A stretch of 64,000 nucleotides of DNA from Robertkochia aurantiaca. Its GTDB lineage: Bacteria > Bacteroidota > Bacteroidia > Flavobacteriales > Flavobacteriaceae. The translations under genes and the position numbers were made by a program. Positions within the stretch are counted from its first letter, which is position 1. Each line of letters opens with the position of its first letter. Below the pieces are notes generated by a model. The model ran no database searches. It was not told the DNA's origin and saw nothing but the letters and a program-made list of their open reading frames with translations. The stretch is from NCBI RefSeq assembly GCF_020166495.1, contig NZ_JAINZS010000007.1, positions 1 to 64,000 on the forward strand, in the 5' to 3' direction. Shown here one piece after another: positions 1 through 64,000 of the stretch.

Positions 1-223
1 TGGTTTTGACCTTCTTACCTCCTTTGCCGTTACGGCGGTTAGGGCGACTCTCTTTCAGGTGAGCATCCAACTCTCCTTCCATAGAGGCTTCCAGAAGTTT
101 TTTTAAAAGCGGAGTGAAAGCACCATCGGCTCCTTCAAGCTTCTTGGTCTTTTTGAGCTGATCCAAAGCATCCTCGAAGAGTTGCTCCAACTCACTTTTT
201 GGGGTTGTTTTCTTGTTTGACAT
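1..223 (-). CDS. IS256-family transposase, N-terminal fragment (runs off the window)
   Basis: The minus strand reads from an ATG at 223 to the window edge without a stop, giving about 74 residues. The text contains LLKKLLEASMEGELDAHL followed by a basic stretch NRRNGKGGKKVKT. That combination (LEAxLEAELxxHL, then an RNGxxxKxVKT segment) is the characteristic N-terminus of mutator-type (IS256) transposases, which cut and paste their element using a DDE catalytic centre. The catalytic core lies outside the window, so integrity cannot be judged. A plausible element end is seen upstream at 258-285. Family call is from motif recognition. Confidence 0.82.
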   Translation of the reverse strand, partial: MSNKKTTPKSELEQLFEDALDQLKKTKKLEGADGAFTPLLKKLLEASMEGELDAHLKESRPNRRNGKGGKKVKT

Positions 224-257
224 CGTGTACATAAGTTATTGTTTTAATTAATACCTA

Positions 258-285
258 TGACACACTTTTTTGAACAGTCTCACCC
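258..285 (-). mobile_element. Probable terminal inverted repeat of the IS256-type element
   Basis: The bases at 258-285 read TGACACACTTTTTTGAACAG followed by TCTCACCC. Read outward-in this is GGGTGAGACTGTTC, an A-run, then GTGTGTCA, which resembles the ends I know from IS256-type elements of Bacteroidota. It lies 35 bases upstream of the transposase ATG, where the end is expected. The partner end is outside the window, so the boundary is inferred. Confidence 0.5.
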
Positions 286-342
286 AATACACTAATGACT
301 CTAACCTGTAATAAATCGGATAAGTATGAAGTTAGTTGCCCT

Positions 343-398
343 CCTACTCTCTATTCTCCACTCTCCATTCCCTACTCTCTATTCCCTATTCTCTATTC
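343..398. repeat. Pyrimidine-rich heptamer array (8 words)
   Basis: Eight consecutive 7-base words in exact register: CCTACTC, TCTATTC, TCCACTC, TCCATTC, CCTACTC, TCTATTC, CCTATTC, TCTATTC. The words differ at a few positions but the period never slips. The same Y-type words recur at 3920-3947, 4204-4245, 10185-10198 and 10423-10450. It lies between the IS256 end and the 3' end of the reductase gene. No purine-rich partner array is visible on its left, possibly because the IS element sits there. Confidence 0.9.
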
Positions 399-405
399 TC
401 AAAAA

Positions 406-1455
406 CTACACATCATCATAATCGATCTCCAGCTCTGAGCTAAGAGGATGCGACTGACAGGTAAGGATCAGTCCCTCCTGCACTTCGCTGTCGGTAAGTA
501 TTTGATTCTTGACCATTTCAGCCTTCCCCTTTTTAACCCGGGCGATACAACTGCTGCAGATTCCGCCCTGGCAGGAATACGGCGCATCGATATCGTTATC
601 AAGAACGGCATCAAGCACCCGCTTCTTACGATCCATAAGAAGGGTAAACTCTTCGTCGTCGACCGTCACCTTCACCTGGGTTTTCCCCTCAGGAACATCT
701 GACGGAGCCTCTCCGGAATCGTCACTGCTGAACAGTTCGAATTTGATCCTGTCTGAAGCAACCCCCTTTTCCTTCAGGGTTTCAGAAACATTGTTGATCA
801 TTCCTTCGGGTCCGCAAAGATAAAACACCGCATCACCGGCGCTATCCAGCTTATTTTTCAGAATATAGTTCACCGTTGAGCGCTCGATACGGCCAAAGAT
901 GGCATCGTTCTCCTGGGTACGACTATAAAGGAACTGTATTTCCAGCCTGTTGCCATAACGCTCTTTCAGAGACATGATGTCTTTATAGAACATGGTCTCT
1001 TCCAGCGTCTTATTACCATAAACCAGAATAAAGTCACGGTCGGTGTCTTTAAGAACGGCTTTCATGATACTCATCACGGGTGTGATACCACTTCCGGCTG
1101 CAAAGGCCACCACCGTGTTACCCGGGTCATTAGCGGCATCAAAGGTAAATCTCCCTTCAGGTGGATGAACCTCTATTTCAGAACCCGCACTGAGCTCTTC
1201 GTTCGCATAGACCGAGAAGGTTCCGTCAGCCACTTTCTTTACCCCTACCGTAATTCCCGGATCATCAGCAGCCGAACAGATACTGTATGAGCGCCTTACC
1301 TCAGCGCCGTTTATATTGGTTTTCAGGGTGATATATTGTCCCGGCTTAAAGCGAAAGGCTTCCTTTTTATCTTCGGGTATCTTAAATGTGAGACTTACTG
1401 AATTGGGGGTTATGTTTTCTACAACACCGATCTCTAATGGGAAAAACTCAGGCAT
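406..1455 (-). CDS. PaaE-like NAD(P)H oxidoreductase with C-terminal 2Fe-2S ferredoxin domain
   Basis: A 349-residue three-domain electron-transfer protein. Residues 1-100 form the FAD-binding barrel with the flavin motif RRSYSICS (about residue 54). Residues 105-230 form the NAD(P)-binding domain with GSGITPVMSIMK and CGPEGMI. Residues 260-349 form a plant-type 2Fe-2S domain with the cysteine set PYSCQGGICSSC plus LTCQSHP. This is the architecture of the reductase subunit of phenylacetyl-CoA epoxidase (PaaE) and of related ferredoxin reductases. No other paa genes are nearby, so its electron acceptor is unknown; a stand-alone reductase for a desaturase or hydroxylase is equally possible. A TATTTTTG box lies 17 bases upstream of the ATG. 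Confidence 0.85.
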   Translation of the reverse strand: MPEFFPLEIGVVENITPNSVSLTFKIPEDKKEAFRFKPGQYITLKTNINGAEVRRSYSICSAADDPGITVGVKKVADGTFSVYANEELSAGSEIEVHPPEGRFTFDAANDPGNTVVAFAAGSGITPVMSIMKAVLKDTDRDFILVYGNKTLEETMFYKDIMSLKERYGNRLEIQFLYSRTQENDAIFGRIERSTVNYILKNKLDSAGDAVFYLCGPEGMINNVSETLKEKGVASDRIKFELFSSDDSGEAPSDVPEGKTQVKVTVDDEEFTLLMDRKKRVLDAVLDNDIDAPYSCQGGICSSCIARVKKGKAEMVKNQILTDSEVQEGLILTCQSHPLSSELEIDYDDV

Positions 1456-1471
1456 ATGTCGATTTTTTAGG

Positions 1472-1479
1472 CAAAAATA
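1472..1479 (-). promoter_or_regulatory. Candidate -7 box of the reductase gene
   Basis: The minus strand reads TATTTTTG, matching the Bacteroidota -7 consensus TAnnTTTG. A TTTG lies 23 bases further upstream, slightly longer than the usual spacing. It sits 17 bases before the ATG, in the divergent region shared with the DUF5687-like gene. Confidence 0.5.
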
Positions 1480-1546
1480 AGAAACAATGCATGTTTTTGT
1501 AACAAATGAATCATTTTAAACACTAATGCGATAAATCATCAACAAC

Positions 1547-3019
1547 ATGCTTAAACTGTTCCTTACCCTCCAATGGAAATCTTTTATCCGGTCTGCTTCT
1601 TTCAATAAGAACCTGGTTTTTAAGATCCTCATGGGGTTTGCAGCACTTTATTTTATAGCGGTTTTTTCGATAATGGGGGCTGCCTCCTATCACATCATTG
1701 AAGACCAGTTGCAACGCAATCCGCTCGAGGTTATCAATGAGATCCTGATTTTCTACCTGGTCGCAGACCTGGTGATGCGTTACCTGCTGCAAAAAATGCC
1801 CGTGGTGAATATCAAACCACTTCTTCCCTTGCCTTTTTCTAAAAGCAGGATCGTACACTTCAGTTTATGGAAAACCGTTCTTTCGTTCTTTAACATCATT
1901 CATGCCTTTTTCTTTATCCCGTTCACCATCGTTCTGCTGGTGGAGGGCTATCCGCCCGTACAAGCTCTGGCATGGCTGGCCATGGTGGCTTTTCTGATCT
2001 ATGCAAATAACTTCATCAATGTTTTTCTGAATGATGTCGATGCCATTTTTTACACGGTATTACTGATCGTTGCAGCTCTTGGGTTATTGACATTTTACGG
2101 TATTGTTGACATTTCAGTCTATACGGCACCCGCTTTTATGGCGGTATACGAACAGCCGCTGTGGTTGATCATTCCTGCTTTGATCTGTCTGTCACTATAT
2201 GTGATAGCTTTCCGGTATTTTAAAGCGAGACTGTATCTCGATGCAGGTCTATCTGCCAAACAAAAAGAGGTGCATTCTGAAGACCTCAGCTGGCTTGATC
2301 GGTTCGGGAGCCTGTCGGTTTTTCTTAAGAATGATATCAAGCTGATCAAGCGTAACAAACGTTCACGTACTACTGTATTGATGAGCCTTGCTTTTATTTT
2401 CTACGGCTTGCTGTTTTTTACCGGAGGAATCGAGGTTTACGAAGGACCCGTTTGGCGTATCTTTGCCGGCCTTTTCGTAACCGGAGGGTTTTTGTTCAGC
2501 TTCGGACAATTCGTGCCGAGCTGGGACAGCTCTTATTACCCCCTGATGATGAGTCAGAACATTCGCTACAGGGATTACCTCAACTCCAAGTGGTGGCTTA
2601 TAGTTATCGCTACCATCCTGACCACCGTTATCGCCAGCTTTTACCTGTACTGGGGTCTAGAGGTATACCTGGCCATTGTGGTTTCTGCGATTTACAACAT
2701 AGGGGTGAATGCACATATCGTTTTATGGGGAGGAGCCTACGTCAAAACTCCGATCGACCTGACCTCCAACAAAAAAGCATTTGGCGACAAACAGGCCTTT
2801 AATGCCAAAACCCTGCTGCTGACCCTTCCAAAACTGTTATTACCTTTGGGGTTATATGCGGCAGGCCACTATACACAGGGACCTGACCTCGGGTATATTT
2901 TTGTTGCCCTGGCGGGAGTGTTGGGCTTCGTCTTTAAAGAAAAAGTATTTGATATCATTACCAGGGTCTACAAAACAGAAAAATACAAAACCCTTCACGC
3001 TTACAAACAAAAAAACTAA
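1547..3019 (+). CDS. DUF5687-like multi-spanning membrane protein (ABC exporter permease candidate)
   Basis: A 490-residue polytopic membrane protein. It starts with a short amphipathic segment (MLKLFLTLQWKSFIRSASF), followed by about 10-12 hydrophobic stretches in paired blocks separated by a charged cytosolic loop near residues 225-275. Sequence and length resemble the DUF5687 family, found in Bacteroidota beside an ABC ATPase. The ATPase gene follows after only 5 bases, so the two are almost certainly one transport unit, with this protein as the membrane part. The substrate cannot be read from the sequence. The charged loop rich in K/R (IKLIKRNKRSR) before a helix is typical of permeases contacting an ATPase. 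Confidence 0.75.
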   Translation: MLKLFLTLQWKSFIRSASFNKNLVFKILMGFAALYFIAVFSIMGAASYHIIEDQLQRNPLEVINEILIFYLVADLVMRYLLQKMPVVNIKPLLPLPFSKSRIVHFSLWKTVLSFFNIIHAFFFIPFTIVLLVEGYPPVQALAWLAMVAFLIYANNFINVFLNDVDAIFYTVLLIVAALGLLTFYGIVDISVYTAPAFMAVYEQPLWLIIPALICLSLYVIAFRYFKARLYLDAGLSAKQKEVHSEDLSWLDRFGSLSVFLKNDIKLIKRNKRSRTTVLMSLAFIFYGLLFFTGGIEVYEGPVWRIFAGLFVTGGFLFSFGQFVPSWDSSYYPLMMSQNIRYRDYLNSKWWLIVIATILTTVIASFYLYWGLEVYLAIVVSAIYNIGVNAHIVLWGGAYVKTPIDLTSNKKAFGDKQAFNAKTLLLTLPKLLLPLGLYAAGHYTQGPDLGYIFVALAGVLGFVFKEKVFDIITRVYKTEKYKTLHAYKQKN

Positions 3020-3024
3020 AGGAG

Positions 3025-3741
3025 ATGATAGAAATTAAAGGACTGTCAAAGTCATATAAACAAAAGAAAGTTCTGGATATCTCATCACTTGAGATCCCTA
3101 AAGGTCAAAGTTTCGGATTGGTCGGTAATAATGGTGCCGGAAAAACGACGCTTTTCAGCCTGTTATTAGACCTGATACAACCCACAACCGGGCAAGTACT
3201 CAACAACGATGTACCTGTTCAAAGCAGCGAATCATGGAAATCGTTCACCAGCGCCTTTATCGATGAAAGTTTTCTTATCGGGTACCTTACCCCGGAGGAA
3301 TATTTCTATTTTATCGGGGAGTTACGCAACCAGAACAAGGCCGATGTTGACCGGCTGCTGTCAGGATTTGAAGACTTCTTCAATGGCGAAATTCTGGGCG
3401 TTAAAAAATATCTTCGTGACCTGTCTAAGGGAAATCAAAAAAAGGTGGGAATCGTGGCAACCCTTATCGGGTCTCCCGAAGTGATCATACTCGACGAGCC
3501 CTTCGCCAACCTGGACCCCACCACCCAAATACGACTGAAGAAAATTCTTAAGACCCTGCAGGAAGAAAGAGAGACGACGGTACTTATCTCCAGTCATGAC
3601 CTGATGCATGTCACTGAAGTATGCGAACGAATCGTAGTGCTGGAAAAAGGAGAGATCGTGAAAGATATCAAGACGAATCCGCAGACCTTACGTGAGCTGG
3701 AGACCTTCTTTTCGGGAGAGATCCTGAATGTTGAGGCGTGA
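3025..3741 (+). CDS. ABC transporter ATP-binding protein
   Basis: A 238-residue single nucleotide-binding domain. Walker A is GNNGAGKTT (about residue 35), the signature is LSKGNQKKVG (about 135), Walker B is VIILDEPFANLDP (about 155) and the switch histidine is in LISSHD (about 190). The signature carries LSKGN instead of LSGGQ, common in ABC-2 type exporters of this phylum. It overlaps the spacer after the DUF5687-like permease by only 5 bases, so co-translation is likely. Role: ATP hydrolysis powering export by the neighbouring membrane protein. Confidence 0.93.
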   Translation: MIEIKGLSKSYKQKKVLDISSLEIPKGQSFGLVGNNGAGKTTLFSLLLDLIQPTTGQVLNNDVPVQSSESWKSFTSAFIDESFLIGYLTPEEYFYFIGELRNQNKADVDRLLSGFEDFFNGEILGVKKYLRDLSKGNQKKVGIVATLIGSPEVIILDEPFANLDPTTQIRLKKILKTLQEERETTVLISSHDLMHVTEVCERIVVLEKGEIVKDIKTNPQTLRELETFFSGEILNVEA

Positions 3742-3810
3742 GGAGTTAATAAGGAGAACGGCTATCGGTGAACGGTCAATGGCTTTTCTGTGAGTTTGGT
3801 GAGTTATCGA

Positions 3811-3947
3811 GTTAGAGGTTAGAGGCTAGAAGTTAAAAGCCAGAAGTGTTCCAAATTCTACCTAATACCCTGATAATACTTACCTGGAAAAAATGGATGA
3901 TTTTGTAGTTTTTAATCCTCCTATTCTCCACTCTCCATTCTCTACTC
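3811..3947. repeat. R-array / core / Y-array unit 1
   Basis: Left arm (3811-3845): heptamers GTTAGAG, GTTAGAG, GCTAGAA, GTTAAAA, GCCAGAA. Core of about 74 bases beginning GTGTTCCAAATTC and containing AATACTTACC. Right arm (3920-3947): CCTATTC, TCCACTC, TCCATTC, TCTACTC. The right arm is purine/pyrimidine complementary to the left arm in inverted orientation, so the unit could fold as an imperfect hairpin. Confidence 0.85.
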
Positions 3948-4093
3948 TCTAAAAAAGCATCACAACAGTTCGATCCTAGGCGCACTACTCCGAAGTATTG
4001 GGGGCATCGAAGTGGACTTACGGGATGAGAATTGCCGAATGTGTTGTTCTGGCTAACGGCTAACGGCTATCAGTGAGTTTGGTGAGTTATCAG

Positions 4094-4245
4094 GTTAGAG
4101 GTTAGAGGCTAGAAGTTAAAAGCTAGAAGTGTTCCAAATTCGACCTAATCCCCTAATGAGACTTGCCAGGAATAGCATCAATAGTTATGAGGTTCTTTTT
4201 CCTCCTATTCCCTACTCTCTATTCTCTATTCTCTATTCTCCACTC
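4094..4245. repeat. R-array / core / Y-array unit 2
   Basis: Second copy of the unit at 3811-3947. Left arm 4094-4128 (GTTAGAG, GTTAGAG, GCTAGAA, GTTAAAA, GCTAGAA). Core begins GTGTTCCAAATTC like unit 1 and then diverges. Right arm 4204-4245 has six heptamers (CCTATTC, CCTACTC, TCTATTC three times, TCCACTC). Arms are conserved better than the core interior. Confidence 0.85.
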
Positions 4246-4636
4246 CCCCGTTATTCGTCCCGCAAATACTGTTTAAGCAGTAACAGAAATCATTATGCCA
4301 TGGGATTTTTTTCTGTCAGAGAGGCAAAATACAGCGACGGTCTCAATTGGAATTAATTTATATATTTCTTGTAATATATTTCTAACAAAAGCCTGTTTTT
4401 ATAATATTTAAAGACTATTTAAGCCATTAAACACTTGATAAATCATAAAGTGAATACATGGTATTAAACGTGTTTAATCGCACGACTACATACAAAAAGC
4501 ATTCACACTCATTCACTCTCCTATTGATACAAGACCTCTATACTCCAATTCAGAAATTGGCAAACCAGAAAGCTAAATACTGTTGACAACAACCGATATT
4601 CATGCAACGAATCACCGATTTTTTGAAGGTAACTGT

Positions 4637-5791
4637 CTATTCCTTTCGCGCATGCAGTAAGCGCGTGAGTTTGATGGCAAGGTCGCCGAGTATGACCTTC
4701 CCGTTTCCGTTGCGTTCAATGTGATAAATTGCCTCTTCCAGTTCGCGGTTGATCTCCAGAATATTATTCCCGTGCACAAAAGGAGCGAATTTTTCAAGAC
4801 GAAAATCTTCCTGTGAAAACTCGGTATAGGCTAATTCCTGAGCCTGGTAATTGACCATAAGGGCCTGACGGAACACCTCTATGCAATACTGTAGGAATTG
4901 CTTTTGGGTCTCTCTCCCTGTACGCGCGATCTCCTCGCTCCAGCTCAACAGGTCATTGATGGCCTTTTTGTTTCCTTTGGCTTTAAAAGCCGATCGGACC
5001 CAAAAAACGAACCAACGTTCGAAAACCAGATCTTCAGAGTCGTTATTGACCAGGTCTATGGCCTTATTGAAATTCCCGTGAGCCTGGTGGGCGATCTTTT
5101 GAGCCGTATTCGGATCAAGATCCCATTGTTCCAGGGCCTTTATAATATCGGCTTCCGCCAGAGGCGGAAAATGAAGAATCTGGCATCGGGAGGTAATGGT
5201 CTGCAGGAGCTGGTCTTCATCTTCTGCGATCAAAATGATGACTGTGTCTTTGGGTGGCTCCTCTATGAGCTTTAACAACTTATTACTGCAGGCGTCATTC
5301 ATCTTTTCTGCCATCCACATGATAAGCACCTTTCGCCCTCCTTCATATGATTTAAGAGATAAGGCCTTTGAAAGATGAGCCGCTTCGTTCACCCCCATGA
5401 GTCCTTGCTTATTCTCTATACCCAGTTTTTGCAACCAGTCAAACAGATTTCCATAAGGCTGTTCCCTGAGGAATTCCCGCCACTGGCTCATGAATTTCTG
5501 ACTATAGGCATGTTCGCTTTTAACCTCAGCAGTTCCATTCACAGGAAATGAAAAATGCAGGTCAGGGTGATTAAAGTGTTCAACTTTCGCATTACAGCTC
5601 TCGTTACCTGTATCATTCTCTCCCCCGGTATTACGGCAAAGAATATAGCGCGCATAGGCAATAGCCATCGGCAGGGTGCCACTCCCTTCAGGCCCGACGA
5701 ATAGTTGGGCGTGAGGAATTCTGTTGTTATCTGCACTCCTGACCAGATGACGTTTCAGGTGAGCCTGTCCGACAATAGAACGAAATAGCAT
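4637..5791 (-). CDS. holB: DNA polymerase III subunit delta' (clamp loader)
   Basis: A 384-residue AAA+ family protein of the clamp-loader complex that opens the beta sliding clamp in replication. The N-terminus (MLFRSIVGQAHLKRHLV) and the P-loop-like GPEGSG (about residue 33) match DnaX/HolB. The Walker A lysine is absent (GPEGSGTLPMA), as expected for delta', which does not hydrolyse ATP. The SRC motif (TITSRCQILHF, about residue 200) is intact and serves as the arginine finger for DnaX. A zinc-module region is shortened to scattered cysteines (residues 50-65). It stands alone, divergent from pgk. Confidence 0.9.
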   Translation of the reverse strand: MLFRSIVGQAHLKRHLVRSADNNRIPHAQLFVGPEGSGTLPMAIAYARYILCRNTGGENDTGNESCNAKVEHFNHPDLHFSFPVNGTAEVKSEHAYSQKFMSQWREFLREQPYGNLFDWLQKLGIENKQGLMGVNEAAHLSKALSLKSYEGGRKVLIMWMAEKMNDACSNKLLKLIEEPPKDTVIILIAEDEDQLLQTITSRCQILHFPPLAEADIIKALEQWDLDPNTAQKIAHQAHGNFNKAIDLVNNDSEDLVFERWFVFWVRSAFKAKGNKKAINDLLSWSEEIARTGRETQKQFLQYCIEVFRQALMVNYQAQELAYTEFSQEDFRLEKFAPFVHGNNILEINRELEEAIYHIERNGNGKVILGDLAIKLTRLLHARKE

Positions 5792-5888
5792 AAAAACCGG
5801 TTTTCAGGCCGAAAAATAGAATTATTTGGAGCCTTCTACAACTTCCTGATGAGAAATAAAGCATATTTCAAAGAAGCGATTAAATGGT

Positions 5889-5896
5889 TAACTTTG
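5889..5896 (+). promoter_or_regulatory. Candidate -7 box of pgk
   Basis: TAACTTTG matches TAnnTTTG and lies 20 bases before the pgk ATG at 5917. A clear TTTG at -33 is not seen. Position between divergent holB and pgk supports it. Confidence 0.45.
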
Positions 5897-5916
5897 TTTC
5901 TCATTAAAAATAACCT

Positions 5917-7107
5917 ATGAAAACAATTGACGATTTCAATTTCTCTGATAAAAAAGCCCTGATACGGGTTGACTTCAATGTGCCGCTTGATGAAAACTTC
6001 CAGGTCACCGATTCCAACCGGATTCAGGCGGCGAAACCAACCATCATCAAAGTACTGGAAGACGGGGGCAGTGCCATCCTGATGAGTCACCTTGGAAGAC
6101 CCAAGGGCATGCGAAATGATGCGATGTCACTCCAACATATTGTAAACAAAGCTTCGGAAATCATCGGTGTTCAGGTCAAGTTCGTAGAAGAGGCCGTGGG
6201 ACCCAAGGCTGAAGAAGCTGCTGCCAACCTGAAGCCGGGCGAGGTATTGTTGCTGGAGAATCTGAGGTTTTATGCCGGAGAGGAAAAAGGAGATCGGGAA
6301 TTTGCCGAAAAACTATCCCGCCTTGGAGACGTCTATGTGAACGATGCCTTCGGAACAGCACACAGGGCACACGCCTCAACCACCATAGTGGCTGAGTTCT
6401 TCCCTGAGAACAAATGTTTCGGATACCTGCTGGCCAAAGAGATCGAAGCGATCAAAAAGGTCATGGATTCAGGGGAAAAGCCCGTAACCGCTATCCTGGG
6501 AGGTGCAAAAGTATCTTCAAAGATCACCATCATTGAAAACATACTCGATGCCATTGACCACCTTATTATCGGAGGGGGAATGGCCTATACCTTTGTAAAG
6601 GCTAAAGGAGGCCGCGTTGGTGATTCGATACATGAAGATGACAAGCTCGATCTGGCCCTTGAAATACTCGATAAAGCAAGAGCAAAAAATGTAACCGTTC
6701 ACCTGCCCGGTGATGTGATCGCTGCCGATGATTTCAGCAACGATGCCAATACCCAGATCTGTCCGATCGATGCCATCCCTGAAGGCTGGCAAGGACTGGA
6801 CGCCGGACCCAAAGCCCTTGAGAATTTCGGCGAGGTGATCCTGAATTCCAAAACTATTCTTTGGAACGGACCCGTAGGTGTTTTCGAAATGGAGAATTTT
6901 GCCAAGGGAACTATTGCCGTCGGTGAATATGTGGCGGAGGCCACCAAAAAAGGAGCATTCTCACTTGTAGGTGGGGGTGATTCTGTGGCCGCGGTTAAGA
7001 AATTCGGCTTCAAAGATAAGGTGAGCTATGTCTCAACAGGTGGTGGAGCTATGCTGGAAAGCCTGGAAGGAAAAGACCTTCCGGGAATCGCAGCCATTCA
7101 GAAATAA
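5917..7107 (+). CDS. pgk: Phosphoglycerate kinase
   Basis: A 396-residue enzyme, normal length for bacterial PGK, transferring the acyl phosphate of 1,3-bisphosphoglycerate to ADP in glycolysis. The N-terminal signature [13 protein letters not shown] and substrate motif SHLGRPKG are intact, as are LLENLRF, the hinge region, NGPVGVFE and the C-terminal GGGDSVAAV and STGGGAMLE nucleotide-binding loops. It is monocistronic: a -7 box upstream and a strong terminator 25 bases after the stop. Confidence 0.98.
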
Positions 7108-7131
7108 TACTTTTTCAACATATACTACTGA

Positions 7132-7166
7132 AGCCCTTATACCTGCGTATAAGGGTTTCTGTTTTA
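7132..7166 (+). terminator. Intrinsic terminator after pgk
   Basis: Nine-base stem CCCTTATAC / GTATAAGGG with a CTGC loop (7134-7155), followed by TTTCTGTTTT. It lies directly after pgk. Confidence 0.85.
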
Positions 7167-7240
7167 ACATTTTAAAATGTATTTTTAGGTAATTTTATTC
7201 GATTTTTGACCCCATTTTTAATCAAACCCCGTCATTCTAC

Positions 7241-8821
7241 ATGAAAAAAGGACTTCTGATAACGATCGCACTTATAACCCTGAATTCTTTTGCACAACAA
7301 AAGAAAGAAACTGTGATCGGAGAAGCTGAACCGAAAGAAATTGTTGAGGCCGACTCAGACAAAAACACAGAGATCATACAAAATGCAGTTGATTCGGTTG
7401 CAGCCATGGCCGATTCACTCCTGATCAGAAAAGTGAATGGTAAATACCTGCTGGAAGACAATCCGCTTGCCCGCAAAATGGACAGCCTGTGGTTACAGGA
7501 GATCTATGGTTCCGGACTTTTCGATACGCTCTATACCGATATCAGCGAAATGAAATTCGATGATGTTGAATATGCCGAACTCCATACTGATACGCTTAAG
7601 AAACGCCTGGAGTTGCTCGATCAGAAAACGCCATTTCATATCAGCTATAATCCTTCTCTTGAGAGTGTGATCAAGATGTTCCTCACCAAAAGGAAGAATT
7701 ACCTCAACCGGGTGATGACCCTGAGCAAGTATTATTTCCCCCTTTTCGAGGAACAACTCGATAAACACAACATTCCATTAGAGATCAAATACCTGGCGAT
7801 CGTTGAATCTGCCCTGAATCCGAGAGCAAGATCAAGGGTTGGTGCCACAGGGTTATGGCAGTTCATGTTCACTACCGGAAAGATGTACGATCTGGACGTG
7901 AGCAGTTACGTGGATGAGCGAAGCGATCCGGTGAAATCTACCGAGGCCGCCTGTGAATTCCTCGGACGTCTTTATACCATGTTCGGTGACTGGGACCTGG
8001 CCCTGGCTGCTTATAACTCAGGCCCCGGCAATGTTTCCAAAGCGATCAGGCGCAGCGGCGGTTATGAAAACTATTGGAACATCAGGCCTTTCCTTCCGAG
8101 GGAAACAGCAGGTTACGTGCCGGCTTTCCTTGCGGTGATGTACCTGTTTGAATACGCAGAAGAGCATGGTTTTGACACCTACAACCCCAGAACTTCCATG
8201 CTGGAGACAGATACCGTTCAGGTGAAAAAGCTCATCACATTCGACCAGATTTCTGAACTGCTTGATGTGGAAGTAGAAGAAATACAATTCTTCAATCCGG
8301 CCTACAAACTGGATATTATTCCCTACGACGAAAAGGAAAAATACACCCTCCGGCTTCCGAAACACCATATAGGCAGGTTCGTCAACAACGAGAAGGAGAT
8401 CTATGCCTTTGTGGAGGAAGAGATGAAAAAACGGGAAAAACCCCTACCGGAGTTATTAAAGACAGATTCCCGCATACGATACAGAGTGGTAAGCGGAGAT
8501 TACCTGGGCAGGATCGCCGATAAATTCGGGGTACGCATCAGCGACATTAAGCGCTGGAACGGACTAAGAAGCAACAATATCAGGGCAGGACAACGCCTGA
8601 CCATCTACCCCAGAAAGCCTGTGCTTCCGCAGAAAAAAAACACCAGTGCTGAAGCCAGCGTAAGCAGTTCAGCTAAGGAGTATACCGTACAAAGGGGAGA
8701 CTCACTCTGGAAGATCGCCAACAGGCATCCCGGAATTTCTATCGAAAATATTAAAGATTGGAACGATATTCGCAGTGATAATTTAAAACCAGGAACAAAG
8801 CTGAAGCTTTGTAAGTGTTAA
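7241..8821 (+). CDS. Lytic transglycosylase with two LysM domains (MltD-like)
   Basis: A 526-residue secreted cell-wall enzyme that cleaves peptidoglycan glycan strands. Residues 1-18 are a signal peptide ending SFAQQ. The SLT domain (about residues 180-310) has the catalytic glutamate in LAIVESALNPRA, then GATGLWQFM and LAAYNSGPGNV. Two LysM peptidoglycan-binding modules follow at about residues 415-460 (YRVVSGDYLGRIADKFGV) and 480-525 (YTVQRGDSLWKIANRH). This is the MltD layout. The gene for a lipoprotein follows after 15 bases, probably co-transcribed. Confidence 0.93.
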   Translation: MKKGLLITIALITLNSFAQQKKETVIGEAEPKEIVEADSDKNTEIIQNAVDSVAAMADSLLIRKVNGKYLLEDNPLARKMDSLWLQEIYGSGLFDTLYTDISEMKFDDVEYAELHTDTLKKRLELLDQKTPFHISYNPSLESVIKMFLTKRKNYLNRVMTLSKYYFPLFEEQLDKHNIPLEIKYLAIVESALNPRARSRVGATGLWQFMFTTGKMYDLDVSSYVDERSDPVKSTEAACEFLGRLYTMFGDWDLALAAYNSGPGNVSKAIRRSGGYENYWNIRPFLPRETAGYVPAFLAVMYLFEYAEEHGFDTYNPRTSMLETDTVQVKKLITFDQISELLDVEVEEIQFFNPAYKLDIIPYDEKEKYTLRLPKHHIGRFVNNEKEIYAFVEEEMKKREKPLPELLKTDSRIRYRVVSGDYLGRIADKFGVRISDIKRWNGLRSNNIRAGQRLTIYPRKPVLPQKKNTSAEASVSSSAKEYTVQRGDSLWKIANRHPGISIENIKDWNDIRSDNLKPGTKLKLCKC

Positions 8822-8836
8822 ACCAACAAGATTTTT

Positions 8837-9838
8837 ATGAAACGTATTATTATTCTCCTGTTTTCGATCGGTCTATTGTATTCGTGCGAAGAGAGCAAAC
8901 AGGTCAAGCCTGACTCTGTAGGAGCCATCAACAGTCTGTCTGTGATCATTGAGAATGAAATGTGGGAAGGTGCCGTGGGTGATACCATACGTGAATATTT
9001 TGCAGCCCCGGTGCATGGCCTGCCCTGGGATGAACCCTTATTCACCATCAATCAGATGCCTCCTGAAGTTTTTACCGACTTCACACGAAACAGCCGGAAC
9101 GTTCTGATCATAGCCAAAGACACTTCTGAAACGGCAGGAATAAAAACCAATCTATTTGCCAAGCCACAAAAGGTTGCGATCCTGAAGGCTCCCACCAGGG
9201 AAGAACTGATCAACAAGGTAAAGAATAACGCAAACCAGATCATAGAGACCTTCAAAGAGCAGGAAATCGCTGAGACGCAGCGTCGCTTCCATCGATCTCT
9301 CAATAAAGAAAAAGACCTCGAGCAGGATTTTGGTATCAGCCTGACTATGCCGTCTATCTATAAAGTGGTGAAGAAAGATGATAATTTTATCTGGATCAAG
9401 CGCCTTATTCAAAAGGGAGAAATGAACATACTCGTTTATGAGATGCCGATGGAATCTATCCCCAATGATTCAACCCGCATCCAGGCGATCATCGAAATGC
9501 GCGATTCGATAGGCGAAAAATATGTTCCCGGCCGCGAAGAAGGCATGTATATGATCACAGAAAAGGCATACGCTCCTTATGTCTATGACGCCGAAATAGC
9601 AGGACATAAAGCCATTGAGACCAAAGGTATGTGGGAGGTGAAAAACTTCTTTATGGCCGGACCGTTTATCAACTATATTGTTGAAGACGAAAAGAATGAC
9701 CGACTGCTGGTGATCGAAGGTTTCACCTTTGCACCTTCAACAGAAAAGAGAGACTATATGTTCGAACTGGAAGCAGTATTGAAAACACTTCGATTTATAG
9801 ACTATACTGAGGAAGATAAGCAGGTAGTAGCTGAGTAG
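8837..9838 (+). CDS. DUF4837-like lipoprotein
   Basis: A 333-residue protein with a lipoprotein signal (hydrophobic stretch then LLYSCEES; cysteine at residue 17), so probably membrane-anchored. The rest is acidic and soluble, with repeated TREELINKVKNNANQI-type helices and a mixed alpha/beta body. Sequence resembles the DUF4837 family of Bacteroidota, of unknown function. It follows the lytic transglycosylase by 15 bases, suggesting an envelope role, but no biochemical function can be assigned. Confidence 0.75.
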   Translation: MKRIIILLFSIGLLYSCEESKQVKPDSVGAINSLSVIIENEMWEGAVGDTIREYFAAPVHGLPWDEPLFTINQMPPEVFTDFTRNSRNVLIIAKDTSETAGIKTNLFAKPQKVAILKAPTREELINKVKNNANQIIETFKEQEIAETQRRFHRSLNKEKDLEQDFGISLTMPSIYKVVKKDDNFIWIKRLIQKGEMNILVYEMPMESIPNDSTRIQAIIEMRDSIGEKYVPGREEGMYMITEKAYAPYVYDAEIAGHKAIETKGMWEVKNFFMAGPFINYIVEDEKNDRLLVIEGFTFAPSTEKRDYMFELEAVLKTLRFIDYTEEDKQVVAE

Positions 9839-10123
9839 GCGGTTAGGCGAATTTAAAGCTATCGGCTATCGGCTAACAGTGATCAGAAGGAATCATTTTG
9901 ATTGGTTGGAATGTTAAAAGCTAAAAGTGCATGTTTTTTCTAATAACTGATCGCTAATCTCCAATCACTAACTTTAACGTCATCCAGAGCGCAGCGAAGG
10001 ATCTGCTTGTTTATGAGGGGATGCGGGATGCGTTCCGCGTGAGAACGGTGAACGGTTACGCAGTGAACGGTCAAAGATCTTTCAGGGAGTTTGGTGAGTT
10101 TCGTGATTTAGGTGAGGTATTAG

Positions 10124-10198
10124 GTTAGAAGTTAAAAGCTAAAAGTTCCCAAATCGAACCCTATACCTTAAAAGGATACTTACCTTCATTCTCTACTC
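10124..10198. repeat. R-array / core / Y-array unit 3
   Basis: Left heptamers GTTAGAA, GTTAAAA, GCTAAAA (10124-10144); core of 40 bases with TTCCCAAATCGAACCCTATA and GGATACTTACC; right heptamers TTCATTC, TCTACTC (10185-10198). The core matches those of units 1, 2 and 4. Confidence 0.8.
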
Positions 10199-10209
10199 TC
10201 AAAAAACAC

Positions 10210-10265
10210 CACAACAAAGCCACCCTTGTCACACTGCCCCGAAGTATCGGGGCTGTCGAAGTGGA
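10210..10265. repeat. 56-base block with CCCCGA/TCGGGG hairpin, copy 1
   Basis: CACAACAAAG ... TCGAAGTGGA, enclosing the perfect hairpin CCCCGA-AGTA-TCGGGG at 10237-10252. Nearly identical to 10462-10517; a diverged copy is at about 3960-4018. Confidence 0.85.
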
Positions 10266-10368
10266 TTTACTGGATGCGTTTCACCCGCTAACTGCTAACG
10301 GCTAACAGTGAACGGTCAAGGACCTTTCAGGGAGTTTGGTGAGTTTCGTGGTTGAGGTAAGGTATTAG

Positions 10369-10450
10369 GTTAGAGGTTAGAAGTTTCCAAATCAGACCCT
10401 ATATCTTAGAGGATACTTACCCCCTACTCTCTATTCTCCATTCTCTACTC
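10369..10450. repeat. R-array / core / Y-array unit 4
   Basis: Left heptamers GTTAGAG, GTTAGAA (10369-10382); core with TTCCAAATCAGACCCTATAT and GGATACTTACC; right heptamers CCTACTC, TCTATTC, TCCATTC, TCTACTC (10423-10450). Confidence 0.8.
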
Positions 10451-10461
10451 TCTAGAAATCA

Positions 10462-10517
10462 CCACAACAAAGCGCCCTTGTCACACTGCCCCGAAGTATC
10501 GGGGCTGTCGAAGTGGA
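10462..10517. repeat. 56-base block with CCCCGA/TCGGGG hairpin, copy 2
   Basis: Second copy of the block at 10210-10265; hairpin at 10489-10504. Confidence 0.85.
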
Positions 10518-10643
10518 CTTACGGGTGTGATCCGTGTGAGAACGGCGAACGGCAATCAGTGAGCTTGGAAAATATTGTTAGAAATTTTATGATTCCTATT
10601 ATCAAATAACCCTTTACCCCTTCACAAAAAAAACATCATCAAC

Positions 10644-10674
10644 AAAAAAGCCTCCGCTAAGCGGAGGCTTTTTT
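10644..10674 (-). terminator. Intrinsic terminator after tatA
   Basis: AAAAAAGCCTCCGC-TAA-GCGGAGGCTTTTTT: an uninterrupted stem flanked by A and T runs, so it can act in both directions. It lies 22 bases after the tatA stop. Confidence 0.92.
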
Positions 10675-10696
10675 ATATATCGTTTCTGATACGTGA

Positions 10697-10888
10697 TCAG
10701 TCCTTTTTACTCTCGTCGATTTTGGCATCGTCTTCCTTGGTGGCATCTTTAAATTCCTTGATACCGCTTCCCAATCCTCTCATAAGTTCAGGGATCTTCT
10801 TACCGCCGAAGAGCAGTAATATCAACACGACGATAATGGCGATCTGCCACGGCCCGACCATTCCTAAAAAAATACTTGTAAGGGTCAT
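10697..10888 (-). CDS. tatA: Sec-independent (Tat) protein translocase subunit TatA/E
   Basis: A 63-residue protein with the TatA layout: a short periplasmic N-terminus, one membrane helix (about residues 10-25, [14 protein letters not shown]), the hinge [14 protein letters not shown], an amphipathic helix and a charged acidic/lysine tail. TatA oligomers form the passage for folded proteins exported by the twin-arginine pathway. No tatC is in the window; in Flavobacteriaceae tatA and tatC are commonly apart. A TACCTTTG box lies 20 bases upstream. Confidence 0.95.
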
Positions 10889-10907
10889 ATTATCTAATTT
10901 TAAAAGA

Positions 10908-10915
10908 CAAAGGTA
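10908..10915 (-). promoter_or_regulatory. Candidate -7 box of tatA
   Basis: Minus strand TACCTTTG, matching TAnnTTTG, 20 bases before the tatA ATG; a TTG lies 17 bases further upstream. Confidence 0.5.
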
Positions 10916-10991
10916 ATAATTATAGTCTTATGCAACCGTTAAAAGCTTATAAATTAAGGTTACAGCGCTGCAAAGATAGGGCTGTATTGGC

Positions 10992-10999
10992 TATATTTG
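10992..10999 (+). promoter_or_regulatory. Candidate -7 box of the M23 peptidase gene
   Basis: TATATTTG matches TAnnTTTG and lies only 8 bases before the ATG at 11007. If real, transcription would begin at or near the start codon, giving an almost leaderless message. Confidence 0.4.
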
Positions 11000-11006
11000 C
11001 GAAACG

Positions 11007-11876
11007 ATGGCAAAAAAAGAACAGAAGCGAAAACAATTAAAGAAAAAGCTCCTTCATAAATACAGGCTTGTGGTTCTGAATGAAGACACTTTTGAGGAGC
11101 GACTGTCGTTTAAACTCAACCGGCTGAACGTGTTCGTTTTAGGAACCCTGTTCACGGTTTTCCTTATTTCACTGACCACCTTACTCATCGCTCTTACCCC
11201 CCTTCGTGAATATATTCCGGGTTATTCGTCGGCACAACTAAAGAGAACCGCAACAGAACTCACTTTCAAGGTCGATTCACTGGAGTATGAACTGGCTTCA
11301 AACGAGGTCTATTTCAATCGCATTCAACAGGTTTTAAAAGGTGAGATCAATACCGTGGAAGTGAATAAAGATTCCCTTTTTTCGACCTTCCGCACAGATA
11401 CCATCGAGTACAATATTTTTCCCAACCGCCAGGATTCCCTCCTGAGAGCCAAAGTGGCGCTGGAAGATAAATACAACCTTTTTGAGACGGCATCGTCCCG
11501 CTCAGATTTCGTCTTATTCCCTCCCCTGAACGGGACCATTAATCAGGGGTACAATGTCAAAGAGAAACATTTTGCGGTAGATATCATAGCCCCGGCTGAA
11601 ACCCCGGTGAAATCGGTGGCAGACGGAACCGTGATCTTTGCCGAATGGACAGCAGAAACCGGATATGTCTGTATCGTAGACCATGGTTATGGACTGCTTT
11701 CTGTCTATAAACACAACTCTGCCTTATCAAAATCACAGGGTGACCTCGTCAAATCAGGAGAAGTAATTGCAATTATCGGTAACACCGGAGAACTGACTAC
11801 CGGTCCGCATCTGCATTTCGAACTGTGGAGTGAAGGATATCCTGTTGACCCAACCGATTACATAGATTTCGAATAA
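11007..11876 (+). CDS. M23-family metallopeptidase, membrane-anchored
   Basis: A 289-residue protein with a lysine-rich cytosolic N-terminus (residues 1-40), one membrane helix (about 45-68), a helical stalk and a C-terminal LytM/M23 domain (about 175-289). Zinc ligands are visible in HFAVD and GPHLHFELW. These enzymes, or inactive versions that activate amidases, cut peptidoglycan cross-links; with both motifs intact this one is probably active. GH3-like gene follows after 2 bases, so the pair is likely co-transcribed although no functional link is known. Confidence 0.92.
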   Translation: MAKKEQKRKQLKKKLLHKYRLVVLNEDTFEERLSFKLNRLNVFVLGTLFTVFLISLTTLLIALTPLREYIPGYSSAQLKRTATELTFKVDSLEYELASNEVYFNRIQQVLKGEINTVEVNKDSLFSTFRTDTIEYNIFPNRQDSLLRAKVALEDKYNLFETASSRSDFVLFPPLNGTINQGYNVKEKHFAVDIIAPAETPVKSVADGTVIFAEWTAETGYVCIVDHGYGLLSVYKHNSALSKSQGDLVKSGEVIAIIGNTGELTTGPHLHFELWSEGYPVDPTDYIDFE

Positions 11877-11878
11877 AC

Positions 11879-13384
11879 ATGACCTCAATAAAATCAATCG
11901 CAGCAAAATTATTTGCCAAATACATACATCAAAAAACTCAGAGCTGGGCGAAAAACCCGGTAGTCACCCAGGAAAAAGTCTTTCGGGAACTTATAGAAAA
12001 GGCCCGTAATACCCGCTTTGGTCAGGACCACGATTTTGACCGTATAAACGATTATAAGGATTTCGCGAAGCAGGTTCCGGTAAGGGATTACGAAGAGCTG
12101 AAGCCGTGGGTGGAAAAGGTCGTGAACGGAGAGCAGGATGTTTTGTGGCCCGGGAAACCCGTGTACTTCGCCAAAACTTCAGGAACCACTTCAGGAGCGA
12201 AATATATCCCGATAACCAAAGCTTCCATGCCCTACCATATCGAGGCTGCCAGAAATGCCATTCTCAGTTACATACATGAAACCGGCAAGGCTGATTTTGT
12301 AAACGGAAAGATGATCTTTTTACAGGGCAGCCCGGAACTGGATGAAAAGAACGGGGTGAAACTCGGTCGCCTGTCAGGTATCGTGGCGCATTATGTACCC
12401 GGATACCTGCAAAAGAACCGCATGCCCAGCTGGGAAACCAACTGTATCGAAGACTGGGAAACAAAAGTAGAGGCCATAATAGACGAAACGCTACCTGAGA
12501 ATATGACCGTGATCAGCGGTATTCCTTCCTGGGTACAGATGTATTTCGAGCGTATCCAGGCAAGAACAGGAAAAAAAGTAAAGGAGGTTTTTCCAAACTT
12601 TGAACTCTTCATCTATGGAGGAGTCAACTTCGAACCTTACCGTAAGAAATTCGAATCGCTGATCGGTAGAAAGGTCGACAGTATCGAGCTCTTTCCGGCA
12701 AGTGAAGGCTTTTTTGCATACCAGGACTCCCAAAAGGAAGAAGGTATGTTACTGCTTCTGAATGCAGGAATCTTCTATGAGTTTATAAGGGCTGATCAAT
12801 TTTTTGAAGAAAATCCCAGGAGACTTACCATCGGAGAGGTGGAAAAGGATGTGGATTATGTAATGATCATTTCCACTAATGCCGGTCTGTGGGGTTATAA
12901 CCTCGGAGATACCGTTCGTTTTACCAGCCTCGATCCTTATCGTGTGGTGGTGAGCGGAAGGATCAAGCACTTTATCTCTGCCTTCGGAGAACATGTGATC
13001 GCCAAAGAAGTGGAACAGGCCATGAAAACCGCCCTGGATCAGCACGGGGGTGAGGTAAATGAATTCACTGTTGCCCCTCAGGTAGAACCTGAAAATGATG
13101 CACTGCCCTATCACGAATGGTTGATCGAATTCGGAAAGGAACCCGAAAACTTTGATGCCTTCGCCCGTACACTGGATGCTTCCATGCAACAGCAGAACAG
13201 CTATTACCTGGACCTCATCGAGGGAAAGGTATTGCAACCCCTGAAGATCACCTCTCTGCCCGAAGGAGCATTCAGAGACTACATGAAAAGCAAGGGAAAA
13301 CTGGGCGGCCAGAACAAAGTGCAGCGACTTGCCAATGACCGCAGTGTCGCGGATGCGTTGCATGAGTTAGCGGCTAAGGGCTAA
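11879..13384 (+). CDS. GH3-superfamily acyl-adenylate-forming enzyme
   Basis: A 501-residue protein of the GH3 (auxin-responsive promoter) superfamily. The ATP/AMP motifs are visible: FAKTSGTTSGAKYIPIT (about residue 95), YGGVNFEPYRKKF (about 245) and ASEGFFAYQ (about 280), plus NLGDTVRFT (about 340). Plant GH3 enzymes couple amino acids to acyl hormones through an adenylate; the bacterial substrate is unknown. The end of the gene runs straight into word repeats: the stop at 13382-13384 lies inside GCTAAGGGCTAAGGGCTATC. Confidence 0.9.
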   Translation: MTSIKSIAAKLFAKYIHQKTQSWAKNPVVTQEKVFRELIEKARNTRFGQDHDFDRINDYKDFAKQVPVRDYEELKPWVEKVVNGEQDVLWPGKPVYFAKTSGTTSGAKYIPITKASMPYHIEAARNAILSYIHETGKADFVNGKMIFLQGSPELDEKNGVKLGRLSGIVAHYVPGYLQKNRMPSWETNCIEDWETKVEAIIDETLPENMTVISGIPSWVQMYFERIQARTGKKVKEVFPNFELFIYGGVNFEPYRKKFESLIGRKVDSIELFPASEGFFAYQDSQKEEGMLLLLNAGIFYEFIRADQFFEENPRRLTIGEVEKDVDYVMIISTNAGLWGYNLGDTVRFTSLDPYRVVVSGRIKHFISAFGEHVIAKEVEQAMKTALDQHGGEVNEFTVAPQVEPENDALPYHEWLIEFGKEPENFDAFARTLDASMQQQNSYYLDLIEGKVLQPLKITSLPEGAFRDYMKSKGKLGGQNKVQRLANDRSVADALHELAAKG

Positions 13385-13814
13385 GGGCTATCGGTGACCG
13401 GTGAGTTTGGTGAGTTTGGTGAGTTTGGTGAGTTTGGTGAGTTTGGTGAGTTAGAAGCTAAAAGTAAAACGTTGGTCTCAGCTAAAAAAACCAATAACTA
13501 ATTCCTTTTTCAACCGACCGGCAGATCCCTCGCTCTGCTCGGGATGACTCACTTAAAAGAAGAACCCCGGCAAGTACCTCCCAAATTAACCCGTTGATCA
13601 TTTTAACCTCATCCAGAGCGTAGCGAAGGATCTGTTTGAAATCGACGGGAGTCGGGTAAAATGAAGTTTTTCTGGCGAATTCAGCAATTCATAAAGGCTA
13701 TCGGCGTTAAGTGATCCGCTATCAGTGATCAGTGAGTTTGGTGAGTAAATTCCAGAGGTTAAATATGGTTACTAATATCAAATAACCAATAACTATTTAA
13801 CGAATCACCAATCC
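13385..13814. other. Repeat-built spacer
   Basis: 430 bases with no gene: GCTAAGG/GCTATCG words, a nonamer array (13401-13454), a GCAGATCCCT...GGGATGACTC element (about 13521-13550), the opposite-oriented TCATCCAGAGCGTAGCGAAG (about 13610-13635), and an R-to-Y transition near 13700-13815 (GCTATCAGTGATCAGTGAG, then CAAATAACCAATAACT). Confidence 0.8.
13401..13454. repeat. Nonamer array GTGAGTTTG (5 perfect copies plus one variant)
   Basis: Five perfect tandem copies of GTGAGTTTG from 13401 to 13445, then GTGAGTTAG. It begins directly after 7-base words (GCTATCG, GTGACCG) and returns to 7-base words after it (AAGCTAA), so 7- and 9-base registers are joined end to end. Confidence 0.95.
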
Positions 13815-14858
13815 CTAATTGGACACAACCTCCTCCACCTTCTTAACAACCGAATCAGGAGAGATCGTACGCATGACATCTTCGTATCCTTCAGGTAATT
13901 TATTCCCGTAAACTGAAGTCGGTATCAGTGGGTATTGCTCGCGGTCAGCAAGCAGGGTGTGGGATTCTGGTTGACCATAAGGTGCAAAACCGAGATAGGG
14001 ATGGGTAACCCCCCAAAGGGTGACAACAGGCACACCGAACATGGCGGCCATATGCGCATTTCCGCTATCCATAGCGATCATGAGATCCAGGTTGGAAATA
14101 ACGGCCAGTTCCTCGCTAAAGGAGAACCGGTTGACCAGGCTTTCAACCCGATCATATTGCTGTGCTAAACCCTCTAAAATACGTGCTTCTTCACGGCCTC
14201 CACCAAATAGCAGGATCTTGTAATCTCCCGACACACTAAGTCTTTTTATGACTTCCTCCATGAGATCGGGAGGATAAACCTTTCCGGGAAAGGCGGCAAA
14301 AGGAGCCACCCCTATCCATTTCAACGGTTCCTCACCGATGATCTTATGAGCGGCTACAGGCAATTCCCGTTTCGGGGAATACCAATTCTTACTCATGTCT
14401 ATAGGGTACCCCAGTTTTTCAAAAACCTGAGCATAGCGTTCCACCGTAGGTGTAAGAGGCTTCAGATTCTTATCCTTTTCCCGGGTCAGTTCTGCTTTTT
14501 GACTCCTCCCCTTATCAAGAACTACCGTATTCAAACCCCGCAGTCTGAAGAACAGTCCGAGTACTTTACTTCTCAAGACATTGTGCAGATCGGCAACAGC
14601 GTCGGGTTTTAGCCTCATCAGCTCGCCAGAAAGTTTCCAGAGTCCGCCTATACCCCGATGCTTTATCTTAACATCAGCTTCATAAAAGTTGATGTCTTCA
14701 ATCCCCTCGAACAGGGGTTTAAAGAATCCTCTTGATAAAACGGTAAGTTTCAGCTTCGGATAGGTTTTCCGCACCGCCTGAAATACGGGTACCGTCATGG
14801 CCACATCTCCAAGGGAAGACAGGCGTATCGCAAGGATATGCTTAGGGTTGTCGGACAT
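13815..14858 (-). CDS. Glycosyltransferase family 9 (heptosyltransferase-like)
   Basis: A 347-residue GT-B fold enzyme. The N-terminus ILAIRLSSLGDVAMTVPVFQA and C-terminal AMDSGNAHMAAMFGVPVVTLWG are the typical heptosyltransferase (WaaF/WaaC) motifs. Such enzymes add heptose or similar sugars to the lipopolysaccharide inner core at the cytosolic face. DUF4254 follows upstream by 15 bases on the same strand; these two families are often neighbours in Bacteroidota, so a shared role in LPS is plausible. Confidence 0.9.
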   Translation of the reverse strand: MSDNPKHILAIRLSSLGDVAMTVPVFQAVRKTYPKLKLTVLSRGFFKPLFEGIEDINFYEADVKIKHRGIGGLWKLSGELMRLKPDAVADLHNVLRSKVLGLFFRLRGLNTVVLDKGRSQKAELTREKDKNLKPLTPTVERYAQVFEKLGYPIDMSKNWYSPKRELPVAAHKIIGEEPLKWIGVAPFAAFPGKVYPPDLMEEVIKRLSVSGDYKILLFGGGREEARILEGLAQQYDRVESLVNRFSFSEELAVISNLDLMIAMDSGNAHMAAMFGVPVVTLWGVTHPYLGFAPYGQPESHTLLADREQYPLIPTSVYGNKLPEGYEDVMRTISPDSVVKKVEEVVSN

Positions 14859-14873
14859 GAAGTGGGAGTGGAA

Positions 14874-15482
14874 TTACTTCTTTTTATTCTGGTACAATAC
14901 CGGGTTCAGCTCTTCGTCGTTGTACATCTTCATCTGCTTGTATACTTTCATATACTTGTCACCCTTCTCGATATCGCTTAAGAGCTGATCGATGGCTTCA
15001 GAAAGGTCTTTGCGCTGTTCAAGAAGTATGTCCAGTTTGGCCTGACACTTGGCGCGGTGTTCGTCAGAAGCATCTTCCCGTTCGACCTCCTCTTTCATAT
15101 GGTAGATCTTTAATGCGAGAATCGATAAACGGTCGATGGCCCACGCCGGACTTTCAGAATTGATGGTAGCCCTTTCGTGCGGCTTCACATCTTTGTATTT
15201 GTTCAGGAAATAGCTGTCGATATACTCAACCATATCGGTACGGTCCTGGTTGGAAGCATCGATCTTTCTCTTCAGGTCAAGCGCTGCCACCGGATCGATC
15301 TGCGGGTCACGAATAATGTCTTCGAAATGCCACTGTACCGTGTCTATCCAATTCTTTCGAAACAACAAATGTTCAACACTATCGTTTGGATATGGATTTT
15401 CAAAATCCTGGTCCACCTCGTTCTTTACGTGGTATTTCTTAATGCTTTCCTCGAAGATTCTATATGCTAATTCGCTAAACAT
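14874..15482 (-). CDS. DUF4254-like protein
   Basis: A 202-residue, highly charged, wholly helical soluble protein without signal or membrane segment. It resembles DUF4254, a Bacteroidota family of unknown function usually beside a GT9 transferase, as here (15-base gap). A TATCTTTG box is 20 bases upstream, and a heptamer array begins 12 bases beyond that box, where the -33 element would be. Confidence 0.8.
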   Translation of the reverse strand: MFSELAYRIFEESIKKYHVKNEVDQDFENPYPNDSVEHLLFRKNWIDTVQWHFEDIIRDPQIDPVAALDLKRKIDASNQDRTDMVEYIDSYFLNKYKDVKPHERATINSESPAWAIDRLSILALKIYHMKEEVEREDASDEHRAKCQAKLDILLEQRKDLSEAIDQLLSDIEKGDKYMKVYKQMKMYNDEELNPVLYQNKKK

Positions 15483-15501
15483 GCTATGAAATTTTAGAGT
15501 G

Positions 15502-15509
15502 CAAAGATA
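15502..15509 (-). promoter_or_regulatory. Candidate -7 box of the DUF4254-like gene
   Basis: Minus strand TATCTTTG matches TAnnTTTG. No TTTG is present 17-23 bases upstream because that region is filled by GTGAACA repeats starting at 15521. Confidence 0.5.
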
Positions 15510-15520
15510 ATGGATTTTGA

Positions 15521-15632
15521 GTGAACAGTGAACAGTGAACAGTGAACAGTGAACAGTTATGGGTTATGGGTTATGGGTTATGGGTTAAGGATTAAGGGTT
15601 AAGGGTTAAGAGCTAAGAGCTAAGAGTTAAGG
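15521..15632. repeat. Heptamer array with word switches (16 words in register)
   Basis: Sixteen words with no slip in phase: GTGAACA five times, GTTATGG four times, then GTTAAGG, ATTAAGG, GTTAAGG, GTTAAGA, GCTAAGA, GCTAAGA, GTTAAGG. It is the clearest case in the window of a changing word with constant 7-base period. Y-type words (CCGATCA, CTGATAG, CTGTTAG) follow from about 15639. Confidence 0.95.
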
Positions 15633-15935
15633 GACGTACAACCGATCACTGATAGCTGTTAGCCAAATTAGACCTTCCTGTCTCAATTCGACTAAACCTT
15701 TTATTTAAACCCTACTGAAAATGAGCAGATCCCTCTTCGCCCAAATGGGCGCATCGGGATGACTCGTTTTTAAACCTACAAAACTTTGAGGCCGCGCTTC
15801 TCGCATCCCGCTTTACTCAATTAATCCTGTTCTCACTTAGCCGCTAGCTCCCCACATTATTCTGCCTCTCGCTTCAAGTTAAGAGCTGCTAATACTACTT
15901 GTCGATAGCAAGTCATCATATGGTCCAACTGCTAT
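15633..15935. other. Spacer with GATCCCT...GGGATGAC element
   Basis: No gene seen. It holds Y-type words, GCAGATCCCTCTTCGCCCAA and its partner arm GGGCGCATCGGGATGACTCG (about 15724-15767), and otherwise unique sequence. Confidence 0.6.
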
Positions 15936-16140
15936 CTTTGCTCCATCAAAATAGTGGTCCCTGGGTGGCTGCTGGCCAGGTATCCGCTTGATGAAGTAAA
16001 CGTATAAAGCCAGGTGCTGTTTGAATCATGCCAACAAGGCATGATGAGTTCAGCTGGCTTAGTTTACGAATCCATAGCGGATGGCCAAAGACACCGGACC
16101 GGGTCCTTTCTTTTGGTTCGTTTTCTTTGGACCAGCAAAG
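15936..16140. other. Long nested inverted repeat (candidate structured RNA or non-autonomous element)
   Basis: Paired arms are nested around a centre at about 16035: CTTTGCT/AGCAAAG (15936, 16134), TGGTCC/GGACCA (15955, 16129), TGGCC/GGCCA with ATCCGC/GCGGAT (about 15973-15987 and 16077-16086), GTAAAC/GTTTAC (15996, 16062), AAAGCCAG/CTGGCTT (about 16006, 16053) and the perfect inner hairpin ATCATGCC-AACAA-GGCATGAT (16025-16045). A minus-strand open frame of 76 codons crosses it, but the nested pairing explains the conservation better. I recall similar peptide fragments (WSKENEP...FGHPLW) from translated intergenic repeats in this phylum. Confidence 0.6.
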
Positions 16141-16230
16141 AAAATGAACACTTACTAAAATGAAAAGCCGATTCACTTATTGGTAGTTATCATCCATCCT
16201 GAAAGAAAAACTTTCACTAATTTTAATACC

Positions 16231-16887
16231 ATGAAAACCCACCACCTGGCCAAAGAAAATTCAGTATTGCTGCATTACCTGCAACAAATTCGTGACATTC
16301 ATATTCAGAAAGACAGTATGCGTTTCAGGCGTAATCTGGAGCGTATCGGAGAGGTACTCAGCTACGAGTTAAGCAAAACCCTCGATTTCCATCCGGCTCA
16401 GGTGACCACGCCACTGGGAGAAAAAGAAACCCGTCTTGTACAGGACGACATTGTGATCTGTTCCGTTCTCAGGGCCGGCCTACCCATGCACACAGGGGTC
16501 CTGAACTATTTCGACTGGGCTGAAAATTCGTTTATTTCAGCCTATCGTTATCATACATCTGATACCGAATTCGAGATTATTGTAGAGTACCTGGCCTCTC
16601 CTTCCCTGGACAATAAGACGCTGATCCTGGTCGATCCCATGATCGCTTCAGGTCATTCCATGCTGGCCACTTTTCAGGCGTTGAATAAGGTAGGACTACC
16701 AAGGGTCATTCACCTGGTATCTGCCATCGCCGCACCGGAGGGGATCGCCTACCTGGAAAAGCACTTTCCAAAAGAAACACAATTGTGGGTAGGTGATATC
16801 GACGACCACCTCAATGACCACTCCTACATAGTGCCCGGTCTTGGAGATGCAGGAGACCTCTCCTTTGGCACCAAACTACAGCAATAA
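16231..16887 (+). CDS. upp: Uracil phosphoribosyltransferase
   Basis: About 218 residues from the ATG at 16231; a longer frame from a TTG at 16180 adds 17 residues without family similarity and overlaps the structured element, so the ATG is preferred. The enzyme makes UMP from uracil and PRPP for pyrimidine salvage. The PRPP loop is ILVDPMIASGHSM, and VLRAGLPMHTGVL and the C-terminal GDAGDLSFGT uracil-binding stretch are intact. The last 12 bases overlap the convergent DUF6427-like gene. Confidence 0.95.
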   Translation: MKTHHLAKENSVLLHYLQQIRDIHIQKDSMRFRRNLERIGEVLSYELSKTLDFHPAQVTTPLGEKETRLVQDDIVICSVLRAGLPMHTGVLNYFDWAENSFISAYRYHTSDTEFEIIVEYLASPSLDNKTLILVDPMIASGHSMLATFQALNKVGLPRVIHLVSAIAAPEGIAYLEKHFPKETQLWVGDIDDHLNDHSYIVPGLGDAGDLSFGTKLQQ

Positions 16888-17799
16888 GATCCAGAAAGGC
16901 ACTATCACAAATAGCCACAGCAATCCTTCTTTAAGCCATTTCCTCTTTACGGTTTCCAAATATTTGGTAAAAATGACCGACAGCGGGAATCCGACAAAGA
17001 TGAGTTCTGAGGTATTCGGACTTTCGGCAAAGGCGGCAACAAGTAAAGCTACAGCCAGGTGAATCAGCACAAGTAAACCAGGCGCCCTTCCTCTGGAAGA
17101 TTTACTTCTCATTTTAAAGAAATAGATCAGTACAGCTATGAACCCGAAGCCGGATAAAAAAACGATAGGGAAAAGATAGCCCGGCTCGTAGTACTTATTA
17201 AAATTGAATTCGGGCTTCATGCGGAAAATATCCAGGAAAGCTTCGACATGATCGGTCATGAAGTAATAAGTGAACGCGAGAATTGCTACCAGAAAGACCG
17301 CCACCAGGGGAATTAACAGGTTTTGATAATACTGGTAGGAATACAGAAATATGGCCATGTAAACAACGATCAGAAACAGTATGCTCCAGCTGAAGAAAAA
17401 GGCAGCTGCGCATATCCATAAAGAAGCATCGAATATTTTATTCTCCACTTCCAGCCCTGAACGAATGCTGATAAGCCGTCGTAATGCAAGAAGGATAAAA
17501 ATGTTTGCCACTACCAAATTGGTGTCCAGAAATATCCTCGGGAACATGCACAGGAAAACCACGTAAAAGAGGCTGATATAGGAGTTGTTCTTCGAAAGGG
17601 TGTTCTTACGGTTGATAAAATCGATGAGCAGAACGGTAAAAATGATCAGCAATAAATTGATCAACAGCTCGGGTGTTCTGATCGCGCCCGGCTCCTGTAT
17701 CGGACCGAAGATCACAAAAACCGCCACGAAAACGATGGTAAAAAGAAGAAGCAGTACGAAATTTATGGGTTTAGTTCTTCCGAAAATACTTGATATCAT
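16876..17799 (-). CDS. DUF6427-like polytopic membrane protein
   Basis: A 307-residue protein with about 8-9 hydrophobic helices and short loops; begins MISSIFGRTKPINFVLL. It resembles the DUF6427 family of Flavobacteriia, of unknown function. It lies between upp (convergent, 12-base overlap) and a divergent small membrane protein, an arrangement I recall as common in this family. No catalytic motif is visible. Confidence 0.72.
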   Translation of the reverse strand: MISSIFGRTKPINFVLLLLFTIVFVAVFVIFGPIQEPGAIRTPELLINLLLIIFTVLLIDFINRKNTLSKNNSYISLFYVVFLCMFPRIFLDTNLVVANIFILLALRRLISIRSGLEVENKIFDASLWICAAAFFFSWSILFLIVVYMAIFLYSYQYYQNLLIPLVAVFLVAILAFTYYFMTDHVEAFLDIFRMKPEFNFNKYYEPGYLFPIVFLSGFGFIAVLIYFFKMRSKSSRGRAPGLLVLIHLAVALLVAAFAESPNTSELIFVGFPLSVIFTKYLETVKRKWLKEGLLWLFVIVPFWILLL

Positions 17800-17847
17800 G
17801 GTGGGTTTTTGTATTTTTGTCGGGTAAATTTAATATAAGTTTTACTC

Positions 17848-18069
17848 ATGAGTGACTTTTTCTACGGTATCCAGTATTTGTTTGAAGAAATTCTGTTTAT
17901 CCCTCTTGACGCTTTAAGGGGAATGGAAAGCTGGTGGGCCGCCAACTTCCTGAACTGGATCTTTATGATTATCGGTTTTGTAGCTTTCCTCTATTGGATG
18001 AAGCAATTAAAGATCTTTAACGACAACAACGAAGAGAACAAAGACGTTACTGCGCATTCGTATATGTAA
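17848..18069 (+). CDS. Small membrane protein (DUF6341-like)
   Basis: A 73-residue protein with one clear membrane helix (about residues 33-52, FLNWIFMIIGFVAFLYWM), an aromatic N-terminal segment and a charged tail rich in N/D/E. Resembles a small flavobacterial family found next to upp and DUF6427 genes. Function unknown. A TATTTTTG box at 17811-17818 and a strong terminator at 18091 frame it as its own transcription unit. Confidence 0.72.
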   Translation: MSDFFYGIQYLFEEILFIPLDALRGMESWWAANFLNWIFMIIGFVAFLYWMKQLKIFNDNNEENKDVTAHSYM

Positions 18070-18090
18070 TCGCAGTTTACCATACATTTT

Positions 18091-18126
18091 AAATAACCCC
18101 GGAGTCGAAAGGCTTTGGGGTTATTT
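18091..18126 (+). terminator. Intrinsic terminator of the small membrane protein gene
   Basis: Ten-base perfect stem AAATAACCCC / GGGGTTATTT with an inner AGTC-GAAA-GGCT hairpin. Its right arm GGGGTTATT runs into the GGGTTAT array that begins at 18130, so the array may have grown out of the terminator arm. Confidence 0.85.
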
Positions 18127-18129
18127 GTT

Positions 18130-18185
18130 GGGTTATGGGTTACGGGTTATGGGTTATGGGTTATGGGTTATGGGTTATGGGTTAT
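18130..18185. repeat. GGGTTAT heptamer array (8 copies), left arm of unit A
   Basis: Eight words: GGGTTAT, GGGTTAC, then GGGTTAT six times. The reverse-complement words stand after the following four-helix-bundle gene at 18639-18666. Confidence 0.95.
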
Positions 18186-18239
18186 GAGTTTTAATGTGTA
18201 GATTATTTACTATATTTAGGTCGCTTCAATTATAACGTT

Positions 18240-18581
18240 ATGACTCATAAAGATTTGGATGTATGGAAGCGCTCCATGAAACTCGCCAGAATGATCTATA
18301 AGGAAACTGAAATGTTTCCTGAAAGTGAACAATACGGTTTAAAAAGTCAATTGCGAAGATGCTCTGTTTCAATACCCTCCAATATAGCAGAAGGTGCCGG
18401 CCGCAAAGGAAACAGAGAACTGATACGATTCCTTTATATAGCTCTGGGATCGCTCTCAGAATTGGACACTCAGGTTGAGCTGGCTTACGATCTTTCTTAT
18501 CTAAACTCCCGTAATCCTCTTATTGATGAAATTACAATAATTCGTAAGATGACGTTAAACCTAATAAAGGCTTTGCAGTAA
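18240..18581 (+). CDS. Four-helix-bundle protein A (23S rRNA intervening-sequence protein family)
   Basis: A 113-residue all-helical protein. The family core is clear: HKDLDVWKRS, SQLRRCSVSIPSNIAEGAGR and FLYIALGSLSELDTQ. The family (PF05635 / TIGR02436 type) includes ORFs inside 23S rRNA intervening sequences and the Avd accessory protein of diversity-generating retroelements; members form pentameric barrels that can bind nucleic acid. Its molecular role outside those contexts is unknown. The gene sits between inverted arrays of GGGTTAT words (18130-18185 and 18639-18666). Closest in the window to proteins C and D. Confidence 0.92.
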   Translation: MTHKDLDVWKRSMKLARMIYKETEMFPESEQYGLKSQLRRCSVSIPSNIAEGAGRKGNRELIRFLYIALGSLSELDTQVELAYDLSYLNSRNPLIDEITIIRKMTLNLIKALQ

Positions 18582-18638
18582 CTATCTAATGCAGTTTTGA
18601 GTCGGAATTCATTATAACCCATCCAGGCTCACCCTCTC

Positions 18639-18666
18639 GTAACCCATAACTCATAACCCGTAACCC
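18639..18666. repeat. Inverted heptamer array, right arm of unit A
   Basis: GTAACCC, ATAACTC, ATAACCC, GTAACCC: reverse complements of GGGTTAC, GAGTTAT, GGGTTAT, GGGTTAC. A further ATAACCC is at 18614-18620. Confidence 0.92.
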
Positions 18667-18698
18667 GATCTATAAACCAGTTTCCTGGTTTATAGATC
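18667..18698 (-). terminator. Perfect hairpin at the purD stop
   Basis: GATCTATAAACCAG-TTTC-CTGGTTTATAGATC, a 14-base perfect stem overlapping the purD stop codon. There is no T-run after it on the minus strand, so it may be a processed 3' end rather than a classical terminator. Confidence 0.6.
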
Positions 18699-19961
18699 GA
18701 AACCAATATCCTTTCGATAATAAATCCCGTCAAAACACAATTTCTTCGCGCTGGCATATGATTTATCCAGTGCTTCCCGGTAGTCTTTTCCGAAGGAAGT
18801 AAGGGCGATGACCCGCCCACCGGAAGTTACCACCTTGCCATCGATCTGGCTGGTACCTGCATGAAACACGATAGAGTCTTCAATAGAGTCAAGACCCACG
18901 ATCTCCTTGCCTTTTTCGTATGCTTCAGGGTACCCGCCGGAAACGGTCATAACCGTAGTGGCGGTGCGATCATCGATCTCCAGTTGTACCTCATCCAGGC
19001 GGCCTTCAGCCATAGCATTTAACAGCTCGACCATATCATTCTTAACCCTGGGGATCACCACTTCGGTTTCCGGATCACCCATACGCACATTGTATTCGAT
19101 CACATAAGGGTCGTCACCGACTTTAATGAGTCCGATGAACACGAACCCCTTATAAGGGATATTATCTTCCTTAAAACCGTTTACAGTGGGTTTAATGATA
19201 CGCTCTTCCACCTTTTTCATAAAGGCATCATCTGCAAAGGGAACAGGAGAGATCGCGCCCATACCACCGGTATTGAGTCCGGTGTCACCTTCCCCTATTC
19301 TTTTATAATCTTTAGCGGTAGGCAGGGTGAGGTAATTTTCACCGTCGGTAAGCAGGAACACGCTGAGTTCTATTCCGCTGAGAAACTCTTCGATCACCAC
19401 CTTGGCGCTGGCACTACCGAACTTCTCCCCTACGAGCATGTTTTTAAGTTCGGCTTTGGCCTCATCAATATCATCAAGTATCAACACCCCTTTTCCGGCT
19501 GCCAGTCCGTCTGCCTTGAGCACATAAGGCGGCTTCAGGGTTTCCAGGAATTGAAATCCGGCCTCCAGGCTTTTGGCTGTAAAGCTTTGATAAGCCGCGG
19601 TAGGAATCTTATGGAGGGCCATGAACTCCTTGGCGGCTTCCTTGGAACCTTCAAGGATGGCCCCCGCTTTCTGCGGACCGATCACTTTCACGTGGTTGAT
19701 GGCGTCATCTTTCAGAAAGAAATCATGAATACCCATTACCAGCGGATCTTCGGGGCCTACCACCACCATATCGATCTCCTTTTCGATCACCAGGTTCTTT
19801 ACGGCCTGAAAATCATTGGCAGCCACCGCTATATTGGTCGCTATGCCAGCCGTTCCGGCATTACCGGGAGCCACATAGATATTCTGCGCTTTATCGCTTT
19901 GAGCGATCTTCCAGGTTAAGGTATGTTCTCTCCCGCCGGAGCCGAGAATTAGTATATTCAT
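18690..19961 (-). CDS. purD: Phosphoribosylamine--glycine ligase (GAR synthetase)
   Basis: A 423-residue ATP-grasp enzyme of normal length, joining glycine to 5-phosphoribosylamine in purine synthesis. N-terminal MNILILGSGGREHTL and PGNAGT, the ATP-grasp lysine region VLKADGLAAGKGV (about residue 145), GMGAISPVPF and NVRMGDPETEV are all present. It is flanked on both sides by four-helix-bundle units. Confidence 0.97.
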   Translation of the reverse strand: MNILILGSGGREHTLTWKIAQSDKAQNIYVAPGNAGTAGIATNIAVAANDFQAVKNLVIEKEIDMVVVGPEDPLVMGIHDFFLKDDAINHVKVIGPQKAGAILEGSKEAAKEFMALHKIPTAAYQSFTAKSLEAGFQFLETLKPPYVLKADGLAAGKGVLILDDIDEAKAELKNMLVGEKFGSASAKVVIEEFLSGIELSVFLLTDGENYLTLPTAKDYKRIGEGDTGLNTGGMGAISPVPFADDAFMKKVEERIIKPTVNGFKEDNIPYKGFVFIGLIKVGDDPYVIEYNVRMGDPETEVVIPRVKNDMVELLNAMAEGRLDEVQLEIDDRTATTVMTVSGGYPEAYEKGKEIVGLDSIEDSIVFHAGTSQIDGKVVTSGGRVIALTSFGKDYREALDKSYASAKKLCFDGIYYRKDIGFDL

Positions 19962-20026
19962 GATCTATTAGAATTTTCGTTATGCTTTTAACTCAAAGTT
20001 TATTCATGAACACAAAGGTAAAAAAA

Positions 20027-20054
20027 GGGATTGGTGATTAGGGATTAGGGATTG
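20027..20054. repeat. GGGATTA-type heptamer array, left arm of unit B
   Basis: Four words in register: GGGATTG, GTGATTA, GGGATTA, GGGATTG. The inverted partner follows the four-helix-bundle gene at 20459-20486. Confidence 0.9.
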
Positions 20055-20089
20055 GAGTATTTATATAGATTTTTTTCTATATTAGTCTT

Positions 20090-20455
20090 GTGCATACAAA
20101 CTTTCAAGATCTAAACTGTTGGAAAATGTGCAATCAGTTGAAAGAACTGATTCGCACCGAGGTATTACCTTCTTTACCCAAGGAGGAGCGTTATGATTTG
20201 CATAGCCAAATTTTGAGATCTTCCAGGTCAACTACCGCAAATATAGCAGAAGGATGGGGCAGATACCATTATAAAGAAAACATCAAATTCCTTTATATTT
20301 CCAGGGGTTCCGTAGCAGAAGTCCTCGATCATGCCTTGGAGGCAAAACAATGTGGCTACATCAACCAGGAATTGTTGAATTCAATTAGATCACACTGTGA
20401 GGACTGTATAAGATTGATAAACGGATATATTAGTTATTTAAAGAAAGCTCTTTAA
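20090..20455 (+). CDS. Four-helix-bundle protein B (divergent member)
   Basis: A 121-residue all-helical protein of the same family as proteins A, C and D but from a different branch: it has FQDLNCWKMC, ILRSSRSTTANIAEGWGR and FLYISRGSVAEVLDHALEA. The start is a GTG at 20090; no ATG fits the family N-terminus. Flanked by inverted arrays of GGGATTA-type words. Transcribed toward the polysaccharide operon end and convergent with it. Function unknown; nucleic-acid binding is suggested only by the family. Confidence 0.9.
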   Translation: MHTNFQDLNCWKMCNQLKELIRTEVLPSLPKEERYDLHSQILRSSRSTTANIAEGWGRYHYKENIKFLYISRGSVAEVLDHALEAKQCGYINQELLNSIRSHCEDCIRLINGYISYLKKAL

Positions 20456-20458
20456 TTC

Positions 20459-20486
20459 TAATCCCAAGTCCCTATTCTCTAATCCC
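20459..20486. repeat. Inverted heptamer array, right arm of unit B
   Basis: TAATCCC, AAGTCCC, TATTCTC, TAATCCC: reverse complements GGGATTA, GGGACTT, GAGAATA, GGGATTA. It ends 6 bases before the stop of the WcaJ-type gene. Confidence 0.9.
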
Positions 20487-20491
20487 TGATA

Positions 20492-21832
20492 TCAATACGC
20501 CTTCTCTTCCCCTTTAAACACATTCAACACGGTTTGCACCATGATCTTCAGGTCGAGAGCCATGGACCAGTTCTCCAGATAGAAAATATCGAATTTCACA
20601 CGGTTGATAATATCGGTATCGCTTTCGATCTCACCGCGGTAACCGCGAACCTGGGCTAATCCGGTAATGCCTGGCTTAACAAAGTGCCGAACCATGTATT
20701 TATCGACCATCTGGCTGTACTGTTTGGTATGCAGCACCATATGGGGTCGTGGGCCTACAATAGACATTTGACCAAATAATACATTGTAGAACTGAGGCAG
20801 CTCATCAATACTGGTTTTGCGTATAAACCGTCCGATACGTGTCACACGCATATCTCCTTTGGTAGCCTGCTGTTTATCAGAGTCTGTATTCACGGCCATA
20901 GATCGAAACTTGAGACAGGCAAACTCTTTCGAATTAATCCCATTTCGATACTGTCTGAAAAATACAGGGCCCGGAGACTCCAGACGAATCAATAAGGCTA
21001 CTAACGGGGTGAGCCATGAGAGAACAAAGACAACCACCAGCAGTGAAAAGAAAATATCAAAGGAACGCTTTAATACATAGTTAATGGAATTTTCTAAGGG
21101 GATGTCTCTCAATGAAAGAATTGGGAGGTAATCGTAATAATCGAACTTGAGGCGTTTGTTGTAAATGTATTTATTGTCCGGTATAAACTTAACTACCTTC
21201 AGGTTGTTATCAGCAAAGGCGATGATCTCCTCCAGTTGCTTATTCTTGAGTTCGGCCACCGAGCAATAGATCTCATCTATGTTCTCCTTTTTGACATAGT
21301 CACAGACCTTGTCTATGGAAAAGTCATCTTCATCTGTTGCAAACCTTTTTTTAAATACGAACCCGAACTCCAGCCGTTCCTGAAATATTTTAATTAGCTG
21401 ATCAGTCTTCTTATTCTCTCCAATCACTATGGTGGTTCTGCGATTTCCTCCAATTACCTCGCGGTATCTTTGGAGTAGATAGTATACCAAAATTTTAAAG
21501 AATGAAACTAATATAAAGCAAGCGAGAAAATACTGGCCTAATAATAGCCTGCTGATCATATTTTCTTTAAAGAAACCTATAAAGGCATACAATACCAAGA
21601 AGAAGAATACAAACTGCCTGAAAAGCAAGGATAACACGAGTGGGATTTTCGTATAACGCTCAACCTCGTAGAAGTGATTTCTTACTGAAATTACTATCCA
21701 ACTGAAGGTCAGATAGAAAAAGAATAGTATCGGATTATGAAGCCTTATTGGTAGAAAATATGCCAATAGCAATATCACGCTTAAATCTATAGCGTAAGAA
21801 ATAGGCTTTAAAAATCCGGAAAATCTTTTCAT
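20492..21832 (-). CDS. Undecaprenyl-phosphate sugar phosphotransferase (WcaJ-type), initiating enzyme
   Basis: About 446 residues from ATG at 21832; a 14-residue longer frame would overlap the upstream gene and lacks family similarity. The N-terminal half has four to five membrane helices and a Rossmann-like CoA-binding-type domain; the C-terminal half is the bacterial sugar transferase domain (KRSFDIFFSLLVV, RQYRNG, CLKFRSM, KTSIDELPQ, MSIVGPRPH, KPGITGLAQVRGYRGE). It loads the first sugar phosphate on the lipid carrier at the inner membrane. Last gene of the long minus-strand polysaccharide operon. Confidence 0.93.
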   Translation of the reverse strand: MKRFSGFLKPISYAIDLSVILLLAYFLPIRLHNPILFFFYLTFSWIVISVRNHFYEVERYTKIPLVLSLLFRQFVFFFLVLYAFIGFFKENMISRLLLGQYFLACFILVSFFKILVYYLLQRYREVIGGNRRTTIVIGENKKTDQLIKIFQERLEFGFVFKKRFATDEDDFSIDKVCDYVKKENIDEIYCSVAELKNKQLEEIIAFADNNLKVVKFIPDNKYIYNKRLKFDYYDYLPILSLRDIPLENSINYVLKRSFDIFFSLLVVVFVLSWLTPLVALLIRLESPGPVFFRQYRNGINSKEFACLKFRSMAVNTDSDKQQATKGDMRVTRIGRFIRKTSIDELPQFYNVLFGQMSIVGPRPHMVLHTKQYSQMVDKYMVRHFVKPGITGLAQVRGYRGEIESDTDIINRVKFDIFYLENWSMALDLKIMVQTVLNVFKGEEKAY

Positions 21833-21842
21833 AAACGAGAAA

Positions 21843-22754
21843 TTAAGCTTTGTACATCTTCGAAAGCAACTCAATTAGTGGAATGGGTTTTATTTTTTCA
21901 CCTAGTAAGTCATAAAGTTTATCGGTGGAACCTTTTAATATTTCGATTTCATTTTTACGAACAAATGATGGATTTACCTTTACATTGATTTCATGGCCTG
22001 CTATCTTATTCATTTCCTGAAGAATTTCCTTAATATTAATAGCATTGTTTGAAGAAACGTTGACGATCTCAGAACTAACAGTCGAATTCATCAATTGAAT
22101 GTAACAATCTATAACGTAGGCTATATCGTTAAACTCTCGGTAAACATCAATATTGCCGAGTTCAATGTTTCTTTCTCTCCTTTTATAGTGTGAAACTATT
22201 TTTGGTATCAAAAATTTTTCATCCTGTCCAATCCCCGTATAATTGAAAGGTCTTACTATAATGATATTCTGAGTATCAAAATAGTGGCGGACCATATTCT
22301 CCATTACCAACTTACTATTCCCATAGTGATTTACAGGTAATGGACACATTTTCTCATCCAAAGAGCCACTTCTCCTTCCGTAAATTGCGGCACTACTGGC
22401 GATTATTATTTTAGCTGGAATGTAATCGAGACTATCAACTGCATTCAACAAATTTATACTGCCAAAGATATTCACACGATATATTAAATCCTGATCTTCA
22501 CTAGCAACAAAAGAAATTGCTGCAAGATGAAAAATATAATCAGGGCGAACATCCTTAAGAGTTGTCAGCAAAGAATCCTCGTCTAAAATATCGCACTTTA
22601 TATGATTATTTGAATTAGGATTTGAAAGTGTTGTTCCAAACACTTCAAATCCTAATTGCTTTAATTTGGCTTCCAGATAAACACCTGTGAAACCCGTTAT
22701 ACCAGTAATAAAAACTTTACCTTTAGAACGTACTTCCATTTTGATTCCTTTCAA
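21843..22754 (-). CDS. NAD(P)-dependent sugar reductase/epimerase (GDP-4-keto-6-deoxymannose reductase, RMD-like)
   Basis: A 303-residue extended SDR enzyme. NAD(P) motif [17 protein letters not shown], the SSAAIYG serine loop and the catalytic YGNSK are present. It directly follows gmd and overlaps it, so the likely reaction is reduction of GDP-4-keto-6-deoxy-D-mannose to GDP-D-rhamnose. An alternative ATG at 22739 reduces the overlap and may be the true start. A different 6-deoxyhexose product (for example talose) cannot be excluded. Confidence 0.82.
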
Positions 22755-23757
22755 TGTCTTTTTTCACCATCATCTCACATAACTCTCTGAGAGTGGTCTT
22801 AGGCAACCAATCTAACATTTCGTGGGCTTTACTGGCGTCACCAATCAATAGATCTACCTCCGCAGGTCTATAGAATTTAGGATTTACCTGAACCAGTTTT
22901 TTGCCAGATTTGGCATCTATACCCTTTTCATCTTCTCCTGTTCCTTCCCACTCAATGTTCACATCTATTGCTTGAAAGGCCATACTTACGAAATCTCTTA
23001 CCGTTCTGGTTTGATTAGTGGCTAGCACAAAAGTTCCGGGCTTATCAATTTGCAACATTTTATACATTCCTTCCACGTATTCCTTTGCATATCCCCAATC
23101 CCTTTTTGCATCTAAATTCCCAAGTTCAAGTAAATCCTGTTTTCCTAGCTTTATCTTCGCTACAGCATCACTTATTTTCCTTGTTACAAATTCCTTTCCG
23201 CGAAGAGGTGACTCATGATTAAATAAAATACCACTTGTTGCAAAAAGATCATAGGATTCCTGGTAATTTAAGGTTGCCCAATGAGCAAATACCTTAGCTA
23301 CACCATAGGGACTTCTTGGATGAAATGGAGTGTCCTCATTTTGTGGTATCGCATGTACCTTTCCGAACATTTCGGAAGTAGATGCCTGATAGAATTTGAT
23401 CCTAGGGTTTATAGATCTGATTGCCTCTAAAAGATTCAATGCACCTATTCCTGTGATCTGTGCTGTAGCTACCGGCTGGGTAAATGAAACCCCTACAAAA
23501 CTCTGTGCCGCCAGATTGTAAATTTCATCGGGCTCCACTTGACTAATTATTCTATAAGCACTTGAAAGATCAACCAAATCATACTCTAGCAACTCTAAGT
23601 TTGGATGATCATTAATCCCTAATTCTTCAATTCTCCAAAAGTTAGTGGAACTTGTTCTTCGATATGTGCCAAATACCTTGTAACCCTTATTTAAAAGTAA
23701 ATCCGCTAAATAAGCCGCATCTTGACCTGTAATGCCAGTAATTATTGCTTTTTTCAT
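22723..23757 (-). CDS. gmd: GDP-mannose 4,6-dehydratase
   Basis: A 344-residue SDR enzyme converting GDP-D-mannose to GDP-4-keto-6-deoxy-D-mannose. The signature [47 protein letters not shown] and the [16 protein letters not shown] block are intact. The substrate comes from ManC at the head of the same operon. ATG and the stop of the upstream gene nearly coincide (23757). Confidence 0.95.
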
Positions 23758-24908
23758 TAATTCTGCTCTAATTTCCAGTTTCTATATAATTTATCAATTA
23801 ATTCTTTGAATTCGGATTCGAATCTCTCAGTTCTAAATCTTAAGGCATTATCTCTGATAACATTTTTATCAAATCTACTTTCTACCTGTTCAAAACAATT
23901 TAATGATTCTATTAATGATTCTTCCGTTTGCTCTTTGAAAAACACCCCAGAATAACGTTCTACTTCAATATTCTGCTGTGGATAAAAACCGTTAATTGTT
24001 TCTAATGCACCACCAGCTCCATAAGCAATTACTGGAACACCGCAAGCTTGGGCTTCAACGGGAGCAATTCCAAAATCCTCTTCCGCTGCAAAAATAAAAG
24101 CTCTTGACTCTTTCAATAGTTTAAGCATTTGATCCTTTTCAACAAAACCCAATAATTGTACGTTTTCAGAAGCAATTCGTTTGATTTTATCATACTCAGG
24201 TCCGTCTCCAATTACTATTAACTGTCTATCAGTGCCAGATAATGCTCTTACAATTAAGTCAATCTTTTTATACGGCACCATTCTAGAACAGGTTATATAA
24301 TAATTCTTAGTGACTTCACTAATATTAAAATTGGAAGTATCAACGGGAGGGTAAATTACGAACGCCTCCTTGTTATAAGTTTTCTTTATTCTTTTGGCTA
24401 TGTAATTTGAAATAGCTATATAGTAGTCCGGCCTATTTGCTGTAATCAAATCCCAAACTCTCAACTTATGTAAGAAATATTTTGCCAAGAATCCTTTGAA
24501 ACCACTTTCCAATCCACTCTCTTTTAAATACTGAAAGTGAAGATCCCAAGCATAGCGAACGGGTGAATACATATATACAATATGAAGCTGATTGTGATTG
24601 GTCAATACACCTTTAGCGACTGAAGAAGAAGAAGAAATTATAAGCTCATAATCTCGTAGGTCTAATTGCTCTATTGCCAATGGAAATAATGGCAAATAAT
24701 TTCTATACCTCTTCTTCCCGAAAGGTAAATTTTGAATAAATGAAGTTTGGACTTTTTTTCCTTTTAAAATTGTTTTTCTATCACTTTCGTTAAGGTCATC
24801 GACAAGTGAAAAAACATCGAAATCTTCCCATAAATTAATAAAACTTTCAACACATCTTTCAGCGCCACCATATACAGTAAACCAATCGTGAACTAAAGCT
24901 TTCTTCAT
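23757..24908 (-). CDS. Glycosyltransferase family 4
   Basis: A 383-residue GT-B enzyme. N-terminal [18 protein letters not shown] is typical of mannosyltransferases such as WbaZ. The C-terminal half has the donor-binding [27 protein letters not shown] motif (E-x7-E). It probably adds mannose or a GDP-derived deoxysugar to the growing repeat unit, given gmd next door. The stop/start overlap with its upstream neighbour is 4 bases, suggesting coupling. Confidence 0.9.
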
Positions 24909-25954
24909 TTGCTATCAATATTTTCTAAAATTCTGAATATTTTTTTTGCACTCTTACCCCAATTAAAATCCGAAATATTAGATTCTTTAATATTTTTTGG
25001 ACTAACCAAAGATTTATGGATTTTATTTGCCATATCCTCAACATCATGGGGGTCAAAGTAGTATGCTGAAGATCCGCATACTTCATGAAATACGGGAATG
25101 TCTGAAACACAAACTGGTACCCCCATGCTCATTGCTTCGATTATGGGAATACCGAAACCTTCATAAAAACTAGCGAAAACAAATAATTTAGCACCCTTAT
25201 AATAATCTACAAGCTCATTATCACTAATGTTTTCCAAGAACCTAACATTATCAACAGTTTTATAGTCAATATTTGAATTAAAATTATTGTTATTATTCCC
25301 GATTATATATAAAAATAAATCTTCTTGAGACATTAAATTAAATGCAGAAATTAAATTCTTAAAATTCTTTCTAGGGTGATGTGAAGAAACCGTAAGAATA
25401 TAATTTTTATTATTCCCGTGACTCTTGTCTTTATCCTCAGTTATTCTAAATATTTTAGAAGGTGCATTATAAACAACGCTTATTTTCTCTTCAATTATTC
25501 CAAGTTCATTAATTAGTTCCATTTTCGAATACTCACTCACAGTTAAAATGTGTTTAGACAACTTAGCCAACTTGGGGATTAAAAAATTGTAGTAAAGTGA
25601 AAACTTCTTGGAATACCATTCTGGGTGTTTTCTAAAACCCAAATCATGAATTGTTATTACTTGAGTCAAGCAAAGTAGAGGTCCTGTATTGCACAATGAT
25701 AATAATAAGCACTTTTCCTTTTTAAGATAAATCATTAGGTCAAATTGTTCCCAGGAATGACCGACAAACGTACCAATGATCTTGACATTAAATTTTTTAG
25801 CCAATCCCCAATGAATAATGTTCTTGGGCGCTACAACCTCCACATTTTTTGATTGACATAAAATAGCTGTAATTTCTGAAGCAAATCTCTGTACTCCAGT
25901 AATTGGCTGGGAAAGAAATCTTCCATTAATGATTATCTTGTTTTTTGATGGCAT
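24905..25954 (-). CDS. Glycosyltransferase family 4
   Basis: A 349-residue GT-B enzyme with INGRFLSQPITGVQRFASE at the N-terminus and FASFYEGFGIPIIEAMSMGVPV, the E-x7-E donor site, near residue 265. The sequence GVQRFA... is the hallmark of mannosyl/rhamnosyl GT4 enzymes of capsule loci. Donor and acceptor are unknown. Base composition is AT-rich like the rest of the cassette. It overlaps the O-antigen ligase-like gene by 29 bases. Confidence 0.9.
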   Translation of the reverse strand: MPSKNKIIINGRFLSQPITGVQRFASEITAILCQSKNVEVVAPKNIIHWGLAKKFNVKIIGTFVGHSWEQFDLMIYLKKEKCLLLSLCNTGPLLCLTQVITIHDLGFRKHPEWYSKKFSLYYNFLIPKLAKLSKHILTVSEYSKMELINELGIIEEKISVVYNAPSKIFRITEDKDKSHGNNKNYILTVSSHHPRKNFKNLISAFNLMSQEDLFLYIIGNNNNNFNSNIDYKTVDNVRFLENISDNELVDYYKGAKLFVFASFYEGFGIPIIEAMSMGVPVCVSDIPVFHEVCGSSAYYFDPHDVEDMANKIHKSLVSPKNIKESNISDFNWGKSAKKIFRILENIDSK

Positions 25955-27095
25955 GTCGAAAATAAATTATTGATAATGATAAAGAATATAAAACAATTCC
26001 TGCCTGCCTAATCAAAATGGTTTCTGTGAAAGATACAGCAGTCAAAAAAAGAAAGCTTATTAACATTACATGATCCTTCGATCGTATTATTTTGTATAAT
26101 AAAACTGAGCTTGCCGAAATGTAAAATGCCAAGCCTATTAACCCAGACATTAGCAAAGTGTACAATACTTGGCTATGGGGGTTGTTGGAATAAAAAGGGG
26201 GCTCGATATTCATCTTCAAATACTCTTCACCTAAAATGTCATATACGTTGTTTGTACCAACGCCAAATAATGGGTTATTACTTAAAACATCTAATGAAGC
26301 TTCTAACATTATCAACCTTTCATAACCTTCGCCCATTTGATCTATATTATTAATACGCCATAAATTATATGGTGATATGATAAATAAAACGAGTAATAAA
26401 AATGACAATAATAATGCAGTAATAATTGCTTTTTTATAATTAGAACGTTTGAACGTTATCATCACTATACTCAATAAAGTAAATACTATAGCAGAGCGTT
26501 TTCCAAGGATAATTAAAAATATAAAAGAGGTAATTGCGGATAGTGAAATGAAAATTGATTTTTTTTTAAAAAGAAGAATGATATTTAAAACTATTGTTAA
26601 TCCTAATTGCATCGCAAAGTATATAGGATGGTAATTTCCATAAATAGTGTGCGGTAAATGAATAAAAGAAAAATGCTCATCCGGTCTATTATAAAATTGA
26701 ATAGAATTCATTAATCCCAATATTATTGCAATCAAAGTTGAAACAGATATAATAATGGTCCAGTCTTCTAAGGATATTGGTTTTAATCCTGAAATGGAAT
26801 ATAATAATGGTATGAGTATGAGCGGCGCCAATCGTAATAGGAACCAAATGGTATCAAGTTCAAGATCTCTTACACTGATTACAGCAATGAGAAAGAAGAA
26901 TCCTAATCCTATAAATCCCACAATAATTTTTTCCTCAAAAAATCTTTTATATTCCTTTACTGTAACCGCCAAAAAAGAAATATATACCCAAAGTGAAATA
27001 GAGTTAAGGGCTGTAGAATAAGAAATAGAACTGATTAATATAAAAACAATCAACAAGTGTAAGCTATAGGCTTTAGAGCTATTTAAATCGAACAT
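25926..27095 (-). CDS. O-antigen ligase / Wzy_C-type polymerase
   Basis: A 389-residue polytopic protein with about 10-12 membrane helices and one large periplasmic loop (about residues 255-315) containing RLIMLEASLDVLSNNPLFG-type sequence and GVGTNNVY, then NNPHSQVL, typical of the Wzy_C/WaaL domain with its conserved histidine. It either joins the finished chain to a lipid acceptor or polymerises repeat units. A second polymerase-like protein is the next gene upstream, which favours ligase for this one. Confidence 0.82.
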   Translation of the reverse strand: MFDLNSSKAYSLHLLIVFILISSISYSTALNSISLWVYISFLAVTVKEYKRFFEEKIIVGFIGLGFFFLIAVISVRDLELDTIWFLLRLAPLILIPLLYSISGLKPISLEDWTIIISVSTLIAIILGLMNSIQFYNRPDEHFSFIHLPHTIYGNYHPIYFAMQLGLTIVLNIILLFKKKSIFISLSAITSFIFLIILGKRSAIVFTLLSIVMITFKRSNYKKAIITALLLSFLLLVLFIISPYNLWRINNIDQMGEGYERLIMLEASLDVLSNNPLFGVGTNNVYDILGEEYLKMNIEPPFYSNNPHSQVLYTLLMSGLIGLAFYISASSVLLYKIIRSKDHVMLISFLFLTAVSFTETILIRQAGIVLYSLSLSIIYFRHAIKKQDNH

Positions 27096-28248
27096 ATTTA
27101 ACTATTGGATAAACGGTCATAAAAACAAATAGTGGCACTAAAAACCTAGTCAGATAAAATGGATTATATCTTGCTAATTCTAAAATCCAAATAAAGAAAA
27201 AAGGGTATACACTCCAGGCAAATAAATTTCCATTAATCAATCTAAACCATAATAAAAAGAAAGACCAAAAAATCGTTACTAAGCCTATAATTAAACCTAA
27301 AATACCGAAATCAGTATAAATCATATTAAGTCCCCCATGATTAGTAAAATCTCTCCACCTAAATTCACCATAATCAATTCTATTTTTAGATGATAGATTG
27401 ATTCCCAAATTTTCCAAAACATTGGCGATCCAGTCAGAATAATGATTTGTAGTATACGCTAGTTCATTTTCTAATCCGTAATAAAATTTATTTTGTGTGT
27501 CACCATAATAAGCAAACAGCCTTTCCAAAGTCCATGAAATTTTATAACCCAAATCTAATTCTTCATTACCATATTGATTTTTGAATTGCCTTGACAATTC
27601 AAAAATCATAAAAAATATTACGAACGTAGCTATGTATTTAAACAACTTACCAATTTGAATCCTTTTTTGCTGGATAATAAGATAAACAAGAAAAAGAGGT
27701 AATACTAATTCAATTAGAGCCAAGCGCTCTGCCATAAAATATGAGCGTAGTGTGACCAGTAAAATTAATAAGCCAACTACAACTACTGAAGACTTTAATT
27801 TTTTTTGAAAACTGTAAATAATAAATGGGACAATAAAAAATAAGCATAATTGAGAGATTATATTTATCCCTCCAAACTCCTTAATTGTCGCCTTAGAAAT
27901 GTTAACATTTCCCGTATAAGCGTTCAAGCCTTTAAAAACTATAAAAGCGTTCATTATAAGGGACATCAATACGAAGCAAAAAGACACTTGATACCATTTT
28001 TTAGGTATTGATGGAACTATAATATAAGTTGGATCAAGCTTTAAAAGCTTTGGATAATGAACAAATATCCTTGCTATAATTATTAAAATGGTAATAAAAA
28101 GGCAAATCAATGTATGCCAGTAAATGTCAAATACTTTTAAGAAGGGGAAAAAATTAGGTTTATACAAATATGGAACATATATCAAAAGAATATATCCAAC
28201 AGTTGCAACTAAGGGGGATGCTAAATAAAATTTTGTTTTGATTTTCAT
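27079..28248 (-). CDS. O-antigen polymerase-like membrane protein (Wzy candidate)
   Basis: A 389-residue protein with about 10-11 membrane helices. A periplasmic loop near residues 250-310 carries RLFAYYGDTQNKFYYGLEN and later GGLNMIYTDFGILGL, a pattern typical of Wzy polymerases ('YxDFGxxG'). Sequence conservation in this group is low, so the call rests on topology, this short motif and context. Overlaps the upstream GumK-like gene by 4 bases. Confidence 0.72.
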   Translation of the reverse strand: MKIKTKFYLASPLVATVGYILLIYVPYLYKPNFFPFLKVFDIYWHTLICLFITILIIIARIFVHYPKLLKLDPTYIIVPSIPKKWYQVSFCFVLMSLIMNAFIVFKGLNAYTGNVNISKATIKEFGGINIISQLCLFFIVPFIIYSFQKKLKSSVVVVGLLILLVTLRSYFMAERLALIELVLPLFLVYLIIQQKRIQIGKLFKYIATFVIFFMIFELSRQFKNQYGNEELDLGYKISWTLERLFAYYGDTQNKFYYGLENELAYTTNHYSDWIANVLENLGINLSSKNRIDYGEFRWRDFTNHGGLNMIYTDFGILGLIIGLVTIFWSFFLLWFRLINGNLFAWSVYPFFFIWILELARYNPFYLTRFLVPLFVFMTVYPIVKYVRFK

Positions 28249-29348
28249 GATAGATCACACAGCATTTTACTCAACTCCTCCCAACTATTAACTTTCTGTT
28301 TATTATCAAAGTTGAATTTTCTGCATTCCTCGAATACTCTATCTAAATTGCTGTAATCCCTTTCGTAGTAGAGTTTGTTTTCTCTATTAGATTTAAGGAA
28401 ATTGGGAGCTATTATTGGCAAATTGCAATAGGTATATTGTTGAACCTTAAGACTATCAGTAAAGGACTCAGCCCCTTTAGAATAGCACAAAGTGTGCAAA
28501 CCTATGTCTGCATATTTGACATATTTAATAGTTTCTTGAAAAGGGATTTCTCCGTAATAATGTATGTTATGTGATTTTACTTTTCTTTCTATTGGACCTA
28601 TAATATGAAAGTGGATGTGGCTAAATCGTTTTGAAGCCAAACAAATAAAATCATAGTCCAGACGTGAAATACCAACAAAAACAGCATTGATAGAATTACT
28701 TTTGTATGGATTATTTTCCTCTTTATCAAATATTTCTTTGTTGATTCCATGATACTGAAGTTTCACTTTAGCCTTATTGTCCTTTTCCCTTAATTTTTTG
28801 TAAATATATTGACTCGGGACACTTATTAAATCAAAAGATTCAAGCTTTGATTGCTCATAATCTAATAACGAAGGGTGAACCCCGAGCAACTCTAAATCAT
28901 CTGATACCCTATATATATACTTAGCATCCGAATTAATCTTTTTGACTGCATCTATCAAAAATAACCCTGGAGTAGATTCAAAAATAATAAAATTTGAGTC
29001 TGTTAAAAATTCTTCGATTTGGTGTAAAGGAAATTTTTGATATATTTTATAAAGATTTTTCGTCCAATTATTTAGAGCATCAATCCGAAGGTTCGCAACA
29101 TGGAATGGTGTATAATGAACATATGATTTCATTCCATTATTATGGATCTTTATTTTGTTGGATTGGTAATTTAATTTATTCCCTCTAAAATTTTTAATTT
29201 GATTTAATAGACTATAAGGAGCCGTAACGAATAATACATCGAAACCTTGGCTTAATAAGGAATTCGCGATGTGATGAAAACCTGCGTTGCGTTTCGAGTC
29301 ATAAAGATGTCCTGAAAATAAAACTACTTTTTTATCTTTTCCCCTCAT
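28245..29348 (-). CDS. Glycosyltransferase, GumK/GT70-like
   Basis: A 367-residue GT-B protein. N-terminal KKVVLFSGHLYDSKRNAGFHH and RVSDDLELLGVHPSLLDYE resemble GumK-type glucuronosyltransferases; the C-terminal half has GISRLDYDF, FHIIGPI and HYYGEIPFQETIKYVKYADI. Because the operon makes an amino-uronic acid nucleotide, a uronosyltransferase would fit, but the assignment is by resemblance only. It overlaps neighbours by 4 bases downstream and 17 upstream. Confidence 0.7.
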   Translation of the reverse strand: MRGKDKKVVLFSGHLYDSKRNAGFHHIANSLLSQGFDVLFVTAPYSLLNQIKNFRGNKLNYQSNKIKIHNNGMKSYVHYTPFHVANLRIDALNNWTKNLYKIYQKFPLHQIEEFLTDSNFIIFESTPGLFLIDAVKKINSDAKYIYRVSDDLELLGVHPSLLDYEQSKLESFDLISVPSQYIYKKLREKDNKAKVKLQYHGINKEIFDKEENNPYKSNSINAVFVGISRLDYDFICLASKRFSHIHFHIIGPIERKVKSHNIHYYGEIPFQETIKYVKYADIGLHTLCYSKGAESFTDSLKVQQYTYCNLPIIAPNFLKSNRENKLYYERDYSNLDRVFEECRKFNFDNKQKVNSWEELSKMLCDLS

Positions 29349-30753
29349 TCTTTATAATTTTTTCAAATAATTCATAATCCTCTTTATGATTAAAGCTAGA
29401 ATTATGCCATAACAGGGTAAAGTTCCCACCATAATCAAGACACCTTTTCTTTAAATTAGATGCAATAGGGAACGCATGTTTATGGTCCAGATTCATGTAT
29501 TTTTTGTCTAAAAGAGAAACTTCCATACAAATTAGAGGCCTAATTACTATATTTAATTGCTTTCTATTTATTACATCGAAAAAATTATACTCCTTGGAAG
29601 TACCACAACGAAAACCAACGTGCTCCGCGAATCCTAATGTTGAATCATATATTAGTCCATTTTTATCCCAAATTAAGCTAGTTTCATTGTTCCACCTCAA
29701 ATAATGTTGTCTCCCCCCTTTGAGAACATCTTGGCTAAGACCTGATTTTTCTAAAACATTAACTAAAAGTTGTTTCTCTTGTTCAAGCTCAAAAAAATTA
29801 TCATATGAATAATAACTTCCATGGAGACCTATTTCGTGACCACGTTTAAATATGCGTTGAATAAGCCTAAGTACATCAGGACTGGATATATCATAATTCC
29901 CATCAATTTTCTCCTTTTTATTCCTTGCAATAAAATAAAAAGCCAAATCAACCTTTTCTTTTTCGCATGATCTCATTAGATAATCATAGGAGTTATAAGA
30001 ATCATATTTTAAATTTCCCAGTATATTTATTGCGAAACTTCTCTTGAGGGTCTCAATAAATTTATATAACGATCTATCAAGTAATATATTCCTAGCAAGT
30101 CGCTTTAAAACCTTCAATCCTCGCAAGTTATATTCATAAAGAAAATCCACGTCGCAACTTACTAATAGTCTGCCAGGTTTCGAGGATATCATTTTATCTG
30201 GCCAAAGTTTAAGAATTGCTTTTCCTAATAGATCAACATAAATATCAACAATAGGATACTCCACAAGGTTTTCCTCAGATAAAATAGAACTCTTTAATGA
30301 AAATCTATCATGTTCGTCTCTTCCTGACTTATATATTTCTTCCAATCTGGTTAACATAAAAAAGGCTGAACCGAAAACATCAATACCAATTAATATTGAA
30401 TCAATACTAATATGCAAAACGGGTTCACCAAACAATATTGGTATATCATATTTATGAAGAATATTTAATTTAGTGCCTACAGAAAGCTTACCAAGAGGTG
30501 TTGAAGGCAAGATTTTGCCTTTTATCCCATCTTCTCTAATATAATTCTTGAAAAAACTGAAGTCAATTTGAATAAATTTATCTTCTCTTTTCAGAAGAAT
30601 GATGTCATCATTAGCCTCCTTGCTAAAAAATATCTCATACTTAAGTTCTAAAAAACCTGACAAAACCTGCTCAAGTATGTAGTGAATTTCAGGAGTATCG
30701 TATAACTCATGAAGACAGACTACTAATTTTTGAGAATTATAATTCATAACCAT
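29332..30753 (-). CDS. Polysaccharide deacetylase family protein with extra N-terminal domain
   Basis: A 473-residue protein. The N-terminal ~190 residues are a separate domain resembling DUF7033. The C-terminal part has carbohydrate-esterase-4 features: LLVSCDVDFLYEYN (metal-binding D), RGHEIGLHGSYYSYDN (HxxxH-like GLHGS) and a late FTLLWHNSSFN histidine. It may remove acetyl groups from an N-acetylated sugar of the surface polymer. No signal peptide is visible, so action at the cytosolic stage is possible. Start could be the second ATG at 30747. Confidence 0.8.
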   Translation of the reverse strand: MVMNYNSQKLVVCLHELYDTPEIHYILEQVLSGFLELKYEIFFSKEANDDIILLKREDKFIQIDFSFFKNYIREDGIKGKILPSTPLGKLSVGTKLNILHKYDIPILFGEPVLHISIDSILIGIDVFGSAFFMLTRLEEIYKSGRDEHDRFSLKSSILSEENLVEYPIVDIYVDLLGKAILKLWPDKMISSKPGRLLVSCDVDFLYEYNLRGLKVLKRLARNILLDRSLYKFIETLKRSFAINILGNLKYDSYNSYDYLMRSCEKEKVDLAFYFIARNKKEKIDGNYDISSPDVLRLIQRIFKRGHEIGLHGSYYSYDNFFELEQEKQLLVNVLEKSGLSQDVLKGGRQHYLRWNNETSLIWDKNGLIYDSTLGFAEHVGFRCGTSKEYNFFDVINRKQLNIVIRPLICMEVSLLDKKYMNLDHKHAFPIASNLKKRCLDYGGNFTLLWHNSSFNHKEDYELFEKIIKNEGKR

Positions 30754-31636
30754 ATTTACGTGCTAAAACTCCACAAAAATCAATTAATTCCGATCTGTCT
30801 TTATCCGCCCAATTTTCATACGCTGGAAAACTTCCAGCTCTCTGCGCATTTATTTTACTACCAAGGCAATTTTTTATATGCTTTTTTGAAATTCCTTTAG
30901 ATCCGATGAAATTAATTACTTCCTCCACTTTTTCAGTATTGATCTCATTAAAATTGAGAACAATGTAATCATCTGATTTTAAGTCTTTTAAAAACCCATC
31001 AATGAACATATTGGTTTCATTCCATAACCAAGAGATCCTCTGAATATCATTTAATTCTGACCATCTTTCTGTAGATTGCATGGTAATTCGACCAATATCG
31101 TGATCATGGTTGCCACTATACCACCCTCTACGCAAACCTGATCGTACAAATTCTCCAGGATGTCGGTGAATGAATACAAACTTAGCGTTCGGGATAAACT
31201 CCTTAATCAATGGGGCGAAAAAAGTAATTCTATTGTTGGTTTCAATATAACGCTTACCATGTATAACTGACCTAAAAAAATATTGTTTTCTTGTCTGAAA
31301 AAGAAGGCTAAAGATTAATCTTCGAATATTCTTATCCAGTAAAGAATCTCCCTCGTGCAAATTGAAGATTTCCTTACTTTCAAATATCAATTCAGGAGAA
31401 GGAGCATGCTCAACAATATTATTCCGATCCTTTGATAAAATGCTTGTAAACAGCTTAGTTCCTGTCCGTCCAGTGGAAAGGAAAAAAACAGGCTCAAAAT
31501 CCGAATTTAATCCCTTGATATTAAACTCATTTACACTTATTTTAGGTTGATTAAATGGGTGAATCTCATATTTCAAATAATTCAAGAGCAATTCTTCTAA
31601 TTTTAACTTAATCCTACTTACCATCAACTTTTCCAT
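30737..31636 (-). CDS. Sulfotransferase family protein
   Basis: A 299-residue P-loop protein. The 5'-phosphosulfate loop is VFFLSTGRTGTKLF (about residue 50) and the 3'-phosphate site is FVFIHRHPGEFVRSGLRRG (about residue 150). These are the two PAPS-binding elements of carbohydrate sulfotransferases. It probably sulfates a sugar of the surface polysaccharide, using PAPS that CysN/CysD/CysC encoded at 47.7-50.5 kb would supply. ATG at 31624 is an alternative start reducing overlap with the next gene upstream. Confidence 0.85.
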   Translation of the reverse strand: MEKLMVSRIKLKLEELLLNYLKYEIHPFNQPKISVNEFNIKGLNSDFEPVFFLSTGRTGTKLFTSILSKDRNNIVEHAPSPELIFESKEIFNLHEGDSLLDKNIRRLIFSLLFQTRKQYFFRSVIHGKRYIETNNRITFFAPLIKEFIPNAKFVFIHRHPGEFVRSGLRRGWYSGNHDHDIGRITMQSTERWSELNDIQRISWLWNETNMFIDGFLKDLKSDDYIVLNFNEINTEKVEEVINFIGSKGISKKHIKNCLGSKINAQRAGSFPAYENWADKDRSELIDFCGVLARKYGYEL

Positions 31637-32165
31637 ACATCTTTAGATTGTCCAATTTTTTATAATGTTCAATATCCCTTTCACCAATCTTCTTTAAGCC
31701 AGATAGCCCCATTATGGCATACTCTGGTATTTTACCGTGCACTATACAGCCTGCTCCAATTATTGCACCTTCTCCAATTTTTGATCCTGGTAGAATTGTT
31801 ACTCCAATACCAATCCAAACATTTCGTTCAATCATAACACTTTTGAAAGTAAAGGAATCATCGTAGGGTAATTTGGCGCCTTTATAATTGTGGTTGTGGG
31901 TGTAAATGGTGACGTTCCGTGCAATATGAGTATTTTCACATATTTTAAGTCCTCCTTCTCCCCGGATAAAAGCACCTTCACCGATATGGACATTATCTTC
32001 TAATACAATATTAGATAAACCAGTAATTTTAGAAACTCCATTGAACCTTACTCCCTTTCCAACACTTTTACATTCACTTTTATAACGATGCGAATAGTAA
32101 GAATTAAGAGACTTTTTAGATATTTTTTCCAAAATACTGAATATAAAGCCAATCAATCGCCACAT
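31614..32165 (-). CDS. Left-handed beta-helix acyltransferase (WcaF/CysE-like)
   Basis: A 183-residue hexapeptide-repeat protein: IVLEDNVHIGEGAFIRGEGG, THIARNVTIYTHNHNY and IERNVWIGIGVTILPGSKIG repeats, ending GAGCIVHGKIPEYAIMGLSG. The HNHNY histidine is the usual catalytic base. Probably O-acetylates a polysaccharide sugar. Follows the flippase gene by 2 bases. Confidence 0.88.
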   Translation of the reverse strand: MWRLIGFIFSILEKISKKSLNSYYSHRYKSECKSVGKGVRFNGVSKITGLSNIVLEDNVHIGEGAFIRGEGGLKICENTHIARNVTIYTHNHNYKGAKLPYDDSFTFKSVMIERNVWIGIGVTILPGSKIGEGAIIGAGCIVHGKIPEYAIMGLSGLKKIGERDIEHYKKLDNLKMYGKVDGK

Positions 32166-32167
32166 AC

Positions 32168-33439
32168 TTAATTAATTAATTTGTTAGCAACTAGATAATA
32201 ATAACCTAAAAATATCGCATAAATTACACTGAAAATAGTGGTGTAAATTATCAAAAACTGCTCTATACTCCAATCCAAGAAATTTGCTAGTAAAACTATA
32301 GTAATAAGAGCTAAAAGAAGAATCACATTGTTTAGCAAAACCTTTGATTGTTTTTCAAAGACAGTCAGTGTTGTAGAAAGTGAAGAGCTAACTAGCCGAA
32401 TAACAAATAATGGCAGCATTATTATTGCAAAATTGGCAGCTTCAAGCCATTCAGGACCGAAAATTAAAAGGAAGATATTTTCTATTAATAAATAACCAAG
32501 CAAAAGAGCACATAAGCCAATAATTCCAACCTCCTTAAATGTCTTCATGAATATCGCTGAAGATGCTCCAGAATTTAGTCTCTCATCACTAGCTTCCTTA
32601 AAATATACCTGACTAAATGATCTTCCAATGACGGATAGCGGCAGGCCTAAAAGCTTAAATGCGATAAAATAAAAGCCCAGTATTTCAGGTGAATACAGTC
32701 CGAGCAAGAAAATATTATTTAATTCAATACTAGCAATGTTAGCCAATGAAGCTGGGAATGAATATAAAGGAAATTTTTTATGCTTAATTAGTAATTCCTT
32801 ACTATCATTTATGAGATTAAACTTTAAACTCTTAAGGAATTTTAATCTAGAAAATGGGTAAAGAGATAAAAAGCTTCCAACGACAGCCCCAAGTAGCAAC
32901 CCTTTAAAGTCCAACCCCATAAAATAAAGAGAAACTTGAGCAATTAAGGCTAAGATACTCTTTAAAACTAAAGACAATGAAATAGTATTATAATTATTGC
33001 TTTTAATTGAGAAATAATTAAATAAATTAAAAATAGCTAAGGTAATCGCGCCTGTTAAAAGAATAGGCCAGATTTCAATTAGTTTATGATAATCATTAAA
33101 GTATATCGATTCGAGTAAGATTCCTTTTACGGATAGAAGAAGTAATCCTGCAATTATTCCAAAAATGAATATCAATCCTAAACCTATTAAAAGTAACCGT
33201 TTAGATTTGATTATACTCTCCTCAATTACAATCGCCAATTCATATCTCAAAGTAAAAACGAGACTAGAAATTGAGATTATAGACAACCCTGTAGCAAATA
33301 ATCCAAAATCTTCAGGATCATACATTTTAGCTAATAATATTGAAGCAATAATATTAACTAACTGTGCAATACTTGTCCCTGATAAAAGACTTATTACATT
33401 GCGTATTCTTGGTGAGAAGAAATTGGTATTTATCGCCAT
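32168..33439 (-). CDS. Oligosaccharide flippase (Wzx-type)
   Basis: A 423-residue protein with 12 predicted membrane helices in the polysaccharide-synthase (PST/MOP) arrangement. SGTSIAQLVNIIASILLAKM near the N-terminus and YSPEILGFYFIAFKLLGLP in the middle are typical. It moves lipid-linked repeat units across the inner membrane. It sits between tailoring enzymes and the nucleotide-sugar genes of the operon. Confidence 0.9.
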   Translation of the reverse strand: MAINTNFFSPRIRNVISLLSGTSIAQLVNIIASILLAKMYDPEDFGLFATGLSIISISSLVFTLRYELAIVIEESIIKSKRLLLIGLGLIFIFGIIAGLLLLSVKGILLESIYFNDYHKLIEIWPILLTGAITLAIFNLFNYFSIKSNNYNTISLSLVLKSILALIAQVSLYFMGLDFKGLLLGAVVGSFLSLYPFSRLKFLKSLKFNLINDSKELLIKHKKFPLYSFPASLANIASIELNNIFLLGLYSPEILGFYFIAFKLLGLPLSVIGRSFSQVYFKEASDERLNSGASSAIFMKTFKEVGIIGLCALLLGYLLIENIFLLIFGPEWLEAANFAIIMLPLFVIRLVSSSLSTTLTVFEKQSKVLLNNVILLLALITIVLLANFLDWSIEQFLIIYTTIFSVIYAIFLGYYYLVANKLIN

Positions 33440-33478
33440 TCAATTATTACTAAAACCAAAGAATATTTACTTTTTCAC

Positions 33479-35513
<2,035 letters not shown>

Positions 35514-35517
<4 letters not shown>

Positions 35518-36089
35518 TTAATTCTTTTTAAGTTATTGTTCTCCAATTGGTATTCTTGTCCACTCTCAGGACATATCCCAACCTTATGTTCATTAAAATC
35601 GAGCCTATGACCATATTCACTCACCCAACCTATCTGTTTTGCGGGATTTCCTACCAATAATGCATACGGTAAAACGTCCTTTGTGACAACAGCTCCAGCA
35701 CCTATGAGTGCATACTCTCCGATAGTATTCCCGCACACAACCGTGGCATTAGCTCCAATTGAAGCCCCCTTCTTGACTAAAGTCTGAACATAACTACCCT
35801 TCCTCACTACCGCACTTCTAGGATTAAGAATGTTGGTGAACACCATTGATGGACCTAAAAAAACATCATCCTCGCAAATTACACCGGAATACACTGAAAC
35901 GTTATTTTGAATCTTAACATTACTGCCTAATATCACCTTTGGCGATATCACAACATTTTGGCCAATGTTACAATTTTCTCCAATCCTTGAGTCAGACATA
36001 ACATGGGAAAAATGCCAGATTTTCGTCCCTTCACCAATTACGCAGCCATCATCAATATAGCTACTTTCATGAGAAAAAAATTTTAACAT
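35514..36089 (-). CDS. wbpD: WbpD-type UDP-amino-sugar N-acetyltransferase
   Basis: A 191-residue left-handed beta-helix protein: IGEGTKIWHFSHVMSDSRIG, NVKIQNNVSVYSGV, FTNILNPRSA, VCGNTIGEYALIGAGAVVTK. The HFSHV and FTN...PR elements are typical of WbpD/WlbB enzymes that acetylate the 3-amino group with acetyl-CoA. Product would be UDP-2,3-diacetamido-2,3-dideoxyglucuronate. Confidence 0.92.
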
Positions 36090-36091
36090 AA

Positions 36092-37369
36092 TTAAAGTCT
36101 TGCAGTTACTTTATCCTTAGGAAAAAAGCTCTTAATATCATAAACAACAGATGTAGGATTTCTTTTTAAATCCTCGATATTTAATTCCCGAAATTCTTCA
36201 TGACCAACTGCCATAACAATTGCGTCATATGTTTGATTCAAGTTTTTAAGAAGTTCAATTCCGTACTCTCTTTTTACCTCGACAGGAGAGGCATGTTTAT
36301 CATACACATCCACTGTAACACCAAATCCTTCCAGCTCCTGAATCATATCTATAACACGAGAATTTCTAATGTCTGGACAGTTCTCCTTAAAAGTTATTCC
36401 TAAAACCAATACTCGAGACCTCTTAACTTTTAATTCATGTTTGACCATTAATTTTATGACATTATTAGCTACAAAAATACCCATATTATCATTGATCCTT
36501 CTTCCCGACAATATGACTTGAGGATGATATCCCACACTTTCCGCTTTGTGGGTAAGGTAGTAGGGATCGACACCGATACAATGCCCTCCAACCAGTCCAG
36601 GTCTAAAGGGTAAAAAATTCCATTTTGTTCCAGCTGCCTCAAGAACCTCCACAGTATCAATTCTTAATTTATCAAAAATAAGGGCTAATTCATTAACTAA
36701 AGAAATGTTTAAATCTCTCTGAGTGTTTTCAATAATCTTAGACGCTTCCGCAATCTTTATAGAAGAAGCCTTATGAGTGCCCGCCTTGACAATCGAACTA
36801 TATAACTCATTAACGAGCTCTGCAGTTTCTGGGGTACTTCCAGACGTTACTTTAACAATGTTATGTACCCGATTCACCTTATCTCCAGGATTTATTCTTT
36901 CCGGTGAATAACCGCAGAAAAAATCTTCGTTAAATTTTAGGCCGCTAACTTCTTCCAAAACAGGAACACAATCCTCCTCAGTACAACCAGGATAAACCGT
37001 TGACTCATAAATCACAACATCATTCTTTTTAAGATACCTTCCAACTGTTCGACTTGCGGAAAGCAAAGGTTTAAGATCTGGTTGTTTAAATCGATCTATT
37101 GGAGTTGGAACTGTAATAATAAATACCGTACATTCCCTTAGCGTGCTTTCATCATTAGAATATGAGATGTTCTTAAGGTTTTTTAAATCTATTTCTTCAA
37201 CTTCATCGGTTATATCCCTACCATTGTTTAGGTCCTTAATCCTATTTTGATCTATATCAAACCCTAATACCTGAAAGTTGTTTTTTGCAAATTCAACGGC
37301 GAGAGGCAGTCCTACATAGCCCAGACCGACAATTGCAATTTTTGAATCTTTCAAACTTCTATTTCTCAT
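36092..37369 (-). CDS. UDP-N-acetylhexosamine 6-dehydrogenase (WbpA/WbpO/TviB type)
   Basis: A 425-residue nucleotide-sugar dehydrogenase. NAD motif IAIVGLGYVGLPLAVEF, TVPTPIDRFKQPDL, YESTVYPGCTEEDCVP, ENTQRDLNISLVNELA and the catalytic cysteine in GLVGGHCIGVDPYY are all intact. By sequence it is closest to the TviB/WbpO group; with wbpB, wbpE and wbpD following, it most likely makes UDP-GlcNAcA from UDP-GlcNAc. Stop and start overlap ManC by 4 bases. Confidence 0.93.
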   Translation of the reverse strand: MRNRSLKDSKIAIVGLGYVGLPLAVEFAKNNFQVLGFDIDQNRIKDLNNGRDITDEVEEIDLKNLKNISYSNDESTLRECTVFIITVPTPIDRFKQPDLKPLLSASRTVGRYLKKNDVVIYESTVYPGCTEEDCVPVLEEVSGLKFNEDFFCGYSPERINPGDKVNRVHNIVKVTSGSTPETAELVNELYSSIVKAGTHKASSIKIAEASKIIENTQRDLNISLVNELALIFDKLRIDTVEVLEAAGTKWNFLPFRPGLVGGHCIGVDPYYLTHKAESVGYHPQVILSGRRINDNMGIFVANNVIKLMVKHELKVKRSRVLVLGITFKENCPDIRNSRVIDMIQELEGFGVTVDVYDKHASPVEVKREYGIELLKNLNQTYDAIVMAVGHEEFRELNIEDLKRNPTSVVYDIKSFFPKDKVTARL

Positions 37370-38355
37370 TTGTCGTATTTTTTAAACAACTTTTTAACCA
37401 ATTGTGACTCCCCTTTAGGCAGAATTAAAATTTTATTATCTACCTGAACAACGTTTAAATTTTCTATTCCAACTCCTAGAAATTCCATATCACCATAACA
37501 ATCCACGTTTCGTACTTCAAGCCCTTTTAAGGGCTTAACGCTCTCGTTGTCTCCGAAAGAATTGAAGTATTTAAAAAATGCATCGAAACTTCCTAAATCA
37601 TTCCATTCAAAATCAGCAGCTACAGTCTTTATTATTGCAGATTTTTCAAAAACTGCGTAATCGACACTATCTTCCGGAATTTCTCTCATCAGATCTGCTG
37701 TTACTCCACCTTGGAAAGCCCTTTGCGTCTTTTCAAAAATATCAGGACTGTGTTTTTGAAGCTCTGACAAAAACAATCCCGCCTTAAAACAGAACATGCC
37801 ACTGTTCCAATAGAAATTACCCTTCTCCAAGAACTGTTTGGCTGTTTTTTCATCCGGTTTTTCTCGGAAGCTTATTACCCTATCACCAACGAATTCGATA
37901 TAACCAAAACCCGTTTCCGGATGTTCCGGTTTGATAGAGAATGTTACCAGGAAATTGTCTTTTGCCAGTTCGATTGCGCGATTCACCACTTGAGTATATG
38001 CTAACCCTTCTCCGATCATGTGATCACTTGGTGTCACAAACAAAATATCCTCTGGATCCACCGAAAAAGCTGCCAGTGCAATCGCCGGAGCCGTGTTCCT
38101 GGGTACAGGCTCTAAGACGACATGATCAAAGGAACGATCTAACTCCTGAATCTGCTCCTTTGCTATTTCGTAATGCTTCTCATTTGTAAGGATCATCAGC
38201 GCATCCACCAGGTCCTCATTTCTTTTCACTGTGTGCTGGAACAAAGATCGATTATCAAAAATCTTCAGGAATTGTTTTGGGTTCTCAGGAGTTGACAAAG
38301 GCCATAGCCTGGTACCAAATCCCCCACTTAATATGGTATTTATGATTCTTGGCAT
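37366..38355 (-). CDS. manC: Mannose-1-phosphate guanylyltransferase
   Basis: A 329-residue nucleotidyltransferase without the C-terminal isomerase domain of longer ManC proteins. ILSGGFGTRLWPLSTPENPKQF is the pyrophosphorylase signature; VTPSDHMIG, FREKPDEKTAKQF and WNSGMFCFKA follow as expected. It makes GDP-mannose, substrate of Gmd in the same operon. First gene of the operon, 34 bases downstream of a TTTG-N19-TATTTTTG promoter. Confidence 0.94.
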   Translation of the reverse strand: MPRIINTILSGGFGTRLWPLSTPENPKQFLKIFDNRSLFQHTVKRNEDLVDALMILTNEKHYEIAKEQIQELDRSFDHVVLEPVPRNTAPAIALAAFSVDPEDILFVTPSDHMIGEGLAYTQVVNRAIELAKDNFLVTFSIKPEHPETGFGYIEFVGDRVISFREKPDEKTAKQFLEKGNFYWNSGMFCFKAGLFLSELQKHSPDIFEKTQRAFQGGVTADLMREIPEDSVDYAVFEKSAIIKTVAADFEWNDLGSFDAFFKYFNSFGDNESVKPLKGLEVRNVDCYGDMEFLGVGIENLNVVQVDNKILILPKGESQLVKKLFKKYDK

Positions 38356-38389
38356 GCTGTATTATCGTAGGTTAAAGATTCTTAAGCGG

Positions 38390-38420
38390 CAAAAATACGA
38401 TAAGACTTGAGGTTGACAAA
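38390..38420 (-). promoter_or_regulatory. Promoter at the head of the polysaccharide operon
   Basis: Minus strand TTTG (38420-38417), 19 bases, TATTTTTG (38397-38390): both Bacteroidota elements at standard spacing, 34 bases before the manC ATG. No other clear promoter is seen before the genes down to 20492, whose starts mostly overlap or abut the preceding stops. Confidence 0.75.
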
Positions 38421-38896
38421 TATTTTCTATGTTAATGTTTACGGGTGTTAAGTTAGAAGTTGGGGATTGTTTTCGTGAATCGTGAGTCGGGAGTCGGGAG
38501 TGATGAAATGTAAACTCTGGATAACTGATAATGTTTTAAGTTAAAGGTTGCAAGCTAGAGGTTAAAAGTTGGTGTTGAGGATCTGTGATTTGTTATTCGT
38601 AAGAAGGGAAATGAGCAACTTAAATACCGGATAACCCTTAACAAGTTAACTAGATAACATACTGATTTAGAAGTTAAATGCTAGAGGTTAAAAGTTGGTG
38701 TTGGTTAATTAGGTGAGTTGGGTGAATTGGGTGATTGGAGATTCGTGAGTCGGGAGTCGGGAGACGTTAGACGTTAGACGTTAGACGTTAGACGTTAGAC
38801 GTTAGACGTTAGACGTTAGACGTTAGACGTTAGACGTTAGACGTAAAATGAAAAAAATATTCATGCCTTTGAAAATTAAAGGACTAACGTGGTTGA
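38421..38896. other. Repeat-built spacer upstream of the operon promoter
   Basis: No gene. Word runs include GTGAATC/GTGAGTC/GGGAGTC heptamers (about 38475-38500 and 38745-38763), GATAACCC-type octamers (about 38629-38668), two copies of the phrase ATGCTAGAGGTTAAAAGTTG (first copy slightly diverged, near 38560; second near 38670), GTGAGTTGG-type nonamers and the ACGTTAG array. Confidence 0.8.
38764..38844. repeat. ACGTTAG heptamer array (11 perfect copies)
   Basis: Eleven uninterrupted identical copies of ACGTTAG (38764-38840) plus ACGT. It is one of the two longest perfect arrays here, and its lack of mutations suggests recent growth. Confidence 0.97.
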
Positions 38897-39703
38897 TTAT
38901 GAGGTTACATCAAGAACTGAATATCGAGGCCGTTCTGCTTTCAGATCCAGGTCGGTGGTTTTAATCGGGATGATGGTGGTATGTAAACCGTTTTCCTCAA
39001 GGGTCGATTGAGCGAATTCAAACCAACTCATGGGACCTCCGTCACTGAAATGCTTTATACCAAAATCCTGGGGAGTATGTCTAATAAGTTTAACTAAGTA
39101 ATCTGACAAGGCTTTTGTGTTTGTAGGGCGACCGGTCTGATCGTCAACCACACTTAAAGCTTCACCTTTCCGAGCCTTTTCTACAATAGTTCGATAGAAG
39201 TTTTTCCCAAACTCCTTACTGTATAACCAGGAAACCCGAACGATAAAATAATGCTCCATAATGGCCTGCACATATTGCTCCCCTTTAAGTTTGGATTGAC
39301 CATATACATTCAAGGGATTAGGTTGATCGGTTACCTTATAAGGCTCTCTCTTCATCCCGTCGAATACGTAGTCAGTGGATATATGAATAAGAATGGTACC
39401 ATTAGTCTTACACGCTTCTGCCAGGTTTTTTACGGCTTCAGCATTTATTGTAAATGCCTTTTCCCGTTCTTCTTCAGCCTTGTCTACCGCAGTATAGGCT
39501 GCGCAATTGATGCAATAATCCGGTTTATATCTCTCAAAAACCTTTTCCACTTCATCCCGGTTTGTAATATCCAATTCTTCTTTGCTGCAGAACACCCATT
39601 CCAGATCTGAGTTCTCTTCGTGATATTTACGAAGGGTCAGGGCCAGCTGAGAGGCGGAGCCGGTGACAAGGATAGTGGGGATATGGGTGTTATTGTGAGT
39701 CAA
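38897..39703 (-). CDS. rfbD: dTDP-4-dehydrorhamnose reductase
   Basis: A 268-residue SDR enzyme, the last step to dTDP-L-rhamnose. ELDITNRDEVEKVFERYKPDYCINCAAYTAVDKAE, HISTDYVFDG, YGQSKLKGEQ and RVSWLYS are intact across the protein. The nucleotide motif is degenerate (TGSASQLA where GxxGQLG is usual). The start is a TTG at 39703; an in-frame stop lies just upstream and no ATG is available. The C-terminus is slightly shorter than usual. Confidence 0.9.
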   Translation of the reverse strand: MTHNNTHIPTILVTGSASQLALTLRKYHEENSDLEWVFCSKEELDITNRDEVEKVFERYKPDYCINCAAYTAVDKAEEEREKAFTINAEAVKNLAEACKTNGTILIHISTDYVFDGMKREPYKVTDQPNPLNVYGQSKLKGEQYVQAIMEHYFIVRVSWLYSKEFGKNFYRTIVEKARKGEALSVVDDQTGRPTNTKALSDYLVKLIRHTPQDFGIKHFSDGGPMSWFEFAQSTLEENGLHTTIIPIKTTDLDLKAERPRYSVLDVTS

Positions 39704-39740
39704 TGGATTTTAGGGTTTGGATTATGCAAATATAGGATAT

Positions 39741-39782
39741 GTTAGAGGTTAAAAGTTAGATGCTAGAAGTGAAAAGTATAAA
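39741..39782. repeat. GTTAGAG-type heptamer array, left arm of unit C
   Basis: Six words in register: GTTAGAG, GTTAAAA, GTTAGAT, GCTAGAA, GTGAAAA, GTATAAA. The stretch AAAAGTTAGATGCTAGAAGT recurs near 46692, where no such gene follows. Confidence 0.92.
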
Positions 39783-39832
39783 CGAGTAATTTTGTAGTAT
39801 ATTTTCTATATCTTTGTGTGAAACATGGAAAT

Positions 39833-40174
39833 ATGGATTCACATAAAGATTTAAGGGTTTATAAACGATCTATTGAATTGGTTAAGATCATTTATAAAAT
39901 AACTGAAAGTTTTCCTGAGACAGAGAAATATGGCCTGGCTTCCCAAATGAAACGATGTGCCATTTCTGTTCCATCGAACATAGCGGAAGGAAGCGCCAGA
40001 AAATCCAGAAAAGAGCTAAGACAATTCCTTTATATCTCTTTGGGTTCCTTATCTGAATTAGACACTCAGATACACATAGCACAAGAACTCAATTTCACAC
40101 CTGCTGATAACGGCCTCCAATCTCTTGTTAATCATATAAAAGCGATGCTTATAAATCTAATTAAGAGCATATAA
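39833..40174 (+). CDS. Four-helix-bundle protein C
   Basis: About 113 residues from the ATG at 39833 (a GTG at 39818 would add five residues with no family similarity). Family blocks: HKDLRVYKRS, SQMKRCAISVPSNIAEGSAR, FLYISLGSLSELDTQ. Lies between rfbD and rfbC, on the opposite strand to both, flanked by inverted heptamer arrays (39741-39782 and 40210-40307). A TATCTTTG -7 box at 39810-39817 precedes it. Inserted by its position in an otherwise co-directional sugar cluster. Confidence 0.92.
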   Translation: MDSHKDLRVYKRSIELVKIIYKITESFPETEKYGLASQMKRCAISVPSNIAEGSARKSRKELRQFLYISLGSLSELDTQIHIAQELNFTPADNGLQSLVNHIKAMLINLIKSI

Positions 40175-40209
40175 AATTAAAATAAGTACCTGCGTAAAGT
40201 ACTATCAGC

Positions 40210-40307
40210 TTCAACCTTTTAACCTCTAACCTCTAGCCTCTGACCTCTACCTTTTAACATTTAGCTTCTAACATTTAGCTTCTAGCTTATTACATCCAAC
40301 TTTCAAC
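40210..40307. repeat. Inverted heptamer array (14 words), right arm of unit C
   Basis: TTCAACC, TTTTAAC, CTCTAAC, CTCTAGC, CTCTGAC, CTCTACC, TTTTAAC, ATTTAGC, TTCTAAC, ATTTAGC, TTCTAGC, TTATTAC, ATCCAAC, TTTCAAC. Reverse complements match the left-arm vocabulary (GTTAGAG, GCTAGAG, GTTAAAA, GTTAGAA). It runs 5 bases into the rfbC stop region. Confidence 0.93.
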
Positions 40308-40851
40308 TTCCCAAAACTTCACTCATACGCGGTAACAACAGATCCTTCTCAGATAAGATCAATTCGTCTTTGGGAAGCTCCCATTCGATAGCGAGCTCCG
40401 GGTCATCATAGATAATGCCTGCTTCTGCTTCAGGGGCATAATAGGCATCACACTTATAAGAAAAAATAACCTCGTCTGTTAACGCCAGGAATCCATGGGC
40501 GAATCCCCTTGGAACAAACAACTGAACTCCGCTTTGGGCATCGAGGATCAGTGAATGCGCCTTTTTATAGGTAGGTGAATCCGCCCTCAGGTCTACGACT
40601 ACATCCTGTACCCTTCCCTTCAGCACATGCACCAGTTTCGCCTGGGCATGTACTCCCTTTTGAAAGTGCAACCCTCTTAAAACTCCCTTTTTTGATACGG
40701 ACAGGTTGTCTTGAACAAACTCGGTTTCCAATCCTGTTACAGACTGAAAACGCTTCTTATTGAAGGACTCCAGGAAATAGCCCCGGTTGTCTCGGTAGAT
40801 GTCAGGTTGGAGGAGGAAGCAGTCTGATAAGGGTGTGGGAATTATTTTCAT
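40303..40851 (-). CDS. rfbC: dTDP-4-dehydrorhamnose 3,5-epimerase
   Basis: A 182-residue cupin enzyme. NRGYFLESFNKKRF, FVQDNLSVSKKGVLRGLHFQ with the catalytic histidine, KLVHVLKGRVQDVVVDLR and FVPRGFAHGFLAL are all present. Second-last step of dTDP-L-rhamnose synthesis. A TATTTTTG box lies at 40888-40895 within a short R/Y array pair. Confidence 0.96.
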   Translation of the reverse strand: MKIIPTPLSDCFLLQPDIYRDNRGYFLESFNKKRFQSVTGLETEFVQDNLSVSKKGVLRGLHFQKGVHAQAKLVHVLKGRVQDVVVDLRADSPTYKKAHSLILDAQSGVQLFVPRGFAHGFLALTDEVIFSYKCDAYYAPEAEAGIIYDDPELAIEWELPKDELILSEKDLLLPRMSEVLGS

Positions 40852-40858
40852 GCAGGTT

Positions 40859-40934
40859 AGACGTTAAATGTTAGAGGTTAAAAGTCACAAAAATATCGAA
40901 ATAAACTTCTTTTAACTTTTCACTTTTAACCTTT
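40859..40934. repeat. Short R/Y word pair around the rfbC promoter
   Basis: Left words GTTAGAC, GTTAAAT, GTTAGAG, GTTAAAA; right words TTTTAAC, TTTTCAC, TTTTAAC, CTTTTCAC; core of about 25 bases holding CAAAAATA (minus-strand -7 box TATTTTTG, 40888-40895). Confidence 0.75.
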
Positions 40935-41795
40935 TCACTTAATTAACCTTAAAAGATACTCCCCATACCCGCTCTTCATCAGCGGCTTTGCTAGTTTACG
41001 CAACTGGTCGTTATCGATATACCCCATGCGCCAGGCTGCTTCTTCGATACATCCCACTTTAAGGCCCTGCCGGTCTTCGATCACCTGTACGAACTGAGAG
41101 GCCTGCATGAGTGACCTGAACGTCCCGGTGTCCAGCCAGGCGGTTCCCCGGTCCATAATACTCACCTTTAAGTTTCCCTGGTCCAGATAATATTTATTGA
41201 CATCGGTGATCTCAAGCTCTCCACGCGAACTCGGTTTTATATTTTTTGCAATCTCCACCACATCATTATCGTAAAAATATATTCCCGGTACAGCAAAGTT
41301 CGATCTTGGGTATTCCGGCTTTTCTGCAATGGAAATCGCCCTGCCCTTATCATCAAATTCGACCACTCCATATCGCTGAGGATCGTTCACGTGATAGGCA
41401 TAGACCACCCCTCCATCGGGATCATTGTTGCTTTGCAGCAGATCGGCCAGGCCCGAACCGTAAAAGATATTGTCCCCCAGAATCAGGGCTACCTTTTCAT
41501 TCCCAATAAACTCTCTTCCAACCCGAAAAGCATCTGCCAGCCCGCGTGGTTCTTCCTGTACGGCATACTCGAAACTGCACCCAAGTTGGGAACCATCACC
41601 CAGTAATTCTCTGAACAATTCCTTATCAGAGGGGGTAGTAATGATCAGGATCTCCCGTATTCCGGCATACATCAAGGTTGATAACGGGTAATAGATCATG
41701 GGCTTATCATAGACCGGCATGAGTTGCTTACTAACTGCCAGGGTCAAGGGATGTAATCGGGAGCCGGTACCTCCGGCGAGGATGATGCCTTTCAT
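40935..41795 (-). CDS. rfbA: Glucose-1-phosphate thymidylyltransferase
   Basis: A 286-residue nucleotidyltransferase making dTDP-glucose. [63 protein letters not shown] and the [15 protein letters not shown] block are complete. Shares the cluster with rfbB, rfbC and rfbD. Confidence 0.97.
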
Positions 41796-41802
41796 TTTGG
41801 TG

Positions 41803-41834
41803 GTTATCTTGTTATCGAGTTATGATGTTATCCA
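41803..41834. repeat. GTTATCNN octamer array, left arm of unit D
   Basis: Four octamers: GTTATCTT, GTTATCGA, GTTATGAT, GTTATCCA. The period is 8 here, not 7. The inverted partner is at 42217-42248. Confidence 0.88.
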
Positions 41835-41850
41835 TTGGGAAAATAAGACT

Positions 41851-42195
41851 TTATAATGAGCTTATCAATTTTATGATCATTCGACGGATATAAATGATCT
41901 TGTCAAATGGTGCATGCCCTCTGCTAAGGTATTTAAGTCTGACAGAGATTTCAAATTGTGTTTCCACCTCTGAAAGTGAGCCTAAAGCCAAATATAAAAA
42001 TCTGGATAGTTCCTTATTGCCTTTTCTGCCACAACCTTCGGCAATATTGGAAGGAACCGAGATCGCTCCTCGTCTCAGTTTTGAGGTCAATCCATACAAT
42101 TCTTCTTTAGGAAATTCCTTAGTCAGTGCATAGACCTTTTCAACCAGATCTATCGATTCATTCCACACCCTCAGATCCTTATGAGATTTTATCAT
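41851..42195 (-). CDS. Four-helix-bundle protein D
   Basis: A 114-residue all-helical protein: HKDLRVWNES, SKLRRGAISVPSNIAEGCGR, FLYLALGSLSEVETQ. It is transcribed with the neighbouring rfb genes on the minus strand, between rfbA and rfbB. Flanked by inverted octamer arrays of the GTTATC type. Very similar to proteins A and C, so these three are probably recent paralogues or repeated arrivals. Confidence 0.92.
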   Translation of the reverse strand: MIKSHKDLRVWNESIDLVEKVYALTKEFPKEELYGLTSKLRRGAISVPSNIAEGCGRKGNKELSRFLYLALGSLSEVETQFEISVRLKYLSRGHAPFDKIIYIRRMIIKLISSL

Positions 42196-42216
42196 AAAAT
42201 TAGATTAATCCCAAAC

Positions 42217-42248
42217 AAGATAACTCATAACAGGATAACAACATAACA
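42217..42248. repeat. Inverted octamer array, right arm of unit D
   Basis: ATAAC occurs at 42220, 42227, 42235 and 42243 (steps 7, 8, 8) within AAGATAACTCATAACAGGAT and following. Reverse complement gives GTTATC/GTTATG words matching the left arm. An imperfect palindrome TGTAGAATTTAATCTACA follows at 42251-42268. Confidence 0.85.
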
Positions 42249-42341
42249 ATGTGTAGAATTTAATCTACATTAAGGCAATGTGCTATTCGTAATAATTCGT
42301 GTCATTCGTACTTATTCGTCTTAATTCGATCCAATTCGCTA

Positions 42342-43385
42342 TCATTCATAACGCTTCTCATAATATTCCCTGTACTCCCCGCTGGTAACATGCTCCAGCC
42401 ATTCTTTATTTGACAAATACCAGTCGATGGTTAGCGCAAGACCTTGCTGAAAGGTGACGCCAGGTTTCCAGCCGAGGTCTTTGTGGATTTTTGAAGCATC
42501 GATGGCGTAGCGCTTATCGTGACCCGGACGATCTTTTACAAAGGTGATGAGTTTTTCAGAACTGCCTTGGGCCCGGTTTAGCCTCTGATCTATCAAGGTG
42601 CACAACAAACGGACAAGATCGATATTCTTCCATTCATTAAAGCCGCCTATGTTATAGGTTTCTCCTGTTTCTGCCTTGTGGAGTATCAGGTCAATGGCTT
42701 CAGCATGATCAATGACGTACAACCAATCACGGGTATAATTCCCGTCACCGTAGACAGGCAGGGGCTTGTTGCTGATGATATTATTGATCATCAGGGGTAT
42801 CAGCTTTTCCGGAAACTGGTTGGGGCCATAATTATTTGAACAATTGGAAGTGATATAAGGCAAACCATAGGTTTCCCCGTATGCCCTTACGAAATGGTCT
42901 GATCCGGCCTTTGAAGCAGAATAAGGGGAGTTTGGCTGATACGGAGACTTTTCTGTAAAAAATCCTTCAGATCCAAGGGAGCCATAGACCTCATCGGTGC
43001 TGATATGATAAAAAAGCACATCTGTTCTTCCCTTCCAAAAATCCCTGGCTACTTCCAGTAAGTTCAGGGTGCCCATAATATTGGTGCGCGCAAAAGCCAG
43101 AGGATCATCGATCGATCGATCGACATGCGATTCGGCAGCCAGATGTATAACCGTGTTGATGTCGTACAGATGGAAAAGCTTATTCACCATTTCTTTATCA
43201 GCGATATCTCCCTTGATAAATGTATAATTATTCGCTCCTTCAATATCTCTGAGATTCTCGAGGTTTCCCGCATAGGTCAAGAGATCCAGGTTAATGATAT
43301 GGTATTCGGGATAACGCGTTACCAGGCGTCTGACCACATGTGAGCCAATAAAGCCTGCCCCTCCCGTAATGAGAATGTTCTTCAT
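42342..43385 (-). CDS. rfbB: dTDP-glucose 4,6-dehydratase
   Basis: A 347-residue extended SDR enzyme. ILITGGAGFIGSHVVRRL, HLAAESHVDRSIDDP, ISTDEVYGSLG, the catalytic YSASKAGSDHFVRAYG and NCSNNYGPNQFPEKLIP are intact. Second step of dTDP-rhamnose synthesis. Upstream-most gene of the rhamnose cluster; a TATCTTCG box (one mismatch to TAnnTTTG) lies just upstream. Confidence 0.97.
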   Translation of the reverse strand: MKNILITGGAGFIGSHVVRRLVTRYPEYHIINLDLLTYAGNLENLRDIEGANNYTFIKGDIADKEMVNKLFHLYDINTVIHLAAESHVDRSIDDPLAFARTNIMGTLNLLEVARDFWKGRTDVLFYHISTDEVYGSLGSEGFFTEKSPYQPNSPYSASKAGSDHFVRAYGETYGLPYITSNCSNNYGPNQFPEKLIPLMINNIISNKPLPVYGDGNYTRDWLYVIDHAEAIDLILHKAETGETYNIGGFNEWKNIDLVRLLCTLIDQRLNRAQGSSEKLITFVKDRPGHDKRYAIDASKIHKDLGWKPGVTFQQGLALTIDWYLSNKEWLEHVTSGEYREYYEKRYE

Positions 43386-43788
43386 GGTAACGAAGATAGT
43401 TAAAATGTGAATTGGGTGGGTTAAGGTTAGAGGTTAGAGGTTAGAGGTTAGAAGTGAAAAGTTAGAAGAGGGCTAAGGGTTAAGGGTTAAGGGTTAAGGG
43501 TTAAGGGTTAAGGGTTAAGGGCTAAAATTGGATTTCACCAAAACAATATGCAAATAACTAATCACCAATTAACCAATCACGATATGGGTTAGGTAAGGTT
43601 AGAAGTTAGAGGCTAGAAGTTAAAAGTCTAAACAGATAGGTCCATGATAACCCGATAACTGGTTAACAATGTAACAGTCTTATGGTGAGTTAAGTGTGAG
43701 AAGTTAGAAGCTAGAAGCTAGAAGTGAAAAGTCAGGACAGACATTTCCCAACCCGATAACAGGATAACTCGGTAACAGGATAACATCC
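43386..43788. other. Repeat-built spacer with 7- and 8-base words
   Basis: No gene. GTTAGAG/GTTAGAA/GTGAAAA words (43422-43470), TTAAGGG six times (43480-43521), Y-type words (CTAATCA, CCAATTA, CCAATCA), a second R run (about 43585-43625), GATAACCC/GATAACTG octamers (about 43645), a third R run (GAAGTTAGAAGCTAGAAGCT, about 43700) and octamers CGATAACA, GGATAACT, CGGTAACA, GGATAACA (about 43755-43786). Confidence 0.85.
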
Positions 43789-43816
43789 AAAAAAAAGCCC
43801 CGCGGTTGGCGAGGCT
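43789..43816 (-). terminator. Intrinsic terminator of the Wzz-like gene
   Basis: Minus strand AGCCTCGC-CAACC-GCGGGGCT (one G-T pair) followed by eight T. It lies 23 bases after the stop at 43840. Confidence 0.85.
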
Positions 43817-43839
43817 ATTGTTTGCAGACTATTTATAAT

Positions 43840-44907
43840 CTATAGGTTTCGTTTTCTTTTATAATCGATCAAAAAGCGGTTCAGTTCTAAAAGCATAAGG
43901 GTGATCAGGGTCAGCAGGATCAGTGCTGATGGAACCAGCAGCTTATAACTGTTCTTAAACCCTTTCATTTCAACCCCTCTTCGTGGAAAGTCAGAAATGA
44001 TATTCACTATGCTGGATTTATTGGCACGCTGTTCGTTCAGCTCTACCACCCCTTCCTTTAATTCATTGATCTGCCTGATAAGTGCCAGCTCCCTGTTCTC
44101 ACGATTCCCATTCTCACCGAGGCTGATATTGGTTCCCTGTAGTGGTTTCTCGGCCTCTTTTTCCATAACCCTTTTATAAAGCCGCTGTAAAGAGTCGATT
44201 TCGGTCAGCTGTTTTTGAATGATGCTGTCCTGCAGGTCGATGTTCAGTTGAGAAATGTTCTTCTGAAGCTTAAAATAATCATTTCGGGAAATGCCGTTCA
44301 GGATCGCCGGCTGCGTCTTTTTCGCCACAAAGGGATCGACCGCGATCACAGAGATGTTATGGAACCGGGCATCAAAAGAATTGAAGTTCTCCATAAAGCG
44401 CTCCATATCGATGGTTTTTTGTGTAGTGGTATCGAGATTTCGTATAAACTCATCAAATAGTTTGACTTTTTGATTCTCATCGGCATAAGACTCGATATTA
44501 AATTCCCTAAGGGTGGCCGCATCGCTCACAGAAATATCAAGCGCCTCAGCCAGCGAGATGGAATCTTTAGCCTGAGCCAGTTCGTTATAAAAATTCACAT
44601 TGTTGTAGAGCTGCTGGGCACTGTTGAAATTTGGCTCCACCACCATTGAGGAAATGTACTTTTCATTGGTGTAATAATCCAGTGAGAAACCGATAACCAC
44701 ACCGATCACACCCGCTATCACAAACTTTATGAAGTGTTTCTGGATAAATAACAGGAACAATAGAAGCAGTTCGAATAACTTCTGAAAAATACTTCCTATG
44801 AAACGGAATAACTTTTTAAATCCGTCACCGATCATTTTAAATAATTGTCCCAGGTCGATCTCCTCAGAATTTTGCTGTGGTCTTTGAGGTTGTAGGTTTT
44901 CGCTCAT
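43840..44907 (-). CDS. Wzz-like chain-length / tyrosine-kinase-adaptor-type membrane protein
   Basis: A 355-residue protein with a proline/glutamine-rich cytosolic N-terminus, an amphipathic region (residues 20-50), a first membrane helix (about 60-80), a ~250-residue periplasmic helical domain with coiled-coil (EIDSLQRLYKRVMEKEAEK) and a second membrane helix near the C-terminus (about 318-340). This is the polysaccharide co-polymerase topology. No kinase domain. It may set chain length for the polymer made by the 20-38 kb operon. Follows the DUF6909-like gene by 7 bases. Confidence 0.75.
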   Translation of the reverse strand: MSENLQPQRPQQNSEEIDLGQLFKMIGDGFKKLFRFIGSIFQKLFELLLLFLLFIQKHFIKFVIAGVIGVVIGFSLDYYTNEKYISSMVVEPNFNSAQQLYNNVNFYNELAQAKDSISLAEALDISVSDAATLREFNIESYADENQKVKLFDEFIRNLDTTTQKTIDMERFMENFNSFDARFHNISVIAVDPFVAKKTQPAILNGISRNDYFKLQKNISQLNIDLQDSIIQKQLTEIDSLQRLYKRVMEKEAEKPLQGTNISLGENGNRENRELALIRQINELKEGVVELNEQRANKSSIVNIISDFPRRGVEMKGFKNSYKLLVPSALILLTLITLMLLELNRFLIDYKRKRNL

Positions 44908-44914
44908 GTTTGTA

Positions 44915-46603
44915 CTAAGTAATTAATATTTGTTCAAGGATCTTTTTAGTGATTAAATAGGTAGGTTTTACCCCGGTAATGCCGAGTCCGCCACTGGCCA
45001 GCGTACTTCCTGTTTCCAGCGGGTTATCGGAAGCGTAGTATGCATAACGCACTTTTACATCTTTGGAGATGCTGTTCCTGATACGGGAAGCCGATTGCAC
45101 CGCCTTCTGATAGTGCGCTCCTTCCATCTCCAGTCCGATCACATTCCAGGAGCTGTCATGGAAAAATTTCAGGATATCCTTATTCTGAAGGGAGGTTCCC
45201 AGCACGGTGATCATGGTCCCCTCAAAGACTTCCAGTCCGTTACCTTCAAAATCTTCCTTACAAAGCTCGTTGTCAAACGGATAATTATCTGCAGTTCCTT
45301 CAAAGATATGGGCATTGGGTATCATCAGGTCGCCTTTAGCTCCTTCGAGTATCCCCGCCTTGCCCATAATAGACACAGAGGCAATATTCATATAAGTCTT
45401 TCCCTCCTTCTTCTCTGTATAGGGCTTTAACAGCTCATCTATGGTTTCATAAGCCTGTTCCCCGAATGCGTAGTCCATTACGAACAATACCGGCATGTTT
45501 CCGGAGTCAACATCAGTAAGGCTTGTATCCCACCCCAGGCTCTCAAAGTCGATCCTGGCTGTATCAAAGAGCTGGACATCGATATTGGTCCCGGAATGAT
45601 CAGGAATGCTGATCATACCATTTTTTTCGGCAAAAGTTTTCACCTTTTCACGCAGGGACTCGTTTTCGGGTTGACTCAGTTTTTCAAAGACTTCCATATC
45701 ATCTTTGATTCTGCTTGTCTTCCCAAGGGCACCTTTAGCATAAATACTATTCATTACGCTGTGCATGTTGGCACTGATAATATGCAGCGGACGGCCCAGC
45801 AAGCCATTGCTTTTTAATGTCTTCTTGATATGCTGGGCCCAGAACTCCCCATGAATATGGTGCCCCAGGCGTTCCCGTAGCACCGGGCTGAAGGTAATGG
45901 TTCGTTTATTGCCATCGGCCAGTTCTTCCATCCCGATCTTTCCCAGCCAGTATACGATCGATAAAAATCGTTCCGGATCTTCCTTGGTGGCAAACACCTT
46001 ATGGGCAGCCCGAACCTCTTCAAAGGTTCTGCCCAGGATGCCTGCAGTATGACTTAAGGCGATCTCCCGGTCCTTTTGCGAGAGTTTCTTTTGCTGAACC
46101 GCTTCCTCCAGTTTTTCCCAGTCCCTGATCACGCCACCGGTTTCCTCTATGAAGACCCGTCTTGCGATCTTATTCGATTCGATGAACATAAAGGTCAGGT
46201 GGGTCAGAATATCGTAAATGTCTGACCGCCCCCGGGTGATCTCAATATTCATCTGCTCGTCATCAATACGGTAGCAATTCCTCCTTCTTTTCGGAGGAAT
46301 AATCACTTCAAAACTGGAGTTCTTATATCCCTCGTCTGAAGTAAGGTTGATATATCGGCATTGCTCTATCCCTACAGGAAGCCGGTCCAGTATGTATACC
46401 AGTCCGTGTAATTCTGCCTTTTCCTCAGCCACGGAACCATATATTTCAGGGCGCAGTTGCAATAGGGCATTGCGCAAGGTTTCGCCTGAAACCCCCATGG
46501 GTTTGTAGAAGCCCCGGTTGAAAAGATGCCTCATGGTGATATACATCCGTTCAATGGCGGCGGTTGATTCCTGTGCTCTGGTTCTGGTTCGTACTTTGCT
46601 CAT
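44915..46603 (-). CDS. DUF6909-like protein with nucleoside-phosphorylase-like C-terminus
   Basis: About 562 residues from the ATG at 46603; the TTG at 46621 overlaps the likely -7 box. I recognise it as a DUF6909-type flavobacterial protein of unknown function. The N-terminal half is helical and basic. The C-terminal 200 residues carry GDLMIPNAHIFEGTADNYPF, FEGTMITVLGTSLQNKD, VIGLEMEGAHYQKAV and YYASDNPLETG. The LEMEGAHY and SDNPL elements resemble the ME(S/G)A active-site and SD motifs of purine nucleoside phosphorylases and AMP nucleosidase. Co-transcribed with the Wzz-like gene (7-base gap). Confidence 0.65.
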   Translation of the reverse strand: MSKVRTRTRAQESTAAIERMYITMRHLFNRGFYKPMGVSGETLRNALLQLRPEIYGSVAEEKAELHGLVYILDRLPVGIEQCRYINLTSDEGYKNSSFEVIIPPKRRRNCYRIDDEQMNIEITRGRSDIYDILTHLTFMFIESNKIARRVFIEETGGVIRDWEKLEEAVQQKKLSQKDREIALSHTAGILGRTFEEVRAAHKVFATKEDPERFLSIVYWLGKIGMEELADGNKRTITFSPVLRERLGHHIHGEFWAQHIKKTLKSNGLLGRPLHIISANMHSVMNSIYAKGALGKTSRIKDDMEVFEKLSQPENESLREKVKTFAEKNGMISIPDHSGTNIDVQLFDTARIDFESLGWDTSLTDVDSGNMPVLFVMDYAFGEQAYETIDELLKPYTEKKEGKTYMNIASVSIMGKAGILEGAKGDLMIPNAHIFEGTADNYPFDNELCKEDFEGNGLEVFEGTMITVLGTSLQNKDILKFFHDSSWNVIGLEMEGAHYQKAVQSASRIRNSISKDVKVRYAYYASDNPLETGSTLASGGLGITGVKPTYLITKKILEQILIT

Positions 46604-46618
46604 TGATAGTAATTCGGG

Positions 46619-46626
46619 CAAAAATA
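46619..46626 (-). promoter_or_regulatory. Candidate -7 box of the DUF6909-like gene
   Basis: Minus strand TATTTTTG, 15 bases before the ATG at 46603; supports that ATG rather than the TTG at 46621. Confidence 0.5.
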
Positions 46627-47340
46627 CGAGTTCTGACGAAAATTTTCAGCTTTTTGAGGTGAATTTGGTGAATTGAGTGAGTTGGGTGAATTAAAAGTTA
46701 GATGCTAGAAGTGAAAAGTTAGAAGAAGGCTAAGGGTTAAGGGTTAAGGGTTAAGGGTTAAGGGTTAAGGGTTAAGGGTTAAGGGTTAAGGGTTAAGGGT
46801 TAAGGGTTAAGGGTTAAGGGAAAGAATGAAAACCAATAACCAATCACAAATCCCTAATAACAAATTTCCAGCTATCGGCTATCAGTGAACGGTAACTTGT
46901 AAGTTCCAATAACTAATTTCTTGCTAACGGTTATGGGTTAAAGGCTAAGGGCTAAGGGCTAAGGGTTAAGGGTTAAGGGTTATGGGTTATGGGTTATGGG
47001 TTATGGGTTATGAGAAATAAAAATGGAATGAAAACCAATCACAAATCCCAAATCCCTAGTAACTAATTTCCAGCTATCAGCTATCGGCTATCAGTGAACG
47101 GTAATTTGTAAAATCCATTAGCTAGTTACCAATTAACTGCTCAATGGCTAATAGTTATCTGGTTATCCTGTTATGGGTTATGGGTTATGGGTTATGGGTT
47201 ATGGGTTATGAGAAATAATAATGGAATGAAAACCAATCACAAATCCCTAATCCCTAATAACTAATTTCCAGCTATCGGCTATCAGTGAACGGCAATTTTT
47301 AAGTTCCAATAACTAATTACAATTTTAAGGTTATACAGTG
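46627..47340. repeat. Repeat-built spacer: alternating R and Y word arrays, three compound copies
   Basis: Starts with GTGAATTTG/GTGAATTGA nonamers, then heptamers. TTAAGGG occurs 12 times perfectly (46737-46820). A compound of about 200 bases is then repeated three times; the phrase CCAGCTATC marks it at 46868, 47070 and 47269 (steps 202 and 199). Each compound runs Y words (CCAATCA, CAAATCC, CTAATAA), R words (GCTATCG, GCTATCA, GTGAACG), Y words, then GGGTTAA/GGGTTAT arrays. Confidence 0.9.
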
Positions 47341-47653
47341 ATGCAGTGATGCAGTGATGGTATGATAAATTATGAGATAACATCTTTCTGAGTGAATCGT
47401 TCTTATTAGATATAAGATGTTGTAACTATTTATCATTAAATGTATTATTTAATCGATCATAATTGAAATAATGAACACTCAGACACTTGATAAAATATAA
47501 AGTGATATTAAACAAAATACCTATTAATAATGTATTTGAGCTGTTTTTATAAAAATCGCTTCGTCAGCCTTTATGGCTTCCTCGCGAAGACGAATTTTAT
47601 ATTAGTGGAGGTTAAAAATTTAGTCGCCCAGCAATTTGAATAGTAAAATCTCA
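47341..47653. other. AT-rich unique spacer
   Basis: Four near-copies of GTGATGCA/GTGATG (47338-47360), then unique AT-rich sequence. ACACTTGATAAAATATAAAG (about 47489) resembles 4429-4449. TCGTCTTCGCGAGG-type inverted sequence is present near 47570-47592. No gene seen. Confidence 0.5.
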
Positions 47654-47685
47654 AAACAAAAAAGGCAGGCTTTAAAGCCTGCCTA
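47654..47685 (-). terminator. Intrinsic terminator of the cys operon
   Basis: Perfect palindrome GGCAGGCTTTAAAGCCTGCC (47664-47683), followed on the minus strand by TTTTTTG. It lies 22 bases after the cysN stop. Confidence 0.92.
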
Positions 47686-47707
47686 TCTCTTATTATTGAT
47701 AATAGAA

Positions 47708-48964
47708 TTAAACCACCATTCCGGCGGCTACTGTTTCGTTTGTTGATTCATCTATTAATATGATACTACCGGTATTCCTGTTCTCGCGATACGGATCAAT
47801 CATTAAGGGCTTGGTGGTTCTGATCTTCACCTTGCAGATATCATTCATGTTCAGTTCTGTATCATCGCTTTTACGCTCGAGGGTATTTATGTCGATCTTG
47901 TAGATCACCTCTTTGATCATGGCCAATTGCTCGTTGGTTGTGTGGCGAATGGCATATTTTGCTCTGGGCTTGGCGGGCTTGTCGTTCAACCAGCATAACA
48001 TCACCTCCACGTCCTGAGAAGCCTCTGCCTTATTATTAGAACGAACGATCATATCGCCCCTGCTAATATCGATATCGTCTTCTAATGTCATCGTCACAGA
48101 CATAGGAACGAAAGCCTCTTGCACAGGTCCATCAAATGTATCTATCGAACTGATCTTTGAAGTAAAACCAGACGGCATTACTGTAACCTCATCTCCGGGT
48201 CGGAATATACCACTGGCAATTCTACCCGCGTAGCCCCGGTAATCAATATAACCTTCCCTTTGAGGCCTTATTACTGTTTGCACAGGAAAACGTGCGTCCA
48301 CTTTATTGACATCGCTGCTTATATGCAAGGTTTCTAAGGTATGCAACAATGGTGCTCCCTGATACCAGTCCATGTCTTCCGAACGGTTCACTACATTATC
48401 ACCCAGCAATGCACTTATCGGAATAAAACGCACATCCCGAACTAATAATTTTGAAGAAAACTCCTCAAATTGAGATATGACGTTGTTATAGGCCTTTTCG
48501 TCAAAATCCACAAGGTCCATCTTATTCACACACACTATAATGTGGGGTATCTGTAGCAAGGAAGCAATAAAGGCATGCCTTTTGGTTTGTTCGATCACCC
48601 CGTGACGGGCATCGACCAAAATAATCGCTGCATTCGCTGTAGAAGCTCCGGTAACCATATTTCTCGTATACTGAATATGACCAGGAGTGTCTGCGATGAT
48701 AAACTTACGCTTAGGAGTAGTAAAATATCGGTAAGCAACATCGATGGTGATTCCCTGTTCTCTTTCATCTCTTAACCCGTCTGTAAATAAGGCCAGATCT
48801 ACACCTTCATGCCCTTTCTTCTTACTGGTGGTCTCTACAGCACTGATCTGATCCTCAAAAATTGACTTTGAATCAAAAAGCAATCTTCCTATTAAAGTGC
48901 TCTTTCCATCATCTACACTCCCAGCAGTTGTAAAACGGAGTAATTGGTTTTTATCGATTTCCAT
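47708..48964 (-). CDS. cysN: Sulfate adenylyltransferase subunit 1 (GTPase)
   Basis: About 418 residues from the ATG at 48964; a longer frame adds 29 residues overlapping cysD and lacks family similarity. EF-Tu-like GTPase: G1 GSVDDGKSTLIGRLLFDS, DTPGH (G3), NKMD (G4), then beta-barrel domains. GTP hydrolysis drives APS formation by CysD. No fused CysC domain. Last gene of the cys operon, before a strong terminator. Confidence 0.96.
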   Translation of the reverse strand: MEIDKNQLLRFTTAGSVDDGKSTLIGRLLFDSKSIFEDQISAVETTSKKKGHEGVDLALFTDGLRDEREQGITIDVAYRYFTTPKRKFIIADTPGHIQYTRNMVTGASTANAAIILVDARHGVIEQTKRHAFIASLLQIPHIIVCVNKMDLVDFDEKAYNNVISQFEEFSSKLLVRDVRFIPISALLGDNVVNRSEDMDWYQGAPLLHTLETLHISSDVNKVDARFPVQTVIRPQREGYIDYRGYAGRIASGIFRPGDEVTVMPSGFTSKISSIDTFDGPVQEAFVPMSVTMTLEDDIDISRGDMIVRSNNKAEASQDVEVMLCWLNDKPAKPRAKYAIRHTTNEQLAMIKEVIYKIDINTLERKSDDTELNMNDICKVKIRTTKPLMIDPYRENRNTGSIILIDESTNETVAAGMVV

Positions 48965-48989
48965 TATGGTCTTCTTAATTTTCAATTTT

Positions 48990-49895
48990 TTAAAAGTAAC
49001 CCTGACGTTTTCTGTCTTCCATGGCCGTTTCAGACCGCTTGTCATCGGCACGATTACCCCTTTCTGTTTGTCTCATGGCAGATACTTCCTCCACTATTTT
49101 TTCCAGGGTATCAGCCTCTGATTCGATCCCTCCTGTGATGGTTATATCCCCTAGGGTTCTGAAACGAATTTTTTTTCGCACAATTTCATCCCCTTCATCC
49201 ATAATTAAATATTCGCTATTTGGAATCCATGATCCATTACGCCAAACAACCTCTCTTTCATGAGCAAAGTAAAGACTTGGAATTTCAATGTTTTCACGTT
49301 TAATGTAGTTCCAAACATCCATTTCGGTCCAGTTACTGATTGGAAACGCTCTGAAATGTTCTCCTTCAAAACATTTACCATTAAACAAATTCCACAGCTC
49401 AGGGCGTTGATTCTTAGGATCCCATTGTCCGAAATCATCCCTGTGTGAAAAGAAACGTTCTTTAGCCCGTGCCTTTTCTTCGTCTCTTCTTCCCCCACCT
49501 ATTGCACAATCTACTTTGTTGGATTCAATCGCATCAAGAAGGGTGGTGGTTTGAAGTGCATTTCTGGTTGCATTCTTCCCCTTTTCCTCTGCAACCCGGC
49601 CGTTGTCAATAGATTCCTGTACGGAACCTACAATAAGTCTGGCTCCCAATTTCTCAATAAGATCATCCCTGAATTGAATGGTTTCCGGAAAATTATGACC
49701 CGTGTCTACATGCATCAGAGCGAAAGGAATCTTTGCAGGAAAGAAAGCCTTTTTAGCCAGATGGGTAAGCACTATGGAATCTTTTCCTCCTGAAAATAAA
49801 ATTACCGGGTTCTGGAATTGCGAATATACCTCCCTAAGCACATAGATCGCCTCAGATTCCAATTCATCCAGATAATTCAAATAATATTTACTCAT
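48990..49895 (-). CDS. cysD: Sulfate adenylyltransferase subunit 2
   Basis: A 301-residue PP-loop enzyme. The P-loop LFSGGKDSIVLTHLA, MHVDTGHNFPETI, GGRRDEEKARAKER and WTEMDVWNYI are intact. It adenylates sulfate to APS using ATP. 25 bases before cysN, 12 bases after cysC. Confidence 0.97.
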   Translation of the reverse strand: MSKYYLNYLDELESEAIYVLREVYSQFQNPVILFSGGKDSIVLTHLAKKAFFPAKIPFALMHVDTGHNFPETIQFRDDLIEKLGARLIVGSVQESIDNGRVAEEKGKNATRNALQTTTLLDAIESNKVDCAIGGGRRDEEKARAKERFFSHRDDFGQWDPKNQRPELWNLFNGKCFEGEHFRAFPISNWTEMDVWNYIKRENIEIPSLYFAHEREVVWRNGSWIPNSEYLIMDEGDEIVRKKIRFRTLGDITITGGIESEADTLEKIVEEVSAMRQTERGNRADDKRSETAMEDRKRQGYF

Positions 49896-49907
49896 GTTAG
49901 CTTAGCT

Positions 49908-50492
49908 TTATAATCTTTTATTTATCACCTCCAGAACCTTATCAGCTGCATGTTCTAAAGAATCTTTCTCGGTTATTTCCAAGTCCGGGTTTGCCGGTTT
50001 TTCATAAGGCGCATTAACACCGGTGAGGTTTTTGATCTCTCCAGCCCTGGCCTTTTTATACAAGCCTTTAACGTCTCTTTTTTCACATTCCTCAAGAGAG
50101 GTGTTTACAAAAATTTCGACAAAGTTATCATGATCAACCGTTTTTGCAATCATTTCTCTATCATTTTTGTAGGGAGATACAAATGCCGCCAGTACTACCA
50201 GTCCGGCATCGATCATAAGTTTCGAAACCTCCCCGATTCTTCTGATGTTCTCTGAGCGGTCTTCAGGATTAAAACTTAGGTCCTTATTCAGTCCTGTTCT
50301 GACATTATCTCCATCGAGGACATAGGTTTTTATTCCCCTTTCATGTAAACGTTGTTCAACAATATTCGCAACCGTTGATTTTCCGGAACCGGAAAGTCCG
50401 GTAAACCAAACCAGAAACGAGGCATGCCCGTTACTTCGATTCCTATCGCTTTTTACAACTTTAAAACGATGTTCAACTATATTTTTGCTCAT
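49908..50492 (-). CDS. cysC: Adenylylsulfate kinase
   Basis: A 194-residue P-loop kinase. WFTGLSGSGKSTVANIVEQ, DGDNVRTGLNKDLSF, FVSPYKNDREM and GLYKKARAGEIKNLTGVNAPYE are present. It phosphorylates APS to PAPS, the donor for sulfotransferases. Overlaps the DUF2061 gene by 20 bases. Confidence 0.97.
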   Translation of the reverse strand: MSKNIVEHRFKVVKSDRNRSNGHASFLVWFTGLSGSGKSTVANIVEQRLHERGIKTYVLDGDNVRTGLNKDLSFNPEDRSENIRRIGEVSKLMIDAGLVVLAAFVSPYKNDREMIAKTVDHDNFVEIFVNTSLEECEKRDVKGLYKKARAGEIKNLTGVNAPYEKPANPDLEITEKDSLEHAADKVLEVINKRL

Positions 50493-50931
50493 TTAGCTTT
50501 TCTTTTGCTCTCTTTAATTTGCGTAATCTGTTTCTTCTGTCCAGTCCAAAGTCGATTCGGTACCATGCACGCTCATGAAGGTAATAGAGTATCATTTTTG
50601 TAAACACCTCTGCGGCACCGATTTTAAGGCCCGTTAACGGATTTCCCGTAATGATCCAGGCCAGCACCATAGTGTCTATGGTCCCTACTATACGCCAGGT
50701 AATAGTTTTCAATATATGCCGTTTTTGACTATTGGGCATTTTGAAATTAAACCAGGCCCGTTCGTGAAAATAATACAGCACCATTTTAGTGATCACCTCC
50801 GAAAAACCAATCTTCAATCCAGACATCGGGTTGCCGGATATCAGCCATGATAGCAATATTGTATCCAGAGTTCCTACGAAGCGCCAGGTAACGGTTTTCG
50901 CAATATGTCTTTTTCTAATTTTCCGGATCAT
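50473..50931 (-). CDS. Tandem DUF2061 membrane protein
   Basis: A 152-residue protein made of two copies of one ~60-residue module: RHIAKTVTWRFVGTLDTILL ... YYFHERAW and KRHILKTITWRIVGTIDTMV ... YYLHERAW. Each has two membrane helices, so four in all. DUF2061 proteins occur within sulfate-activation clusters of many Bacteroidota and Proteobacteria; a role in sulfate uptake is conceivable but unproven. Overlaps cysC (20 bases) and cysQ (4 bases). Confidence 0.88.
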   Translation of the reverse strand: MIRKIRKRHIAKTVTWRFVGTLDTILLSWLISGNPMSGLKIGFSEVITKMVLYYFHERAWFNFKMPNSQKRHILKTITWRIVGTIDTMVLAWIITGNPLTGLKIGAAEVFTKMILYYLHERAWYRIDFGLDRRNRLRKLKRAKEKLNEQKYS

Positions 50932-51728
50932 TTGGTAACTAAAAAATAGTTGTTCAATAAATTCTCCCGGTTGTACTTCATTTCACTTCCCGTATCCTGA
51001 TCCATAACTCTTAATCCTACAGCATTACAAATCGCCTGACCGGCCGCTGTATCCCACTCCATAGTCGGGGCGAAACGCGGATAGACATCTGCTTTGCCCT
51101 CGGCTACCAGGCAAAATTTCAACGAACTGCCTTTGGAAACTATCTCGGTTGTTTTTCCTTCAGACTCCAATGATCTTATATAGGACAAAGTGTCTTCGTT
51201 CATGTGTGAACGACTACCCACTACTTTAACTTTTGCTCCTGAATTTTTACTTGGTTTTATTTCATCAGCCTGGGCGAGTATAGCCTCCAGACCGGAAGAT
51301 TCATTAATATTTGTTTTAAATGCTTTTCCTGCATCGACATTGGCAAAGTATAATTCCTGACTGGCCGGCACATAAATTACCCCCAAAACAGGTTTGTTCT
51401 TTTCTATAAGCGCAATGTTCACGGTAAATTCCCCATTTCTTTTGATAAACTCTTTTGTGCCATCCAAAGGGTCAACGATCCAACAGCTTTCCCATTCCTT
51501 CCGCTGGTCATAATCGATTGACTTGTTTTCCTCGCTAATTATCGGGATGTTCGTCTTTTCCAAATAAGACATAATTACTTTATTCGATGCCAGGTCAGCC
51601 TCAGTGAGTGGAGAGGCATCGTCTTTGGTCTCTATTTTGAAATCCTTCTTGTAGATTTTCATGATAGAATTCCCAGCCTCAATCGAAGATTTTATAGCAA
51701 CTTCAAGCAATTTTTCGTTGGCAGGCAT
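50928..51728 (-). CDS. cysQ: 3'(2'),5'-bisphosphate nucleotidase
   Basis: About 266 residues from the ATG at 51728; a longer frame adds 21 hydrophobic residues but crosses the likely promoter. Inositol-monophosphatase fold: SPLTEADLASN, IPIISEEN, WIVDPLDGTKEFIKRNGEFT, and MEWDTAAGQAICNAVG, all metal-binding motifs intact. It hydrolyses PAP left after sulfate transfer, so it is consistent with PAPS use by sulfotransferases. First gene of the cys operon. Confidence 0.95.
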   Translation of the reverse strand: MPANEKLLEVAIKSSIEAGNSIMKIYKKDFKIETKDDASPLTEADLASNKVIMSYLEKTNIPIISEENKSIDYDQRKEWESCWIVDPLDGTKEFIKRNGEFTVNIALIEKNKPVLGVIYVPASQELYFANVDAGKAFKTNINESSGLEAILAQADEIKPSKNSGAKVKVVGSRSHMNEDTLSYIRSLESEGKTTEIVSKGSSLKFCLVAEGKADVYPRFAPTMEWDTAAGQAICNAVGLRVMDQDTGSEMKYNRENLLNNYFLVTK

Positions 51729-52570
51729 AGTTCTATTTATCGTTAAAATGAAGTAAGTCGCAAATATGCCACATAAAAATAAAACAACCATAAGGGCTTA
51801 CAACTTTATTCGATGAAGGGAAGAAGTAACTGTTGATGTAATTTATTGATAACCAGATGATAAAAACTGATTAATTGGTTTAGCAAAAAATGGAAGTCAT
51901 TTTCAAGCACATACGTTAATCCAACCAGTAGACAAATGGCTCATAAACCGAGAGGCGGGATGTGGATTTAGCTATCGGTGAACGGTAATTTTTCATCATC
52001 ACCACTAATACATTCATCACTTTCTTATAGCAGTAGTCTTTGGATTATGGGCAGATCCCTCCCCCCGAAGTGTCGGGGTCGGGATGACGTTACTTCTTAT
52101 GAACTGAAAACCAATAACTAATAACCAGTAACAAATAACTAGTAACCAGTAACAAATAACCGGGATGCGGGTTTGGCTAACGGCTAACAGCGAACGGTGA
52201 ACAGCTAACGATTTTACTCCATCATAACTACTAATACATTCAATACCTTATGAAGACAACAGTCTCTGGATTATGGGCAGATCCCTCCCTACGCTCGGGA
52301 TGACGTTACTTCTTATAAATTGAAAACCAATAACTAATAACCAGTAACAAATAACCGGGATGCGGGATGTGGGTTTGGCGAACGGCTAACGGTGAACGGT
52401 GAACGGCTTTTTTCATCTTCACCACTAATACATTCATCACTTTCTTATAGCAGCAGTCTTTGGGCTATGGGCAGATCCCTCCCTACGCTCGGGATGACAT
52501 TACTGCTAATGACCTGGCAACTTATAACCCGTAACAAATCACTATTTAACTAATAACCAATAACAAAATA
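51729..52570. repeat. Repeat-built spacer with three diverged compound copies
   Basis: No gene. A compound of about 190-230 bases occurs three times; ACTAATACATTCA marks it at 52004, 52230 and 52424, and GCAGATCCCT at 52051, 52277 and 52471 (both step 226 then 194). Each copy runs R words (GCTAACG, GTGAACG), unique-like text, the GATCCCT...GGGATGAC hairpin element and Y heptamers (CCAATAA, CTAATAA, CCAGTAA, CAAATAA). The hairpin core differs: CCCCCCGAAGTGTCGGGG in copy 1, CCCTACGCTC in copies 2 and 3. Confidence 0.88.
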
Positions 52571-52599
52571 AGACCGTTCAATTTGAACGGTCTTTTTTC
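52571..52599. terminator. Bidirectional hairpin AGACCGTTCAA/TTGAACGGTCT
   Basis: Perfect palindrome AGACCGTTCAATTTGAACGGTCT followed on the plus strand by TTTTTT. Located beyond the last broken tRNA copy; may be the original terminator of a longer transcript. Confidence 0.75.
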
Positions 52600-52714
52600 A
52601 GAGGCATCGAGCGCCCCGACGCTTCGGGGGAACCGCTGTACAACACCCATGTCTCAAACGTATATCCTTGAAAATAAAAAACCGTCCCAATCAGGAACGG
52701 TTTTCTTTAGATTC
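52600..52714 (-). repeat. Broken tRNA-Cys 3'-end copy 2 with its terminator
   Basis: 115-base unit, nearly identical to 52715-52830. It carries the tRNA-Cys 3' end (minus strand TGTACAGCGGTTC ... CTCGATGCCTC), but a hairpin insert CCCCGAAGCGTCGGGG replaces part of the T-arm, and the 5' half of the tRNA is absent. Confidence 0.9.
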
Positions 52715-52830
52715 AGAGGCATCGAGCGCCCCGACGCTTCGGGGGAACCGCTGTACAACACCCATGTCTCAAATGTATATCCTTGAAAATAAAAAAACCG
52801 TCCCAATCAGGAACGGTTTTCTTTAGATTC
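52715..52830 (-). repeat. Broken tRNA-Cys 3'-end copy 1 with its terminator
   Basis: 116-base unit directly downstream of the intact tRNA and in the same orientation. It contains the same hairpin insert as copy 2; the two differ by one extra A and one base near 52772. Confidence 0.9.
52793..52824 (-). terminator. Intrinsic terminator of tRNA-Cys
   Basis: Minus strand AAAACCGTTCC ... GGACGGTTTTTTTATTTT, beginning 9 bases after the tRNA. A copy with the same sequence is at 52677-52706 after broken copy 1. Confidence 0.85.
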
Positions 52831-52832
52831 AG

Positions 52833-52903
52833 AGGCATCGAGCGGATTCGAACCGCTGTACAAGGTTTTGCAGACCTCTGCCTAGCCACTCGGCCACGAT
52901 GCC
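52833..52903 (-). tRNA. tRNA-Cys (anticodon GCA)
   Basis: 71 bases. Acceptor stem GGCATCG / CGATGCC, D-arm GTGGCCGAGTGGCTAGGCA, anticodon loop CTGCAAA with GCA, T-arm GCGGTTCGAATCCGC and discriminator U. CCA is not encoded. U73 and GCA are the cysteine identity elements. Confidence 0.97.
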
Positions 52904-52960
52904 ATTTTCAGGAGGGCAAATGTAACAAAAATATCATTACACTCCCAACACAAGCTGCAT

Positions 52961-53317
52961 TTAGCGCTTCAGGGTCATTTCGATCGATACCCGCTCCACG
53001 TTTCCGCCTATAGGAGGGTTGATCTTCGACACTTCCACTGTGGCCCACTCAGCGATGCTGATCTCTTCTAAAATGCGGTCCAGAATCCTTCTGGCCACAT
53101 GTTCGAGTAGTTTGGAGCGAACAGCCATTTCCTCCTTCACAATTCTGTTGATATGCACGTAATCTACCGTATCCTTCAGCGAATCTGATTTCGCCGAGGG
53201 CTGCAGATCAGCCTTCACTTCCACATCGACGCGGTAATCGCTCCCGATCTTTCCTTCCTCCACCAGACAGCCGTGATAGGCATATACCTGTATGTTTTTT
53301 AATCGTATTACTCCCAC
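52961..53317 (-). CDS. folB: Dihydroneopterin aldolase
   Basis: A 118-residue FolB/tunnelling-fold enzyme of folate synthesis. IRLKNIQVYAYHGCLVEEGKIGSDYRVDV contains the conserved GC..EE...G..; the rest (YVHINRIVKEEM, LLEHVARRILDRIL, VEVSKINPPIGGNVERVSIEM) fits. The start is a GTG at 53317; no ATG is available. Promoter at 53335-53364. Confidence 0.93.
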   Translation of the reverse strand: MGVIRLKNIQVYAYHGCLVEEGKIGSDYRVDVEVKADLQPSAKSDSLKDTVDYVHINRIVKEEMAVRSKLLEHVARRILDRILEEISIAEWATVEVSKINPPIGGNVERVSIEMTLKR

Positions 53318-53334
53318 TTCAGAAATTCTTGCTG

Positions 53335-53364
53335 CAAAAATAGCGTACGCGGGAATGAAACAAA
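53335..53364 (-). promoter_or_regulatory. Promoter of folB
   Basis: Minus strand TTTG (53364-53361), 18 bases, TATTTTTG (53342-53335), at the standard distance, 18 bases before the GTG start. Confidence 0.65.
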
Positions 53365-53378
53365 AAGAATCTCACCAA

Positions 53379-54329
53379 TTATCGCATGGTACATTTACAA
53401 TTGCTGATTCCCTGGAAAAGATCAATCCCCAGTGTGATCACATGGGTACCGGTACTGTAGAGCTGAATTTCATTGAAGATCACCTGGTAGGAATAAGCAA
53501 AATAAAAGCCTCCCTTTTTCAAACCGGCCATAGGCCCGATGTTCCAGGGGTTCAGGAACTGGTCGTTAAGGAAACGGTAGGTCAACCCGAACCAATAGTA
53601 ATCTTCAAAGTCGAAATATCTGAATTTCATGTTCAGGTCAGTACTGGACCGGCCGTCACTCTCAAAAAGCTGAAAGAAAACCGAAGGTTCGATCTCCCAG
53701 TTGGAGTTGATGTTCTTCTTGTACCTGTAACCCGAGTAGATGTAATAATTACGCAACCGGTTGGGTTCAGAGATCGCAAAGACGTTCAGATCCTTATTCA
53801 GGATATTGGCAGCATTCAGACTGGCAAAGAACTTCCCCTGACGATAAAGAATACCCACATCAAAATTGTGATTCGTGGTGGCCCTGTCATCCGTGATCGA
53901 TGGGTCAGCATTCGGATCAAACTGGTTGATATCTACCCGAAACTGGTTCACGTTATATGACAATCCGAAAGACAGAAACTTATCTTCCTGGTTGTTCAGG
54001 GTCAGGTGATGTGCAAACGAAAGTCTGGCGCCGTACTGAGCTGTAAAACCATTACGGTCATTATAGAACAGCACCCCGGTTCCTGATCGCTGCCCCAGCC
54101 TCACATCTCCAACCAGGGTCTGTGTATCGGGGGCATCTTTAATACCCACCCACTGGGTCAGGGCATTTCCTCTCACTTTCACATAATCTCCGATTCCGGC
54201 ATAGGTCGGGGAGATCACGAATTCATTGTCTGCCGTGTATTGGGTAAAGGTCGGCAGAGTCAGCTCCTGGGCGAAGGTAAGGCCCATCCAGGTCATAGCC
54301 GCTGCAAAGATCAGTTTTCTAATCATCAT
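53379..54329 (-). CDS. PorP/SprF-family outer-membrane protein
   Basis: A 316-residue protein with a signal peptide (residues 1-20, ending LTFAQE) and a beta-barrel sequence typical of PorP/SprF: FTQYTADNEFVISPTYAGIG, RGNALTQWVGIKDAPDTQ, GLSYNVNQFRVDINQFDPN and GITRFL-type strands up to TLGIDLFQGISNCKC. PorP/SprF proteins work with type-IX-secreted type-B proteins, helping present them at the surface. It follows the SprB-like gene by 28 bases, like sprF after sprB in Flavobacterium johnsoniae. Confidence 0.92.
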   Translation of the reverse strand: MMIRKLIFAAAMTWMGLTFAQELTLPTFTQYTADNEFVISPTYAGIGDYVKVRGNALTQWVGIKDAPDTQTLVGDVRLGQRSGTGVLFYNDRNGFTAQYGARLSFAHHLTLNNQEDKFLSFGLSYNVNQFRVDINQFDPNADPSITDDRATTNHNFDVGILYRQGKFFASLNAANILNKDLNVFAISEPNRLRNYYIYSGYRYKKNINSNWEIEPSVFFQLFESDGRSSTDLNMKFRYFDFEDYYWFGLTYRFLNDQFLNPWNIGPMAGLKKGGFYFAYSYQVIFNEIQLYSTGTHVITLGIDLFQGISNCKCTMR

Positions 54330-54357
54330 TCTCGTTTCAGTAGGTTAATTCATTTCA

Positions 54358-57300
54358 TTAGCGATAGAGGGTAAAGTGCCCCACAAACTCTCTATCATCA
54401 TTTTCCCCATTCAGTTTTATCACATACCAGTAATCTCCTGTTGGTAATGGCGTGCCTTTGTATTTTCCATCCCATTCCTGCCCGATGGTCATCTTACCGA
54501 CTACTCGTCCGTAACGGTCATAGACCTTAGTCAGGATTCGCGGATAGTTCTGGGTATTATCAGGTCCCCAGGTGTCGTTATTTCCATCACCATCAGGTGT
54601 AAAGAAGTTCGGTATATCGACATCGATAAACTCCTTTTCTACCGTGATGGTCATCTCACATCCGTTGGCGTCAATTACGGTTACCTCGATCACCTTGATC
54701 TCACGACCTTCCTCATCTACATAACCGGGATCATTCGCTCCTATATAATAGGTCGGGTCAGATCCGTTGTTGCGGTCATTAAAGTAGAAGGTATAAGGGG
54801 CCTGCCCTTCTGTGGCTTCCACCTCGATCAGGTTCATCTCATTCGGATTGGTCATGTCAGTTAGAACCACCGGATCGATCTGGTCGATATCAAAGCTGTT
54901 TTCGAAAGTATGACTACAGCCTTCGTAGAAAACGGTCAGCGTCTGAGCAGCACCGGCTGGCAGGTTGCGAAGTATTCCCACGCCGTCAACTACCTCGTCG
55001 AACAATATCGCATCGTTGATGTCATTGGAATTTATCGCCACCATCAGCTCATTCGGATCAAGCTCCGCATTATTGAAGATCACTTCAACCCAGTTTGAAG
55101 GCATGTTTGCCTCACAGGCGTAATTCGGAGTAGCCTCTCCTGAGAGATCAGGTCCCATCGGGATCATAAACGGCATTTCAACCGTACATCCGTTCGCATC
55201 GGTTACGAAGACTGTATACTCCACATCACCGCTCAATCCGTCGAACATCACCATATCAGCATCGGTGATATTGCTGCGGGCCATCACCTCATCACCTGAA
55301 GTGGTTTCATTCAGAGTCACGCTGTAAGGAGCAGTTCCTCCTGCAGCATTCACTTCGATATATCCGTCGTTCGAGCCAAAGCAAACCAGTGATGATTTAG
55401 AGATCTCAGAAACGATCACCTCATTCGGCTGTTCGATAGTGATCTCTTCCGTAGTGAAATCACAACTCCATGCATCGTAAATGGTGATGGTATAGGTTCC
55501 CTCCGGAAGATCGGTAAAGACCGGTTCTCTCTGCTCAATCGAAGTAGTCCCTCGGGTAATATCATTCAGTATGAAATAATAACTGTCTGCACCGGCCCCA
55601 CCTGTTATGTTGGTGGCAGTAACCGAACCATTACTCTCCCCGTTACAGGTCACATCTGTTTTGATGATCTCTGCGGAAATGAACTCAGGGGTGATCAGCT
55701 CCACATCTGCGGTTACTTCACATCCGCCGGCGTCGGTTACTGTAGCGGTATACTGTCCACCGGAAAGACCGATGAACACATAGCCGTTCACATCACTCAC
55801 CGTCTGAACATCACCCGTGGTGTTATTCAGCAATTCTATGGTATAAGGTGCATAACCTCCCTGAGGATTCACATAGATCTCACCCAGGTCATTGGTACAC
55901 GTAACATTCGCTATCTCTTCAGCCGTGGTGCTCAAAGGCTCCAGCGACTGCTGAATTGAGAACTCACTGGAAGGAACGGTACAATTCAGTCCGTTGGCAG
56001 TAAGAGTAGCCTCTATGCGGAAGGTTCCCGCAGGAATTCCATCTACAACTATAGTGTTGGTTGCGCTGTTTCCACTCAAAGTGAAAGCAGGATCGGTTAC
56101 ACCGGTAATGGTATAAGTAAAGCTGCCTGACTGGTCTCCGTCACCTAAATAAAGGTCTTGCATCACCAGCTCCACACTACCTGAAGCAGTGCCGAAGCAG
56201 GAAACTCTCGATGATTCCTCTGCAGTGAGTACGAAGTTATTCGGATCGTTCACCGTATGGCCTATACTCACCTCACAACCGGTATCAGTATTGATAATGT
56301 TGACAAAGTAAGCCCCCTGGGCCAATCCTGCAAAACTCCATGAAGCATCAGTGGTTACAGGTGAATTATCAACCGCTGTACCATCGGCGCGGGTCAGGAA
56401 GTACTGCAGGTTGGCAGTTCCTCCGATCACATCTACGCTTACGGTCACATCTTCCCCACTTACACAGGTCACAGCATTATCAACTGTTAATTGCGGATTC
56501 TCTATTCCGATGAACGGAGGTATCACGGCATCAATAGTTCCCATACATCCGTTCTCATCGTAAACATTCACCGTTACGGTTCCTCCCGCAAGGTCACGGA
56601 AGTTCAGTACAGGATTACTGCTGTTCTGGATCACTGATCCATTATATACAAACTCATATCGCACATAGGTGCCACTTCCGCCATTAACATCGGAAGGATC
56701 AACGATCACCTGTGCATAATTGGTCACATTGCTTCCGGCGTCACAGGCAAACGGAATTACTTCCACATCAGTGATCGTTACAGCCTCAGGAGCATAAATC
56801 AACTGATCAACTGTAGCCTCACACTGGTTAGCTGCTGTGGCAGTGATGGTATAAGTTGTTCCGGCAAGACTTCCGGCAAGACCTTCAAAGGTAGCCGTAT
56901 ATCCGTTGCTGCTTGTCGCAGGAATAGTCGTTGCTACTCCGTCAACCGCTGTAATTTCGAACGTGAAGGGACCAATGCCATTATCTACCGCATCAACCAC
57001 TATTTGTCCGTCAGCAAAACCTTCACAGGTCTGATCCTGTGCATAGATCACAGCGATCTGTGGCTCGAGTCTTTCCGGTACTGTTACGGTTTTTACTACC
57101 GGGCAGTCCCCATCAAGATCCCAAACGGTAATGGTATAATCTCCGGCTTCAGCGGCTCCATCCCAGGTCATTCCTGAAGCAGGAAGTGCCGTTCTCGTCA
57201 GGTCTGCTGCATTCGGACCATCGATCTCGATCTCATAAGATCCTGAACCGGTGATCTGGTCTATGGTGATCACCGCATTGCCGGCTGTACCGGCCTCACA

Positions 57301-60300
57301 ATCAAGTAAGGTGGTTATCTGCGGACGGTAGTTCAACGGTGTTACATCAATTACATTCGTAGCATTGTAACCGCAACCATTGGCATCGGTAATCTGAATA
57401 TCATAGGTGCCGGCGGTTAATCCGGTGATAACATATTCGTCATTTGCATCAAAAGTGATATTTCTTACAGCTCCGTTCACTGTTAAGGTATAAGGGGCAA
57501 TTCCGGCCTGAGTCAGGGTCACAGTAACCTCACCTCCATTGCTTGTACAATTATTGGTCAGGTCCAGCGCGATCTCAGGTGTAGGATCGGTACCGATAAC
57601 AGCCGTTCCGGTTGCAAAACAACCAAGTGCTGAAGTTACGGTCACATCGTAGGTGCCTGCATCGAGTCCGGTGAATACACCATCGGTGTTCGACTGAAGT
57701 ACACTTCCTCCCTGCGAAATTTCATAGGTATATGGCGGATCGGTCTCTGTAGCTCCGTCAAGGGTCACTATTATGGTTCCGTCAGCACCGGCACAGGTTA
57801 CATTGGTTGTAGCGATGTTGTCAATAGCCGGAATAACAGGAGCAGTCAGTTCGATGTCTAACACCTCCACGCAACCCGTGATATTATCGGTTACGGTGAA
57901 CTGGTAAACACCATCTAAATCCAGTCCGGTGAAGGTTGCAACTGCACCATTATTTACGGTAGATCCATCAGGATACTCGGCATCAAAGCTAAAGTCTCCT
58001 GAACCTCCGATAGCTGATAGGGTGATCACCCCGCCTGTATTAGCATTACTGGCGTCACAGGACAGATCGGTGTCTATGTTTCCTGAAACGGTGAATTCTT
58101 CGAACAGTTCGATGTTGTCTGAAACAACAACCTCACAAGACCAGGCATCAGAGATACGCACTTCATACTCTCCCGCTCCGAGTCCGCCGAATAAAGCGGT
58201 CATTCCATACTGAGGCGCTCCAAAATCGACTCCGTCTTTGATAAGCTGGAAGATATAATCGCTTCCGGCTCCACCTGAAACATTATCAACCGTCACCTCT
58301 CCGCTCAATCCATCGCAATTCGGATTGGTAGCAGTGATGTCTGCCGTGATCGGTGTAGGATCAACCAAGGTAATATCGGGTACCTCAAAGGCACATCCGT
58401 TCTGATCGATCACCCAGATATCGTAGGTGCCCGCATCAAGATTATCGAATCTTGGCGTTGATGCATAATTAGATGCATCTGCAGGATCCGGATTCGGTGT
58501 CTGGCTTACATAATAGCCATAGCCTCCCCAACCACCCTGGGCCAGTACTTCGATAACCCCGTCATTACCTATACAGGTAGGATCGGTTCCCACAGCTGTG
58601 GCTGTAAGGGTTTCGCTCGGACCTTGTATAGAGAAGGTGGTGCTTACCGGACAGAAAGGCGAGCCTGTAAGAGTGATATCAAGCGTATAATCTCCCTCAG
58701 GAAGATCGTTGAAATCTATACTCACTCCTGTACTGGTAGCGTTAACAGTAGCAAATGAAGGATTGGTTGAGGTTAGGGTGTAATCAAAAGCACCCGCATC
58801 ATCTCCATTGGAAAGATCTGTATCAATCACCGTAGCAGTTACCGATCCGGTTGCAGATCCGAAACAGCTCACCTCGGTATTGGTTACGATCTCCAGTTCA
58901 AAAGTATTCGGAGCCACCAGTTCTATAGTCTCTGTAAGGAAACACCCGGTATCATCATTGGTCACGCGAACTTCGTATAGTCCCGGATCCAGATTGTCAA
59001 AAGTATGGGTGGCGGCGTTAAGCGTTGCATTATCAGTATATGATCCGTCCAGCTGAGTCAGCTCATAGGTGATTGACTCTCCGTTATATCCAAGGCCAAG
59101 CACAGCATTCACTTCAATACTACCGTCCAAACCGTTACAGGTTGGCTGAACAGCTGTCAATCCAACGCCGTCAAGGCTGTTGAAAGGTTCGATAACAATG
59201 CTTTCTGTATCCTGGCAACCATTCTCATCATAAACAGTCAGGCTCACCGTTCCTCCCAGCAGGTTGTTAACGGTATACGTTTCATTGGTGCTGCTTTGTG
59301 TAAGATCATCAGAGGTGTTGCCCGGTGTACCATTGTCGTAGGTGAACACATAGGTATATGCCCCGGTTCCGCCGGTTACATTGGTGGCTGTAACAGTAGC
59401 CACCCCGGTGGTATTTCCGGAAGTACAGCTAAAGTCATTCAGCACAAGAGGATCCAGAACCACTTCAGCCGGCTGAGTGATAGTGGCATCAATCGTGGTT
59501 TCACAGAAATTCGATCCTGATCGAACTTCAATGGTATAGGTCAGTCCGGTCTCCAGTCCGCTGAGTCCATCAAATACAGCTGTATAACCATCCGAATCAG
59601 ACGGGATAATACTTAATGAATTCGTAGTCGTACCATCTGTGGAAGAGATGATCTCAAAAGTAAATGGTCCGATGCCATCATCAGCGGCCGAGACGGTAAT
59701 ACTGCCGTCACTTCCACCGAAACAGCTCACGTTGGTAATATTGTCAATGGTAGGATTCGGCAATACCCTGTCAGGAGCCTCAACTACCACGCTTACCGGA
59801 CAGTTTCCTGAAGGATAGGCATCGGTCACAATAATTTCATAGGTACCGGGCAGTGATGCATCAACACTGTATGTGATGGTTGCAGAGCTAACCGGAACAT
59901 TGTTAAACGAAGGATCGGGTGTTCCGTTAGGCAGAATAACCGTATACGTAAGGTTGTTAAAGTTGTTTATCGAACTTCCTCCGGTAATATCAACCGTGAT
60001 CTCTCCGTTAGCTAATGCCGCATTCGGATTACAATCGATAGGTTTCACCAGTTCGGCATCCAGCTGCAGAGGCGGGAATACCTCCACTGTTTCCATATCG
60101 GTACATCCGTTACTGTCTTTCATATAGACATCATAGATACCGGGAGCTACGTTGGTGAATACATTACTTCTCTGGTAAGTCGCTCCACCATCTATGGAAT
60201 AATAGTAAGGCGCCAGTCCTTCAGTAGTGTCAGGATTAACCGTTATAGAAGGTTGTACCGAGCAATTGTCAACCACTACTGCGTCGATAACAGGAGGCTG

Positions 60301-63300
60301 TGCGATATTCATGGTTACATTACCAAGGTTTTCAGCACAACCGAACTGATCTTCAACACTCACATTAATATTGATCGAACTTACTGTAGGATCAGAAATA
60401 TTGCTCAGAGGCACTTCAATGACTAAATCATTTGATGTTATAGGATTAACAAAATCAGTACTTGTTAAGGTAATGGTATAGTCTCCTCCACCTCCGATAA
60501 GGTTTTGTATCTCGATTAGTCCGTTTTGTTCACAGGTGATATCCTGTAACACATCAGGCGTACCTGTGATAGGATCGAGTTCTTCGATCAACACATTCTC
60601 TGCACCATATACACATCCGTTGTCGCCTGTAAGAATCACATAATATTCTCCGGGCGCCAGAGGCGTGGTCGTAGAAAAAGTATCAGGGGAACTGAATGGG
60701 TTAACACTACCCGATTCAATCGGGTTATCGTTGATGTCGAAAAGGTCCCAGGTAAAGCTGCTTCCCAGATCTCCATCTGTATCATTCACAGCAAAATCAA
60801 TCACCCCGTTATTGGAACCGGCACATGAAGGCGTGGCAGTTCCCGAAACGATTGGAATATCGATCAGGTCATTTACATTTACCGTACTCTGACGAATACA
60901 ACCCTTGGTGTCACGTACGTAAAATACATAGGTTCTTCCTGGGATCAAGTTCGTAAAGGTATATTCGTGTGGTCCTGTAAGAGGAGTCACCGGACTTGTC
61001 CAGGTAGCGGTTAAGGGATCAAAATCAGCCGGATCGCTGGTATACGTATATTCGTAGCCCGGATCTCCCTGGGTTCCCTCAACGGTAACATCCATCTGGG
61101 TACAACTAACCAGAACCGCGCTTACATTAATATTCAGATCGTCTAAAGGATATGGAATAATAAACCTTCCGTATTCCCAGTAACAAACAGCACCGGTTAC
61201 ATTATGTGTAACACGTACGGCAGGATATACCACATCACCCGCGCTGTATGTATCAAAAACCGGACTGGTCTGCCAAACGCCGGTTCCGTCATCATATTCG
61301 ATAGTATAATCTCCTCCTGTGAAGAAAGGTGGAATATTGATAACCTCAAAACCGAATCCGGTTCCAAGACTCAGATCATCACAACTTCCAATTATAGGAT
61401 CAACAACCGCTGTGAGTTCTTCAGGGTTGATAAGTGTCCTGCTGTCAGTAACCATACAGCCTTCGCTGTCGGTTACTGTGATGGTATAGGTTCCTGCAGC
61501 CAGGTTGTAAAACACCCTGTTCTGTGACACTTCATTGGCATAGGTGGTGGTAGTGGTCCCGTCGTTGAATTCGATGGTGTACGGACCTTCACCCCCTGTG
61601 ATATCCAGCTCGATCGAGCCGGTATCATTATAACAGGCCGGCTGATTGTCGGTCAGATTGATGGCTATCGGTGCATACTGATCGATGGTCACCGTGGTGG
61701 TGTATTCACAATACACAGAATTACCATCATTGTCTCGAACATATACATCATAGTCTCCTGCATTGCCGGGAGTAACGGTCAATGAAGAAGCCGTTGTAAA
61801 ATCACCGGCGCTCACAGCTGTTCCTGCCGGAACGATGGCGAAGACATAATTTCCGTCTCCTCCTGTAGCGGCGACAGAGATATTTCCATCATTACAGCTG
61901 ATATCGTCTACAGTGGTGGTTGCCAGTAAAACGTCTTCAATGATAACTGACTGAGTTACGATACAACCGTAAGCGTCTCTCACGTCGATGGTATAGCTCC
62001 CTGGCAATAAGCCTGAAAAGACATGGCTGGTAGGTGAGGTGTTCATGTTCACATATGGTCCACCATTCAGGCGCACCTGAACATTCCCATTACCAACAGC
62101 TCCCGTTCCGTTTGGATCAAGATTCACGGTTATGGTTCCATTATTATCTCCCGCATAACAGTCAGCGGCTATGGCTTCCATCTCCAGCGGGTTCGGCTCA
62201 TTTACTGAGATATTGGTATTGGTCTCACAACCATTACTGTCACGAACTACAATTATATAATCTCCGGGAGCAACATCCGTAAAGGTGTTGTTACTGCTGA
62301 AAGCATAGCTTCCGACAACTACTCCGGAGGCATCTTGAAGCTCGTACTGGTAACCCGGTGTTCCGCCTGATCCGGTTGCTTGTATTGTGGCAAGCTGACC
62401 ATTGTTACAGGTCGCTTCAGTTGTCACATCTGCAACCACTGCAACAGCAGTCGGCTGATCAATGGTGAACGGAATAGAAATAACACATGAAGGATCAGCG
62501 CTATCGGTAATGTTCAGGGTATAATCTCCTGCAATTAAATTGTTCTCAGTGGCCGAAGCAGTCAGACCGCTGCCGGTAGTAACGGATGCTGAACCACTGT
62601 CAAGTATTTCATAGTTATAGGAAGTGATATAATTAGCCGCATCGAATGTCACGGTACCATCAGAACCTCCGAAACAAAGTACATCGGTGGTATTGGTGAT
62701 CACCCCTGTGAGTTCTTCACCTGCCTGTATGGTCACTGGTAAGGTGGTTGTACAACCACTTCCATAGTCAACCGTCACCACATAGCTACCCGGCAAAATA
62801 TTTGAAAAGACCGGTGAAGCCTGGAACGTTCCCCCGTCAAATGAATAGGTAAACGAAGGGTCAGAAGGGGTTGCTGTAACAGTCACTTCACCTGTTCCGT
62901 CACAATTATAGGTGACAGCGTAGCTTAATGCCGGCTCGTCAGGAAGTGGAGCAATGATGATCGTATCTTCCACGAAACAAGATGTTGCATTCGCATCGCG
63001 AACTCTTACGGTATGGGTACCATCCTGAACACCTGTAAAAACATTCGATGTTTGCCATGCGCCGCCATTGAGACTGTACTCAAGGGTTCCGCTTCCGCCG
63101 GAAGCAGTTACCGTGATCTCAGCATCTGCGGTACAGGTATAATCGGTATTTGATAAGGCTACAATAATCTCATCAGGTTCCCCGACAGTCACCTGCAGCG
63201 GGAAAGTACATCCGTTCACATCACGAACCATCGCATCATAGGTGCCTGCGGTCAGGTTGTAAAAATCAGGTGAATTCTGGTAGGTAGTCCCATTATCAAG

Positions 63301-64000
63301 GCTGTACTGATAAGGTGCGGTTCCTCCGGTTGCCGAGAGCGAAACACTTCCGTCAGCTCCCCCGAAACAAGTCACATCAGTTGGAGTGGCTATCAGATCC
63401 AGAGCTGCTGTTTGGGTAACGGTTACCTGGGTTAGAGCTTCACAATAATCAGCAGTTCCGCTGTTATCGCGCACGTATACATCATATACACCGGGAGCTG
63501 ATACACTTAATACATTATTTGCTGCATCGAAATCAGCGTCACTTACAGAATTTCCTGCTGGAACGATAGCAAACACATAATTCCCGTCACCCCCTGAGGC
63601 GGTGGCCGTAATATTTGTAGTTCCTCCGCAGGAGTTGATCACTCCGGCATTGGCAGCTACCTGAACCTGGGTGTCAACAGTAATCGTAGCCGTAGCTTCA
63701 CAATCCAATGCATCTCTTACGGTCACGGTATAATTTCCGGGAGTCACATCGAAAGTATTCGAGGCCTGGAAAGCAGCTCCGTTCAGACTGTAGGTGAATG
63801 GAGCAGTCCCTCCCGAAGGAGTGGCCGTAATGGTAACATTGTTGGTTCCGTCATAACAACCGGCGCTACTGAGAGCCAGGGTTGGCGGTACAGGGTTACT
63901 TAATGTAAACGGTCTTGAAATAATACATCCTCCCGCATCTTCGATAGTTACAGTATAATCGCCGGGGGCAGTAAGGTTATTGAACAGGCTGTTGTTCTGA
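54358..64000 (-). CDS. Giant SprB-like surface adhesin with type IX secretion type-B C-terminal domain (5' end outside the window)
   Basis: The frame is open from the stop at 54358 to the window edge, at least 3,213 codons; the start lies beyond 64000 (the frame continues upstream of every possible start). The body is a long tandem of SprB-type modules of about 70-90 residues, each with a VxCxGxxDGxxxVxxxGG strand pair, YxxxLDGG/TxYxxxxxF, then LxAGTYxVxVxDxxGC. The final ~85 residues (IPNFFTPDGDGNNDTWG ... YDRYGRVVGKM ... YWYVIKLNG) are the CHU_C/type-B sorting domain recognised by the T9SS. Such proteins are gliding or adhesive surface filaments. The SprF-like partner follows at 28 bases. 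Confidence 0.95.
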   Translation of the reverse strand, partial: QNNSLFNNLTAPGDYTVTIEDAGGCIISRPFTLSNPVPPTLALSSAGCYDGTNNVTITATPSGGTAPFTYSLNGAAFQASNTFDVTPGNYTVTVRDALDCEATATITVDTQVQVAANAGVINSCGGTTNITATASGGDGNYVFAIVPAGNSVSDADFDAANNVLSVSAPGVYDVYVRDNSGTADYCEALTQVTVTQTAALDLIATPTDVTCFGGADGSVSLSATGGTAPYQYSLDNGTTYQNSPDFYNLTAGTYDAMVRDVNGCTFPLQVTVGEPDEIIVALSNTDYTCTADAEITVTASGGSGTLEYSLNGGAWQTSNVFTGVQDGTHTVRVRDANATSCFVEDTIIIAPLPDEPALSYAVTYNCDGTGEVTVTATPSDPSFTYSFDGGTFQASPVFSNILPGSYVVTVDYGSGCTTTLPVTIQAGEELTGVITNTTDVLCFGGSDGTVTFDAANYITSYNYEILDSGSASVTTGSGLTASATENNLIAGDYTLNITDSADPSCVISIPFTIDQPTAVAVVADVTTEATCNNGQLATIQATGSGGTPGYQYELQDASGVVVGSYAFSSNNTFTDVAPGDYIIVVRDSNGCETNTNISVNEPNPLEMEAIAADCYAGDNNGTITVNLDPNGTGAVGNGNVQVRLNGGPYVNMNTSPTSHVFSGLLPGSYTIDVRDAYGCIVTQSVIIEDVLLATTTVDDISCNDGNISVAATGGDGNYVFAIVPAGTAVSAGDFTTASSLTVTPGNAGDYDVYVRDNDGNSVYCEYTTTVTIDQYAPIAINLTDNQPACYNDTGSIELDITGGEGPYTIEFNDGTTTTTYANEVSQNRVFYNLAAGTYTITVTDSEGCMVTDSRTLINPEELTAVVDPIIGSCDDLSLGTGFGFEVINIPPFFTGGDYTIEYDDGTGVWQTSPVFDTYSAGDVVYPAVRVTHNVTGAVCYWEYGRFIIPYPLDDLNINVSAVLVSCTQMDVTVEGTQGDPGYEYTYTSDPADFDPLTATWTSPVTPLTGPHEYTFTNLIPGRTYVFYVRDTKGCIRQSTVNVNDLIDIPIVSGTATPSCAGSNNGVIDFAVNDTDGDLGSSFTWDLFDINDNPIESGSVNPFSSPDTFSTTTPLAPGEYYVILTGDNGCVYGAENVLIEELDPITGTPDVLQDITCEQNGLIEIQNLIGGGGDYTITLTSTDFVNPITSNDLVIEVPLSNISDPTVSSININVSVEDQFGCAENLGNVTMNIAQPPVIDAVVVDNCSVQPSITVNPDTTEGLAPYYYSIDGGATYQRSNVFTNVAPGIYDVYMKDSNGCTDMETVEVFPPLQLDAELVKPIDCNPNAALANGEITVDITGGSSINNFNNLTYTVILPNGTPDPSFNNVPVSSATITYSVDASLPGTYEIIVTDAYPSGNCPVSVVVEAPDRVLPNPTIDNITNVSCFGGSDGSITVSAADDGIGPFTFEIISSTDGTTTNSLSIIPSDSDGYTAVFDGLSGLETGLTYTIEVRSGSNFCETTIDATITQPAEVVLDPLVLNDFSCTSGNTTGVATVTATNVTGGTGAYTYVFTYDNGTPGNTSDDLTQSSTNETYTVNNLLGGTVSLTVYDENGCQDTESIVIEPFNSLDGVGLTAVQPTCNGLDGSIEVNAVLGLGYNGESITYELTQLDGSYTDNATLNAATHTFDNLDPGLYEVRVTNDDTGCFLTETIELVAPNTFELEIVTNTEVSCFGSATGSVTATVIDTDLSNGDDAGAFDYTLTSTNPSFATVNATSTGVSIDFNDLPEGDYTLDITLTGSPFCPVSTTFSIQGPSETLTATAVGTDPTCIGNDGVIEVLAQGGWGGYGYYVSQTPNPDPADASNYASTPRFDNLDAGTYDIWVIDQNGCAFEVPDITLVDPTPITADITATNPNCDGLSGEVTVDNVSGGAGSDYIFQLIKDGVDFGAPQYGMTALFGGLGAGEYEVRISDAWSCEVVVSDNIELFEEFTVSGNIDTDLSCDASNANTGGVITLSAIGGSGDFSFDAEYPDGSTVNNGAVATFTGLDLDGVYQFTVTDNITGCVEVLDIELTAPVIPAIDNIATTNVTCAGADGTIIVTLDGATETDPPYTYEISQGGSVLQSNTDGVFTGLDAGTYDVTVTSALGCFATGTAVIGTDPTPEIALDLTNNCTSNGGEVTVTLTQAGIAPYTLTVNGAVRNITFDANDEYVITGLTAGTYDIQITDANGCGYNATNVIDVTPLNYRPQITTLLDCEAGTAGNAVITIDQITGSGSYEIEIDGPNAADLTRTALPASGMTWDGAAEAGDYTITVWDLDGDCPVVKTVTVPERLEPQIAVIYAQDQTCEGFADGQIVVDAVDNGIGPFTFEITAVDGVATTIPATSSNGYTATFEGLAGSLAGTTYTITATAANQCEATVDQLIYAPEAVTITDVEVIPFACDAGSNVTNYAQVIVDPSDVNGGSGTYVRYEFVYNGSVIQNSSNPVLNFRDLAGGTVTVNVYDENGCMGTIDAVIPPFIGIENPQLTVDNAVTCVSGEDVTVSVDVIGGTANLQYFLTRADGTAVDNSPVTTDASWSFAGLAQGAYFVNIINTDTGCEVSIGHTVNDPNNFVLTAEESSRVSCFGTASGSVELVMQDLYLGDGDQSGSFTYTITGVTDPAFTLSGNSATNTIVVDGIPAGTFRIEATLTANGLNCTVPSSEFSIQQSLEPLSTTAEEIANVTCTNDLGEIYVNPQGGYAPYTIELLNNTTGDVQTVSDVNGYVFIGLSGGQYTATVTDAGGCEVTADVELITPEFISAEIIKTDVTCNGESNGSVTATNITGGAGADSYYFILNDITRGTTSIEQREPVFTDLPEGTYTITIYDAWSCDFTTEEITIEQPNEVIVSEISKSSLVCFGSNDGYIEVNAAGGTAPYSVTLNETTSGDEVMARSNITDADMVMFDGLSGDVEYTVFVTDANGCTVEMPFMIPMGPDLSGEATPNYACEANMPSNWVEVIFNNAELDPNELMVAINSNDINDAILFDEVVDGVGILRNLPAGAAQTLTVFYEGCSHTFENSFDIDQIDPVVLTDMTNPNEMNLIEVEATEGQAPYTFYFNDRNNGSDPTYYIGANDPGYVDEEGREIKVIEVTVIDANGCEMTITVEKEFIDVDIPNFFTPDGDGNNDTWGPDNTQNYPRILTKVYDRYGRVVGKMTIGQEWDGKYKGTPLPTGDYWYVIKLNGENDDREFVGHFTLYR

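Follow-up and report, generated by a model that had tools for sequence, protein, structure and literature searches.

Genes for PF05635 proteins, the "23S rRNA intervening sequence proteins" (alias S23), here abbreviated as IVP, usually have a matched 7- or 8-nucleotide word arrayed in inverted orientation on their two sides, in many phyla, and this association is near certain. We propose a selfish system of two parts, with IVP genes as its coding members, which resembles RAYT/REPIN but has a protein that is not a transposase, and we give this reading a probability of roughly 0.58. We know of no function for PF05635. The original prediction, from four genes in one genome, was of an IVS-like unit with ends built from words, on which the protein possibly acts, as part of an undescribed mobile or repeat-making system. 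It is supported by the arms, which most IVP genes and few other genes have, and by empty sites in relatives. Two lines of support go beyond that proposal: the IVP word of a genome recurs in copies dispersed over it, and gene-less units have inner boundaries in common. Published work is cited by PMC number.

Four IVP genes in Robertkochia aurantiaca

The window is a stretch of 64,000 nucleotides from R. aurantiaca. Its four IVP genes all match PF05635 (99.7-125.1 bits, cut-off 33.8) and TIGR02436 (97.7-123.5 bits, cut-off 24). As first observed, each is enclosed by inverted arrays of a matched word, which we located with a custom array detector, and the 6-mers common to the two arms are inverted in every case and direct in none (Table 1). 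The words differ among the IVP genes of one genome. All four units are between protein genes, and none is inside a 23S rRNA gene. For gene 3, placed at 39833, a GTG at 39818 is an alternative start. Between rfbC and rfbA there is also a gene-less inverted pair, whose arms have 6 inverted and 0 direct 6-mers in common. Its first array shares 13 6-mers with the 5' arm of IVP gene 3, and the pair as a whole shares 19 8-mers with that gene's arms.

Table 1. IVP genes, their arrays and related arrays in the window
Feature	Position	Strand	Remarks
Dispersed gene-1-word array, remote from IVP genes	15561..15581	+	
5' array of IVP gene 1	18129..18190	+	GGGTTAT, period 7; 17 inverted vs 0 direct 6-mers with 3' array
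IVP gene 1, PF05635, 113 aa	18240..18581	+	125.1 bits; between purD and small ORF
3' inverted array of IVP gene 1	18640..18667	-	ATAACCC
5' array of IVP gene 2	20029..20053	+	GGGATTA; 5 inverted vs 0 direct 6-mers
IVP gene 2, 121 aa, GTG start	20090..20455	+	99.7 bits
3' inverted array of IVP gene 2	20462..20490	-	TAATCCC type
5' array of IVP gene 3	39730..39782	+	GTTAGAG/GTTAAAA; 16 inverted vs 0 direct 6-mers
IVP gene 3	39833..40174	+	120.9 bits; between rfbD and rfbC (rfb genes by Pfam)
3' inverted array of IVP gene 3	40209..40309	-	Array detector
Gene-less inverted pair, rfbC-rfbA interval	40856..40934 (arms 40856-40890, 40909-40934)	.	IVP gene 3 word type
3' array of minus-strand IVP gene 4	41803..41831	+	Period 8, GTTATCNN
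IVP gene 4	41851..42195	-	115.1 bits; between rfbB and rfbA
5' array of IVP gene 4	42227..42249	-	ATAACAgg/ATAACAac; 4 inverted vs 0 direct 6-mers
Dispersed gene-1-word array	46977..47011	+	
Dispersed gene-1-word array	47175..47209	+	

Pfam assigned each of the four IVP proteins to PF05635 and none to a transposase family. Scans of 24 window ORFs found no transposase and, in agreement with the prediction, no reverse transcriptase; we also recognized no template/variable repeat. As far as these 24 ORFs show, the units differ from diversity-generating retroelements, whose Avd protein has a homologous four-helix fold (PMC10053308). Protein 3 matches bAvd (24.3 bits, cut-off 40) and Avd (25.1, cut-off 80) weakly. 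Its AlphaFold2 model (pLDDT 96.9, pTM 0.89) has helices at residues 8-24, 35-55, 59-85 and 95-112, which confirms the four-helix bundle as a predicted structure. The solved relatives by sequence are 2gsc and 2rld, and by analogy to 2GSC the IVP oligomer is probably a pentamer.

The tie between arrays and IVP genes holds for matched inverted pairs and not for arrays as such, which also occur elsewhere. In 264 kb of this genome (the window plus ten 20-kb stretches at round-number positions, picked by hand), we found 33 period-7 and 21 period-8 arrays at a threshold of 14, whereas a single second-order Markov copy contained none of either kind. The window has more arrays than the ten stretches. 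We then counted adjacent array pairs in the same 264 kb plus seven other loci of this genome. Nine of the 10 pairs that enclose an IVP gene are inverted and matched, and none is direct. The 9 pairs around another gene are 2 inverted, 1 direct and 6 unmatched, and the 41 pairs with no gene between them are 5 inverted, 9 direct and 27 unmatched. By these counts, arrays are common here but gene-enclosing matched inverted pairs are not. The gene 1 word (GGGTTATx3) occurs at 8 places in this genome (G000) and in 0 of 59 relatives.

Arms of IVP genes across phyla

We surveyed 197 IVP genes from many phyla and 396 other genes, from which those with an IVP match at 400 bp or less had been excluded. 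Two outcomes would have refuted the prediction: family members without matched inverted arrays, and many unrelated genes with them. Arms scoring at least 32 are present at 116/197 IVP genes and 2/396 other genes, and arms scoring at least 28 at 139/197 and 8/396. Because these two thresholds were set after inspecting flanks, we also give 24 and 40: at 24, 28 and 40, the rates are 81, 71 and 33% for IVP genes versus 8.8, 2.0 and 0.5% for other genes. Cross-paired arms reach 28 in 4.2% of cases and 32 in 2.1%. One of the two controls with a score of at least 32 is rfbA of genome G002 (score 73), which itself lies between word arrays.

Of the 139 arm pairs, 94 score best at period 7 and another 36 at period 8 (7 or 8 in 130/139). 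The polarity first seen in this genome, with the G-rich strand pointing into the gene, extends beyond it: among 105 genes with an arm score of at least 34, G outnumbers C in the 5' arm of 96, and C outnumbers G in that of 7. Arms of at least 28 are found at 13/18 IVP genes on viral contigs, 7/12 on plasmids, 22/27 in Cyanobacteriota and 33/34 in Xanthomonadaceae/Rhodanobacter. (This last count was 14/34 before we redefined the 3' flank, once an open frame was seen to run past the array; the new window is slightly longer and has no size-matched control.) Direct arms are better than inverted ones at 16/197 genes, of which 8 also have inverted arms of at least 36 in 450-nt flanks, a length without its own control.

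The family is present in 157/198 sampled Bacteroidota, 35/79 Xanthomonadaceae and 40/79 Cyanobacteriota genomes. Eighteen IVP genes have been reported in cas operons (PMC3936711), and we found two.

Words beyond the gene: dispersed copies, gene-less units and empty sites

Words partly track the protein clade, and at some fixed sites both sides differ together. A six-member IVP clade (98/80) is found in several contexts and is CAGT-rich in all of them, with 6-16 copies as compared to a mean of 0.98 for other genes, which suggests that words travel. Three sister IVPs at one site (99/89) have GGGTAGAC, GGGGATGT and GGGAAAGA, each matched on both sides, so words appear to be renewed in concert. 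Over unrelated sites the word-protein correlation is weak (rho 0.10; 5/1000 permutations were as high). We also considered whether the host genome dictates the word and rejected this: for proteins with under 35% identity, word sharing at different sites is 0.044 within genomes and 0.048 between genomes.

Where we checked, a genome's IVP word is also scattered over that genome. Gene-less arrays have 5.7 8-mers in common with IVP arms of the same genome versus 1.7 with those of other genomes (p = 0.005). We tested specific words in 79 Xanthomonadaceae genomes (35 with IVP and 44 without), in which congeners are not independent data points. At least 100 matches to GGGANTNx3 are present in 17/35 genomes with IVP and in 1/44 without, and the nine genomes with GGGA.T. 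in their IVP arms have 206-610 matches. The word AGGGCT., taken from the arms of locus L341, has 79 matches in the genome with this word at its IVP, and every other genome has 2 or fewer, but this test was not fully blind, as a reversed-pattern control had already revealed an abundance of a related pattern in one genome (G288). Overall, the coupling between arm words and genome-wide repeats held in 9/9, 4/4 and 1/1 cases. Five genomes without IVP nevertheless have 25-105 matches to GGGANTNx3, and one has 27 to GTGANTNx3.

Among the matches listed from six genomes, all 18 of 18 gene-less pairs point inward; this count is from a thinned coordinate list that omits some neighbouring hits of one array and pools two words in G295. 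Gene-less and coding units of one family have the inner boundary GnnAnAGCG in common (5.5 bits; control mean 1.25, maximum 2.37), although part of the first two bits, from the leading G, reflects where the word match ends. Plain copy-and-paste of a single body is rejected: the bodies of 17 gene-less units are non-homologous (136 pairwise scores, median 16, maximum 30).

The empty sites that had been proposed as a check are present in relatives. At the purD junction, 16/18 loci lack IVP; the gene 1 site is filled in G003 and has a broken IVP in G001. At the rfbC junction, 17/19 loci lack IVP, and the gene 4 site has an IVP gene in G010 as well. The nine IVP-less junctions among fadJ, thiolase and acyl-CoA dehydrogenase hold 5 gene-less inverted pairs, 2 single arrays and 2 nothing; by eye, 4 of these 5 pairs have the same word as the IVP unit next to them in that genome. 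We found no recently duplicated unit and no mobility enzyme; the closest IVP pair within a genome is 70% identical. Near-identical IVP copies (on Calothrix brevissima plasmids and in G387) are inside longer homologous blocks and so are uninformative about unit borders. We found no target-site duplication at the empty sites, whose flanks are too short or too diverged for one to be read.

A RAYT/REPIN-like reading and its alternatives

We propose that a unit consists of a short gene with a degenerate 7-8-nt word arrayed on its two sides in inverted orientation, the G-rich strand inward. Inverted pairs that lack a gene, and lone arrays of this word, would be its non-coding partners elsewhere in the genome, as REPINs are of RAYT. 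The small, mostly basic four-helix protein may bind to tandem copies of its own word, in the form of DNA hairpins or of RNA, and would thereby maintain word-ended units, renew them in concert and let them spread slowly. Since IVP has no catalytic domain that we know of, the host's replication and recombination, or an enzyme with its gene elsewhere, would have to do the cutting, copying and joining. Word recognition by IVP, the mobility of units and the direction of cause are what we infer from these patterns.

RAYT genes likewise lie between cognate inverted repeats, with a repeat type of their own for each single-copy gene, non-coding inverted doublets elsewhere in the genome and a strong vertical component (PMC3116915). 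Our protein is PF05635 instead of a tyrosine (HUH) transposase, the repeats are non-palindromic tandem 7-8-mers instead of 20-40-bp palindromes (PMC3116915), and we saw no transposition intermediate. Against the two-part reading are the lack of a G.U bias (see below), the 16/197 genes with direct arms, the five IVP-less genomes with the word, the weak word-protein correlation over unrelated sites, the lack of recent duplicates, and the positions of the Xanthomonas GGGAATC repeats. These repeats are reported to be generally unlinked to mobile elements, to lie at locations more conserved than those of controls and mostly to be of the same type in two species (PMC4692102), so spread, if any, is slow.

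Such conserved places would also fit a scheme without movement, akin to iterons, in which IVP is a DNA-binding regulator or chromosome organizer and the arrays, of slippage origin and kept by selection, are its binding sites for autoregulation and a regulon. The constrained word positions are common to both arms (position-conservation correlation 0.39 versus -0.06 if rotated; the rotating word shape, a core plus variable positions, is a by-eye reading with one computed test behind it). The protein is under purifying selection (dN/dS 0.07-0.14 in the five pairs with finite dS), a point that also counts for the two-part reading, and is mostly basic (pI>8 in 126/199). However, words change at orthologous sites between proteins that are 60-63% identical, which is hard to achieve at many functional sites simultaneously. 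Junctions in relatives lack IVP, the family is absent from 20/60 genomes (R. aurantiaca among the 60) and from 44/79 Xanthomonadaceae, and operator arrays would have no need for the common inner boundaries of gene-less units. We consider this scheme unlikely.

More doubtful still is that the arms act as RNA, by pairing in the transcript so that RNase III cuts the stem and frees the IVP region from a polycistronic mRNA, with the words as mere stem material. The precedent is the Coxiella 23S rRNA IVS, which has an S23p ORF, a 28-bp stem formed by terminal repeats, heptamers in the stem (tandem GACAGAT at the 5' end, varying in number by strain) and excision by RNase III (PMC4990558). It shares the protein family and the inverted ends with our units, which differ in lying between protein genes and in having a word that is private to each unit and dispersed genome-wide. 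Besides the inverted arms, many units are inside same-strand gene pairs, and the two arms are partly collinear in the order of their words (mean score 41.5 versus 33.6 with word order shuffled; clear in 30/120 genes). But G.U is not favoured among the mismatches between arms (208 wobble-compatible versus 239 A.C-type, p = 0.16), which rejects or at least weakens selection on a sense-RNA stem, and neither the direct arms nor the dispersed cognate arrays are explained.

Quasi-palindrome correction is a known process, which is a point for a neutral reading in which slippage-prone heptamer tracts expand, template switching homogenizes inverted copies and IVP genes hitch-hike. Heptamer tracts without IVP genes are indeed common in this genome and known in other bacteria (PMC4692102, PMC4679880), but matched inverted arms around other genes are very rare (2/396, as above) and the words are coupled to the resident IVP; this reading is already disfavoured and we think it very improbable.

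Returning to the two-part system, some of its words match repeats that were already known. The Xanthomonas GGGAATC and Nostoc GGGGA(C/T)T repeats have the same words with a degenerate core and form 70-75 inward inverted pairs per genome; they were regarded as G-quadruplex repeats, and the main text of that paper contains neither "S23" nor "XCC0516" (PMC4692102). We found the same words as in the Xanthomonas repeats flanking IVP genes of Xanthomonadaceae. The TAACTGA repeats of Beggiatoaceae, Cyanobacteria and Bacteroidetes are also intergenic heptamer arrays with an unexplained patchy distribution, and "23S", "S23" and "four helix" are absent from the main text that describes them (PMC4679880). 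Our search, which covered neither subscription journals nor preprints, found no literature that links PF05635/S23p genes to dispersed heptamer repeats. Cyanobacterial STRRs are further intergenic heptamer arrays with a patchy distribution.

A broader and more tentative possibility, which we would not bet on, is that PF05635 is the active part of an undescribed class of selfish elements that write and renew private arrays of short words without a transposase of their own, perhaps by steering the copying of hairpin DNA or RNA. The xanthomonad, cyanobacterial and flavobacterial heptamers would then be the non-coding footprint, and the 23S rRNA IVS the particular case of a unit inserted into an rRNA gene.

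Because a private word usually brackets the gene and, where we checked, recurs over that genome, several bacterial repeats that have long been known without an explanation may have in IVP the partner they lacked. It is a candidate gene partner, testable word by word, for heptamer repeats that have long been described without a cause, and a widespread protein family of no known function gains a genomic context. IVP genes in cas operons might be explained as inserted units instead of parts of the immune system. If IVP does recognize its word, then nature would provide numerous pairs of protein and word on which a specificity code could be based.

Matched inverted arrays around IVP genes

The window contains four genes for 23S rRNA intervening sequence proteins (IVP; PF05635), and the original prediction placed each of them between inverted tandem arrays (arms) of its own 7-8-nt word. 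This holds for all four: the two arms share 6-mers in inverted orientation, and 0 in direct orientation.

IVP genes in the window, with the 6-mers common to their inverted arms and the nearby TAGA-n-TCTATA dyads
Feature	Positions	Strand	Match	Inverted 6-mers	Dyad
IVP gene 1	18240-18581	+	PF05635	17	18199-18214
IVP gene 2	20090-20455	+	PF05635	5	20063-20082
IVP gene 3	39833-40174	+	PF05635	16	39795-39810
IVP gene 4	41851-42195	-	PF05635	4	42252-42269

The dyad near each gene start lies between the 5' array and the gene for genes 1-3, and outside the 5' array for gene 4. It also precedes many IVP genes from the same genus, and it overlaps a TAnnTTTG-like promoter; it is a possible operator. The window also has composite clusters of several array types (3811-4248, 9858-10454, 43424-43785, 46691-47283, and 52102-52567), which include a block, AACCAATCACAAATCCC...CCAGCTATCGGCTATC, that occurs three times (around 46831, 47034, and 47232). 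A perfect array at 13400-13452 (GGTGAGTTT, 5.9 copies) has a period of 9, in contrast to the words of 7-8 nt elsewhere. A single open frame of 3129 codons (54358-63747), which adjoins a PorP/SprF-type gene, probably encodes a large secreted protein.

Array detection in the window's genome (G000; 3.43 Mb in 11 contigs) is far above chance: 264 kb held 33 period-7 and 21 period-8 arrays, versus none of either in a Markov copy. Adjacent arrays were inverted and matched in 9 of 10 pairs with an IVP gene between them, versus 2 of 9 pairs that enclose a different gene and 5 of 41 that enclose none. The genome has 14 matches to PF05635 (11 above the cut-off), and 8 full-length genes entered our later gene set. 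Seven matches besides those in the window, several of them broken or partial, cluster in a word-rich stretch (G000:C3:504287-519717), which is possibly a graveyard or a nursery of units.

Across 197 IVP genes (from order-level relatives, from Bacteroidota, and from 80 named records that span many phyla), matched inverted arms were far more common than around other genes. At scores (arm match) of at least 24/28/32/40, we found inverted arms for 81/71/59/33% of IVP genes, versus 8.8/2.0/0.5/0.5% of 396 other genes from the loci that were fetched. The same thresholds were reached by 12/4.2/2.1/0.5% of 3000 random cross-pairings of arms and by 20/15/12/8.6% of direct arms of IVP genes. The arms were partly collinear in 30 of 120 genes. 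The best lag was 7 in 94 of 139 arm pairs, 8 in 36, and another value in 9, with the same profile in the Flavobacteriales and all-phyla sets. Scores of at least 28 were seen for 13/18 IVP genes on viral contigs, 7/12 on plasmids (mostly cyanobacterial), 22/27 in Cyanobacteriota, and 33/34 in Xanthomonadaceae and Rhodanobacter (14/34 before we redefined the Xanthomonadaceae 3' flank, having seen the open frame extend past the array).

In the Xanthomonadaceae loci (L328-L360), the IVP frame often extends through the 3' array, so the words may be translated into a protein tail. The gene precedes an accC-like start in 16 of these loci and, judging by sequence, follows accB. On two plasmids, an IVP gene lies between cas6 and cas4, with inverted arms in Anabaena sp. 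90 (L316 1495-1863; score 54) and direct arms in Pseudanabaena galeata (L319 1501-1860; 138). On a Nostoc edaphicum plasmid (L314 1495-1863), an IVP gene with GGGAGTA arms lies between two ribonucleotide reductase subunit genes, on the opposite strand.

AlphaFold2 predicts a four-helix bundle (pLDDT 96.9), and relatives have been solved (2gsc, XCC0516 of Xanthomonas, five chains; 2rld). No catalytic domain was matched in the IVP protein, and the pI is above 8 for 126 of 199 proteins. The protein is under purifying selection (dN/dS was 0.07-0.14 in five pairs; dS was saturated in three others).

Words, proteins, and carrier genomes

Words are dispersed in the genomes that carry their IVP genes. 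Arrays without an IVP gene (40 usable ones from stretches of nine genomes, 23 of them from G000) had 5.7 8-mers in common with IVP arms of the same genome, versus 1.7 with those of other genomes (p = 0.005), or 2.85 versus 0.96 if rarefied to three IVP genes. Three successive GGGTTAT words, from the 5' arm of gene 1, occur at 8 places in G000 (counting that arm) and in 0 of 59 relatives, including four of the same genus.

Among 79 Xanthomonadaceae genomes, 17 of 35 with IVP genes had at least 100 matches to GGGANTNx3, versus 1 of 44 without (p = 4.7e-9, ignoring phylogeny). Where both IVP arms have GGGA.T. (9 genomes), each genome has 206-610 matches, and 16 of the 70 others have at least 20; for GTGA.T. 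(4 genomes) there are 28-602, and 5 of 75 others have at least 20; for AGGGCT. (1 genome) there are 79, and at most 2 in each of the 78 others. The exceptions are five IVP-less genomes with 25-105 matches to GGGANTNx3 and one with 27 to GTGANTNx3.

The word follows the IVP protein, and it renews. On a tree of 90 proteins, which has few columns and many open forks, site labels (neighboring genes) cluster: 17 changes versus 31.3 when shuffled, with 0 of 200 shuffles as low. The fadJ/thiolase site requires at least two origins, and its member from G001 nests among proteins from the thiolase/acyl-CoA dehydrogenase site. The protein at the rfbD/rfbC site of G000 and the one at the purD site of G003 are sisters (97/83). 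Three sister proteins at one site (99/89), with a fourth from a different site nested among them, have the words GGGTAGAC, GGGGATGT, and GGGAAAGA; for each of the three, the two sides match. The members of a six-protein clade (98/80) from several contexts are all rich in CAGT (6-16 copies, versus a mean of 0.98); 7 of 196 genes outside it have at least 5. For pairs from different genomes without homologous neighbors, there is a weak but real correlation of word and protein (rho = 0.104, a value reached in 5 of 1000 permutations).

Empty sites and gene-less units

Empty sites were found in relatives. The purD site has an IVP gene in G000 and G003, and one split over two frames in G001, but in 16 of 18 purD loci no IVP gene lies within 1.5 kb; 17 of 19 rfbC loci also lack it. 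In seven of the rfbC loci the flanks were read: between rfbA and rfbC, there is an IVP unit in G003, a gene-less inverted pair in G002 (by eye), and a short array-free junction in G001 and G004. G000 has a gene-less pair there. By eye, nine IVP-less junctions at the two adjacent sites fadJ/thiolase and thiolase/acyl-CoA dehydrogenase comprised five gene-less inverted pairs, two single arrays, and two with nothing. Also by eye, the gene-less pair has the word type of the IVP unit at the other of these two junctions in four genomes (G009, G028, G032, and G042), and the pair in G010 has a word like that of another IVP there.

Gene-less units in Xanthomonadaceae are defined things. Opposite-strand arrays separated by less than 300 bp are oriented inward in all 18 cases among the matches listed (a thinned set). 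Seventeen units have, on each side, a common inner boundary, G..A.AGCG (5.5 bits, 2 of them from the leading G; interior 9-mers had a mean of 1.25 and a maximum of 2.37 bits), and their outer boundary ends in CC. The inner motif is also present in several IVP units (GCAAGAGCG, GCAACAGCG). We rejected copy-and-paste of one body, as the bodies of the seventeen units are unrelated. PMC4692102 describes a parallel: the GGGAATC repeats of Xanthomonas, which are heterogeneous, (GGGANTN)n, form convergent pairs, 70 and 75 of them per genome.

A putative two-part selfish system

We propose, with a probability of about 0.58, that IVP units and dispersed words form a two-part selfish system with word recognition and mobility. 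This would work like RAYT/REPIN, but it is not a member of that group because it lacks the transposase and the palindromic REP. The founding 23S rRNA intervening sequence already has the same anatomy (an S23p ORF, inverted ends, and a variable number of tandem GACAGAT heptamers, according to PMC4990558).

The chief rivals are a regulator and an RNA-processing element. That IVP is an iteron-like regulator seems improbable to us. Xanthomonas repeats at conserved places, as described in PMC4692102, fit this idea, and they fit slow spread too. It is less probable still that these are RNA-processing intervening sequences.

In the selfish system that we favor, coding units would combine an IVP gene with a private word, and non-coding partners would carry the word of a coding unit. 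Spread would be slow, and concerted renewal of the words would be fast.
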